From positions 40,479,670-40,543,669 of the forward strand of contig OZ025248.1 of the NCBI GenBank assembly GCA_964019135.1: a DNA stretch of 64,000 nt. The letters run 5' to 3'. How positions within the stretch are numbered: the stretch's first letter is position 1; each line of letters opens with the position of its first letter. Below are positions 1 to 64,000 of this stretch, piece after piece. Both the position numbers and the translations under genes were made by a program. Origin of the DNA: Arenicola marina (Eukaryota; Annelida; Polychaeta; Arenicolidae). The notes under the pieces are model-generated. The model made no database searches, had not been told where the DNA came from, and was given only the letters and a program-made list of their open reading frames with translations.

Positions 1-119
1 GGTAGTTTGGTTTTAGCTGTCCACCGAGAGAGATCGTTGAGTCTGGGGGCGAGCCTAAAGAGCGACGTTTAGTTTTGAGATGGGGCCAACAATTGAGAGA
101 ATGTTCACTACAGCGATAG

Positions 120-565
120 TTTTAGACCTACCGGATCTGAGGGGACAATATGGATCTGAAGTATCAAATATGGGAGGGGGCAAGGGGGGGTCGTGTTCCT
201 AGATCACGAAGAATAAATGTCTTTATTCCCAGGTCACGATGAATTAAAAAAAAGGATAACTCCCAGTATACATAGGACGGGCGGACACATGGTATAAATT
301 AGCGATTTCCGGATTCACAGTTATTTAATATTAAAATTCCCAGTTCACGATTAATAAAAATCCTTGATCACGACGGTTAGCTAATACCCCATTCCAAGTT
401 CACGAAGAATTAGATGCCTCATTCCCAGTTAACGGTGAAATGAAAACCCTATTCCCCAGGAACGGAAATACCCCTTGGCCTGCCCCCCTCCCCCCTCGCC
501 CCCAAATGTAGGTCTGGTGGGTCAATCTGGATCTAAGGTGTCAAATCTGGATCTGAGGGGCCAAA
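120..565. repeat. Degenerate short-period repeats
   Basis: Variants of 'cccagttcacgaagaatta' recur at irregular 30-60 bp spacing between about 185 and 470. They are flanked on both sides by variants of 'ggatctgaggggccaaat' (near 135 and 530-560). The copies are strongly diverged. No coding potential or splice-supported exon was seen in the first 1.5 kb. Confidence 0.4.
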
Positions 566-1545
566 TACATCATAAATAAAGTCACAGTCGAGTCAATTTA
601 TAAGGTCAAGGTAATTGCAGTGGACCGAAAACATAATCCGGATTTTACATTTTACGTCATTCTCACCCTACGGGTGACGCAATCTCGGATTATGTATCAC
701 TCCATCAACCGACAACACGAGTGTTTCCCGGGACAGACACATAATTTAACACTTTCCCACATTACGCAGCGTCCCGGCATGGCCTGTGGCCCTATTCTCA
801 CCGACAGCATCCATCTGTCTACGTCATAAGGCACCAACCCACGGATCTTCAATCTCAATAGATGGCGCTGCGGAGCGAAAGTAACACCTGTTTGTTCCGA
901 GGTCATGCATATGTATTAGTTTGGGTTGGTCCGCGCGCAGCGAATCCACCAGTCAGCGGGGGTGACGGCCACTGAGCCAGGTGGGGTAAGGGGACCGGTG
1001 GGGGGAGAGTGGAGGCGGGGTTAGGAGGAGGTGGACCGCAGGGCGGGGCGGGGGGGGGGGGGGGGTAGAGCGGGGTGCTTTGATATCACTACCGGTAACA
1101 GGCAGGGCGGGAAGACTATGTGGGCGAGAGGGCCTCGATAAAAGTGGCCGCTACTTGGCTGGTAACCCGCGGACAGCTTACCATACGGGTACTGCTAGGA
1201 CACACGTGGGAAGAGGAGGGACCGGCATAAAACTGGCGCCAAACAAGAACGCCACTGTGACATGTTTATTGGTATAAGGAGTCCCGCAAAAGTAGCGCCT
1301 CACTTCAAGAACTTATAAGGGACTCGACTGCACTATATGGCATGAGAAAACCCAGGACTGGCGCTTTAACGATAGGAGCCTGCGTACGCTACAGACAATC
1401 TATTCCTGGCCAAGTTTTGGCCGATGCTGTTTGTGTTTTAGTAACTGAGAATCCGCGCACAAGCACAGGCAAATCACACTTCCGGATCCGGCCAATTGGA
1501 CTAATCCAAGAAAATATAGTTGCCGTCCGGTGACAGCTCACCGAG

Positions 1546-1603
1546 ATGCCCTCTCACGGCCGGCGCCTGCTGCTCCCCTGCACATGGCTCCTCATGATCA
1601 TAG
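1546..1603 (+). CDS. Neuropeptide precursor exon 1: signal peptide
   Basis: The ATG is followed by MPSHGRRLLLPCTWLLMII and one base of a glycine codon, then the strong donor GTGAGT at 1604. The segment is a classic signal peptide start: basic n-region (H4, R6, R7) and hydrophobic core from L8 on. The core is completed by exon 2 (G-M-T-T-G-S-G-G-S-A), with a plausible signal peptidase site after that alanine near residue 29. It is too short to be found as a free open frame. The upstream 5'UTR and promoter are not identified. A G-rich tract at 980-1070 precedes it but shows no TATA box. Confidence 0.55.
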
Positions 1604-1689
1604 GTGAGTTGTCAACGGCAAATATATTCATGTATATATGTCACGAAGGTACGCCGCCCCTGCTTGTTTCCATCTCCCGTATATCCCGT

Positions 1690-2660
1690 AGGAAAATATC
1701 GTATAGAACTTCTATAAAAAAAAGGTTTCTATCGATTTTTCTTTGAAAATTCTAAACGTTTTCCCATAGAATTTCCATAGAGTTTCCATAGAAATTCCAT
1801 AGAGTGTCCATAGAATTTCCATGGAGTTCCATAGAGTTTCCATACGGTTTCCATAGAATTTCGATGGAATTTCCATAGAATTTCGATGGAATTTCGATGG
1901 AATTTCCATATGGTTTCCATAGAGGTTCGGCCGGCTCATTGGATTAGAGGGCTCGCATTAAACGATCTGGCCACCTGAGCAGTAACGGCACATGGATCGA
2001 TGGTTCGCGCCCCGCTGTGGCCATGTCTGTGTGGTCGCAGGATAAAGATCCCATGTCTTTCTTCGCACGGAGTAGGGGGTAACCCCCGAGGACATGGCTC
2101 CACTCTCCCTTCCTTCTCCCATTGACGCGATATGACAAACGTTGTTAAAGAGTACTGAATATACAACCAACCATACAATTTCTATAACTTTTCCATAGAG
2201 TTTTCATATAATTTCCATAGAATTTTTAAAGAAATGCACCTCGCGGCAGTGCATGGTGCAGAATTCAGGGTCGCCCTGGGTGAGTTCAACTTCAGTTCCA
2301 TCTCGGCTGAACGGGCACGGCCCGCTGGGTAGACCTTCACATCTCATGCAGCTAATATTATTGTCGAAGGGATTGGCTGGCTAGTCTCACCTCGCAGCAG
2401 GCAAACAGGTGCGAAAGTCAATATGCCGGCAAGGCTTCTCATGTTCCTTAAATGTAAAATTTAATTCTTCGAATATCACCTTAAATAGTATCGTGCCTTT
2501 TTGTATCACTTCATATGTCGCTTCCACGATTAATGTTCTAGAATTCCTCAATCCACTCGTTCGCTTGACGCATCAAAAGTATGTGTGCTAAATATAGAGC
2601 TTGTTGTTATGCGTGCAGTCGGTTGTAAGGGTGATATGGAATCGTTTTTATGGAGATTCT
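1690..2660. mobile_element. Non-autonomous element with tandem-repeat ends, copy 1
   Basis: The left part (1735-1925) is a string of 'atagaatttccatagag' variants preceded by 'ggtttctatcgatttttctt'. The unique core (about 2215-2640) matches the core of a second copy at 22015-22440, beginning at 'cgcggcagtgcatgg' and including 'gaacgggcacggcc' and 'gcgaaagtcaatatgccggc'. A tRNA-SINE (1930-2178) is inserted in the left repeat zone. No transposase frame was seen. The family is unassigned; a DNA-transposon-like MITE is the simplest reading. Confidence 0.5.
1930..2178 (+). mobile_element. tRNA-derived SINE, family S1
   Basis: The head contains a B-box-like 'gatggttcgcgccccgc'. The body has 'gataaagatcccatgtctttcttc' and a small GGGGGTAACCCCC stem. 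It ends 'ctgaatatacaacca'. A second copy at 57290-57515 shares the body and tail closely. Insertion is within the 'tttccatagaa' repeat zone, so this copy is younger than that element. Confidence 0.6.
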
Positions 2661-2734
2661 GTGAGAGGGTGTAATGATGTCATACGAAATTAATGCCATG
2701 CTTCGCGTGATAAATCTAGGAAGAGAGAATTACC

Positions 2735-2950
2735 TTCATGTATCCTTTCACATAAAGAGTACAACTACAAACCTGCAAGCGTATCTGATCCTAACCGGGA
2801 GCGAGAGGAAAAAGTGGCCATGTCCAAGAATTATTTCTATATACGTTTTATATATACTAATTGCTCTATAGTATCCCCGCACCTTCTATAGAAATTAGTT
2901 TTTCTATATAAATATCTATTTAATTTCTATGAAAACAAGTGTTCTGTGAA
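2735..2950. mobile_element. Interspersed repeat with 'tctatagaa' end, copy 1
   Basis: 'aaagagtacaactacaaacctgcaa' and the following 'gcgagaggaaaaa' through the 'ttctatagaaa' repeats match 24665-24900 with moderate divergence. The segment directly precedes the G-rich array. It probably belongs to the same composite repeat as the element at 1690-2660, but I cannot define its exact ends. Confidence 0.45.
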
Positions 2951-3450
2951 ATTATGTATGGTAATGGGGGGAGGGGGCATGAGAGCCAAAGACCCAGGAA
3001 GGGGGCGGGGGGGGGGGACGGGGCGATATGTAAGGGATATGGTTGGGGGGGGGGCACACATGATAGCCTTGGACAATGGAAGGGGCGGGGCGATATGTTA
3101 GGATATAGTTACGGCAGAGGGCGGAGCCGCATGAGAGCCATGGACACTGGAAGGGGCGGGGCGATATGTTAGGGATATGGTTAGGGGGGGGGGGCATGAG
3201 AGCCATAGACATACGACGGGGGGCGGGGCGATATGTAAGGGATATGGCTACGGGAGGAGGCGGAGCCACATTTGAGAACCATAGACACAGGAAGGAGCCG
3301 GGCAATATGTAAGGGCTATTGTTATGGAAGGGGAGCCATAGAAACAAGAAGGGCGGGGCGATATGTAAGGGATATGATTGCCGGACGGGACGGGCTACAC
3401 AATAAGAATTATACGTATGGGAGGGGTCCGGGCGATATATGAACACCGTT
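2950..3450. repeat. G-rich minisatellite, left inverted arm
   Basis: Units of about 70-75 bp contain 'ggggcgatatgtaagggatatgg' followed by a G run and 'catgagagccatggacac'. The same unit lies in opposite orientation at 6775-7640. The two arms therefore form a large imperfect inverted repeat around the 37-bp satellite. Open frames across it are periodicity artefacts. Confidence 0.75.
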
Positions 3451-3459
3451 GGGATGAGA

Positions 3460-6115
3460 GGGAGTAGGGCGATATATAATGTGTATGGAAACCGCAAGGG
3501 GTGGGGCGATATATAATGATTATGGAAACCGCAAGGGGTGGGGCGATATATGATGATTATGGAAACCGCAAGGGGTGGGGCGATATATAATGATTATGGA
3601 AACCGCAAGGGGTGGGGCGATATATAATGATTATGGAAACCGCAAGGGGTGCGGCGATATATAATGATTATGGAAACCGCAAGGGGTGGGGCGATATATA
3701 ATGATTATGGAAACCGCAAGGGGTGGGGCGATATATAATGATTATGGAAACCGCAAGGGGTGGGGCGATATATAAGGATTATGAACAAGGCAAGGGGTGG
3801 GGCGATATATAATGATTATGGAAACCGCAAGGGGTGGGGCGATATATGATGATTATGGAAACCGCAAGGGGTGGGGCGATATATAATGATTATGGAAACC
3901 GCAAGGGGTGGGGCGATATATAATGATTATGGAAACCGCAAGGGGTGGGGCGATATATGATGATTATGGAAACCGCAAGGGGTGGGGCGATATATAATGA
4001 TTATGGAAACCGCAAGGGGTGGGGCGATGTATAATGATTATGGAAACCGCAAGGGGTGGGGCGATATATAATGATTATGGAAACCGCAAGGGGTGAGGCG
4101 ATATATAATGATTATGAACAAGGCAAGGGGTGGGGCGATATATAATGATTATGAACAAGGCAAGGGGTGGGGCGATATATAATGATTATGGAAACCGCAA
4201 GGGGTGGGGCGATATATAATGATTATGGAAACCGCAAGGGGTGGGGCGATATATAATGATTATGGAAACCGCAAGGGGTGGGGCGATGTATAATGATTAT
4301 GGAAACCGCAAGGGGTGGGGCGATATATAATGATTATGGAAACCGCAAGGGGTGGGGCGATATATAAGGATTATGAACAAGGCAAGGGGTGGGGCGATAT
4401 ATGATGATTATGGAAACCGCAAGGGGTGGGGCGATATATAATGATTATGGAAACCGCAAGGGGTGGGGCGATATATAATGATTATGGAAACCGCAAGGGG
4501 TGGGGCGATGTATAATGATTATGGAAACCGCAAGGGGTGGGGCGATGTATAATGATTATGGAAACCGCAAGGGGTGGGGCGATATATAATGATTATGGAA
4601 ACCGCAAGGGGTGGGGCGATATATAATGATTATGGAAACCGCAAGGGGTGAGGCGATATATAATGATTATGAACAAGGCAAGGGGTGGGGCGATATATAA
4701 TGATTATGAACAAGGCAAGGGGTGGGGCGATATATAATGATTATGGAAACCGCAAGGGGTGGGGCGATATATAATGATTATGGAAACCGCAAGGGGTGGG
4801 GCGATATATAATGATTATGGAAACCGCAAGGGGTGGGGCGATGTATAATGATTATGGAAACCGCAAGGGGTGGGGCGATATATAATGATTATGGAAACCG
4901 CAAGGGGTGGGGCGATATATAAGGATTATGAACAAGGCAAGGGGTGGGGCGATATATGATGATTATGGAAACCGCAAGGGGTGGGGCGATATATAATGAT
5001 TATGGAAACCGCAAGGGGTGGGGCGATATATAATGATTATGGAAACCGCAAGGGGTGGGGCGATGTATAATGATTATGGAAACCGCAAGGGGTGGGGCGA
5101 TGTATAATGATTATGGAAACCGCAAGGGGTGGGGCGATATATAATGATTATGGAAACCGCAAGGGGTGGGGCGATGTATAATGATTATGGAAACCGCAAG
5201 GGGTGGGGCGATATATAATGATTATGGAAACCGCAAGGGGTGGGGCGATATATGATGATTATGGAAACCGCAAGGGGTGGGGCGATATATAAGGATTATG
5301 AACAAGGCAAGGGGTGAGGCGATATATAATGATTATGGAAACCGCAAGGGGTGGGGCGATATATAATGATTATGGAAACCGCAAGGGGTGGGGCGATATA
5401 TGATGTTTATGGAAACCGCAAGGGGTGGGGCGATATATAATGATTATGGAAACCGCAAGGGTGGGGCGATATATGATGATTATGGAAACCGCAAGGGGTG
5501 GGGCGATATATAATGATTATGGAAACCGCAAGGGGTGGGGCGATATATAAGGATTATGAACAAGGCAAGGGGTGGGGCGATATATAATGATTATGGAAAC
5601 CGCAAGGGGTGGGACGATATATAACGATTATGGACACGGCAAGGGGTGGGGCGATATATAATGATTATGGAAACCGCAAGGGGTGGGGCGATATATATTG
5701 ATTATGGAAACCGCAAGGGGTGGGGCGATATATAATGATTATGGAAACCGCAAGGGGTGGGGCGATATATAATGACTATGGAAACCGCAAGGGGTGGGGC
5801 GATATATAATGATTATGGAAACCGCAAGGGGTGGGGCGATATATAACGATTATGGACAAGGCAAGGGGTGGGACGATATATAACGACTATGGACACGGCA
5901 AGGGGTGGGGCGATATATAGCGATTATGGACAAGGCAAGGGATGGGGCGATATATAACGATTATGGACAAGGCAAGGGGTGGGGCGATATCTAATGATTA
6001 TGGAAACCGCCAGGGGTGGGGCGATATATAACGATTATGGACACGGCAAGGGGTGGGGCGATATATAATGATTATTGACACGTCAAGGGGTGGGGCGATA
6101 TTTAATTCTTTATTT
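3460..6115. repeat. 37-bp satellite, about 70 copies
   Basis: The unit is 'atgattatggaaaccgcaag' plus 'gggtggggcgatatata'. A variant replaces 'ggaaaccgc' by 'gaacaaggc'. Marker variants recur 555 bp apart (for example the 'gggtgaggcg' variant near 4091 and 4646), giving a 15-unit higher-order repeat. Later units (5850-6100) are more diverged. The 'ggggcgatat' core is shared with the flanking G-rich arms, which suggests derivation from them. The array lies inside intron 1 of the neuropeptide gene. Confidence 0.9.
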
Positions 6116-6589
6116 GTTCTACAACATGTAGATACCTGCGTGTTGCCCATGTATCGAATAATAAGATATGAGAAAGAGAAGCAAAAAACTTCGTTCATAG
6201 ACGTAATTTCATGGATTCCTCGATAAATCTTCCAGCGGCCAATAGCTCCGGTGTTCGCTTGACAGCAGGTCAGCCTTTTTGTCCCCCGTGACAACCGGAT
6301 AATCCCAAGCCCATAATATCGGCTTCAAGCATTTTTCTGAGACCAGACAGTTTTCAAAATGTAACATATAGTGGACCTCATTCTCAACATGACCCGACGG
6401 TAGGCTGCCCGATACAGGACGGCTATGGACATGGGAAAGGGAAAAGCGACACTGTAAAGTGAAGGCCACAGGATCAGCGCTCAAAAATAATGCCATGAAA
6501 CATTGGTGTCACACGCCGCTTTGATTACATGACGGCTAAATTATACCAGGAAGCCTCTCTGGCCAATGACATGGGGTTGCGTGAAACTT

Positions 6590-6680
6590 GTCCCAGGCGC
6601 AATTGCCGGGGTTCGAACCTACGACCTGTCAGTCGGCAACTCAGTCCGCTTATCAACTGAGCAACGGAGGATGCCAGCAT
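6590..6680 (-). mobile_element. tRNA-derived SINE head (minus strand)
   Basis: Read on the minus strand, 'ttgctcagttgataagcgg' has A-box form and 'ggttcgaaccccgg' is a near-perfect B box, spaced as in a tRNA. Acceptor-stem pairing is poor and non-tRNA sequence follows, so this is read as a SINE head or tRNA pseudogene, not a working tRNA. Confidence 0.5.
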
Positions 6681-6774
6681 TCCCGTAGCAAATCATTTTA
6701 TAGAACTCTATAGAAGTTCTATAGAAAAATGTATAGAAGTATGATTTTCTATAGAACGTTTGTATCCCTAACAT

Positions 6775-7645
6775 ATCGCCCAGCCCCTTCCTGTGTCTAT
6801 GGGTCTCATGTGTGGTTCCGCCCCCTCCCATAACCATATCCCTTGCATATCGCCTCGCCCCTTCTATTGTCCAAGGCTCTCATGTGGCTCCGCCCCCCCC
6901 CCCTAACCATATCCCTTACGTATGGCCCCGCCTCTCCCACAGTCGAAGGCTATCATGTGTGCCCCCCCCTAACCATATCCTTTACGTATGGCCCCGTCCC
7001 TCCCACTGTCCATGGCTCTCATGTGGCTCCGCCCCCTCCCGTACCCATATCCCTTACATATCGCCCCGCCCCCCCCCCCACTGTCCATGGCTCTCATGTG
7101 GCTCCGCCCCCTCCCGTACCCATATCCCTTACATATCGCCCCGCCCCTCCCACTGTCCATGGCTCTCATGTGGCTCCGCCCCCTCCCGTACCCATATCCC
7201 TTACATATCGCCCCGCCCCTCCCACTGCCCATGGCTCTCATGTGGCTCCGCCCCCCACCCCCTAACCATATCCCTTACATATCGCCTCGCCCCTTCCATT
7301 GTCCAAGGTTATCATGTGTGCTCCCCCCCCCCTAACCATATCCCTTGCGTATCGTCCCGCCCCTCCCACTGTCCATGGCTCTCATGTGGCTCCGCCCCGT
7401 CCCGTAACCATATGCCTTACATATCGCCCGGCCCCTCCCACTGTCCATGGCTCTCATGTGGCTCCGCCCCGTCCCGTAACCATATGCCTTGCATATCGCC
7501 CGGCCCCTTCCTGTGCCACCTCTCTCATGTGTGGTCCCGCCCCTCCATTGACCATTATTTGTCGCCCCACACCCAAAGTCAATAGCCCTAATGTTTCGCC
7601 CCGCCCCTGTCGTGTCCATATCCTGTATGTCTTTCCCCGCCCCTC
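6775..7645. repeat. C-rich minisatellite, right inverted arm
   Basis: This is the reverse complement of the left-arm unit: 'ccatatcccttacatatcgc' then 'cccgcccctcccactgtcc' and 'atggctctcatgtggctccg'. There are about 12 units of roughly 60-75 bp, increasingly degenerate toward 7640. Its long open frames repeat with the unit and are not genes. Confidence 0.8.
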
Positions 7646-7649
7646 CCGC

Positions 7650-9950
7650 ATCGATCGTTTACTTATAATGTTAGGCTATTTGGTTTAAACATAGTTAAAT
7701 TTGTAATTGGAAATCAATCAAGGCCTATAACAAATTCTTCTTGCTGGTAGGTTATTTTTCATTAATTCAGGGTTGCATGTCATAATTGTGTTAATTGTTG
7801 TATTATATTGGTTTTGTTCATTATTTAATTAAATTAAACTTTCGCCCTCCGATTTGAGAGCGGTACCTACTGAAAAACATATTCCAATATGCTAAATAAG
7901 GTTAATAAGCATTGATATTAAGTAGTAGCATACCTCATGGACATGTATATCTGATTAAATTCTTTAAAAAAACCAAGCAAACCAAACAGCACCATGAAAC
8001 AATATTTCGTAATATTTTGTCTGAGCATAAAATATAAATATGTAAGTTATATAACGGATGTTAGATTCAGCCCCATCACGAAAGGCTTGGCTTGCGATCG
8101 GGCAATACTCGTAATTGTGTACATTGCTAATGGCGGTAGACAGTCCAGCATAGAAGAGTCTGGTGAATTAATGCGGTGACGTACATGGGCGATGTGCGGT
8201 GCTGAAGGTGGGGCTGGAAAGGTGAATGAAGGGTGATAGGGTAGTGTGTGGCCCTGGTGGGGGGCGTGGGAGGTCGGGTGGTGGGTGTCGCTGAATGACT
8301 TACGGTTGTGTCATGTGTGAGACAGGTTACACAAAGTACGGCATGCGTTGTCACTTTCTCTGTTCAATGTGACAAAGGTAAAGCGAGATATAACCAATTA
8401 CCAGTGTCTCCCCGTTCCCCTTTTGTTCAGGTCCGTTGGGCCGAAAATGGATTCTTGGGCTTTTCACGCGGTTGGAGCAGCGCCTCACACACCTCAGTGG
8501 TTTCGTCGACTATCGACAGTTTAATGTGCTACCATTCTCCACACTGGCGGGGTACTATACCTTCCTAACAGCCGAGAGATGATACCGGGCCCAAAGCATT
8601 CCCTCTCCACGTTGTGTGTTCACTACATGTCTCGAATAAGGGAACAATAGTACGATGTTTTTTATGGACAGAGCAATTACACGTAGTTAGGCTCAAAGGA
8701 AAAACAGGGGAAAATAATTCTGGGTCGCATGAACGGAATGATGGTTGCAAGGACGCGACACATTTTGATCTTAATCACGTAGACATCTGATTTCTCTCCT
8801 ACTATGGGCTGCTAACAAGATGTAAACCAAAGCATATAATTACACATGACAAAATTCATAATGTACCAAGTGGTCAAATATGAATTAAGCACTATACGCC
8901 AAAGATGTACATATATATATTGGACAGATATGTAGTCCGACATAATAAGAGAAATACTTAATTTTAGAACATATAATTATCAATTAAAGGGAACCGCCAG
9001 CCTGGCCTCTAACGCTGCTTTACCGATTCATATAATACCCAATTATCTATCCTCCAAATTACAGAATTTTTCGTTCTATCTATAGCTTACAATAAAATTT
9101 AGAAGTGACCGCCGGGCTCTATTTCGCCGCCTGCCCAGGCGGCAGCCCTTTTTGGAGATGTGTCCGCGATTGACCAATCAGACGGCGATACTCTAATTTA
9201 TTCAAACCGGAAATTGCGCGTGATCATCGCTAATATGAAGAGCTGCGATTCTAACTCAAATCATGGCATTGTTGCGGAGTCAATCGTCGCAAGACGGGAT
9301 GGTACATTTCCATAAAACACTAAGATCATGTTCTACTGCGCGCCTTGGAACTGCCGCTGTTCATCTGTAAATAGCGGCCCTGAACTCTCTCTCCGCGAGC
9401 GATAACATAAGGCGGTACCACATGAATAGTCACAATACACGTCACTGCTACCGGCAAAATGGCGCTCTGCTCGACATTGCTGGGGGCGGGTTGCCTTAAT
9501 TTTTTTCTCCTTACCAGTCGGCCGAAACGAAGCGTTAACACTCGCCAATTTAACTTTAAAATGTAAACTTTCGGTGCAGATCGCGATTAAATTAGGTTGG
9601 ACACCCGCTTTAACGAATCACAGACTGATAGTAAACGTTTTCAACTTGTATACTAAATTATACATGGAAACCACAAGGACATAATTTACTACCTTGGACT
9701 TATTGATGTTCAGATATTTCCACTCTGTTCCTTAATCTTATTAACTCCCTACCCTGTACATGTAGCCTAACTAGCTACGTGCAATTGCTGACAGCTTCAT
9801 TGAAACTACAAGATATTATATTCATTTAACAGCTATACATACGCATGTCTGCCTGCAATGACATGTTTGTAATACTATCACTGTCGTATCGCTTAAAATA
9901 TGTTTGGCTGCTGAGGCAGTCGTGTTGAAACACTTCAATACTTTTGGGCT
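7650..9950. other. Intronic stretch, no gene seen
   Basis: This is AT-rich single-copy-like DNA within intron 1. The only repeat I can support is 9485-9620, which matches 30110-30260 in opposite orientation. A short stem (gccgcct/aggcggc) lies near 9130. No splice-bounded open exon was found. Confidence 0.4.
9485..9620. mobile_element. Interspersed repeat copy (pairs with 30110-30260)
   Basis: 'tctccttaccagtcggccga', 'atgtaaactttcggt' and 'ttggacacccgctttaac' have clear counterparts in reverse complement at 30110-30260. The family is unknown and the ends are not defined. Confidence 0.5.
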
Positions 9951-11090
9951 GGCGTTGAAACAATTGAGATGGTACTGATCTGATGAGTGCAGTCGCGTCG
10001 AACAGTTGAAGCCGTACTGATCGTATGAGTAGAATCGCGTTGAAACAGTTGAAGTCATCCACCTGGAGGGTAGAATCGCGTTGAAACAGTTTAAGTCATC
10101 CACCTGGTGGGTAGCGTCGCGTTAAATCAGTTCAAGTCATCCATCTGGTGGGTAGCGTCGGGTTGAATCAGTTGAAGTCATCCACCTGGTGGGTAGCGTC
10201 GCGTTGAATCAGTTGAAGTCATCCACCTGGTGGGTAGCGTCGGGTTGAATCAGTTGAAGTCATCCACCTGGTGGGAAGCGTCGCGTTGAATCAGTTGAAG
10301 TCATCCACCTGGTGGGTAGCGTCGGGTTGAATCAGTTGAAGTCATCCACCTGGTGGGTAGCGTCGCGTTGAATCAGTTGAAGTCATCCACCTGGTGGGTA
10401 GCGTCGCGTTGAATCAGTTGAAGTCATCCACCTGGTGGGTAGCGTCGGGTTGAATCAGTTGAAGTCATCCACCTGGTGGGTAGCGTCGCGTTGAATCAGT
10501 TGAAGTCATCCACCTGGTGGGTAGCGTCGGGTTGAATCAGTTGAAGTCATCCACCTGGTGGGAAGCGTCGCGTTGAATCAGTTTAAGTCATTTACCTGGT
10601 GGGTAGCGTCGCGTTGAATCAGTTGAAGTCATCCACCTGGTGGGTAGCGTCGGGTTGAATCAGTTGAAGTCATCCACCTGGTGGGTAGCGTCGCGTTGAA
10701 TCAGTTGAAGTCATCCACCTGGTGGGTAGCGTCGGGTTGAATCAGTTGAAGTCATCCACCTGGTGGGTAGCGTCGGGTTGAATCAGTTGAAGTCATCCAC
10801 CTGGTGGGTAGCGTCGCGTTGAATCAGTTGAAGTCATCCACCTGGTGGGTAGCGTCGGGTTGAATCAGTTGAAGTCATCCACCTGGTGGGAAGCGTCGCG
10901 TTGAATCAGTTTAAGTCATTTACCTGGTGGGTAGCGTCGCGTTGAATCAGTTGAAGTCATCCACCTGGTGGGTAGCGTCGCGTTAAATCAGTTCCAGTCA
11001 TCCACCTGGTGGGTAGCGTCGGGTTGAATCAGTTGAAGTCATTCACCTGGTGGGTAGCGTCGCTTTAAACTTTGTGAAATCGTATTGATA
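9950..11090. repeat. 41-bp minisatellite
   Basis: The unit is 'gttgaatcagttgaagtcat' plus 'ccacctggtgggtagcgtcgg', about 26 copies. Units ending gcg and ggg are interspersed. A marked variant ('gtttaagtcatttacc') recurs at 10581 and 10909, 328 bp or exactly 8 units apart, showing block duplication. Confidence 0.9.
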
Positions 11091-11149
11091 TGATGGCTAG
11101 AGTCGCGTTGAACCAGTTGACACGTTATTGATATTATAGTTTGAGTCGC

Positions 11150-11770
11150 GTTGAATCAGTTGAAACATTATTGTGCATTGATCTGCTGGGTGGAGTCCAG
11201 ATGAATCAGTTGACACCGCGTTGATATGCTGGGTAGAGTCCAGATGAATCAGTTGACACTGCATTGATATGCTGGGTAGAGTCCTGGTGAATCAGTTGAC
11301 ACCGCGTTGATATGCTGGGTAGAGTCCAGATGAATCAGTTGACACTGCATTGATATGCTGGGTAGAGTCCTGGTGAATCAGTTGACACCGCGTTGATATG
11401 CTGGGTAAAGTCCAGATGAATCAGTTGACACTGCATTGATTTGCTGGGTAGAGTCCTGGTGAATCAGTTGACACTGCATTGATATGCTGGGTAAAGTCCT
11501 GGTGAATCAGTTGACACTGCATTGATATGCTGGGTAGAGTCCTGGTGAATCAGTTGACACTGCATTGATATGCTGGGTAAAGTCCTGGTGAATCAGTTGA
11601 CACCGCGTTAATATGCTGGGTAGAGTCCAGATGAATCAGTTGACACTGCATTGATTTGCTGGGTAGAGTCCTGGTGAATCAGTTGACACTGCATTGATAT
11701 GCTGGGTAGAGTCCTGGTGAATCAGTTGACACTGCATTGATATGCTGGGTAGAGTCCCGTTGAACAGATA
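11150..11770. repeat. 43-bp minisatellite related to the 41-bp array
   Basis: The unit is 'tgaatcagttgacactgcat' plus 'tgatatgctgggtagagtcctgg', about 13 copies. It shares 'tgaatcagttga' and 'ctgggtag' with the 41-bp array. A diverged bridge (11060-11160) links the two. Confidence 0.85.
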
Positions 11771-12777
11771 AAACCGTTTTGATCTCATAAGTGTAGTTGA
11801 AACTGTTGAAGCTGTATGGAGTTGATCGGTAGTGCCGTGATGAAACAATTGAAACTGTGCTGATTGGATGAGTATGGCAGTTGAATCTTTATTGAGTTGA
11901 GTAAGATCGCTTTGAGAGAGATCGTTGAACTTCTGTCGCCGCAAGTCAATGAAATACGGCAGGTCGGAGAGCTCAGTGTTTTCGGCAGGAGGACGGCGGG
12001 AGTAATTCACCAGCGGACCACATAGCAGAAACTTACCGCAACAATCGCCCCATGTTCAGCTCATACCGGGGATGAGGTGTGCCGAGGGCGCTCGATCGGC
12101 GGGCCACAGGTCACAGCGGGACAAACAGAATCCACGAGATCCGGGGTCACCAAGTCGGTGTTTTACGAGACCCCGCTGTGCGATCAGTGGCTAACCCAGT
12201 GAACGGGCCCAAGGCCACCGCCCAAGCTACCCATAGCAGAGGCTTGCAGTAAGACCCGCTGGAGGAAGGCCAGCCCTGGCTTTGGTCGACTCCTTGAATG
12301 CCAATCGAGGGCATGTGTAATATTGTGGTGATTAAGTATCTGGCATAAGAAAGATTGGATTCTGGCCCTGTTGCGGAGCCGATATTTTTGTCGCGTTTTG
12401 AAATACATTTCTCGACAATTTAAGAAAGACAATTTGTACGAGAACTATGCTTCTTTCCGATACATATTATAGTTTTCAAAACAGACTTACTCCATAATGT
12501 AAGCGTCTGACCTGGTATAGCGCTGTACATTTCTCTTTCCGGTTTAGGTGCTTTGGGGCCAACAAAACGTTTTCTTAGAACGAGTGTGCATCACGCTGGT
12601 GTGTTGCTGCATCTGCGTGACGGGCACTCATACTAGTCAACGTTTGAGTGTAGGGAACCGGCTGCTGCATGGTTTGTGCGTGAAGAATCGAGTGTTTTTT
12701 CGAGTGGAAAATCAGAGCATTTCTGCGACAAACAGCTCCAAAGACCTTGCCGGATCAGTCCATATAAAGAAGCCTTT

Positions 12778-12805
12778 TCACGTAAAGGTCACGACCTTTA
12801 CGTGA
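12778..12805. repeat. Perfect 13-bp palindrome
   Basis: The arms 'tcacgtaaaggtc' and 'gacctttacgtga' are separated by 2 bp. The palindrome directly abuts the 3' side of the minus-strand tRNA-like head at 12806-12885. It may be a hairpin at the edge of a SINE-like element. Confidence 0.6.
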
Positions 12806-12885
12806 CGTTATGCTCGAATCATTGATCCACGTGCCGTTAGACGAGCGCTCTAACCCACTGAGCTACCGAATGCCCAGCTCGATCA
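12806..12885 (-). mobile_element. tRNA-like SINE head (minus strand)
   Basis: On the minus strand, 'cggtagctcagtgggttaga' followed by 'gcgctcgtctaac' is an excellent tRNA A box, D arm and anticodon stem. The B-box region is weaker ('gattcgagca'). The T-arm mismatch argues for a tRNA pseudogene or SINE head. Confidence 0.5.
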
Positions 12886-13039
12886 GATCCCATAGTCAGT
12901 GTACAGCTCGTTTGAAAATCCTTCAAAGAGGAGCATTTAACACATCGAACACGTTTTTCCCATTAATAACATGCAGTGACATATCACATGACACGGTGAT
13001 GAGCGTATAGTGCATTATAATATTTCTTTTGGTTGTCAT

Positions 13040-14340
13040 GGCTGTTCTAGTGATAATTAAAACAAGTTATTATAATAATCATATAACCAAAAACCACGAG
13101 CAAATAATAACCACCAAATGGCGATTCGTCAAGTTGGTTTCACTGATAAAATAAAAACCAGGAAATACTATTATTGGCTGTTTGACTTATTGGTGTTTTG
13201 GCCAAATAATCAACCCAAAGATATGAGTCATGTTGGCTTTATTGCAAAATGATAACCACGAACTGTTAAATCGCCGTCATGAATTCACTGACTAAAAATA
13301 AACAACAAATGCAACTGCGCAAATCGGTTTCGTTGACTGTATAATGACCAAGAAATGGGAGTCGTCATATTGATTAATTTAAATAATAACCGAGCAAGTC
13401 ATCTCGGCCTCGCTGCTTAAGTACAATCCAAGAAATGGGAGTCCCTAATTTTATTGACTAAATAAGACCCAAGAGATTATTAGTCAAAAAGTTGTTATTA
13501 TTGATTCGCTAGTAACCTAAACCTAATCAATAATCACGCACTATGAATCGTTTTGAGGCGCTTCATTGACTACATAATAACCAGAAATGGCGTCACTGAT
13601 TAAACAATAAATGAGAGTCGCCATATTGGCGTCACTGATTAAACAATAAATGAGAGTCGCCATATTGGCGTTACTGATTAAACAATAAATGAGAGTCGCC
13701 ATATTGGCGTCACTGATTAAACAATAAACGAGAGTCGCCATATTGGCGTCACTGATTAAACAATAAATGAGAGTCGCCATATTGGCGTCACTGATTAAAC
13801 AATAAATGACAGTCGCCATATTGGCGTCACTGATTAAACAATAAATGAGAGTCGCCATATTGGCGTCACTGCTTAAACAATAAATGAGAGTCGCCATATT
13901 GGCGTCACTGATTCAACAATAAATGCGAGTTGTTATATTGGCTTCACTGATTAAATACAGACCCTACATTTGGGTCAGTAACGTAGTTTCATTTACTAAG
14001 CGGTAATCAACATTTTCAGTCGTCAAATTAAACTAATTAAGCCAACATGACGACTCAAATTTGGGTTACTATTTTGCCAATAAAACCAAGGTGCTTTGTG
14101 GGTATTTTTCGGGTCAGTAAAACCGAGTAATCCAATGAATCTAGAAATATGAATTGTTACGTTGCGCTTTATTTGGTAAAACATTGCCAACAAATTCGGA
14201 GCGTGTTGTCAGTACTTATTGATGAAATTATGCACAAGAATTGAGAATGGTGATGTTGGCTTATTGAATAAATAATAACCAAGGTGACCGAGTGATAATC
14301 TAGGCTTCATCGTCTAAGTAATAGTCTATAAATATACGTA
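13040..14340. repeat. 39-bp minisatellite with degenerate flanks
   Basis: A tidy core at about 13570-13940 holds nine units of 'gtcactgattaaacaataaa' plus 'tgagagtcgccatattggc'. Either side carries strongly diverged versions ('ataaccaagaaatgggagtc', 'ttggcttcactgat'), so the whole 1.3 kb seems to be one old array with a recently homogenised centre. Because 39 is a multiple of 3 the frames stay open; no gene is implied. Confidence 0.75.
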
Positions 14341-15124
14341 TGTACTATTTATTGACTCCCAAAAGCGGTCCATTCGAACGATGCTGCCTGTAGTAGGTGA
14401 AAAATTGCGATGTACCCTCAATAAATACTCTGATGTACACATAGGGTGCCATCACTTCATGAACAATAAAGTCACGTCTTCGTAAATATTTAATATTGGA
14501 GAAATGCATGTACCGCAATACGCAGTCCTATTAAGACCACATCGTGGTCCGCGCTGGTGACAACATCCTATGCCAGCCATGTGATGTCCGTCTAATTGTC
14601 TGTCATGGGCATCAACTGTTTTATAAATAACGTATGAGAAATCTATCACACTAATGAGAATCCTGAGCATGGAGTTGTCGGCCTCAGGGTCGTGTTAGGC
14701 TGGGTGGGACGGCAATTGGAAGGGCGCCATCAGCTTTCAACTGGTAGAAAGTGACTTTTTCTCTTGTGAAAAAGTTTGTTAGGTCAGGATGTCGCACGTG
14801 TGTTTTCTTCACAGACAATGCTGCAGAGATAGTTAAACTTTCAAATCCCTATAATTTAAGAGAGAAGCATGGGGGTTGGCTGCCTTTGGTCCCCAAGTAA
14901 CAGGGTGTCAAGGGGAAGGTGTAAGGATGAGTTATGTGTCCACCGTCGCGGCTATATATCACCGTCCACGGAGGTATAGGAGGCCAATGGTATGGCGCCT
15001 TTCCCTCCCACTCCCTTTTTACCACCTGTCTGGTCATCACAACCGTACCAGCTCAATCTTAACTGTAAGACAATAGGGATGACTGTTGGAATTATTTGAT
15101 GCTATATCTGTCCATTCATTGCAG

Positions 15125-15233
15125 GAATGACAACAGGTAGCGGCGGGTCTGCAGCGCGTCACGAAAGAAATGTGTCAAATAAGTATCAGCTTCGTCCTCT
15201 GATGGCTGCCGGGGAAGATGGCGTTTCACAGAT
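15125..15233 (+). CDS. Neuropeptide precursor exon 2
   Basis: A 109-base exon is bounded by 'tctgtccattcattgcag' upstream and the consensus donor GTAAGT at 15234. It starts with GA, completing a glycine codon split after exon 1, then reads 35 full codons beginning MTTGSGG and ending GVSQ, and leaves AT for the next exon. The first residues complete the signal peptide. The rest (ARHERNVSNKYQLRPLMAAG) is spacer without a dibasic cleavage site. No other reading of this segment has matching splice sites and open frame. The phases fit the flanking exons exactly, which is the main support. Not recognised as a known domain. Confidence 0.55.
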
Positions 15234-15539
15234 GTAAGTACTGCCACAAATCTGTCCACGCCCGAGCTAACTCAGTATACAAGATGTTTCCATGGATGTG
15301 CTGCCGGTGCTTTTGGCGCTTCGTTAAAACCCAGTCTCTTACCGATTATGGTGAATGTGTCACCGCAGATGGCATGCGTATTTAAATATTCATGGACTCG
15401 GGCTCTAACTGCCTGCGGGACGATTTTTTAGAGTGGTTGAGGGTCCTCATCATTGCATTTGGTCTCCCGCCTGGCTTTGTTACACATGGTGGCCACTGAT
15501 AATGGGTTCATCCGTCATTTCTGTCGCTCCGGGCCGGCC

Positions 15540-15740
15540 GCGCGGCCGTCAACAAATGCCACCCCTTCCCCCACGTCACCTACCCACACCCCCAACCCCG
15601 TCTCACGTCACGCCCTCCACCCCCCCCCCCCCCCTGCACTCTTACCTTAGACGCCCCCCTCCCCACTTTCTCTACTGCTGCCCCCATCCGCCCTCCCTCC
15701 CCCCTCTCTGGCACACGTGTATGCCCCCCCCATTGTATGT
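15540..15740. repeat. C-rich low-complexity tract
   Basis: Long C runs with interspersed A and T ('ccctccaccccccc'), with a complementary G-rich stretch at 16055-16150. Proline-rich frames here are compositional. Confidence 0.6.
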
Positions 15741-18660
15741 CTGTCCACGCATCTGCCAGTGATCGCTGTCCCGCCCACTTGTCTTCGGTTAACACTTGTC
15801 AATCGACACAAAAGTCTATATAAGTGCCATTACACTTGAACAGCACGGCGTTTTATGCAGGCAAGACCCATTTTTCGGCTCTGAAATACCGTGAACTGTT
15901 ACCGATTGACGTGCGAATTAAAGCGTTGAAAGGGAGTATGTGACCTCAAACAGAGGTTCCCATTGCACCCGGACCTTTCCAGCTGCCTACAAAAGGCTCA
16001 TTTCGCAGTGCCGCCATGTTGGCGGTACAGGGGGGTTCGAAGGGCACAGGGTCATTCGGAGAATGGGCGGGAGGTGAGGGGGGAGGGGGGAGGGCTGGTG
16101 GGAGTGGGAGTGGGAGGGGGATGGCGAAGAGTAGGGGAGAGTGGGGGTTATTCTGCTTTTAGCACCATGGTAGAATCAATGCAGTGTCAATATTGCGAGA
16201 CAGACAGCGTGTTAATGGAGATTTGTTTGATATAAACGAAAGTTTATTTACAGCCTCAACGCAAACTTTAAACATGTATTAAATAAGCGCAAGGTATATA
16301 TACTTGTAGAATGTATCTACGCGTGTAAAAAACATAGATAAATCATAATATTTGTAATCAGAATAAAGTATCATATTAATGATATAAATATTGATGTTTA
16401 TAACGGACAAAAGTTTTTAACGCAAATAACACAACATATCAACGTTTATATAATTGCCAATGTTACTTGATCGTCGGGTGGCACCACGCTTAATATCAAA
16501 TAAGCTGCTACACGGAAAGGGAGTAGGGCCTACCGTTAAAGCAAATCTCTTCACTCACCCCAAGTGACATTCTATCATTTCCCGCTACACTCATGAACGG
16601 TAAAATGGGATTGCTTCTGACACCGGAAGTGATTAAAGCGCCATTCACGTGGCGCCCATCGGTTACTGACAGCGCCTCCTCGGTAGATCGGGCTTTGCCC
16701 TGTATGGTGCCGCCATCTAGCGGATGTCGTAGCAAGCTCGATCAAACGAGCAACCGTGAAACGGGGGCAGGGGCGAGGGGGAGGTAGAGGGGGGGGCGGG
16801 GCGGTGGCAGTCTAGGGTGGGGTAGTGGAAATCCACAGGAAGAAACAGGGATGAATGTTGAAATATTCAGGGTCTTAATACGAGCGATACAAGGATGACA
16901 TGAGAGGATGGACAAAGTGAGAAGAGATGAAATAGAAAATTAACACAGCACAATATAAAGAAAATGCGCCATCCGGTCGTAGGGCGAGAGTGACGCTACT
17001 CGGAATGGAATGAGGGAGGGTGGGGAGGGGTGTGTGTGGTCTCTGTACGAAGGCCGAGAGGGCGGCTGGGGGCGGAGGGCGGTAGGCGGTGGGTGGTGGG
17101 CCCTGAGAGCTCGGCCGGACATTGATCCATGGGAGAGGAGTGTGTGGCGGTTGGCCATTGCTGGACGACAGGCAGGTGTTTCACCTGTAGGCTCGCAGAC
17201 AATAATTACGGTCGGACCAGGCAGCTCGGGCCAAGCCAGACCTTGGACCTGAAGGGCCCACCAATTAGATCTATTGTCTGGCGCACGCATACCCACCCAC
17301 CCCGCTGGAGTTGTAACAAAGACGGGGGCGCGGCAGGGAAGGTCGACCAAACAAGTGTCACCCCTTGTTCAGGCATCTGCGGAATGCCAAGCAACCAACC
17401 ACATTTTATTGTTTCATAGAAATTATCGCCGGACAAAGGGCAATAAGTTTGTAACAATAGCGGGTAGAAGGAGTAGATAGTTGCAGATAGTTGGGGGACA
17501 AGGGGGTGGTCCGTTCGTGAGAATGGCATCTAGTGGTAAGAACCATTGAAGGATAATACCTTTAGTGTCGTAATCTATAGTAGCTTACCTGTGGAAATGT
17601 AAGGTGCTTTTATAGCCACTAACCTGGTGGTACGCTGAGGTATGTGTCTGTTACAACTCAGACACGGTTGGCACTCCCTTCAACGCATCATCGAACAATG
17701 AGTGAGGTATTCGCCATCAATGATCCTTCCATGATTTCAATAGAAATCATGACCCTTAATAACTCTTACGCAACAATCAATTAATGCCGTTAATACATGT
17801 TCTGAACGCCAGTTACGCATCAAAACACGTTAATAACGTTTCCATCCCTTTACCTTTAAATTAAGGAAATTGAGTTAACTGTCAGTGTATGCGATAGTCG
17901 TGATTTCTGCATCATGTAAACTAAAGCGGATGCAAATTGCATTATTGACATTTAGTAGAATGGACCATCTTGACAGATTAAGCTTCATACAAAAAACTTT
18001 AAGCCGGTCTATTTTACTGGATTAGGCAGACGAGTGTTTATCTTAGTTTTGCCTTTATCTAGGTATTCCTGAATCCAAATGAAATACGCCAGGATAAGTC
18101 TGCACGAACAGCTGGACTGAAAAAGCTAACCGGTACTTGCAAATGATGTGATATATATCATGACATCTTCATGACAGTGGTTAATTATTATGTTGATTTT
18201 AGGGATGGTAAATAGATAGAAAGATATTTTTTAGTATTGTCCCTTACAAGAATACAGACATACACATTACATAATGCAAATATTCAGGTCTTATACGTGA
18301 CTTTAACTTAACCAAACTACTACCGCCATCAGACGACACTAGTATCTTAACACAACGTCATAAACGCATTTAAATTAAACAAAGAAAACGATAACATATG
18401 TAAACTTAACAACTTATGTACAATAACACTCGTCATACCCACGCGTCACTTAAGTACCGAGCAACTTCTTTACTTTCAGTTTGCAACAGATCGATAAATT
18501 CTTCCTCTATTAGTAGGTTGGGGAAATCGATCATTTGTCCCACGATATCTCTTTAAAGTTCATCTATACGCTTGCAAAACGATTACTTCTCCAGTGATAC
18601 AAAAACGATATTTGCATTCATCGATGCTCAATTTCCTAGTGACATTGTTATTTGAGTATT
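15740..18660. other. Intronic stretch, no gene seen
   Basis: Intron 2 sequence with G-rich tracts at 16060-16140, 16760-16800 and 17010-17100. Overlapping open frames occur on both strands at 16940-17530, but none has a recognisable domain or paired splice sites. Confidence 0.35.
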
Positions 18661-18689
18661 CAGCTAGAAATACGGTCTACGAAAATACA

Positions 18690-19060
18690 TTCGACCAAAC
18701 GAATGGTTGGGGCTGAGACAGACGACCAAACAAATATGGTACATGCATGCGACCGGAAAATTGATCCGGGCAACTAAACCCGACCGGAAGTGTGATCCTA
18801 GCAAAGAATGGAAGTGTAGTGCCAACAACGACAGGCCACCGGAAAAGTGATCCGGACTACCAGAAGTGTGGTTCACCCGACCGCAAGTGGGTGTCTACGC
18901 AAAGACATGTGGCCTGAAGTGCGGTCGTAGCAAACATAGACGACCGGAAGTGTAGTCTGAGCAAAGACACCCGATCAGAAGTATGGTCCTTCTGCAGACC
19001 AACGAATGCAAGTGTGGTTCGGGTAAAGCCACTCAACAAGATACCGGCTGCAAGCAATGA
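18690..19060. repeat. Degenerate approximately 40-bp repeat
   Basis: About eight diverged copies of 'gaccggaagtgtggtc' followed by 'agcaaagac' variants. No gene. Confidence 0.45.
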
Positions 19061-21340
19061 CACCTGTCATCACGGAGTGCCAGGACGGCCCCTGGCATTC
19101 TGGGCTATGGAAGAAACCCATGGGCCCTAGTGGGGAAAGGAGAAGAACAGTAAACCTGTAAAGATTGGCAATCTTCGATGAATATTAGCTTATAGCGTGC
19201 ATCCTGGACTGGTGTAAAACAACCGTATAAGAAACTGCTTACTAACCGGTACACTAGTATCTAACCAAACCCTTGCAAAAGTTTGGGGATTGAGTATGGA
19301 CCCAGAACACCCAAAACACATAATAATGAATTTATTAGAGTAATGAATATTAAGCATATACCCGCCAATAGACTACTTCGCTAATTGTAGTTCCAAAGTT
19401 GCCACCGTGAGGCGGCACTGCATGTGCAATGCATTCTGGGTATTATATTGGTCTTTGCGAGATGTCAAGATGGCGTCATCGCCTGACAACGTATTTTGTA
19501 GACATTTAAACATGAAATAGTGTCATCTATGTAAGGGAAAAGTTAGGTAATCTGAATGTAAGTTAGATATGCTCATTAATTTTATACATGCCTTTCCAAT
19601 AACGTGGAAATATGGTATTTATCTCCATAGAAAAAGTCAAGATAAATATTTCCCATAACTCTTTGCGCCAGTCTCGATTTCTCCAAGATGGCGTATAATT
19701 GCGAAGTCGTGTATGGGTTACCCCCGTGTGTGCACAATACTCCTCGCGCACACCAGGGAATAAGCTGTGTATACCAAGTGACGTGCCTTTAGGGCTGACA
19801 TATTGGCACGACGCTGTATCAACAGCTTGCTGAACTCCATGTTCAGTCGACGCTCAGCTGTATGATGTAATCACACAATGGTGACTCCTCCATGCGGCGT
19901 CCGCAGCACGTCGAGCTAGAGCCGTTTTATAATGGATCCCAGACCGTCCAATGGTAGATGGGCCGCTCTATGTCTGTATTTGACAACGCAAGAGCTAATT
20001 TAAAACGCCATAGTTGGTGGCCATCCTCAGATAACCACTTTACCAGGCTGTCTGCTACCCGAACACCGTGGCTGTTAGTCACTCTCACGCAATTATAAAC
20101 CCTTCCATGATTGTCGGTCAAAGCCAGAAGACCATTTTATAGACCCGCGTCAAACCCTATCACCATGGTTATTGGTGGGATGACTACTTCAGGAACCGGT
20201 CTACGACCAAATCACGGTGAATGTTGGTCACCTCAAGATGACCAGTTTATAAATCATGCCAGAATCAAGTCTCTCTCTCGTGGCTAGCATTTGGGATCGT
20301 ATTTCGGACCGAATGCGATACAAAAAATGCCTTCGTCATGGCCTTCAAGCTCGTGGGCTGGTATATTAATACGCGCGTTCAGGGCAGACATGTTGGCACG
20401 ATGTTTTATTAAAGCCGGACTCCATTGTCCTGTCCAAATCTGGCTGCCGCCAACGGAAAAGGTGATATATTATTGGGATATGGTTGACTTGCGCATGATG
20501 CAATCGTACAATGATGGCTCACCATCTTCCCCTGCTAGATATTAAACTAATCGTCTTCGTCGTAGCTTCTCAATATCGTGGCGCCAGTATGTTTTATATA
20601 CCGGTATACCTTTTGATGCTCGATACAAAATCTGCAAATCTGCAAATGCATCTGACGAGTGTTGGCACATTTCCTCATTACTCAAATGTCGTAAATCAGA
20701 GCTTTCAGAATGGGCAATGTTCAAACCTGTAAATAAATATCATTTTTGAGTCATGAAAACGACCAGAGAAGCTATGACGGAAAGGCAATTTTAGTGCTTA
20801 GCGTACGTTGTTCTTATGATGCCTATTTTGATGCGTTTTGCTTCAACCTTATTCGTCATTTTATTGTACATGCTTCTGGAGACCACCCTGGCCAGACGAC
20901 GCAAAATCACGCGCGGGAACCCATTCCTAGCGTGCGCCCTGTTAACCGTTTCTGTAATTGTTCGTAATGCGCTACGACGTAACGCCGACGCCTGCGATTA
21001 CCATGAGTGACGTGTTTGGATATGCGAAAAGCAAATGGTTTTAGCTGAAGACTACCGCCATAATAAATAGCTTGCTGGATGAAGCGTAGATATGTACAAT
21101 ATAGGGGATGTCGCCACCCTTCGTAGGTTAAACAAGCCAACGTAGCAAGCTCAAAAATCATATTGCGTCCTATTAGACTGATGCTACGCAGTTGGCTCCT
21201 GGCGCCCTCGTGTGAGCTAGCCCCTGGGATTTCAGGATTGGTCGCTGTGCCATCACTTGTGTAGTCAAATATATCGCGTAACCGCCGTAAATGTTTGGCT
21301 AAGCAACGCGCATTTTGCCACATTTATATGTCTGTCCCGT
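19060..21340. other. Intronic stretch, no gene seen
   Basis: Two diverged versions of 'gacatgttggcacgatgtttt' (near 19797 and 20390) and of 'accattttatagacc' suggest an old interspersed repeat. No splice-bounded coding exon was recognised. Confidence 0.35.
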
Positions 21341-21349
21341 ACGAAAATA

Positions 21350-22585
21350 CCATATAAAAATTCGATGAAAAAATTCGAAAGGTTTCTATCGATTTTTCTT
21401 TTCAAATTATGAACGCTTTCCTTTGGAGTTTCCATAGAATCTTCATAGAATCTTCATAGCATTTTCATAGAATTTCTATAGAATTTCCATAGTCTTCATA
21501 GAATTTCCATAGAATTTCCAGAGTCTTCATAGAATTTCCATAGAATTTTCATACAATTTCCATAGTCTTCATAGAATTTCCATAGAATTTTCATAACATT
21601 TCCATAGAATTTCCATTGAATTTCCGTAGAATTTCCATTGAGTTTTCATAGAATTTCCATTGAGTTTTCATAGAATTTCCATAGAATTTCCATAGAGTTT
21701 TCATAGAATTTCCATAGAGTTTTCACCGAATTTCCCGTAGACTTCCATAGAATTTCCGTAAAATTTCCATTGAGTTTTCATAGAATTTCCATCGTGTCTT
21801 CATAGAGCTTCCGGGGGCCTCCCTATTGTAGTGATTAGCATACTCGACCGCAGATCAATAGGTCCTAGGTTCAAACCCGGGCTCAGGCACATAATCTGGG
21901 GCATGTTTCATTCCTTCATCCTTCATCGTCCCGAAGGTTCCTTGGCCCGATTTAGCCTGCATGTGCACAAAAGTGGCCTAAACCACCAACATTTCATAGA
22001 ATTTTTATAGGTTTCCAAAGAAAGCGCACGTCGCGGCAGTGCATGGTACAGAGTTCAAGGGCGCCCTGGGTGAGTCCAACATCAGCTCGGTCTCGGCTGA
22101 ACGGGCACGGCCGTTGGGCAGAGTTTCACATCTCATGCTGCTAATGTTATTGTCCAAAGGATTGGCTCCGCCGCTACTCTCACTTCGCAGCAGGCAACCG
22201 GTGCGAAAGTCAATATGCCGGCAACGATTCCAATGTTTCTTAAATACGAAGTTTTAAATCTTCGAATATCACCTTATATAGTGCCGTGCCGTCGGTATCC
22301 CTTTATATATCGCTTGCAGGTGTCTTTTTACACAATATATTCCAGAATTCGTCAAACCACTCGTTCGCTTGTCGCCGAGAACGAAGCATACGTGTGTTAA
22401 ATCCAGAGCTCGTTGTTGTGCCTGCCGTCAGTTGTAAGGCCGGTATGGAAACTATTCGATGGAGACTATGGAAACTCCATAGAAATTCTATGAAAACCCT
22501 ATGGAAATTCTATTAAAACTCTATAGGAAAACGTTTAGAATTTCCATAGAAAAATCGATATTTGCCTACGGGGTGTAGGGATATA
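21350..22585. mobile_element. Non-autonomous element with tandem-repeat ends, copy 2
   Basis: The left end begins 'aaaggtttctatcgattttt' and continues as about 400 bp of 'tttccatagaatttccatag' repeats. The right end (22445-22570) is the inverted counterpart ('actctataggaaaacgttta' through 'atagaaaaatcgat'). The core at 22015-22440 matches copy 1. A tRNA-derived SINE sits at 21815-21990. The inverted ends built of minisatellite repeats suggest a foldback- or MITE-like DNA transposon. No coding capacity. Confidence 0.55.
21815..21990 (+). mobile_element. tRNA-derived SINE, family S2
   Basis: 'tagtgattagcatactcgac' gives A box and D arm and 'aggttcaaacccgggctc' gives the B box. The tRNA-like head is followed by an unrelated body ('cattccttcatccttcatcg' to 'gtgcacaaaagtggcct'). 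Spacing is tRNA-like, but the molecule continues past the expected 3' end. Confidence 0.55.
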
Positions 22586-22606
22586 GGGATATACCCAAAA
22601 ACAAAT

Positions 22607-24622
22607 TGCAATAGTAATCAAACCTGTGTTTCCTTATTCCATATGTATCTAGTAGTGGTGTTTCCAAAATCTACCAAAATCAATATACTGGAACATATTT
22701 TTTAGGGGGTGGTTTAATTATTTTACCCTATTAACCCTACAAGAACCAATGTATTTTTACATAAACGAAATGATAGGGAGGCGAGACCCGAACTACGAAT
22801 TGTGACCTGCATACCCATATTTCCACTGTGCATGATGGAGAGTTATTTAATCTACAAAATGCAACAAACATAGATAAAATATCTTGTATATTAAAGGTCT
22901 TAGGACATTTAAAAGTAGGAACCTCTTTTCATGCTTTCCGGCTGTCGATCGACGCAGTGTATTTGCATGGCGAGCCGGATGGGCCTCCGGTTTGACAGAC
23001 TTTTCGATACATGGTCCGATATTCACAATTCAATCGATTATTGACGCGTTTTATCTTGATCACATGAATACAATACGTATGTGGGGGGGGGGGGGTTAAG
23101 AAATGACATTCTTTCTTCCTCCAAGAGTTTAAGGAGTAAGTAGAGGGGACACACTCCAAGCTAGGGGAGGGTAGACACTCCAAGTCTGGATGATAATCCC
23201 GGTGTTATTGGAGGGAATTAAGACACCCCAAGTCGGGGCGGTACCCCAAGTTAGGGGAGGGAAGACATTCAACATTCGGGTGATGCCCTAAGATACAGGA
23301 GCAGAGACACTTCAAATTGGGGCTCTACCCCAAGCTAGGAAATAGGAGACACCCCAAGTTATGAAAGGTTAGACACCCCGAATTAGGGAAGGGAAGACAC
23401 TTAAAGTTGGGGTGGAAGCCTAACTTAGGGGGTATGGAAAGATTCAATATTCGGATGGTACACCAAGATAGGGGAGGGGAGACGCCTCAATTTAGGGGAG
23501 GGAGGACACCACAGGTTGAGGTGGTACCCCAAGTTTGAAGAGGGGAAAGGCCTCAAGTTATGGGGGGGGGCACCCCGAATTAGGTGAGGGAAGACACCCT
23601 AGGTTATTGTGGTTCCTCAAGTTTGGGAAGGGGAGATACCAAAAGTTTCAGGAGGGGAGAGGCCTCAAGTTTCGGGAAGTGAGACAACCCAAGTTGGACC
23701 ACCCGAACTTGGGATGGAACCCCAAGTTAGGTTGGTATCCTCAACTAAGGGTAGGGTAGACACCCTAAGTTAGAGCAGGGGAGACACCCAGAGTTAGAAG
23801 CGGGTAGACACCATAAATTAGAAGCGGGGAAACACCACAAGTTAGGGGAGGGGCGACACTCAAAGCTAGAGTGATACCCAAAGTTACGGGACGGTAGACA
23901 CCCCAGTTAGGGGAGGGGAGAAACCCCAAGTTGGGGTGGTAGCCCAAGTTAGGGGAGGGAGACTCTTGATTTGCGTAGACGTTTCACTTATTAAAAGTTA
24001 AACTTTGCAGATAGAGATGAATGAAACCGGTATTGGTGACGGTGCAACTGCAAATGATGATCGATTGATCGAGGCACTCCCCCTCCCCCCCCCCTCAATT
24101 ATAGCTTTATGGCAAAAACAAATTTATCATGCATATCTTGACCGGTATGGCGGTAAATCTACCCAAATATAAGACACATATATAGTCGAATAAATTGTAG
24201 AAATCGGACAAAATTTGTTGAAAAGTTACAGACTGTCACACTTGAGTCCCATCCGGCGCTGTGCAAAAACACGGTGTCTATCGACAGTCGGACACCGGGA
24301 GACGGGTCCCTCGTTATAAAAACATGTAGAAACTTTACTATTAAAGATATTTTATATCGGTTTGTTGTATTTAGTAGACGAAATAACACTCCACTGAATT
24401 TAGTAGGTGAAGGGTACGCAGGTCTAAATTCGTAGTTGGGGTCTCAATAATTACAACGCTTCTCTGCCACTTCGTGTTCGGACAAATACGTAATCCATTC
24501 TGGTGTTACGAGGATAGGGTAAACTACCCGCGTAAAAGTTCCGGATTTTGGTAGATTTTGGAAATGATATACACAAATACATAAGGAATGAGAACAAATA
24601 GGTTTGATTACTATTGCAATTT
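22607..24622. mobile_element. Approximately 2-kb element with approximately 80-bp inverted ends
   Basis: 'caaattgcaatagtaatcaa' with 'ttccaaaatctaccaaaatc' (22607-22685) recurs in reverse complement at 24542-24622. The interval holds the 23.1-23.97 kb minisatellite and no transposase frame. The layout is that of a non-autonomous terminal-inverted-repeat element, inserted between parts of the composite repeat at 21.35-24.96 kb. Confidence 0.5.
23100..23970. repeat. Approximately 27-35-bp minisatellite
   Basis: About 28 diverged units of 'gggaggggagacaccccaag' plus 'ttagg' variants. It is purine-rich on the + strand and lies inside the inverted-repeat element above. Confidence 0.8.
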
Positions 24623-24649
24623 GTTTCGGGTTGACCCCTGATTCAGCAC

Positions 24650-24960
24650 AGGCTGCTCGGGGTACAAAGAGTACTTCTACAAACCTGCAAACGTACTTGA
24701 TAATAACCGGCTACGAGAGGAAAAAAATGACTGTCGAAATATTATCTCTATATACCTTCTATAGCAACCAATTGCTCTATAGATGTATCCCTACATCTTC
24801 TATAGAAACAATGTTTTCTATGGAAATATCTGTTTACGTTCTATAGAAAATAGAAATTGTGTAGAATTATGTACAAACGTTCTATAGAAAATCATATTTC
24901 TATAGATTTGTCTCTAGAAATGCTATGGAGTTCTATAAAACGTTTTGCTACGGGTATACC
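24650..24960. mobile_element. Interspersed repeat with 'tctatagaa' end, copy 2
   Basis: Matches 2735-2950 ('tacaaacctgcaaacgta', 'acgagaggaaaaaaa', 'ttctatagaaa'). It ends in 'ttctatagaaa'-type repeats at about 24950. Confidence 0.45.
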
Positions 24961-26609
24961 TCAGATGATAGAACCTGAAAGAGCTATACTGAAAAGTTTC
25001 AAGATCAAAACGGGTAGACATAGACTGTAATAAACTGTAATACGATACTTTCTCTGCTTTTGTAACGTATAGCAGTACCTAATATGCCATATAGGTAAAA
25101 CTTATTTAAAACCTGTTTACTTCAAATAACAACACAGACTGAAGTGAAAATTAATTGGTGAGATACTGAGTTCGGTCCTATGATCATTAATAAAGCAAAA
25201 CTGGCATGCAACAACTACAGGTTAAGCCAATATGCTATTCAAAAGGTCACTAGCAGATTGTGTGATACACTTCATATGTTAACAATATGGAATTCATAAC
25301 TGTATTTTCACTGAATGGTTACAATATCATAATGCCCCATAATTAAACCATGAAGATAACATTCCACTTGAACCAAATAAGACTAAATTAGACTAAAACG
25401 ACGAAACCAATTTGCCAGGCTAAAATAGTCTCCTTTACAATAAAATAAAAACAATTCTTTTGTGTGAAACAAATACGAAACTTTTTGTTTGATTTTTGAA
25501 GTGAAAAATATATCATACAGAGCATGTTGATCAATGTTAATACCACACATCAAACCAAATATCAAACCAAATGTATAAAACCATGAAATTATGAAAGGAA
25601 CATGCTATACAATTTGAGGTTTTGAAGAAAAACAAGCCTACATAGTAAGACAAGGTTATATATTTAATAGGATATTGATTAATAGGGGCTAATTCATAAA
25701 GCATGCAATTAGCCACATTTCCACATTGCTCCAACTTTAAGATTTTATAGTTTCCAGTAGTTTGACCAAATCTCAGACCAAAAGAATATTAAACCCTGAA
25801 AGTATTTAGCCACTCTAATTAGCAAACATACTGTAGGTCGGGCACTAGTCTCGTAGAACACAGTTCCAGCGCCCTCTGTTGGCAAAGAAAAGTGGCAAGG
25901 AATATTTAACACGGCGGTGATCGGTCAATAAATAAATTTATTGTAATGTGCAGTGTAAATAATGTGTTAGCGTTTGAGTACTTTATTCGTTACCGTTTTA
26001 TGGTATACAATTTAATTATTAAAGACTTGACATAAGATATTTCGACCGGTGTTTGGGGGATACATTTTTGGTGCCGCCGAAATTTGTTCCGAACATGTCT
26101 CATGGGGGCTGTTACGCAAAATGAAAGTCCTAAGCTATGCTTGAAATGAACTTACACTTTACTACATATGCATCCATGTTTCCTTGCGCTCGCTATTAAA
26201 TCAAAGAATAGGGTTTTATTTGCAGTTTCTTCCGGGGAAGCTCTCGTGTTCCAAACAAGAATAACTAAATCAGTGATCAACGTACCATACCCGTTAGCAT
26301 TCGAGTAAATTGCAGTAATCTACTGGTTCAACCACTGGACATCACCAAGGGATGATAGCATGCCTGCTGAAGCAGCATGTGAGACAAATGCTAAGCCAAT
26401 GAAATTGGAAGCAGAACATTAATAGGAATGACGGAAAGGCATTGCTCAAACTTACTTTGATTCAGTGCTAGGCGCACATACCTACCCGCATGCAGGTTGC
26501 ACAAACCACACGTCTGCAATGTAATTATTAAGCTGTTAATGGACGCGTATTATGGTACTTGCACTTATGACCGAATTGCCTTAGTGTCTAACATTTTATT
26601 TCTTTATAG
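24960..26609. other. Distal intron 2, no gene seen
   Basis: AT-rich DNA without repeats I can support. The last bases form the exon 3 acceptor ('attttatttctttatag' ending at 26609). The ATG at 26497, in frame with the peptide exon, lies upstream of this acceptor and is read as intronic. Confidence 0.5.
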
Positions 26610-28005
26610 GAGCAGCAATGGTGATGACGTAATGACACAGCCCGGAGGAGGCGAAGAATGGCGTGACGCTGCCCGGGCTGGGTCCCTGGCTCTGGGAGCA
26701 GTTCAGATAGAGACCGGAAGGTGCATGGCGAGTTTATGTACGAGACTTTCGGGTTGGGCTCTCCTTCAGTGCTATAACGCTCGCTGCCGCCCAGCAACCT
26801 GGATTTCCACCGGCAAACCGCGATGTGCGGAAGCAAACTGCCTTGGCGGAAGTACAGTGACGTCATCGCAATGTCCACCAGGCGCTTGTCCAAACCGCGT
26901 CCTTGGCAACGGCGGTTTAGATGGCCATAACGACGACGGCAAAGAGATTGTGGGAGTGTCCGACGTCGGAGGCGTGTCTGGATACGACGACGCCGTCTCT
27001 GGATACGATGACGACGTCTCTGGATACGGCGGCGGCGACTCCGGACGTGATGGCATCTTGCGGCATGCTTGGGCCGAAGCCATTCTGAAATCCGGTTCCG
27101 GGGATGACGACGAAGGAGCTGGCGGCGTGTGGTCGAAGGACCCTCAGGAGGGGCAAGAATATATGGGCGACATGAACGAGCAGGAGGAGAACGAAGGAGA
27201 GGTGGGCGAGATCGAGGAGAACAAGAAAGGAAAGAAGTGGGGCTCTAGGATCAAGGCCGTCGGGTTTGCCAAACGCCTCCTGGATTCCGCCGCTGTGGAC
27301 GAGTCGCGGGAGGAGACCGACAAGCGTTGGGCGACCCGCTATAGGGGGGCGAGCGGGGCGCTCGAGAAGAAGTGGACGTCAAGGGAGTATCCGGAGCCGA
27401 CGATAACCCAAGTGAGACGCCGCCAGGGCAGAATGGACAACTTGGACGGCAAGCCGCCAGGGTCACGGGCTGAGTCCACCGGGGACGGCCTCAACCGGCA
27501 GTTCAAACGCTGGGGGTCTCGCATACCCACGGGGATCACGAAGCGTTGGGGGTCTCGAGTTATGAGCGGTTTCAATCAGGCAGACAAGCGATGGGGTTCT
27601 CGGGTAATGAACGGTTTCAATCAGGCAGACAAACGATGGGGCTCTCGGGTAATGAGCGGCTTCAATCAGGCAGATAAGCGATGGGGGTCTCGTGTTATGA
27701 GCGGATTCAATCAGGCGGGAAAGCGATGGGGGTCTCGCGTAATGAACGGTTTCAATCAGGCAGACAAACGTTGGGGGTCTCGAGTTATGAGCGGATTCAA
27801 TCAGGCAGATAAGAAATGGGGGTCTCGCGTAATGAACGGTTTTAATCAGGCAGATAAGCGTTGGGGATCTCGAGTTATGAACGGTTTCAATCAGGCAGGC
27901 AAGCGATGGGATTCACGGTTGGCAACCAGTTTTAGCAGTCTGGCCAAGCGACCAAGGAACGCCAAGTTGCACTTGCAAGCATTGGCAAATGATCAGGAAC
28001 GTTGA
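26610..28005 (+). CDS. Neuropeptide precursor exon 3 (pedal peptide/orcokinin-like)
   Basis: This exon encodes residues 56-520 of the proposed precursor; the stop TGA is at 28003. In order: eight cysteines spaced C-x4-C-x10-C-x4-C-x12-C-x4-C-x10-C-x4-C (residues 94-149), an acidic Gly/Asp spacer with VSGYDD repeats, then peptides between KR or KK sites. These are WGSRIKAVGFA (from residue 266), WATRYRGASGALE, a WTSR peptide, WGSRIPTGIT, eight 15-residue units of WGSRVM(S/N)GFNQA(D/G)KR (residues 367-486) and WDSRLATSFSSLA. Prohormone convertases would release them in the secretory pathway. The central (M/V)xGF core resembles pedal peptide/orcokinin-type peptides; the family call is by similarity of motif and layout, not by a search. 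Two of the eight units end Gly before KR and would be C-terminally amidated. The receptor is unknown. Confidence 0.85.
27541..27900 (+). repeat. Eight 45-bp coding units of the peptide precursor
   Basis: Eight in-frame 45-bp units each encode KR/KK plus a 13-residue peptide. Most differences between units are silent or switch Ser/Asn in M(S/N)GF and Asp/Gly before the dibasic site. This points to expansion by unequal exchange with purifying selection on the peptide. Confidence 0.9.
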
Positions 28006-28084
28006 CTGTAACAATCTGCATGATTAACTGAAGAAATTGTTATGGCAAATCCCATACTGTATGTACTGTATTATACGCCCAGAA

Positions 28085-28090
28085 ATTAAA
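28085..28090 (+). promoter_or_regulatory. Likely polyadenylation signal ATTAAA
   Basis: ATTAAA lies 80 bp after the neuropeptide stop codon and is followed by a T-rich stretch. It is the first polyA-signal-like hexamer downstream; use is inferred. Confidence 0.4.
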
Positions 28091-28099
28091 TCCTTCATC

Positions 28100-30900
28100 A
28101 TTAATTGTCTCGCTCGTCACGAAGCATATTAAAAGAGTTCTAATTGGAGAGATTGTGTTTGGAACTGTTATGAAATTCAGGCTAACTGGGTGATCAATAG
28201 ACACCTACCGCAGTATGCTTTATAATTAGTTATCCGTTTAAAATGCAGCAAAACGGGAGCGGGTCAGAACGCTGCATCAAACTTTATTCTAAATGGCATC
28301 GATTTTTCCTTATTAGTATTAATTAGCAGACGTGAAACAAACACGAAGATGTTTCACATTGGGAGGTATTCTTGGTATTCTTGGCAATGTAACATAAAGC
28401 GGCTAGCGAGATGCTACCTATAATATTTCAAGCTTGGCGTAATTGACAATCCAAAAGACGACCCATTTGACCTTGACTTGTAACTTCTTCAGTTGAAAAC
28501 TCTTTTTGTCAAAGAGGCCCAAGAATGCATTCCCAGAACTAGCTTCAACCTGCAGGTTCTCGCTCAAGGACATAAGTCTACAGTGGGCACCTCTGTCAAC
28601 CGCCATGCAACACCCTTATTCCTTCGCTCAGTAACTGGTTTATTTCTTCACTCAAGTTCGCACAGCTTGCCGATGATATCCTCAAAAAAAACCATTCAGC
28701 CGGTTCCCTCATTAAATTACAAATAGTACTGGCTCTTATGTCACAAATCCGCCCTTACTTTTGATCACATGGAACGCCTCGTATGATTTACGAATAGAAA
28801 ATGACTTCATTCAGTCAGCGTCTGCTGTGGATGCCATTTTGATAGCTTCGACGTATCAAACAGGTGTTGATGAGATCCGGGAATTACACCAAATTTGTAC
28901 CGGTGTTATTATCGCTATGATATCTAATTATAACTATTAAATGATTCTTGTTTCGAATTGAAGTGCTGTCCCTATTAATTACGGCATAAGCAAAATGTAT
29001 CATAAGTGTGCACTTCTGCCATGATACAAAGAGCAGATAGTTTTGCCCCATAATAAAGTGCAGGCCTTCAATTAGGCAACACGAAGCCTTGTTCATCCAA
29101 CGTGCTGGACAGTTCTGTCGTGGTCAAATTAAGAAACCTGAACCGCAACAAGTCAGCATTTGTGAGCCAATAATTCTGGCAAAATTACGCAGGAAAGAAG
29201 CTTGCATGGTAAGTGTTGTGCGTCACTGGAAACTGGCGTTTCTGTGACGGCGCGTTTGAACTATACTGGGCGTGGACGTTTCGCCCTGGTGCCTAAAAGG
29301 GCGACTTGCCCCATTCCAGCAGGCTGGACCTGAACATGGCGCTCTGGCCTGGTGCCCCACCTGCACGGCCGGTGTCCTTCTACAGATCCACAGAAGATGT
29401 CACTATTACTTTCGCAATAATGTAGCCAAGGATTGTGTATTGAAAATAAATGTGCAACATGTACGCTTTTTGCCGAGCCCAAAAGCAACGTTAGTGGGAA
29501 AACTGAGAAAATAACGCATGATGACGCACGTATTTCCATATGAACATTCACCTTGCATTTCGGAGTTTCCCAATTTTGTGAACTAGGATCCTACTCGCCC
29601 TATTGAAATTAGATGAACATATTCATTAATAATAATTGAATAATGTATGATATGCTCACATATGCACCAATAACTAGATAGAACCCCGTATTCACCAATG
29701 ATAGAATAGACCTCCATATTCACCAAATCTATATGTATGATAGACCCACGTACTCACCAATATACGGTGAAACAGGTCTAGTTATTCACCAATCATATAA
29801 TAAACCCCTATATTCACCATATATAATTTATCCGCAACGTGAGAGGTTTACATATGCCTAAAAGTTTAGTAAATGGTATGCAATAATTTATCAATTACAT
29901 GTACATGCATATGATTGGCTATTTTATTCACCTACTATAATAGTACCTTGTGTGGAATTATTTACCAATTATATGCTTGGCTACTTTATTCACATACTAT
30001 CGTGTCTACGTATTTACCATTTCAAATATAATTCAAGATTACCAACAACGCCCCTACAAATGATGATGGTATATCCACCATACACCATGGGATTTACGCT
30101 GGTGTTATGGAGTTAAAGCGGGTGTCCAACGTAAGCTAACCGTGATCGGAACCGACAGTTTACATCTTAAAGGCAATTTTACTAGTGTTAGCGCTTTGTT
30201 TCGGCCGACTAGTAAGGAGAAAACAAATAAGCCAACCCTCCCCCATCAATGCCCAGCCGCGCCATTTTTCCGGAGAAAGTGACGTATATTGTGACCCTTC
30301 ATGTGGCGCCGCCTTACGTTAGAACCGGGTTGAGTTGCAGAGTACGATCGACCTCCGCAAATAATTTATTGCGGGCATATCCACTAAATAATTAACCCTA
30401 ATTTTGAAATAACGGCCCACTCTAAATAGTGTAAAATACTGATAAATAAAGGATAATTATTATGCATCGATATTTGCGGGTTATCCGTACGTATTTCAGA
30501 AGAATCGTCGGCCAGAATTGAACATTATGATGCGGAACTACTCTCGCTGAGGCGGTCGATCGCGTCCATCGCATAACGGGGGACTCTGACCAGGGCATCA
30601 GGATGTGACTTCATTGAGCCTTCTCGCCAACCTCCAGGGTCGCAATCTTATGTAGTGCACGATGGGACGCAAAATTAGCATAGAGTTTGGGCTCGCAACG
30701 TCGCTAGATTTGAAATAAACATCTTCCTCACTCCCTCATAAGGTGCAGATTTATAGCAATCGTACAACATGGCACTTATAACGTATAAATGCGACCTGGT
30801 GTGACCGAAGGCAACGCAAGTATAAGACAACCGTGCCATAAGTTCATAATGCATCCATATAAGTCACATGGGAAATGGGGGATGGCGCGTGTGCGCTCCA
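28100..30900. other. Intergenic stretch, no gene seen
   Basis: Contains a degenerate approximately 38-bp repeat around 'tattcaccaat' (29640-30030) and the inverted partner (30110-30260) of the 9.5-kb repeat. A short open frame at 29272-29514 lacks any recognisable domain. Confidence 0.4.
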
Positions 30901-30949
30901 GGTTTGACGTTATGCCAGATCTGTCGTGATAAGCTGCGATCTACAACAG

Positions 30950-31800
30950 TCATGTCGATGTCACACTGCCATATACAACAGTCACCTTACAGTTCCATCT
31001 GCAACAGTGATCTTACACTGCCATGTCACACTGCCATATACAACAGTCATCTTACACTGCCATCTGCAACAGTCATCTAGCACTGCCATCTGCCATAGTC
31101 ATCTTACACTGTCATCTGCAACAATCATCTTACCCTGCCATTTGCAACAGTCATCTTACACCGCCATCTGCAACGGTCATCTTACACTGCCATCTACAAC
31201 AGTCATCTTACAATCCATGTACAACAGTCATCTTACACTGCCATCTGCAACACCCATCTTACACTGCCATCTGCAACAGTCATCTTACACTGCCACCTGC
31301 AACAGTCATCTCACATTGCCATCTGCAACAGTCATCTTACACTGCCATCTGCAACAGTCATCTTACACTCCCATCTGCAACAGTCATCCTACACTCGCAG
31401 CTGCAACAGTCATCTTACACTGCCATCGGCAACTGTCATCTTAAACTGCCACATGCAACAGTCATCTTACATTGCCATCTGCAGCAGTCATCTTACACTG
31501 CCATCTACAACAGCCATCTTACATTGCCATCTGCAACAGTCATCTTACATTGTCATCTGCAGCCGTCATCTTACCTTGCCATATACAGTCATCTTACACT
31601 GCCATCTGCAACAGTCATCTTACACTGCCATCTGCAACAGTCATCTTACCCTGTCATCTACAACAGTTATCTTACACTGCCATCTGCAAGTCATCTTACA
31701 CTGCCATCTGCAATAGTCATCTTACATTGCCATCTACAACAGTCATCTTACACTGCCATGTCGCATTACCATATGCAACGGTCATCTTACACTGGGATAT
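30950..31800. repeat. 26-bp minisatellite, about 30 copies
   Basis: The unit is 'cagtcatcttacactgccat' plus 'ctgcaa'. As 26 is not a multiple of 3, the frames shift between units yet stay open with a 78-bp period. The resulting His/Leu/Ser-rich frames are artefacts. Confidence 0.9.
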
Positions 31801-31944
31801 CACACTGCCCTATTGCAGTGACCATATCACCCACCCACACTGCCTTGCATGTCTCACTAGCACACTACCATGCTGCACTGTCACACTGAGATCTTACATC
31901 GTCTTCGTTCACTGACAGGTTACACCCACACCATCAGCCCTCAT

Positions 31945-32410
31945 AAGGCATCTGGTTGGTCAGCCACCCGGCCTCAGGTTGGTCAACCACCCGGCCTCAG
32001 GTTTGCCGCCCACCCGGCCTCAGGTTGGTCCACCAACCGGCCTCAGGTTGGCCAACCATGCGTCCCCTCAGGTTGGCCAACGACCCGTCCCCTCAGGTTG
32101 GTTGACCACCCGGCCTCATGTTGGCCAACCACCCGGCCTCAGGCACGTCAACCACCCGACCTCAGGTTTGTATGTCAACCTCACGGTCTCAGGTTGATCA
32201 ACAACTCGGCCTCAGGTTTGTATGTCAACCTCACGACCTTAGGTTGATCAACCACCAGGCCTTAGGTTGGGGAACCACCCGGCCTCAGGTTGGTTGACCA
32301 CCCTGCCTTAGGGTGGCCAACCACTCGGCCTTAGCTTGGCCAACCACCCGGCCTCAGGTTGGCCAACCACCCCGCCTCAGATTGGTCAACCCCTCGGCAT
32401 TAGGTCGGCC
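31945..32410. repeat. 23-bp minisatellite, about 20 copies
   Basis: The unit is 'ggttggtcaaccacccggcc' plus 'tca'; each unit contains the near-palindrome ggttgg(t/c)caacc. It begins within 150 bp of the end of the 26-bp array. Confidence 0.85.
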
Positions 32411-32819
32411 AACCGGTTTGTCATTCCGCTTTTCCGATGTAAAACATTTATTTGGGGTCAGTCAGGTTTGTAACGTGAGGTAATATATCAATAAGAATCA
32501 CTGTATGTACATACATACATGGAATTGGAATAACTGAGCACCGGACGGAGTTCTATGAATCATGTTGTAATCCTATAGTTCGAGAGAAGCCGGCTAGCAT
32601 TATTTCTCGTCGCCTGTGACTCAGTCACTTTAAATGCTGCCATGCCATGCGGTTGTTTTGGCTATCCCAGTTTGTTCTGCAGCCCACCGATTGCAATGCC
32701 GCGCTAGTATAGATATCGCACTGATTCACTGACTCCTGCGGCAAATCTGTCAAACTAGGCTGCCATATTCGGCGAAATACCAATGACGGGCGGAGTCAAA
32801 GGTTGACGAGTGTGTTTTC

Positions 32820-33000
32820 CTGGCACCCGATGACCGAGACGCAGCGGGGTGGGGGTGGGAGTGGATGGGCGTGGGCACAACGGTGCGGGGCACATCGGTG
32901 CGATTTGGGTGGGAAGGGAGGAGGAGGAGGGAGGAAGAGGAGGATGAGGAGGAGGAAGAGGAAGGAGGGGGAGGGGGAGGAGGAGGAGCCGAGGGTGAGG
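32820..33000. repeat. G-rich tract and (GGA)n purine-rich repeat
   Basis: Low-complexity (gga/gag)n tract at 32915-32995. A frame that runs on through 33005-33115 (non-repetitive, ending near a GTAGGT) is possible coding sequence, but no acceptor or domain supports it. Confidence 0.5.
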
Positions 33001-33239
33001 TATTATAAGTTGGTGCTGATGACCGGTCCGCAAAGTGACCTCATCGCCGTCATGAATAACGCAGAAGAACTTGTTGCTAGAGACAACAGCGGAACAATCC
33101 GTGTATTAGGTAGGTCTATACAACCGACCAGATCGGGGCGCGGCCGCCGCTGGTCTGCCAGCGTGGACACCGCTTTGAAGGCAAACCTAGCCTGGGCTGG
33201 TGGGCGGTTACCCACACCAGGGAATATATAGCGGGGGGT

Positions 33240-34915
33240 GGGTATAGCGGCGTGTGTATCGGATGCGAGGGGGAGGTGTTGCTAGTACTGTAGTAGGAAG
33301 GAGGTGGTAGCGGGTGGCGCGGGACAAGCCGCCGGCACACGCCTGTGCCGCCACCCTCGCCTGTAAATCCCCAGAAGGGCGGTCAGGGGCAAGTGTTTGA
33401 CATTCATCTGTCCTCGGGGTGGTATTCCAGCGCCGCCCTCTCTGACATCTGTGACGTCATCGGTCGCTGCCTCTTCCTCTTCCTCCTTCCGTGATGTCCG
33501 GGCGAGCGGGCCATCCAGGCAGTGGGAGGGAGGGAGGGGACGGGGTGGGACGGGAAGGTGAGGAAGTGGGTATTCGTACTTTATACATTTTATCGCGACA
33601 ACTATAAACATTACGGGGCAGAAAAAACGATGCCTTTGTCGTATATATAATCCTTCAATTATAGTTGTGTTCGTTGTGTTTTAGACAGAATCTACTTGTA
33701 ACCGAGGGAAGGGCTCGTCCTTTAGTGTGTCAAATGCGATACGGATATTAATGCTGTTCGCTGCTGACTGTGGCACGCGTATTGCATATTACATTACGAG
33801 GCCCGGATCCAAAGGGGTGGATTTGGGATATTTGCCTCCGCCCCTCCCCCCCCCCCCCTCCCCCACCTCCCCGCCAGACAGCATTTAGCGGATGTCATTT
33901 TATAATATAAAAAAATGATTTTTGAGGGGATATGCCTATTTGGTTCAGGAAACAACCAAAAATATATGGAATTAGACAACCACTCCCCCACTTCCCCGCC
34001 CATCCAACGGTTTTGCAAATATTTATTACATAACAACCAGAGCAAACACCATGAGTGCTTTCTGCAAAGAAACCCGACACGCAGTGGTCGCCAGATTACA
34101 TTCAACTTATCGCTCCTTGTGTCGCAACTACGCAATAAGGTCTCACACGACGAACGCCCACGCCGACACGATAGTTTGGGGAAACCTTTCAAGGTCGCTA
34201 ACAAGCAAGGACGTCACTGCACTTACGCTAGCTGCAGTCACGTGAGTGTCGAAGCCTTAGGATTCTTGAGTGAAACGTCAATTCGATAATCTTTGTAAAT
34301 ACTTTTCTTGGGGGTCGTGATTGAGGTAGAACGGCCAGCCCCATAGAAAAAGGGGTAAAGTTGCTCCCGACAACGGCGCCTGCGTAAAACCTGTCTTTCT
34401 GTAGCGTCGTCTGGGGCGGTGGGGGTTGGAGGGCAGGGGAAACTATTGGACGCATACCTACCCTACTTAACCGTCGCGTTCAGAGAACAAAATGGAACTG
34501 TAGGGGAGCAATAACATTGCAATTTAATCATTGCTGTGGGCTGACCCGCTTCATGCTGTGTGCTGAGCCCTACCGGTTTGTGTTCTAACCCGCATTGTAA
34601 CATGCACGTCACCTCTTTGACTAAAGTTTTCTCAAACTTACATGGATATAGTCATGAAAGCGATTTCATCAAGTAAACGATCACTAGATAATGATCACTA
34701 GATATGTTATAAAAATTATCATTTACATCTGTTTTGAGCTACTAAACATTTTGCGAATGTACCATCATCTTGATGGTTCTTATCGAAGAACATATCAAAT
34801 TTAAGCATTTGCATATAGTTATTCTTATGTCGTTAATATATGAAGTATCACACAATATGTTATTGATTATTTTGCAAGTACATTTGCTTGTTGTTGCGTT
34901 TTCGGTACCTGTTTT
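33240..34915. other. Intergenic stretch, no gene seen
   Basis: C-rich tract at 33840-33870. Overlapping open frames on both strands at 33790-34290 have no recognisable domain. No tidy repeats were seen. Confidence 0.35.
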
Positions 34916-34919
34916 ATTG

Positions 34920-35245
34920 TCATTGTCTCAAAGAAAAGATTTCTTGGGCGTCGTAATGCATTTTTGATTGTAATTTGGATTCTAGCGTCCCTATCATACC
35001 TCTTCCCTCGAGTTTATTTTTTATTCGTCCAAACAGGAGTACAGAATTCTTATTAAATTCAACTTTTAATCCAGATACTTCGTAATACGTGTCAAACATC
35101 TTGAGAACTTGGCTGAGGACCGGTTCGAAATATATAATCACACGAGAGTAGATCTTGATGTTTATCGCAGAGATTCCTGCTGCTAAAATAAAAATACAAG
35201 GGGGAAGCTGACAGCCTTGCCGGAGATATCCTCTGTTTATTTGGA
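34920..35245 (-). pseudogene. LINE reverse-transcriptase fragment (L1/Tx1-like)
   Basis: On the minus strand, a reading starting near 35240 gives GFQINRGYLRQGCQLPPCIF then ILAAGISAI. This matches the RT motif R-Q-G-C-x-L-x-P-x-x-F-I-L-A-A-E of L1/Tx1-type non-LTR elements. It continues to YYEVSGLKVEFNKNSVLLFG, the conserved region after the catalytic box. The expected (Y/F)ADD segment between the two is missing, so an internal deletion is likely. No flanking ends were recognised. Confidence 0.55.
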
Positions 35246-35480
35246 AACCACTAATTATCCAACCGTATTTTTTTACATTGCCGGGTTCATGGTTGCAACG
35301 TAACCCTCAATGCCAAATTTTGTGCCGGATGAATTAAAAAAAGAGACACTTTTCACTGACCCATGTTGCTGACTCGATAAAACTGTCCAATGTAGCGTCA
35401 TACAGAGATAGTGGACAAATTACGATAGTGTACACGAATACACGAACAAGAGAAACAAACGGTTGGAGAGGGATAAGCGA

Positions 35481-36920
35481 TTTATTTGGAAACATTTTAC
35501 TGGCCAGTCTTTGTTTTAAGAGTCAAGGATCGAGAATATGCCATGGTTGCTATGATCCGTCCGTGCCTGGGTTGTTGTCACTGTTGTCGTCACTGAAGAA
35601 ATTATTGTTACCATTGCAATCAGTCGATTTATTCAGAATTTCACGTAACCATGTGTTCATATAAACTTGATGAATAAGGATTATTAACAATACGTAATGT
35701 ACATCACAACACATACTCATATAGATCAAGGGCGTATGCAGAAATTCTTGAAAGGTGGGGGGCCAATAACAAAAATTGGCGACCGACGTCCGAGGGGGGG
35801 GGGGGCACACCAATGGGATCATGCTACCAGGGGGCGGGGGCGGAACCAAATTGCGACCAAGGTGTCCATTACTTTTTGACGACCGGGGGGGGGGGTGGCG
35901 CAGAACTTGAAAAGGGGGCCACAGACATACTTTAGGGTGTGAAAGTGGGGGTAGGTGCCACCCCCCCCCTGGACAAAGAGCTTTGCCTGCCATCAATTCA
36001 GAGGGGCATGTTCTTCACTGATATCACCCAAGCAGTATGTGAAATCTGAAAACCCTGTAATGTTTCGTCGTTCGTTCTCAATTACATCACAGTTCATAGA
36101 TTCGTTGCCATTGCGACTTTATTTACATTCAAAAAGCAAATACTGCGTCATAAGTGCTACGCATTCAAAGAATATGTAAGGCTGTAATACTTAACAAATT
36201 AAAATGTCAGCTTCACACCGTTGCCTAAATTGGGGCCGGTTTTAAACTGGGTCATCTTAATGTAGTAAGTGGTTATGATAAAGTAAACGTCCATAATATA
36301 TATATATAAATTTATATTAATACATTCACCCGAAAATTAATGTCATGGTGTTGGTTGGGAAAGCGGGTGAACTATCGTACCTTCCACATTTGTTACTATG
36401 AACAGCATCCTGAAGATCACTGTGACTTTCCACAAAATACAGCACTGCAATAAAGTAAAAACAACCTATCAGATTCCGTAAGTGCACGTCATCGTCACCA
36501 GATGACGGTCCAAGTCGCACTGCCGCAATCTTCAGCTTCGACAGCCGCGACCAACACACTGGCCACCATGACCACCAACAACACTCGCAGCAGTGAAGGA
36601 CTCATTGTCGAGCTGAACTAAATCTTATGAAAGGAAAACGAAGTCGCTGTTAAATGCTAGAGCTGACATATGCACAGCAGCCCAGACCACGACTTCACGA
36701 AGACAGTGTGACATTTAGAACACAAAATTCAGCGTCAACGGCTTAGTGCTTAACTTTCTTAATGCACTATATACATCTCAGATATTTAATACGCGTAAAG
36801 CTTACCTTACAACTGGATAGCGTTTGAACTTCGGTTGTCCTGGGCGATGGATGCTATTTGTGACTGGCGACTGTTCCTTATATATCGGCGCTGCGCGTGC
36901 ATCACCAGTGTAATTTGCAT
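35481..36920 (-). pseudogene. Cysteine-rich peptide family, copy G1 (A type, decayed)
   Basis: This copy keeps every part of the family layout on the minus strand: octamer (36913-36920), TATA box (36876-36884), leader exon ending at 36806, coding exon from ATG 36605 with the family signal peptide MSPSLLRVLLVVMVASVLVA, an exon-3 segment from 36444, a 3' exon from 35592 and AATAAA (35486-35481). The mature part is much shorter and cysteine-poor compared with the whole copies, so I read it as broken, probably by one main event. Whether the remaining product is made is unknown. Upstream sequence (36.9-37.26 kb) is homologous to that of copy G3, so promoter and gene were duplicated together. Confidence 0.55.
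35725..35995. mobile_element. MITE-like G-rich element
   Basis: Begins 'caagggcgtatgcagaaatt' and contains several G runs, ending 'gacaaagagctttgcctgcc'. The layout resembles the 'ggggcggatctag' elements elsewhere in the window. Exact ends and family are uncertain. Confidence 0.35.
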
Positions 36921-37264
36921 ATCCAGATATTTGACTTGGGACGAGGATTGTAAAGCCAAAATCTCGTGACAAACTAATTGTTTACGACTTGGGCAGTTTA
37001 CGATCTCCCTGATTTCGTTACTGATATCCTGTTAGGGTAATCTATAGAGTGGGGCATCTGTCTTAGATACGCCTGCAGTGTCGTTAATTGAACGAAGAGC
37101 AGAATGTGGCAGAGATATGATATATAATTGACTACAATAGTGACATGATTTCCTTAATGTTCAGTTTGATTGTCTGAAGTTAATGGGCTGCGTCATCGAT
37201 CGCATGAATATTTCAGTTTAGTTATGTAACCTAAGCGCCACACATGATTTAGCACAGCGCGGGA

Positions 37265-37675
37265 GGTGGGGGGCATTTTTCTTTTTCAATTAGGGCCATT
37301 TAAAAAATACATTCGACTTTAATAGTCCTTATCATTCCCTTCTTTGAGGGGCAACTCCCCATTTGGATCAACCACTAGGATGCATCTACCAAGTGCCACT
37401 TCGGAAAACCCAAATTTTACAGGGGATGCTCAAGTTGCCAAGGTTGCCCCCGCCCCCACCTCCCGTAGATCCGCCCCTGACTGTCATGGTCTTCATATTA
37501 AGCATTCGCTGATACCAAGCATTAAGAACACATCCACCTGAATAATAATGCAGAGCACCCCCCGCCCCCCCCCCCCCTCCCAAGTTTTTCAGGAAGCTCC
37601 CCCCCGGTCGCATGTTTTCAGAGAGCACCCCCACCCCCTTAGCAAATTCCTAGATCCGCCTCTGATAAAGGTGTA
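37265..37675. mobile_element. MITE-like elements with 'tagatccgcccctg' ends
   Basis: 'cgtagatccgcccctga' (near 37465) and 'cctagatccgcctctgat' (near 37650) are right-end sequences of the hAT-like MITE seen whole at 51959-52203, here with C-rich interiors. Probably two nested or tandem copies. Confidence 0.45.
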
Positions 37676-37679
37676 TATT

Positions 37680-38090
37680 ATATAACACAAGTGTACAAGC
37701 AATATAGGTATCTATCTTTGAATAAATCTTACCAATACGATCCCATCTTACTTCCGGTTCCAGGGGTGACGGCAATTTCAATTGGGACATTTTAAGATCT
37801 CACATATTTTGTTAAAGCCGTCCATCTCTCATCACAGGAAAAATGTCTTGTTGGTTAGTGCAGACTTGCTTTCGTCCAACAATACCTCGATTTACCCTTT
37901 GGCCATGGCACCCAGTAGCCACTGTGGTTACCATATACAATGCAAGCAAGAAATAACGTCACAGCAATTCTTCGAAATGTGTGCAGTGGTGAAAAATGCA
38001 GATTCTGGCATGGTTACAGGGGGTCCCATAGTCGTCCTTCTGAAGCCGTCACTCTATACTTGTAGTTGTGGATTGCATCGCTAATACTGA
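37680..38090. repeat. Duplicated spacer R1 (pairs with 43680-44025)
   Basis: 'aaagccgtccatctctcatc' and 'acagcaattcttcgaaat' are matched at 43680-44025. The two spacers each lie between an A-type gene and the next B-type gene, marking the boundary of the duplicated A-B unit. Confidence 0.65.
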
Positions 38091-38333
38091 ACAGAGACGA
38101 CGACCGTCAACATGGTTACATAACATTGGCACATTTCGGATCCAAAGGCAAAAAATTACATTCAGTAAAAATGACTTGCGTTCAAGCTATTGCGTTCAAG
38201 CTATTCGCCACAAAGCGAGGTATTAGCGTCGCTAAGCAACACAAACATTGAGTAACATGCGTAGTTAACATGCATCTTCCTCTGCCCTAATCTACGGAGC
38301 CCCGCTAGGGACATTCAGAATTATTTTTTATCT

Positions 38334-38526
38334 CGTTCGCACGACATAGCATCTCGTTCGCACGACATAGTATCTCGTTCGCACGAGATAGCATCTCGTT
38401 CGCACGAGATAGCATCTTGTTCGCACGACATAGCATCTCGTTCGCACGACATAGTATCTCGTTCGCACGACATAGTATCTCGTTCGCACGACATAGTATC
38501 TCGTTCGCACGAGATAGTATCTCGTA
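38334..38526. repeat. 21-bp minisatellite, about 9 copies
   Basis: The unit is 'tctcgttcgcacgacatagta', with each unit holding two 'ctcgttcg'/'cgaga'-type near-inverted segments. Seven codons per unit keep frames open; not a gene. Confidence 0.85.
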
Positions 38527-38736
38527 ATACGGGTAATACGGGTCGTATTTTTATTTATTTACGTTTTTTAAACCGTTGAAAATTACGCAGCTACAAATCT
38601 GTACTGGTCCTTTGCGTCCTCCGTATACGACTATGCATCGCAGAGCAACACGTCCATGCCGGAATTTCCCCTCGAACGGTCAACTACGTCAGTTTATAAG
38701 AATGACAGGAACAATGGAGTGCAATTAGATGGACGA

Positions 38737-39947
38737 TTTATTACTTAACATGTTATTGTTCAGCCTTTGGACAAGGTCAAGTATCTAGACTACGCCATGG
38801 TTGCCATGATCCGTCCGTATCTGGGTTGTTGTCGCCGTTGTGGTCACTAGAGAAACAACTGTTAACATTGTAAAGAATCGTTTATTCAGGACACCACGAA
38901 ACCATGTGTTCATTTATTATATGAATAAGATATCATTAACAATGCGTTACACGCACGAGACGACAATGCCTGACAATGCCATATAATATCTATATACTTA
39001 TTTTGGATATATATTTATGAATAAAAACAACCATGACTTTGTCCCACACGGTCCAACCCTGTAATAAGACCATGACTTTGTCCCACACGGCCCAACACTG
39101 CAATAAGACCATGACTGTCCCATACGGTCTATAACACTAAAATTAACATTGGAAGGACAGCTTCAGACTCAATGCACATCATTGTCTTCCTCTTACGAAA
39201 TACTAGGATAATGCAACTAATACGTCATACATTAATTATTTGAAACCTGATATATATACCTAGTTTTTGATTATTACAGTTTAATATGCGAGATGTCTGG
39301 TGAGGTGGTCATGATGTTCCGAACTTCACATTATTGATGAAGATCTTCAGAGTTACCATTTCATAGGGGATCAATTTGGTTAATTAACATTCCATGACTA
39401 CGCAAAGCACTTATTATTATCACTTCTCATATTCGCATGCCTTGTCAGATGACGTCGTCTTCTGGCTGGGCACAGACACATGTAACAATGCAGGGCCAAG
39501 TTGCGCCAATACAGCCACCGACTGGTTTCCATGACCCCAAACAACACGCGCAGTAGTAAACAACGCATTGCCGAACTGATCTCGATCTCATGAAAGAAAA
39601 TGAAGCGTTCTTTGTCTTTCTTTCGGCTACAATACTTCTGTTACGTGGGACATTGTAGGCATTTACTCGTTACATGGCCCAAGCTTAATTTAAGATATCC
39701 TAAACTATATAAGCTTTACATAGATGTACTTATTCCCTCGCCTGACATGGCGTAATATCTAGCAGCATTATAATATTCGTTGCAACAGTTGTCAGTCGTG
39801 AGCAGTTGTCCGTTTATTGTTGAATAAAATAAATCGTTGTTAAATACTAAGGCTAACATTCCAAGGCTAATATCTGACACAACACCACAGACGACGACTT
39901 TACGAAGACCGTGTGGCAAATTGCACCACCATGTTATCAATTTGCAT
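38737..39947 (-). pseudogene. Cysteine-rich peptide family, copy G2 (B type, decayed)
   Basis: Minus-strand copy with an AATAAA (38742-38737), a 3' exon segment (near 38850), a two-unit exon-3 array (39034-39130), a signal-exon-like segment with ATG at 39568 and an octamer at 39940-39947. The leader and TATA region is not recognisable. It looks broken, with several breaks. B copies share the same disrupted state, so decay seems older than the duplication that made G2 and G4, or my exon model for B copies is wrong. Confidence 0.45.
39034..39130 (-). repeat. Exon-3 minisatellite, two units (G2)
   Basis: Minus-strand units of 39 bp each run from the splice acceptor 'cttattgcag' through the first 28 bases of exon 3. 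This is the shortest of three such arrays; longer ones lie at 45963-46258 and 62880-63285. Confidence 0.7.
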
Positions 39948-40690
39948 ATCATGATGTCTGCCTTGAGACGAGGATTGTAAAGCAAATATCCTCGTGACAA
40001 CCAAATCATATGGAAACTACACATTGTAGGATCTGACTCATTTCCCTATCTCTGAATATCAATATGAGCAGCACGTAAACAATTCTTATCCATGAATATA
40101 TAATTTAAAAAATAAGGGTTTTTGCTAGCGGGGATATATCTCCACTTCGTCGATCCTCCTGAAAATACAGACGCAGCCTACATCAACCTTACACAGGTGC
40201 ACACAATCATTTTGTTTCCAAGATTAGAACATGCACATGTTTGTGTGGTGCTGTTACGAGGTTATGTAACGTTGGAGAAGAGATGGATACAAGTAGATAC
40301 GCATGATGGTTTCATCCCGCTCTTACGGCCGCTTGGCTGGCACTGACCAATGTCATAATGTCATGTTTTGGATTCATTCAAGTCTTTATTACACATGTCA
40401 GGCACTTGGACAATAGACGACATCAGACTAACGTCAATCAATCGTCGATGTGAAGTGTAGCTATTCCTTTGCCGCCCTGCGGAGGTGTCGACGAATCGTT
40501 GTGCCATATAACGATCCCATGTCCTTCTTCAAAAAGAGAGACTGATTTGTAATGACCCGTGTCGTTGAATCGATGTGCTTCTTTGATTTGACAATGTAGC
40601 AATGACTTACATCATACCCACAAGTTAATACGAAGACTACGATAGTCTAGAAGAACAACAGAAAACAGTGGACTGCAGGGGGAAGGATAA

Positions 40691-40798
40691 TTTATTAGTC
40701 AACATTTTACTGGCCAGCATTTGTTGTTAAGGGTCAAAGAGAATATGTGGTCATGCTTATCCGGGTCCGTCCGTGTGAGGGTTGTCGTCACCGTGTCA
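40691..40798 (-). other. G3 3'UTR exon with AATAAA
   Basis: Acceptor 'cctttcgtttccacag' ends at 40799; the exon starts TGACACGGTGACGACAACCC and runs to the AATAAA at 40696-40691. Corresponding exons lie at 48455 (G5) and 35592 (G1). It follows the stop codon in exon 3, so it is untranslated. Confidence 0.55.
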
Positions 40799-41106
40799 CT
40801 GTGGAAACGAAAGGCAATATCGCCATCAGACGGTTCGTTTTGTTTCAAATAATACATTATCATATATTCGAGTATTATACCAAAAGAAAGTATGTTAAGA
40901 ACAGCAATTCAACAGGACGACCAGACGGCAATTCATAACTGCGTCATATAATAATAATTACATGGCATTAAGAAATTAAAGTATCTTACACAACATTAGA
41001 ATGACATTCTTTGCCGTTATCAGCTATGCAGCATGTCAAAATTGAAAACACCAGGTGGTTGGATAGGTAAGCGGGTGAACTATCGTACCTTTCACACCTG
41101 TTACTA

Positions 41107-41590
41107 TTAACAGGCTCCTTTATAAACCTTTGACTTGTATCCACACAATCCAGCACTGCAATAAAGTAAAAACAACCTTGGGTTTCAGATTCCGTTAGTG
41201 CCCGTCATCGTCACCGGGTCTTCCGCTGATGGAATACCAGAGTAACGCGAAATCAACTAATAAAAATATACATTAATTATACAGTATGTGATACACAGGC
41301 GCTCAGATCTGCTGACAGAACCCCCGGAGTAAATAAACAACGCCCCCCTCTCATGCAATTTTACGAATATGTTCATGGTTAACATGTCATTGTTGATGAA
41401 CATGTCATAGTTGATGAACATGTCATAGTTGATATGTACGCACGCCTTACCAGAGGTAATCGTGTGCTGGTTGGTTGCAGCTCCAGTTGAAAACACAGGA
41501 CAAAGTGCCGCAATCGACGACTTCGACAGCCGCGACCAACACACTGGCCACCATGACCACCAACAACACTCGCAGAAGTGAAGGACTCAT
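41107..41590 (-). CDS. Secreted six-cysteine peptide G3 (whole copy)
   Basis: Two coding exons on the minus strand, 41590-41451 and 41155-41107, are joined at CTCTG|GTAAGG and 'tttattgcag'|TGCTGG; the exon itself runs on to a donor at 41089. The 62-residue product has a strong signal peptide (MSPSLLRVLLVVMVASVLVA then AVE) and a mature part of about 38 residues. Its cysteines are spaced C-x4-C-x5-C-x8-C-x3-C-x10-C, and the last residue is Cys. The start has A at -3. The upstream leader exon ends at 41953; the TATA box is at 42029-42037. Likely exported and disulfide-bonded; the role is unknown. Defence peptide, venom or mucus peptide, or signalling peptide are all possible. It is not strongly cationic, so classical antimicrobial action is not implied. 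I do not recognise the family. Confidence 0.65.
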
Positions 41591-42028
41591 TGTCGAGCTG
41601 AACTAAATAGTTGAAATGAAAACGAAGCTCTCATTGTATTCCTTTTGCTATGCTTTTCTTACGTGGGACATTGTGCGTACTTAATCGATGGAATGAACTC
41701 GTTCGGTACGATGTTTACTCAAATGCATTTATTTTGTGCCATGACGTGGCGCTATATTGAGCAGCATTGTGTTATTCGTTATGCCACAGTCTTTCTTACA
41801 ATCGTCACAGTACTGAGTCTGGTGCAGTACTCTCTACTTTATTGGAAAGAAGAAATGGTTGTTAAACACGAACGCTGACATTTGGACAACACCACAATGA
41901 ACGACTCTTTAAAGACAATCATGAAGTTCAGCGTCAACTGTTTGATGCTTACCTTTCTCAGTAGCAGAAGGCGGGCATGGGAATTCGTTGTCCTGGGCGA
42001 TGGTTGTTGCTTGTGATTGGCGACTGTT

Positions 42029-42076
42029 CCTTATATTTCGGCCTGGCGCGTACACCACAGGTGCATCAATTTGCAT
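42029..42076 (-). promoter_or_regulatory. G3 core promoter: octamer and TATA box
   Basis: Minus strand: ATGCAAAT (42076-42069) lies about 31 bp upstream of AAATATAAGG (42038-42029). 'aacagtcgccaatcacaa' follows, which is conserved around the presumed start site in all A copies. The leader exon ends at GTAAGC (donor at 41952). Confidence 0.55.
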
Positions 42077-42440
42077 ATCAAGATATTTGACTTGGGACGA
42101 GGATTGTAAAGCCAGAATCTCGTGACAGACTAATTGTGTACGACCTGGGTATTTTACGATCTCACCGATTTCGTTATTGATATTCTGTTAGCGTTATCTA
42201 TAGATTGGGACATTTGTCCGAGATATGCCTGCATTATCGTTAAGTGAACGAAGAGCAGAATGTGGCAGATATAATATATGATATATAATTGACCACAATA
42301 GTGACATGATTTGCTTAATGTTCAGTTTGCAGCTGGCAAATGATTTAGCAAAGCCTGAAGTTGATGGGCTGCGTCATCGATCGCATCGATATTTCATCTA
42401 GGTTACCTATCCTTGGCGCCACATATGATTAAGCACTTTC

Positions 42441-42615
42441 AGGGGCGGATCTAAAATTTTAAACGGGGCTGTCATTCTCTGAAAACTTGTGACCGGGGGA
42501 GGGACAGTCTTTTTCATCAAACCATGAAAAACAAATCGTCTTGGAAAACAAAACTGTCCTTAACTTTCACTTGCTTGAGACCTTCCCCCCATCTTCGCCC
42601 CCCTTGGATCCGCGA
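42441..42615. mobile_element. MITE-like element, diverged
   Basis: Starts 'caggggcggatctaaaattt' with the internal 'attctctgaaaacttgtgac' seen in the 51959-52203 element. The right end near 'cccttggatccgcg' is degenerate. Confidence 0.4.
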
Positions 42616-42619
42616 CTTC

Positions 42620-43680
42620 ATTACGCCTATTACTTTGTCTACAAACGCACGCGTTTGCATACTTTCAGGGTTTGCAAGTACGGACAACGATTCTCATTTT
42701 TGCTTCCGAAACGGCCCAGTTTACCTAATAAATACCAATTTTGGGCAAGTCATGCATTCGAAAACAAAGCGGTTGAGAGCCGGTGGCCACTGGCGGATAT
42801 TTTCAGAAGTATTTTTTGGGCATTTTTAGGTTCCAATGACAACCAATATTAATTCATGTTTCATCAAATATTGGTTCCTTTGCCAAATTTACAAGCCTGT
42901 CATGTTCTACAAGCAAATACACAGAATATGGTCTATTTTGATTACAATCGAGCTCATAGAGCAAACAAAAGTTACTTCAGTAACATATGTGTTTTGCTAT
43001 TGATGTATTCACCATGACACTAGGCTTCAGCGTGCAGTTTTTTGGGGAAGTTTGTCATACAGTTTCTTTAAAGGATTTCGAAATCTGGAAAAAAATGCAT
43101 TATGAAGCATTTTTCCATTGACCTCTATGTTCAAGGCAATTTGACAAGTAACATATTCTTATTACGTTTTCCAGTAGATCCATAGACAATACTTCATTAG
43201 CAAAAAAATTAAAAAAAATTGTGGATACAAATGTTTTGACCCCCCCACCCGCTGTCGTCCTTGAACAATCTTCTAGTAATAATAATTTCTGAGGTACACT
43301 AACTTGATTTGGCACCAGATGACTAGCGATTGTAGGAATAATAATGTGGAATAAGTCGGTCGGAGGCGCTGGAATGGTTATATCTCTAATCAGACGTAGA
43401 ATCGCTCATAATCTTCACACATCACGTTTCAATCGATGAACATGCAATCAAACCGGGTGTCAGGCATTTACGCTCCCAACTTCATGACGTGGCCAAAAGG
43501 AATACATTTAAATATTGATACGACTTAAACGTTATGCGGGCCAATCATCTCTGCTTTGGTCTGCACTCACCCCCCCCCCCCCCATGCCAATGTCGCAGTA
43601 CACATTTGAGAAGTGTTTAAAATGTATTTAACCCGTTTCGTTGCGGTAAGTGATATTGCAATATACCACACTCGAGTGAA
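42620..43680. other. Spacer, no gene seen
   Basis: Overlapping open frames at 42524-42852 include part of the MITE and show no recognisable domain. A C run occurs at 43569-43582. Nothing else supported. Confidence 0.35.
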
Positions 43681-44025
43681 AAGTTACTATTATATAACAC
43701 AAGTGAACATGCAATACAGGTACCTATCTTTGAATAACTCGTAGCAATACTTTCACATCTTACTTCCGGGTCCAAAGGGGAAGGCAGTTCCCCATAGATA
43801 TTAGAACCTGATGTGTCAAAGCCGTCCATCTCTCATCACAGGGGAAATGTCTTGTCGATTACTGCAGAAGTGCCTTCGCCCAACAGTACCTGGATTTTGC
43901 CTTTGGCTAAACATGGCACTGTGCTTATCAAATACAATTCAAGCAAGAAATGATTTCACAGCAATTTTTAAAAATTGTCTAATGGTGAAATATTGTTGGG
44001 TGCCTACAGGGTGTCCCACGTAACT
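43680..44025. repeat. Duplicated spacer R2 (pairs with R1)
   Basis: Homologous to 37680-38090 over 'aaagccgtccatctctcatc', 'caagcaagaaatga' and 'cacagcaattttt'. Divergence is higher than within the gene units. Confidence 0.6.
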
Positions 44026-44029
44026 CTAT

Positions 44030-44556
44030 TTTGGGCTCTATACGTCAAAACGAGAACATGGAGTATATTGCAAGATTATCGGCAAAAAATGGCACAGCAT
44101 TATTGCTAAGCATCCAACCTGCCACATATATAAATAAATTGTATCGTGTATCACAGAATCACCTCTCTCACCGACAAAACTTTCTCAATTTGGTTAGAAT
44201 GCTGACAATACCAGATACACACCTACTTTCTTGCCCTTTGTGTTGTGAAACAGTATCTTTTTATAATTTACAGCCCAGTACTAATGTGTACACGTTCCAA
44301 ACTGTGGTTGGACATACATAGAGTAATCTCCGTACGAGAATCTTCTTCATTGATGTCATACGCAGGGACTAAGCTTTTGAAACACCATCTCAACTTGTTT
44401 GCGATTGAGTGCAAGCATACATTATACTGTTTGTTTCGGAATGTTTCGTTTGTTCGCTTCGGTTGAAGCGGTTGAGTTATATTTTATTTAAGTGACCTGT
44501 TTGTAGACTCCTCACTTTGGTGGTCAATAAAGATCAAATCAAATCAAATCAAATTG
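44030..44556 (+). mobile_element. Probable LINE 3' end with ATCAA tail
   Basis: Ends with 'gtcaataaagatcaaatcaa' and further ATCAA repeats, a polyA signal plus short tandem tail typical of several non-LTR retrotransposons. The preceding open frame (44245-44466) ends shortly before. No RT motif is left, so the clade cannot be named. Confidence 0.4.
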
Positions 44557-45668
44557 CATAACATTGGTACTTTCCGGTATTTTGTCAAAAACGTTGACAC
44601 AGTGAGCGGCACATTAGTCAGGGTCTAAAACGATTAACGTTTGTTGTTTATGCCCGTTGTGAGTACATGGGTGCTATATTAGATCCAAGACCATCCGGAG
44701 ACAATGATTGATCTGGATTAAGATTCCCCAGATTAATCCAGGTGTAACTGTCGGTAAATCCGACCATTTATTGCACTCGATATGTTAGGTTTGACCTGTT
44801 GCATATTACGATATTGCGAATGCCTGCCACTACGACAATAGACGATTTCAGAAAGTCGCCAACCAGTCATCTTGGCTAACTTAACGTCTGAGTCTACAGG
44901 TGATTCAGGTGCCCGGCTTCAAAGTTTCTTTCGTTAAGCGTGGGTTGGCTCCATAGTATTGATATTCACAGAACAAACAAAAAAGATACACTTTCCTTTC
45001 AGTAAAATGGAATCAAAAGATATATTTCACAAAATTGACAGTAGGCCTATCACAGTCCTGTCTGAAACGCTCCTCGTTAGGCATGTCTGGTTGCTAAGCA
45101 ACAAGCCGCAACAAGGCCATGTCACACGAGTGCGTCAGATTTCGTATTGAAAAGTGTATACCGGCACATATCATCACTTTGTAACAAATTTTAATTGGTA
45201 CACATCTCATAAAAAGTTATGTATCCTGTAAAGATATATTCCCGAGTCAGATTTGTAATATCTCCAGACAAAATAAGTTCCAGAAAGATCATTATTTGCG
45301 CACTGAAGAGCAGCAACAAATCGGGAATAGAAACGCTTTCCTGCTACGCACAGCGCAGTTAAATTCATTGCATTCGCCGGTTGGCATTTATATCAGTTGT
45401 TTTCTCGACTCATATGCCTCCACCTCATTCCCAAAATGGTATCCTTTGATAGTCATGAGATCTATCTATAAGATTCGTGTTTTTATCTATTGACGGTCTT
45501 GATGCCCTTGAAAATTACGCAGCTATAACTCCGTACTGGCCTTTTGCGTACTCCGTATACGACTATGCAGCGTAGAGCAACACGTAAACTGACGTAGTAG
45601 ACCGTTCGAGGGGAAATTCTGGCATGGACAAGAACAACAGAAAGAATGTAGTGCAATGAGATGGGTGA

Positions 45669-47209
45669 TTTATTACTTAACATGTTATTGTTCAGCCTTT
45701 GGACAAGGTCAAGTATCTAGACTACGCCATGGTTGCCATGATTCGTCCGTATCTGGGTTGTTGTCGCCGTTGTGGTCACCAGAGAAACAATTGTTAACAT
45801 TGTAAAGAATCGTTTATTCAGAACACCACGTAACCATGTGTTCATCTATTATATGAATATGACATTATTAGCAATGCGTTACACGGACGAGACGACAATG
45901 CATGACACTGCCATATAATATCTATATGCTTATGTGGGATATATATGTATAAATAAAAACCACCATGACTTTCCCCACACGGCCCAGCACTGCAATAAGA
46001 CCATGAATTTGTTCCACACGGTCCAGCACTGCAATAAGACCATGACTTTGTCCCACACGATCAAACCCTTTAATAAGACCATGACTTTGTCCGACACGGC
46101 CCAGCACTGCAATAAGACCATGACTTTGTCCCACACCACCCAGCACTGCAATGATACCATGATTTGTCCCACACGGTCCACCACTGCAATAAGACCATGA
46201 CTTTGTCCCACACGGTCAAGCACTGCAATGAGACCATGACTGATCCATACGGTCTATAACACTAAAAAGAACATTGGAAGGACAGCTTCATACGCCATCA
46301 ATGCACATCATTGTCTTCCTCTTACCAAATACTAGAATAATACAACAGCAACTAATACGTCATACATTAATTATTTGAAACCTGATATATATACCTAGTT
46401 TTTGATTATTACCGTTTAATATGCGAGATATCTGGTGAGGTGGCCATGATGTTCCGAACTTCACATTATTGATGAAGATCTTCAGAGTTACCATTTCATA
46501 GGTGATCAATTTGGTTAATTACCATTCCATGAGTACGCAAAGCACTTATTATTATCACTTCTCATATTCGCATGCCTTGTCAGATGACATCGTCTTCTGG
46601 CTGGGCACAGACACATGTAACAATGCAGGGCCAAGTTGCGCCACTACAGCAACCGACTGGTCTCCATGACCACAAACAACACGCGCAGTAGTAAACAACG
46701 CATTGCCGAACTGATCGCGATCTCATGAAAGGAAATGAAGCGTTCGTTGTCTTTCTTTCGGCTACAATACTTCTGTTACGTGGGACATTGTAGGCATTTA
46801 CTCGTTACATGGCCCATGCTTAATTTAGGATATCCTAAACTATATAAGCTTTACATAGATGTACTTATTTCCTCGCCTGACATGGCGTAATATCTAGCAG
46901 CATTATAATATTCGTTGCAACAGTTGTCAGTCGTGAGCCGTCGTCCGTTTATTGTTAAATAAAATAAATCGTTGGTAAATACTAAGGCTAATACTGGCAC
47001 AACACCACAGACGACGACTTTACGAAGACCGTGTGGCAAATTGCAACACGGAGTTCAGCGTCGACGGCTTGATGCTTCCCTAATTTCTCAGTAGCTGATG
47101 GCGAGCGTCGGAATTCCGTTGTCCTGGCGATGGTTATTGCTTGTGACTGGCGACTGCTTTATCTTTTGTCTTGGCGTGGTTCATATACCACCATGTTATC
47201 AATTTGCAT
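45669..47209 (-). pseudogene. Cysteine-rich peptide family, copy G4 (B type, decayed)
   Basis: Minus-strand parts: octamer 47209-47202, a degenerate TATA-like stretch, a leader-like segment near 47090-47150, a signal-exon-like segment with ATG at 46703, an exon-3 minisatellite of about seven units (46258-45963), a 3' exon segment near 45790 and AATAAA (45674-45669). It looks broken, with several breaks, and resembles G2 and G6 closely. Relative to A copies the signal region is diverged (begins MRCLLLRVLF). Confidence 0.45.
45963..46258 (-). repeat. Exon-3 minisatellite, about seven units (G4)
   Basis: 39-bp unit; on the minus strand it reads 'tcttattgcag' then 'tgctgggccgtgtgggacaa' and 'agtcatgg'. 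It holds the splice acceptor and the start of exon 3. Because 39 is 13 codons, the exon-3 phase is kept from unit to unit where units are full length. Confidence 0.8.
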
Positions 47210-47415
47210 ATCATGATGTCCGCCTTGAGACGAGGATTGTAAAGCAAAAATCCTCGTGACAACCAAATTATATGGAAACTACACATTGTAGGATCTGACT
47301 CATTTCTCTATCTCTGAATATGAATATAAGCAGCACGTAAACAATTCTTATCTATGAATATATAATTTAAAAAATAAAGGTTTTTGCTAGCGGGATATAT
47401 CTCCACTTCGTCGAT

Positions 47416-47811
47416 ATATTTAACGTTGTGGTAGCCTAATGGAAATTGTTAACACGTGTTGCTCACATCCAGTCGTTTCACTACCTTATATTTATGACTG
47501 AGATTGATGATTATTTCAAATACCAGTGTTTTCATTCCGTTTGACATATTGTTTATAAATTCGTAGACCTAAACTACATTCAATATTCTTAAATGATTTG
47601 TTCATTTCGTTTCCTTTTTCCTCCGCACATTATGTTCATCCCTTATCCTTATTGCCTGTAAATGCGAATCTTCGACTGCCGAAATGGTTCTCCTTTTAGT
47701 TCTATTTAGGCATGCTACGCCTGCATCTATTCTTTTCCTTTCCGGTTTTAAATGCATTAAGGTCGACTTAGTCACTTTGTTCAGCAACAAACTACAACAA
47801 TTGTTGCAAAT
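47416..47811. other. Insertion specific to duplication unit II
   Basis: Unit I reads directly 'cttcgtcgat|cctcctgaaaat' at 40154/40155, while unit II has about 396 bp between these halves. The inserted DNA has a minus-strand open frame (47859-47602) rich in Arg/Lys, without a recognised domain. No clear inverted ends or target duplication were found by eye. Confidence 0.6.
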
Positions 47812-48347
47812 CCTCCTGAAAATACGGACGCAGCCTACATCAACCTTACACAGTTGCACACAATCACTTTGTTTCCAAGATTAGAACATGCAAATGTTTG
47901 TGTGGTGCTGTTACGAGGTTATGTAACGTGGGAGAAGAGACTGATAAAAGTAGATACGCATGATGGTTTCATCCGGCTCTTACGGCCGCTTGGCTGGCAC
48001 TGACGAATGTCATAATGTCATGTTATGGATTCATTCAAGTCTTTATTACACATGTCAGGCACTTGGACAATAGACGACATAAGGCTAACGTCAATCAATC
48101 GTCGATGTGAAGTGTAGCTATTCTTTTGCCGCCCTGGGGAGGTGTCGACGAATCGTTGTGCCGGATAATGATCCCATGTCCTTCTTCGAAAAGAGAGACT
48201 TATATGTAATGACTCGTGTCGTTGAATCGATGTGCTTCTTTGATTTGACAATGTAGCAATGACTTACATCATGCCCATACGTTAGTACGAAGACTACGAT
48301 AGTCTAGAAGAACAACAGAAAACAGTGGACTGCAGGGGGAAGGATAA

Positions 48348-48455
48348 TTTATTAGTCAACATTTTACTGGCCAGCATTTGTTGTTAAGGGTCAAAGAGAA
48401 TATGTGGTCATGCTTATCCGGGTCCGTCCGTGTGAGGGTTGTCGTCACCGTGTCA
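48348..48455 (-). other. G5 3'UTR exon with AATAAA
   Basis: Acceptor 'cctttcgtttccacag' ends at 48456; the exon runs from 48455 through AATAAA at 48353-48348. Nearly identical to the G3 3' exon. The open frame on the other strand here (MVMLIRVRPCEGC...) is a shadow shared by both copies. Confidence 0.55.
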
Positions 48456-48757
48456 CTGTGGAAACGAAAGGCAATATCGCCATCAGTCGTTTCGTTTTGT
48501 TTCAAATAATACATTATCATATATTCGAGTATTATCCCAAAAGAAAGTATATTAAGAACAGCAATTCAACAGGACGACCAGACGGCAATTCATAACTGCG
48601 TCATATAATAATAATTACATGGCATTAAGAATTTAAAGTACCTTACACAACATTAGAATGACATTCTTTGCCGTTATCAGCTATGCAGCATGTCAAAATT
48701 GAAAACACCAGGTGGTTGGATGGGTAAGCGGGTGAACTATCGTACCTTTCACATGTG

Positions 48758-49332
48758 TTACTGATTACAGCATCCTTGATAATGCTTAGACAGCGCTTTG
48801 GGACACGCACCACCACTGCAATAAAGCCAGAACAACCTTGGGTTTCAGATTCCGTTAGTGCACGTCATCGTCACCGGGTCCCTCGCTGATGGAATACCAG
48901 AGTAACGCAATCTCAACTAATAAAATTATACATTAATTATGCAATATGTGATATGTATACAGTTTCTAAAATTGCATCGATGGTCTTCTGGCATCAGATA
49001 TTATATGGATCAAAATCAAATGTGATTATTAATGTTAAATATGCAAGATCTCTGGTGAGGTGGCTGGGATTTGCGAAATTCTAATTGCATAGTCTATGCA
49101 ATTTAACGAATATGTTCAAGTTAACATGTCATTGTTGATGAACACGTCATAGTTGATGATCATGTCATAGTTGATATGAACGCACGCCTTACCAGAGGTT
49201 ATCGTGGTCTGGTTGGCCGCAGCTGCAGTCGAAATAACATTTGAAACTGCCGCAATCTTCAGCTTCGACAGCTGCGATCAACACACTGGCCACCATGACC
49301 ACCAACAACACTCGCAGAAGTGAAGGACTCAT
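48758..49332 (-). CDS. Secreted eight-cysteine peptide G5 (whole copy)
   Basis: Two coding exons, 49332-49193 and 48815-48758, are joined at CTCTG|GTAAGG and 'ctttattgcag'|TGGTGG; the exon continues to a donor at 48746. The product is 65 residues: signal peptide MSPSLLRVLLVVMVASVLIA then AVEA, with a good cleavage site before Glu-Asp-Cys. A 41-residue mature peptide follows with eight cysteines, C-x4-C-x3-C-x-C-x8-C-x3-C-x10-C-C, ending NQ. Exon lengths and the six framework cysteines match G3. Two cysteines are extra, and the tail motif SK-x-Y-x-G-x-C is shared. The mature part is slightly acidic. Leader exon ends at 49533; second exon starts at 49350; TATA at 49603-49611. Function unknown; secreted and disulfide-rich by prediction. 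Confidence 0.65.
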
Positions 49333-49602
49333 TGTCGAGCTGAACTAAATCTTATGAAAGGAAAACGAAGTCGCTGTTAAAGGCTAGAGCTGACATCTGC
49401 AAAACAGCCCAGACCACGACTTCACGAAGACAGTGTGACATTTAGAACACAAAATTCAGCGTCAACGGCTTAATGCTTAACTTTCTTAATGCACTATATA
49501 CATCTCAGATATTTAATAAGCGTAAAGCTTACCTTACAACTGGATAGCGTTCGAACTTCGGTTGTCCTGGGCGATGGATGCTGTTTGTGACCGGCGACTG
49601 TT

Positions 49603-49647
49603 CCTTATATATGGGCGCTGCGCGTGCATCACCAGTGTAATTTGCAT
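49603..49647 (-). promoter_or_regulatory. G5 core promoter: octamer and TATA box
   Basis: Minus strand ATGCAAAT (49647-49640), 28 bp spacer, then TATATAAGG (49611-49603) and 'aacagtcgccggtcacaaac'. The presumed transcription start is near 49575-49580; the leader exon ends at 'ccagttgtaag' with donor GTAAGC. Confidence 0.55.
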
Positions 49648-50569
49648 ATCCAGATATTTTTATCGCCGGGGGACTAGGTTCATCATGCCAGAATCTAGCG
49701 ATAGCCACAATTATATGCAACCTATCCACTTTACGATTTGTGTGATACGGCGAAGGTTGAGTGAACAAGAAGCATGCATAAATTGACCACAACGGGAACG
49801 TGATTTGCTTAATGTCAGCTTTTAGCATCCAAATGGCCGGTTTAGTCATCGATCCCATGCAAGCCTTACTGGTGATTATGCTAAGCATGAAAGACACGAC
49901 TGTCTTTGTTTGCACGTCTGAAATAGGGCGAAAGCAATCTATACCTACATTATGACCCTGGGTTGATGCATTTATTTGGAACTTCCCAGATAACCAGATG
50001 GTAAATGATGACCCATAAATTATGTGACACAATAAACGAGACTAGCCAGACCAACTAATCAAAATGTGAGGAATTTCCGATATGGACACAAGTTGCTGAC
50101 TCGATTTGACCTTCGTCAATTAAAAATATCTGGTGGTTCATAATGTCTGACAATGATGTACGCAAAATAATTCAATTTAGAAAGAACAAATAACAATATG
50201 AAAACCACAATTATTTTGTATGTGACATCATGTTGCATTGTTCTGTGCCGTGTATGAGTGTCCTTTAAAACGGCCGAAGGGCAGTTTGGGTCAAATTACA
50301 GGATTTTAGCGGCCTTCAGATTTAATGCTATTGTACTAGTTAACACGACCATCAACTCGTAATAATAGGTTTTTTTTGTCCGACTTCGCATAATCACTAG
50401 TTAAACTTGCACGGGATCGATGACGCCAGCCATTAATTCAAGGTGTTAACAGGCCATTGGGCTGCTAAACCTGGCATTAAGCCAATCATGTATCTGTTGT
50501 AGTATCACATGCGTCTTATCCACCCTCCTTTCGCCATCTTCATGGGGTATAGGACAGATATCTCTCTCT

Positions 50570-50880
50570 GTAGCTAGCGATAACACGAAATCAATGAAAT
50601 CGTAAAACGTATGGATTGCACATAATTGTGGTTATCGCGAGATTCTGGCATGGTGATCTTAGTCCAAAGGTAAAAAACAGGATCTGGATATGTAAATTGA
50701 TAAACTGGTGGTGCACGCGCCACGCCGAAATAAAGGGACCAGTTGCCAGTTCCAAACAACCAACATCGCCCAGCTAGGACAACCGAAAACGCTTTTCAGA
50801 TCAAGAACATATGCAGGATGCTGCTCATAGTAACACATGCGATAGGTACGATAATTCACCCGCTTTTCCAACCAACCAAA
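50570..50880 (+). pseudogene. Plus-strand relic of the peptide family
   Basis: In opposite orientation to the array, 50570-50810 resembles the A-type promoter and leader ('ctggatatgtaaattgataa', 'gccgaaataaaggga', 'atcgcccagctaggacaacc'). It passes directly into an exon-3-like end ('ggatgctgctcatagtaaca', 'aggtacgat'). A matching 3'-exon-like piece ('gtgacaacaaccctgatacg' with AATAAA) lies in the same orientation at 53550-53585. It is a broken remnant without a signal-peptide exon. Confidence 0.5.
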
Positions 50881-50889
50881 TGATATGCC

Positions 50890-51955
50890 GCATAGCTGAT
50901 AGCGGCGAATATTGTCATTCTAAATGCCACAATCAATATAAGATTACTCACGGAAATCCTTAATATGCGTCCTAGGTTTATATGTCATAATTGAAATACA
51001 CGTCTATATATTTATATTATCGTGCAACTTATGCTCTATTTATAGCGAGTGCGTTAGCACGAGCTCCATAGACTAACACCCGTATATTCTAGACATCACC
51101 ATATCACTTCGATGTCTCTGTTCTCTCTCGGTTTCAGTTGCCAGGAACTACTTGGATACGCTTTATTTTTGAAAGCAGTGACATAGCATTCGCCAGGTGG
51201 CGCACTATACGAATGCAGACAGACAACAAACCTATCCGGCTCTGCTCCAGCATACAGTTACTAATATATCTAAACGCGATTGTTCATTTGGTTTAAATCA
51301 TGACTAGCTTTGCAAGTTTCATCTTTGCATTATTTTCTCTGCGAATTCGCAATTATAAATTTAAATTGATTTTAAAAAGAAGTTGTCTAGCTTTGTCTAC
51401 AGATCTAGTGCCTTTTCAGTATTGGTATTATTATTGGTGGCCTACAATTTCACCCTCTGGAGTGTGCTAACAACTAAGGTGGACCCAGTGCATGTTTTTT
51501 TCGCCCACCCGCCCCCCCACTGGATCCGCGGTGGTCCGCCGGGTGTCTCTGGCGAGGGCCTTGCGTAGTAGGAAGTGGAAGCAGTGTGGCCCGGGCCGCG
51601 AGGGGGTCCGTGTTGTGGTCCTGGCTAAAGTCGCGCGTAGAAGGGAGGGGCCGCGGTTTTTTTTTCACCAGGGTCAACTAGTGTCACAACGTGCGCTGAT
51701 CACTTAATTACATGGTGTTAACTTATTTCACATCGTGCACAGCCCTAGCAAATCAGGGCCACCCCGCTGCCCCTCCCTACTTCGCATGCCCCGCGCCGGG
51801 GCCACCCCGCGCCGGGGCCACCCCGCGGACGCTGCAGACCCTCTCCACCACCGTGCAACCCTATCCCTGGTACATGCCTCTGACCACGCCCGTAAACGGA
51901 GCAAGGGTGAGAGCCATGCCGTTCACCAGACCTAAAATTAAAAATCGCGGACCGG
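50890..51955. other. Spacer, no gene seen
   Basis: A GC-rich stretch (51480-51960) with 'gccggggccaccccgc' duplicated at 51790-51825. Open frames here have no recognised domain. Confidence 0.3.
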
Positions 51956-51958
51956 TGA

Positions 51959-52203
51959 CAGGGGCGGATCTAGGAATTGGCCAAGGGGGGGGGGTTGCTC
52001 TCTGAAAACTTCCGACCGGGGGGGGAGCTTGGAGAACCCGACATTAACAGTTTATGTTCAGTTTCCCAAGGGGGGGGGGCTGCTCTCTGAAGATTTGGGA
52101 CTTTAACATGTATAGCAACATGTATGTTGTATGTTCTGGTTCCCCAGGTGGGGGGGGGGGGGCTGCAAGCCCCCTAACCCCCCCCCCCGTAGATCCGCCC
52201 CTG
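51959..52203. mobile_element. hAT-like MITE with 15-bp inverted ends
   Basis: Ends 'caggggcggatctag' and 'tagatccgcccctg' are inverted repeats. The interior has three copies of 'ggggctgctctctgaa'-like sequence with G runs. About 245 bp, no coding capacity. I could not confirm an 8-bp target duplication. Relatives occur at 37265-37675 and 42441-42615. Confidence 0.6.
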
Positions 52204-52339
52204 CTCAAGTTGAAGGTCCTAACAGAATAAATATGCACTGCCTACCAGTCAATATGTTCCACTATAGATTCCTGAAGCTTTTATGACTTTCGTCGGACAG
52301 TCATTTTTTTGGTCGATAGTGTATTTTCTTGTTCACGTC

Positions 52340-52930
52340 TCGCTTCGTTTTCAATACTCTGCCACTCGCCGGAAGTAAACAAACTTTGCGTAATCGCTCG
52401 GGTGCCAGGCGGCGTTTGTTGACATAGTATAAGTCAGTATAGCATAAGTCAATTTCTGTCCAGGTTTATTCTAAAGGCTATGAGTCCCATTTCACTAAAT
52501 ATGGCTATGAGAGGCATACGTAAAATATTTGGAGGCGATGAAGCGCGAGACTTTCGGAAAATACAAGGAAAAATCTGTCTTCAAAACACTCGAAAGCTCA
52601 AAATAGCGTTCTAACTTGAGCCCCGCACCCGCGCTTTCGCGAGTTCCCCAAAACAGCCAGTGACGTCACAGTTTCACGTGCCTACGCGGTAACAAAAATG
52701 GCGAGAGCAAGTGATCGACTTAACCATTCCGCTGTCAAAATGTGCAGTGCGTGGAGTAACAACACACATGGTACAAGTAAAATAAGACCAGTTGGATGTT
52801 TTCGAATCACTTTGGGATCACGAAAAAACGAAGTTTCTTTATTCTTTATAAGTTTTCTGTTTGAAGCATTGCACCAACGTTGTCACCGGGGAGAATCCGT
52901 GTTATGTCATAATGCCTCGTTATCGTAGGA
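52340..52930 (+). promoter_or_regulatory. CpG-rich stretch with CRE, and short open frame
   Basis: 52350-52700 is richer in CpG than its surroundings. It contains 'gccggaagtaaa' (ETS-like), 'cagtgacgtcacag' (full CRE TGACGTCA at about 52661) and 'aaaaatggcg' (YY1-like) over an ATG at 52698. The frame (76 residues) begins MARASDRLNHSAVKMCSAWS and has 'VGCFRI', faintly like the start of a THAP zinc finger, but key cysteines are missing. It may be a gene start, a transposon remnant or chance. Confidence 0.25.
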
Positions 52931-53099
52931 AATGCAAAAAAAAACTTAGTTTCTCAGCCGTGTTGTCCAGTCGTAACAAATATTCGTCATTGTGATGGCG
53001 CAAATGAATGAAAAATATGTCGTCTATCCGTTTTGTGCAGCTATCTTTCTTAAATACTCTTAATCATATCGCTAGGCCTTTCGCAATGGACCCACCCCT

Positions 53100-56000
53100 C
53101 GGCGCCTGGCTCTTGCGCAGGTAGTCTGGTTCTATGGCTCTGTCTTTGCTTAGCATATACGTCACGCCTACGTCACCGATCGGATACCAGTGTGCGCAGA
53201 GATTCTAACCTCGTTCCGAACACGCGCTTCGTTTGTTTGTCCCCAATATAAGTAAACCGGAAGTCTTGGCGAACGAGACTGTATAGCCCTATAGCTGAAT
53301 TAATATATATACATTAATTCTTAATTCAGTTATATCGATAAAATGCGAGCGTCTATATACGCTCACATTGTAGGTAGCACCTACTATACATATATTGATT
53401 ATATGGCGCTGTCATGAATTGTCGTCAGGTTGTCTTAAATATACTGTATTTTGATATAATACTAAAATATATGACTATGCATTATGTTTAACAGAAAGAA
53501 ACGACTGATGGCAATACTGTCTCTCCATATTGTTTTCATGGTGGCACGGTGACAACAACCCTGATACGGACGGATACGAATAAATGTGACAACGTATTAT
53601 CCATCCTGGAAAACCAATTCCGCAATCGAAGATACATCAGACTGCATAAACGGGGATCCAACATCGTCAGATACTTACAGCAGAGTTATATATTTACACA
53701 ATTGTAATGAGAGGGAATTACGTTGGGAACTGGATGTATAACGGTACGTAAGCGTTGCAATGTCTCACAAAACCTGTTGGCCATTTGCAGTGAAGGCGTG
53801 GTGTATTTGCATGCAACCCCACAAGGATGAGGAGTGGAACACAATAATATAATTAATATTTAATTATATATGGAATAATATAATTTATATCCGAAAAGTT
53901 GTTTATAGTTTTATATATATATAGTTAAAGCTAGGGATTTATGCCCAACATCAGATTGATAGCATTTAAATAGTACCAAAAAAATTGGAAAATATGTAAC
54001 ACATCTATATTTCTGAACTTGAACAAGGTGCGACTTTAGCAAATCATTAAAATCACTCCATGCTACAATCAGAGAATTTTGACCTTTACAATCCAGTCCA
54101 AATGTGATATATGCAACTGTCTACGTAAATGACATTGGAGAATGCTCTTCTATATGTTGTCACAAACCATAATAAAGGTAAATAAGATGACGCAACAACC
54201 ATGATGTGATACTTTCCTGGTACCTCTACGTTTAGCCAAAGTGTTAAATCAGTTATGTGTCGCCTGTCTGTTTTTGCCATTATGCCACGTGTCGCCATGT
54301 CCCCGTTCTTGCTCTACGATTCATACCATATTCTCCGATCGTCGCAAGACACCTTTCGGGGTATTTAGATAGCGTCTTCGCGTGCAGGAAAACTATTTAG
54401 TACTTGGGGTTATGCCATTAGTTTCACTCCTATGACATCACTATGATGTAACAATGATGCCATATCGAGTACATTTACCGCTCGATTCGATTCAATCCGT
54501 TTACGCAAGCAGTATTTTTTGCCAAGCTTTCAATGGCGCCTTGGGGCCCATATGTGGTTTGGCAAAACTGATTTCTGTCGTACCCATATCGTCGATGGTT
54601 TCTTGTTATTCCTAATACCATTTATCAATAAAGTTGCATACATTTTTGCATGCATATTATAAAGTCCGAGTAAAGTTCAGTTCCATATTTCGCAATTTTC
54701 CCTAGGACAACTCCCCGTGGGACAACTCCACCCCTCCCCCCCCCCGCCCCCCCCGGACAACTGATACTGATTCTAGTAAAACATGGATGCATTTAAGGTG
54801 AGCGCGGTAAAATATTAGTAACTGACGCGATATTAACGTCCAGCTAATGCAGACAAAAATAATTTTAAGACCTGAATCCTAATATATTGTGCCATCAATA
54901 TACAGTAACCGTTAATTTCTTTCGGGTGGACACTTGACCATATTTGCTATTGGTCCATTGGTTCAAAAATCAACAATTAGTCAGCGGCGATCATTCGACG
55001 TTTCGCAGCGTATATGTGTAGTGTAGATCCTCGCTTGAGAAGCTGGTGCGGTACCTGCGCACTGTGAGTATGAGACGGGCAGGCATACTGATCATTTGGG
55101 AAACATTTCCGTTACAAAACATCGCAGGGTAAAATGTTACTCCATATACTATAGATTCAACACACGAATACATTGCCGGTTACCTCCTTTCTCAAAAATA
55201 CTAATCCATTTGCCTATTTAGATAAACCCTGAACGTGTCATTATCAACAGTTAAATGGGAACATTTGCGTTACACTACGGCTTTTATTGTTCAGAATTTA
55301 TGCTAAAGTTTGTTCATGCTTAGTTACGAGAAAGCACCACGCCGACCATCTCATGAGCCATATATTTTGCACAACCACCCAGATTGCTTCAACATTTACT
55401 CTTCTAGGCCTACTGGTAAATTATGTACATTTTACGAATCCATTTACCCAGAAGTTGGCCTTTAATTCCCTAGAAGAGGAATGATTACGCTATACACGCC
55501 AATAAGAGACACGTTGCGGAAGCCTTAATTTTGCTCAAGACTTTCCATGAGGTTCTAGTTCGCCCCCCGCCCCCCCGCCCCCCCGACACGATAAAAACTG
55601 TCACAACTTCCTCGCCATTAACACTAAATCTAGAAAAAAACCAGATCGATGACGTCATCAACATGTGGTGGGTATTCCATTAAAGTGAGGAGTAGCGCTG
55701 AACAAACATAATGTATCACTAAGTAGAATGTCGAGGTCACCTACTTCTCGGTATCAACCCCGGGCTTCACACCCCCTCCCTGATCACACAATGGCTTTGG
55801 AGCCCTACTAACAAGCCTGACACAGTCATCTGGATTATAATCCACAGCTATTAGGAAGGCTGCCCAATTATTAATGGTACTTCATCGGGCGCACTGACGC
55901 CAATGATATGACCTCCGAAACAAATAAACCCAGAGACAGCGATGACAGGAGCACACTATTGTCAAAGAGCTCCGTCTTATAGTGACGGTGCTTTCCCGTT

Positions 56001-56600
56001 GCTTTTGTCGGACTTCCCCTGCCGCAGGGTATCATACCAGGCGCGGGTGAGAGGCGGAGAGAGTCACTCCACTTAACCCGCGACACGCCCTCGAAGACTT
56101 CTAGTGGTAATGACAAGGGACCATGTGTTCACCCGCAGGACATCCCTGAATATTAGGGGCTGTGGGCACGGGTTTTTTTTCTCGTTCAACGTCGTTACAT
56201 TTTGGTTTTTATTGACTCCCCTCTCCCCTATTTGCCCTTTTGCATCATGAATGGGCCTTTGCATTGGATGGACCACCCCCCCCCCCCACCTCCCCACTCC
56301 ATCCTCCACACAGACACCGTCAGTGGAGCGGGTGTTCCCACTCCCAGTAAAATAGTACATCTGGCTTGAATTTTTGGTGACACCAGGGATACAGTGCGGC
56401 TGTAACTATGACAACTATAGACAAGGCTTGCCTGACATCACAAAATGTCAGACAGTATGTCGAACTGAAGCGTGTACTCTTTGCGTCGTCGGCTTAGGCG
56501 ATTGCAAAATCTGGGCAATATGATCAACTTTTTTCGGATTCCGTGGATATTTTGCAACACAGGGATCGCTTATTAAACAACTTACCTCACAGCTTGCAGC
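53100..56600. other. Spacer, no gene seen
   Basis: Apart from the 3'-exon-like piece at 53550-53585, this is AT-rich single-copy-like DNA with C runs at 54738-54758 and 55562-55590. Short open frames lack recognisable domains. Confidence 0.35.
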
Positions 56601-56619
56601 AGGCATACTTGCTTGAGGA

Positions 56620-57180
56620 CGAATTGGGAGTATAAGGAGATGGACTGGCGAAAGAGAGGAGGGGAAAATTGTGATGGGGAGAGAGCAGAGCAGACACAAT
56701 TGTGAAGGAAGTGAAGATTATGAGGGTAAGAGAGGAAGATACGGCGATGGGGAGATGGAGAGCTGGAGCATTGATGACATTAGACGGGAAAAAGATTGTG
56801 ACGAGAAGAGGGTAAAGCAGCAAAGCGTTTGAAGGAATAAAGATATCGGGCAGTGATGAACGAGGGTAAAGCAATGATATATTAGATGGTAAAAAAATGG
56901 AAAGGCTGTGACGAGCAGAGGGTTAAGCAGGAAGATTTGTGAATGAAGCAAGGTTAAAGCTTGTGATGAAGCGTGGGACAAGTGTGTGATGAAGCGAGGG
57001 AAACGCTTGTGATAAAGCCAGGGAAAAGCCTGTGATGAAGTGAGGGTAAATCAGAGAGCTTTGTAAAGGAAAGAAGAGCAAGGCAGGGATGAAGAGAGAG
57101 ATTTTGAAGGAAGAGGAAAGTGAGTGGAGGAGAGGAAAGGGTGAAAGAAAGTGGGGCGGAAAGGATGAGGATCGCATACG
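56620..57180. repeat. Purine-rich degenerate repeat
   Basis: Diverged approximately 25-33-bp units around 'tgtgatgaagcgagggaaa'; the + strand is strongly A/G-biased. The long minus-strand Ser/Leu/Phe/Pro-rich frames are a by-product of this bias. Confidence 0.55.
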
Positions 57181-57289
57181 GCTTACATCTTGATAGTGAG
57201 CGCTGCAACCTTGGCGAATCGTGAATCGGCTGTGCTTCTGATGTATTAGAGCATATTAGTCGCCGTCAAGCGATCTACTCAGGTCATAG

Positions 57290-57515
57290 GAGCCGCCTCA
57301 AAAGCTCAGTGACTTAGAGCGCCCGCTTTGGGTGGATCGATGGTTCGCGCCCCGCTATGGCCATTTCTGTGTGGTTTCGGGATAAAGATCCCGTGTCTTT
57401 CTTCGTAAAGAGTAGGGGGTTACCCCCGGGGACATGGCTCCATTCTCTCTTTCTTCTCCCATTGACGCGATATGCCCAAAAGTGGTCAAATCCTTCTGAA
57501 TATACAACCAACTCA
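57290..57515 (+). mobile_element. tRNA-derived SINE, family S1, second copy
   Basis: Head 'agctcagtgacttagagcgc' (A box) and 'gatggttcgcgccccgc' (B box), body 'gataaagatcccgtgtcttt', tail 'ctgaatatacaaccaac'. The head is better preserved than in the 1930-2178 copy. Confidence 0.65.
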
Positions 57516-57607
57516 GGTCATACTAGAGCGGTTCAGGCAAATTGGTAAACAACAACTATTCAGTGTCTTTTACAATGGATGTCCACTCTGTTACTTCCTG
57601 ATTTTGT

Positions 57608-59382
57608 AACAGAGCGGACAGTAAACGTATGGACAGTAACCGAGTGGACAGTAACCGAGTGGACAGTAACCGAGTGAACAGTAACCGGGTGGATAGTAAC
57701 CGAGTGGACAGTAACCGGGTGGACATTAACCGGGTGGACAGTAACCGAGTGGACAGTAACCGAGTGGACAGTAACCGAGTGAAAAGTAACCGAGTGGACA
57801 GTAACCGAGTGAAGAGTAACCGAGTGGACAGTAACCGGGTGGATAGTAACCGAGTGGACAGTAACTAGGTGGACATTAACCGGGTGGACAGTAACCGAGT
57901 GGACAGTAACCGGGTGGACAGTAACCAAGTGAACAGTAACCGAGTGGACAATAACCGAGTGGACAGTAACCGAGTGAACAGTAACCGGGTGGACAGTAAC
58001 CGGGTGGACATTAACCGGGTGGACAGTAACCGAGTGGACAGTAACCGAGTGGACAGTAACCGGGTGGACATTAACCGGGTGGACAGTAACCGAGTGGACA
58101 GTAACCAAGTGGACAGTAACCGAGTGAACAGTAACCGAGTAGACAATAACCGAGTGGACTTTAACCGAGTGGACAGTAACCGAGTGAACAGTAACCGAGT
58201 GGACAGTAACCGAGTGGACAGTAACCGAGTGGACAGTAACCGGGTGGACAATAACCGAGTGGACAGTAACCGAGTGGACAGTAACCGAGTGAACAGTAAC
58301 CGGGTGGACAGTAACCGGGTGGACAGTAACCGGGTGGACAGTAACCGAGTGGACAGTAACCGAGTGAACAGTAACTGAGTGGACAGTAACCGAGTGGACA
58401 GTAACCGGGTGGACAGTAACCGAGTGGACAGTAACCGGGTGGACAGTAACCGGGTGGACAGTAACCGGGTGGACAGTAACCGAGTGGACAGTAACCGAGT
58501 GGACAGCAACCGAGTGCACAGTAACCGGGTGGACAGTAACCGGGTGGACAGTAACCGAGTCGACAGTAACCGAGTGGACAGTAACCGAGTGGACAGTAAC
58601 CGAGTGAACAGTAACCGGGTGGACAGTAACCGGGTGGACATTAACCGGGTGGACAGTAACCGAGTGGACAGTAACCGAGTGGACAGTAACCGGGTGGACA
58701 TTAACCGGGTGGACAGTAACCGAGTGGACAGTAACCAAGTGGACAGTAACCGAGTGAACAGTAACCGAGTGGACAATAACCGAGTGGACTTTAACCGAGT
58801 GGACAGTAACTGAGTGAACAGTAACCGAGTGGACAGTAACCGAGTGGACAGTAACCGAGTGGACAGTAACCGGGTGGACAATAACCGAGTGGACAGTAAC
58901 CGAGTGGACAGTAACCGAGTGAACAGTAACCGGGTGGACAGTAACCGGGTGGACAGTAACCGGGTGGACAGTAACCGAGTGGACAGTAACCGAGTGAACA
59001 GTAACCGAGTGGACAGTAACCGAGTGGACAGTAACCGGGTGGACAGTAACCGAGTGGACAGTAACCGGGTGGACAGTAACCGGGTGGACAGTGACCGGGT
59101 GGACAGTAACCGAGTGGACAGTAACCGAGTGGACAGTAACCGGGTGGACAGTAACCGAGTGGACAGTAACCGAGTGGACAGTAACCGGGTGGACAGTAAC
59201 CGAGTGGACAGTAACCGGGTGGACAGTAACCGGGTGGACAGTAACCGGGTGGACAGTAACCGAGTGAACAGTAACCGAGTGGACAGTAACCGAGTGGACA
59301 GCAACCGAGTGCACAGTAACCGGGTGGACAGTAACCGGGTGGACAGTAACCGAGTCGACAGTAACCGAGTCGACATATTTTG
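57608..59382. repeat. 15-bp satellite, about 117 copies
   Basis: The unit is 'cagtaaccgagtgga'. Variants (gggt, aaca, catt, aata) act as markers and show block duplications: 'ggactttaacc' at 58156 and 58786 (630 bp, 42 units), 'ggacagcaaccgagtgcac' at 58501 and 59296 (795 bp, 53 units). Five codons per unit keep long frames open on both strands (up to 584 codons); these are not genes. Confidence 0.95.
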
Positions 59383-59469
59383 CCCAAAAGCCAAGTTTAC
59401 CTTCTGTGAATGATTAGAATGTTATGGGGCTTAACTTCGTTATTTTCCTCCAACTATGAATTCTATATA

Positions 59470-59700
59470 TAATGATATAATCCATGGTAACAGAGTGGAC
59501 TTAACGTGCATCACTGTCAACTCTGTTACCATGATCGTATTTTGCTTTATCAAACATATCAGATAACCCAAGATATATATATACATATATAAAATATATA
59601 ATGATATAATCCATGGTAACAGAGTGGACTTAACACATCACTGTCAACTCTGCTACCATGATCGTATTTTGCTTTATCAAACATATCTGGGCTGCCATTT
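59470..59700. repeat. Paired hairpin repeats containing the satellite seed
   Basis: 'catggtaacagagt' (59483-59496) pairs perfectly with 'actctgttaccatg' (59520-59533). The whole segment is duplicated at about 59600-59695 with one arm mismatch. The arm contains 'ggtaacagagtggac', one base from the 15-bp satellite unit. Further relatives lie at 57583-57612 and 60063. Confidence 0.7.
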
Positions 59701-60429
59701 TCTATTTAGGTTGTCCATCTCTGTGCCGGTCTGTACTTGTCTCTGCATGGTAATTTTCTCTATATTGTAATTATATCTTATATTGTTGATGGCCCCTTTA
59801 TCAAACATATCAGATATCCTAAGATAAAAATAATGCGCTGGAGTAAACAATCCCCCTGTATGACAACTTTATTAAAATCATGGTGCACAAACAATATTGA
59901 TGAAATTACGTAACTTCAACATATCTGGTCCGACAAGTAAAATATTGACACTGTTGCCTTAATTGTTTCGGCAATTTTCACAGGGATAAATTCGGAGTCA
60001 AGTCAAGTCAAGTCTGATTTCGAACTGATGTTTCTATATATATAAAATACTATCCGCAATGACGGTAACAGAGTGGACACAAAATGTGGAAATGGCATAC
60101 CTGTGGTCCGGTAAATAAGTTATATTAGAAAACGGAAAGTACATTAAGCTGCCCCTTGTGCTGGAATGAAGCCAATGGGACATGTACTACGCCTAGGACA
60201 AACAATTTAGGCATTTTGTGATGTCGGATTTTATGATTTTCCATTAATAAAGATATCCCCTAATTATACCATTACGCATATATGTATTATCAACATATGT
60301 AAATAAGGGAAAAAAGGTCCAGAAAACGGCCCTGAAAAAAGTTCAAGTACGCTACCCACGTCAACGTGTATACATGGATACTCTCATTTTTACTTTATAT
60401 TTTGTGCGACGAGGGATTGTTGGTTCAAG

Positions 60430-60900
60430 CTTCAACGATTAGTCACCCTCCTGTAGACTTGCAGAATCCCCCCAGCAGGCCACACTCGCCTCACCCCCTT
60501 CCTCCATCCATATTTTCCTGATACCGGGACTCCCCCCCCCCTGCCCTACCGCCCCACCCCCGTCCACCTCTCTCTGGTACCCGCCCCTACTCTTGCCCCC
60601 TGTTAGTCATACGTGATGAAAGCGATGGGAAGAGGTGGGGGCGAAGGAGTTATGGGAAGGGCGGGGCGCAGGACATATGAGAAGGGCTGTCGAGAGGGGC
60701 GGTGAGCAGTGGCAGGGGAAGGGGTGGAGGGGGGTCTCTTGGGAAGAGTTGAGGTAATGGTGCTGTTACTAGTAATAGAGCGGGGGAGGCGTGGGGTGAG
60801 CCGGGGAAATGAGCGGGCTAGGTGTAGTATGGGGATTGGGGTGGGGGGGCTGGTGCGTAGGGGTGGTTAGATAGGGTGAACGGGGGAGCAGTGAGTAGGT
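60430..60900. repeat. C-rich then G-rich low-complexity tract
   Basis: C-rich 60470-60600 followed by G-rich 60620-60870. Compositional; lies at the 3' side of the minus-strand LINE. Confidence 0.5.
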
Positions 60901-62200
60901 GTTTCACCCCTAATAAAGCTCTACAGAACCTCAATTGTACATGTTCTTTATCATGTGAAACTTCACACCCCCATATTTCTGAGCCATAAAGCAGAATTGG
61001 TGTAACCATTTTATCAAACAAATAAAACGCAATATTGCTAGATAAAACGCCACGTTTGTACTGTAACTTAGTCAATAACAATAATGCTTTGCCAGCCTGA
61101 CCTGCCAGGGTCTTTTTCGCTAATGACCAGAATATTTTCGGTGTTAGAAATATTCCCAAATACTTATAGGCAGGTACAACTTTAATCAATTTTCCATCGA
61201 AAAACCACTTTTCATTCTGTTTTAGAGTTCCACCCCTGCGAAAAACCATGACCTTTGTTTTTTCTAGATTAACGGACATGCGCCATTTATTACAAAAGGA
61301 TTCTAGGACATTTATCATTATCTGTAACCTTCCTATTGTGTCAGCACATTGGACCATATCATCAGCAAATAATAATATCATAATATTCTGAGCCTCTTCA
61401 TTTACAAATATACTTTGACACCGTACTGGGGACATGGCATCTACTAGCTCTCCGATATAAAGTACAAACAAAAGCGGACTGAGAATACACCCCTGCCGGG
61501 TCCCAGTGAAACAGGAAAACATATCTGTTAAACCCTCCTTTGTATTGACGCATGATTTGAGTTTACTGTACATATCTCGAAAAAACATAAATAATATTAC
61601 CATGCAGGTTTTTTTTAAGTAGGCTATACCTTAGCATATCATGGGGTATGGTGTCGAAAGACTTGGAAAGTCTATAAACAGGCAGTAAAAACGACCCTTT
61701 CTCTTGCATATGTATTTTTGTCCAAGTGACTGTAGTGTAAAGATTTGATCTATTGTTGAATATCCTTTTCAATATCCAGCCTGGGCTTCATGATGCAAGT
61801 TGTTTGTTTGGGCCCATTGCACAAGTCTGCCGTGTATAATTTGTGTAAATACCTTCCCCATAGTACAGAGTAAAGATATGCCCCTATAACTATTTGCATG
61901 TAATCGGATGTCACATTTATGTATATGTATAGGCGCCAAGACTGCTTCACACCATTTCTGTGGATAGTTCCCCGATTTGAGTATGCTATTAAACAAGACC
62001 GTCAGTGCAGGTGTAACTTGATGAGCCGTACTCTTTAGCATCTCGTTAATGATGCCATCAATGCCTGGTGCTTTTCTCTCCTGCAGTGATACAATGCAAC
62101 TCAAAACTTTATCCGTAGACATACATCGATTCACCTCTTTTGGTTCATTTCTTATATATTTACATATATTTATATATATTTATATATATTTAGTTACATT
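60850..62200 (-). mobile_element. 5'-truncated non-LTR retrotransposon (LINE)
   Basis: Minus-strand RT domain in three frames. 62134-61769 has RKAPGIDGIINEML and SYRGISLL (RT fingers). 61772-61563 has SFDTIPHDMLRYSLL. 61603-60818 has GTRQGCILSPLLFVLYI, the catalytic box FADD, NLEKTKVMVF, the YLG motif and a thumb region with LLYGSEIWG. Frame changes near 61770 and 61600 separate these blocks, so it is inactive. The endonuclease part is absent; truncation is at about 62200, where sequence homologous to 45260 begins. Clade probably I/Jockey/CR1-like, not assigned. Confidence 0.85.
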
Positions 62201-62604
62201 GTTAATATCAAAAATAAGTTCCAGAAAGATCATTATTTGTGCACTGAACAACATTAACAACCCGGGAATATGAACGCTTTCCTGCTAGGCACAGCGCAGT
62301 GAAATTCATTGCAGTCGCCGGTTGGCATTTATATAAGTTGTTTTCTCATACGTCTCCGCCTCATTCCTGAATTGGTATCCTTTGATAGTGAAGATATTTA
62401 TCTATAGGGATCGTGTTTTTAGTTATTTACGGTTTTTAAACCGTTGAAAATTACGCAGCTATAAATCCGTACTGGCCTTTTGCGTGCTCCGTATACGACT
62501 ATGCAGCGTAGAACAACACGTCAATGCCAGAATTTCCCCTCGAACGGTCTACTACGTCAGTTTACAAGAACGACAGGAACAATGGAGTGGAATGAGATGA
62601 GCGA

Positions 62605-64000
62605 TTTATTAATTAACATGGTATTGTTCAGCCTTTGGACAAGGTCAAGTATCTAGACTACGCCATGGTTGCCATGATCCGTCCGTATCTGGGTTGTTGC
62701 CGCCGTTGTGGTCACTAGAGAAACAATTGTTAACATTAACACCACGTAACCATGTTTTCATCTGTTATATGAATATGACATTATTAGCAATGCGTTACAC
62801 GGACGAGACGACAATGCATGACAATGCCATATAATATCTATATACTTATGTGGGATTTATATTTATAAATAAAAGCCACCATGACTTTGTCCCACACGGC
62901 CCAGCACTGCAATAAGTTCATGACTCTCCCACACCGTCCAGCACTGCAAGAAGACCATGACTTTGTCCCACACGGTCCAACCTGTAATACCACCATGACT
63001 TTGTCCCATACGGCCCAGCACTGCAATAAGATCATGGTATTGTCCCACACCACCCAGCACTGCAATAATACCATGATTTGTCCCACACGGTCCAACCCTG
63101 TAATAAGACCATGACTTTGTCCGACACGGCCCAGCACTGCAATAAGATCATGACTTAGTCCCACACCACCCAGCACTGCAATGATACCATGATTCGTCCC
63201 ACACGGTCCACCACTGCAATAAGACCATGACTATGTCCCACACGGTCCAGCACTGCAATAAGACCATGACTGACCCATACGGTCTATAACACTAACAAGA
63301 ACATTGGAAGGACAGCTGCATACGCCATCAATGCACATCATTGTCTTCCTCTTACGAAATACTAGAATAATGCAACAGCAACTAATACGGTCATACATTA
63401 ATTATTTAAAACCGGATAAACATACATAGTTTCCAATTTTGCATCAAAGGTACGGTTTGCACCAGGTATTCTATGAATCACGATCACTTGGGATTATTGT
63501 AGTTTAATATACGAGATATCTGTTGAGGTGAGCATGATTTTCGGAACTTCACATTATTGATGAAGATCTTCAGAGTTACCATTTCATAGGTGATCAATTT
63601 GGTTAATTAACATTCCATGACTACGCAAAGCACTTATTATTATCACTTCTCATATTCGCAGGCCTTGTCAGATGACGTCGTCTTCTGGCTTGGCACAGAC
63701 ACATGTAACAATGCAGGGCCAAGTGGCGCCACTACAGCAACCGACTGGTCTCCATGACCACAAACAACACGCGCAGTAGTAAACAACGCATTGCCGAACT
63801 GATCGCGATCTCATGAAAGAAAATAAAGCGTTCTTTGTCTTTCTTTCGGCTACAATACTTCTGTTACGTGGGACATTGTAGGCATTTACTCGTTACATGG
63901 CCCATGCTTAATTTAAGATATCCTAAACTATATAAGCTTTACATAGATGTACTTATTCCCTTGCATGACATGGCGTAATATCTAGCAGCATTATAATATT
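62605..64000 (-). pseudogene. Cysteine-rich peptide family, copy G6 (B type, decayed, partial in window)
   Basis: Minus-strand AATAAA (62610-62605), 3' exon segment near 62720, exon-3 minisatellite of about ten units (63285-62880) and signal-exon-like segment with ATG at 63791. Promoter and leader would lie beyond the window. It looks broken in the same manner as G2 and G4. Confidence 0.45.
62880..63285 (-). repeat. Exon-3 minisatellite, about ten units (G6)
   Basis: The longest of the three acceptor-plus-exon arrays. Units of 38-39 bp each carry a 'ttattgcag'-like acceptor, a few altered to 'ttacag'. Unit order partly matches the G4 array, so the arrays share ancestry and then changed length. 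Confidence 0.8.

Follow-up and report, generated by a model that had tools for sequence, protein, structure and literature searches.

What kind of product, if any, do the related minus-strand copies encode that follow each other in this window (the whole stretch of 64,000 nucleotides that was analysed)? Judged by its sequence, the locus groups a few very short, intron-split genes that seem capable of encoding secreted, disulfide-locked peptides, with active parts that diverge strongly from copy to copy. The order of the mitochondrial genes indicates an annelid. The genes probably represent a family of secreted, disulfide-rich annelid peptides, which would be expressed and which would evolve by birth and death within a tandem array.

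Anatomy of the intact genes

Three of the seven copies on the minus strand appear intact (G3, G5 and G7). G3 and G5 (Table 1) read exactly as the earlier note had claimed, with 62 amino acids across the junction of 41451 with 41155 and 65 amino acids across that of 49193 with 48815, and the agreement in splice phase, exon layout and signal-peptide exon that it had described between them is also found. G7 lies outside the window, 17,104 bases from G5, and the array thus extends past the window end. The earlier picture of tiny split genes for secreted cysteine-rich peptides in an expanding array is supported for G3, G5 and G7; the decayed copies are discussed below.

G3 and G5 share the octamer ATGCAAAT. 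Their TATA box reads TATATAA in G5, whereas G3 has only the TATA-like AATATAAG, which a strict pattern misses. In both, the leader exon is non-coding and ends at a GTAAGC donor; the signal-peptide exon contributes 140 coding bases (46 codons plus 2), and the second coding exon adds 49 (G3) or 58 (G5) in identical phase. The third intron sits after the stop codon, and AATAAA is present. Octamer and TATA-like box are retained in G7 as well, and all three genes have open frames, equal phase and nearly identical signal peptides. Since all coding exons comprise at most about 46 codons, genes of such a build are missed by ORF scans.

Each intact gene would give rise to a precursor of 62-65 amino acids that begins with a signal peptide, conserved between the copies and about 21-24 residues long, for which an arginine at position 7 and the hydrophobic core LLVVMVASVLVAA were recognized by eye in the translation. 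Cleavage would leave about 38-41 residues as the mature peptide, with the frame C-x4-C-x3-C-x-C-x8-C-x3-C-x10-CC, whose eight cysteines presumably form four disulfides; G3 has six cysteines. As C36 and C62 are both absent in G3, a C36-C62 disulfide pair is suggested. Secretory cells might release the peptides, which are most likely disulfide-rich effectors with a putative role in defence, in mucus or of a venom-like kind.

Searches of the genome (867 Mb) listed at least five and at least seven matches, respectively, all of them within the array, which argues against a mobile repeat; with these numbers being lower bounds, a mobile element is disfavoured. An assembly duplication of one haplotype is unlikely, since the array contains no assembly gap and some parts of its 17 kb repeat are about 14% divergent. 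A structural RNA was rejected as well, as no Rfam family reached its gathering score in the window and no tRNA was found with bacterial settings.

Table 1. Features of the array within the window, numbered from its first base (exon/intron borders marked by a slash; repeat units counted including partial last units)
Feature	Position	Strand	Remarks
G1	35481..36920	-	decayed; promoter, leader and signal peptide retained; ATG 36605
G2, B type	38683..39999	-	decayed; TATA/leader segment absent; 2 units of 39-base repeat
G3 exon 4, 3' UTR	40675..40798	-	AATAAA 40696-40691; end approximate
G3 exon 3	41089..41155	-	coding 41155-41107 with stop; post-stop donor AAAG/GTACG
G3 exon 2	41451..41602	-	12 nt leader, ATG 41590, donor CTCTG/GTAAGG; signal peptide and first half of mature peptide
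G3 exon 1, non-coding	~42005 to 41953	-	start inferred from TATA spacing; then donor GTAAGC
G3 promoter and leader	41953..42076	-	octamer ATGCAAAT 42076-42069; TATA-like AATATAAG 42037-42030
G4, B type	45630..47269	-	decayed; TAG in exon 2; 7 units of 39-base repeat
G5 exon 4, 3' UTR	48330..48455	-	AATAAA 48353-48348; end approximate
G5 exon 3	48746..48815	-	coding 48815-48758 with stop
G5 exon 2	49193..49344	-	ATG 49332
G5 exon 1	~49580 to 49533	-	start inferred
G5 promoter and leader	49533..49647	-	octamer 49647-49640; TATATAA 49611-49605
Inverted remnant	50597..53601	+	promoter-like part and exon-3/3' UTR pieces; no signal-peptide exon
G6, B type	62551..64000	-	decayed; extends beyond window end; 10 units of 39-base repeat

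Distribution of the differences between copies

Coding is indicated best by the location of the differences between copies. Between G3 and G5, 36 of 123 mature-coding bases differ, compared with 38 of 732 bases in the chosen flanks (Fisher, 8e-14), and within the coding sequence the changes cluster in the mature part (18/74 and 18/49) and not in the signal-peptide part (2/81). Six cysteine columns are invariant across the peptides of G3, G5 and G7. In the comparison of G3 with G5, six of the eight cysteine columns are kept versus 16 of 33 other columns, which is not a significant difference (p = 0.25). Between G5 and G7, exon 3 carries six differences in 57 bases, the neighbouring bases four in 562 (7e-5); all six are nonsynonymous and none is synonymous, no cysteine is altered and all eight are retained. 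However, six random changes in exon 3 left no stop and all cysteines in 21% of runs, so that the stop and cysteine pattern of this pair is weak by itself.

The cysteine frame would be mostly retained, while the loops between the cysteines are replaced. The peptides may act on a target that is itself changing, such as microbes, predators or prey; a mate's receptor is a less likely target. We tentatively suggest that the peptides possess an eight-cysteine frame of their own and form an undescribed annelid family, that diversifying selection acts on the short last coding exon and that exon 3 together with its acceptor was multiplied in dead sister copies into a repeat 13 codons long; this full reading is possible, yet we would not call it probable. 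If it is true, a secreted arsenal is seen both arising and dying within one locus.

Alternatively, the genes might be real while their mature exons owe the excess of changes mainly to conversion and shuffling among old paralogues, by which these stretches were spared or replaced, and not to selection for change. The mature part also has a high pS (0.24 for G3 and G5), for which selection on amino acids alone is insufficient, and which would follow if exon stretches had been imported from other copies. Furthermore, identity varies as a mosaic along the 17 kb repeat, between about 86% and 100%, and shows a step near 48.88 kb, and the promoter of G3 differs from that of G5 at 27.5% of positions, which indicates that the locus is a mosaic. 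On the other hand, the diverged stretches fall on the mature coding sequence, the six changes in exon 3 between G5 and G7 face 0/50 differences just upstream and 0/40 just downstream, and a search of 264 kb using G3 and G5 revealed no second copy with the exon 3 of G7. Gene conversion among the copies may contribute to the pattern, but as its main source we consider it rather unlikely.

Relatives and comparable peptide systems

The peptides had been called undescribed, and this stands insofar as no relative was found in the searches made, which included Pfam profiles for G3 and G5 and solved structures; it is qualified by the weakness of such searches for short animal peptides. A known family (a toxin-like, defensin-like, EGF-like or protease-inhibitor scaffold, or a mating pheromone) might have diverged beyond sequence search, all the more as the searches used handle short diverged peptides poorly. 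However, Pfam gave no family at E-values up to 10 for G3 and G5, and among solved structures nothing rose above noise (best E-value 0.11). The cysteine patterns tried for four known folds do not fit either. CS-alpha-beta defensins have CxxxC and later a CxC pair, and ShK-like peptides a CxxxCxxC tail; G3, G5 and G7 show neither. Inhibitor cystine knot peptides have the order C-C-CC-C-C, which does not occur here, CC being the final pair in the present peptides. EGF domains have a six-cysteine order with the tail C-x-C-x8-C, and this tail spacing does recur in G5 and G7 (C36-x-C38-x8-C47). It is absent in G3, though, and the full order is found in none of the three, there being too few cysteines upstream. 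Overall, we regard such a hidden relationship as unlikely.

The conotoxin-type superfamilies of cone snails combine a conserved signal peptide with a hypervariable, cysteine-framed mature part and with birth and death of copies. The contrast between conserved signal and hypervariable mature part is the same here, a likeness in the mode of evolution only. In contrast to them, the annelid genes have no separate propeptide exon, an intron interrupts the mature peptide and the cysteine order is C-C-C-C-C-C-CC. The mytilin, myticin and defensin genes of bivalves have four exons, the first of them non-coding, and their mature-peptide sequence is split by an intron. The annelid genes have this four-exon layout in common with them, but their mature peptides are near neutral to acidic (net charge +1, -2 and -5 for G3, G5 and G7, counted from residue 25) and those of G3 and G5 lack Pfam similarity. 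A cationic antimicrobial peptide is not favoured at such charges.

To our knowledge, annelid secreted peptides are thinly sampled. If expressed, G3, G5 and G7 together with their dead relatives would be a compact natural series for the diversification of disulfide-rich peptides, and the array a source of new small annelid scaffolds.

Decayed copies and the 39-base repeat

The claim that six copies share one anatomy was overstated, since decay has affected four of the six window copies (G1, G2, G4 and G6). G1 is truncated, its exon 2 having lost the greater part of the mature-coding sequence and its exon 3 carrying a stop, and the B copies lack donors and a mature frame, so that to speak of six like copies is too generous. 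The dead exon 3 of G1 still retains C-x3-C plus a later CC. G2, G4 and G6 retain the octamer and AATAAA but no TATA box; donor 1 is missing from G4 and G6, and donor 2 reads CTG/ACAAGG in all three. Their mature frame is shifted: frame 0 of G4 and G6 runs into TAG, whereas that of G2 is open over the stretch examined without being the mature frame. With donors and mature frame lost and exon 3 replaced by a tandem repeat, the B copies were rejected as functional genes.

A relic family that has died or is dying throughout, with G3, G5 and G7 as its youngest copies and none of them expressed, would agree with the breakage of four of the seven minus-strand copies and of the inverted remnant, but is very unlikely in view of the open frames and canonical splice sites kept despite about 29% divergence in the mature part, the octamer and TATA-like box of all three intact genes, and a simulation of 36 random changes in the mature part of G5 (substitutions only, no indels), in which an open frame and at least six of the eight cysteines persisted in 1.8% of 20,000 runs.

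The 39-base tandem repeat takes the place of exon 3 in G2, G4 and G6, and its position and alignment scores suggest that it was derived from this exon. Judged against 500 letter shuffles, the unit scores 42 with G3 (shuffle maximum 20) and 33 with G1 (22), and more weakly 29 with G5 (26) and 25 with G7 (23). The inverted remnant is repeated 17.1 kb further on.

Intact and decayed copies

On re-reading, the splice junctions proposed in the earlier note for G3 and G5, two of the six minus-strand copies of the small cysteine-rich peptide genes (G1 to G6), were both matched exactly. In each gene the intron at this junction falls between the second and third bases of a codon. The stop codon sits in exon 3, with fewer than 20 bases separating it from the third intron downstream, and AATAAA is placed in exon 4. 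G7, a third intact copy, lies outside the window, 17,104 bases past G5; it matches G5 base for base in the coding part of exon 2 and diverges from it in exon 3.

Features of the array and its surroundings (window positions unless a locus is named)
Feature	Position	Strand	Remarks
G3 exon 2 coding	41590-41451	-	
G3 exon 3 coding	41155-41107	-	predicted product 62 aa
G5 exon 2 coding	49332-49193	-	
G5 exon 3 coding	48815-48758	-	predicted product 65 aa
Remnant without signal exon	50597-53601	+	recurs 17.1 kb further on
37-base repeat	3459-6106		about 72 copies, 94% matches
Neuropeptide-like precursor exon	26610-28005	+	start judged by eye
15-base repeat	57606-59375		118 copies, several frames open
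Reverse-transcriptase piece	60818-61603	-	RVT_1 match above cut-off
Reverse-transcriptase piece	61769-62134	-	RVT_1 match weak
BIR-domain (inhibitor of apoptosis) open frame	L017:1355-2320	-	two matched stretches; about 18 kb before window
Open frame with paired-Cys repeats	L007:9826-10000 to L008:1-482	+	219 residues

In G1 the signal peptide (ATG at 36605) is retained together with promoter and leader; its exon 2 is missing most of the mature part, and a stop lies within exon 3. In the B copies G2, G4 and G6, the donor 2 position reads CTG|ACAAGG and the mature frame is shifted. G4 and G6 have a TAG inside exon 2 and lack donor 1 and the TATA box; in G2 the whole TATA segment is absent, and frame 0 is open across the stretch printed. 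Read in another frame, all three retain a G5-like C-x3-C-x-C spacing; the residues that come next are QP in G2 and G4, and KP in G6.

The exon 3 site of the B copies is occupied by a tandem repeat of a 39-base unit (2 units in G2, 7 in G4 and 10 in G6, the last ones partial). This unit aligns to the acceptor and exon 3 start of G3 with a score of 42 (maximum of 500 letter shuffles, 20) and to G1 with 33 (maximum 22); the scores against G5 (29, maximum 26) and G7 (25, maximum 23), again with 500 shuffles each, are marginal. Since some units have 37 or 38 bases, the reading frame of the repeat is not kept, and we take it for a relic.

Divergence of the mature coding sequence

G3 and G5 are close in the leader and signal-peptide part of exon 2 (2/81 bases differ) and in intron 3 (7/285), and their exon 4 shows no difference over 113 bases. 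Differences are denser in the mature part of exon 2 (18/74) and in coding exon 3 (18/49). Pooled, the mature coding sequence differs at 36/123 positions versus 38/732 in the flanks (Fisher 8e-14), where the flanks are six segments picked by us, with promoter plus exon 1 (41/149) and the 400 bases downstream (19/400) measured outside the pool. The majority of the flank differences, 22, fall within the final 150 bases of intron 2.

The G5-G7 comparison gives 6/57 in exon 3 versus 4/562 in its neighbours (p 7e-5), with 0/50 and 0/40 in the adjoining introns; all six exon 3 changes are nonsynonymous and none is synonymous. The contrast is weaker for G1 against the other copies (exon 3 15-24/64, upstream 3-5/45, downstream 8-9/40).

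The locus is clearly mosaic. For the mature coding sequence of G3 and G5, pN is 0.30 and pS 0.24, and each considerably exceeds the 5% of the pooled flank. Protein-level selection is expected to increase pN only; because pS is raised too, part of the divergence may be due to conversion, or to the retention of old stretches of exon while the rest was homogenised. We consider selection and conversion together the likelier mix and retain both.

We think that the intact copies are coding. Among 20,000 simulated sets with 36 random substitutions each over 132 mature bases, 21% stayed open, 6% had at least six cysteines and 1.8% had both. Six random changes in exon 3 left no stop and every cysteine in 21% of runs, so that G5-G7 alone proves little on this point. 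Cysteines are retained between G3 and G5 at 6/8 positions versus 16/33 for other positions, which is not significant.

Cysteine frame and relatives

The cysteine gaps of the mature peptide (the part after the signal peptide) are 4-3-1-8-3-10-0 in G5 and G7 and 4-5-8-3-10 in G3. C36 and C62 are both missing from G3 in the alignment, and their joint absence suggests a disulfide-bonded pair. Net charges of the mature peptides are -2 (G5), -5 (G7) and +1 (G3), and two of the five G5-G7 amino-acid changes take away a positive charge. A cationic lytic peptide fits this poorly; the charges are consistent with a secreted effector whose surface has been remodelled, which may serve in defence, in mating or in a venom-like role.

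Against 5.8 billion predicted proteins, G5 gave no candidate and the three-sequence alignment gave two, neither at E up to 10; since the word-based protein search depends on shared 5-residue words, diverged relatives would be missed. Pfam gave no family for G3 or G5 at E up to 10, and NCBIfam (a bacterial and archaeal library) and the solved structures returned only noise. Within the genome, the G5 peptide had at least five matches at E up to 0.001 and its promoter-to-start DNA at least seven, those listed all lying in the array; the 264 kb around it held no additional copy at the thresholds used.

Neighbourhood and mitochondrial contig

The neuropeptide-like exon carries eight tandem WGSRVM(S/N)GFNQA(D/G) units separated by dibasic sites; it matched no Pfam family above cut-off (best Catalase-rel, 20.6 vs 30.1 bits) and no NCBIfam family. 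The 15-base repeat appears much shorter in its counterpart 17 kb further, and the two reverse-transcriptase pieces probably belong to a LINE. For the 160 residues of the paired-Cys frame that fall in L008, no Pfam family was found at E up to 1.

Contig C762 (15,942 bases) is the mitochondrion of the same 867 Mb genome, in which the window occupies C1:40479670-40543669. Ten of its long frames (code 5) match Pfam families (nad4, nad1, nad3, cox1, cox2, cox3, cob, atp6, nad5 and a nad2/nad4/nad5-type subunit); nad2, nad4L and nad6 were named from position and by eye. The large-subunit rRNA, preceded by tRNA-Val, lies between nad4 and nad1, and the single-strand order nad4L-nad4-rRNA-nad1-nad3-nad2-cox1-cox2-cox3-nad6-cob-atp6-nad5 is what we take to be the usual annelid one.
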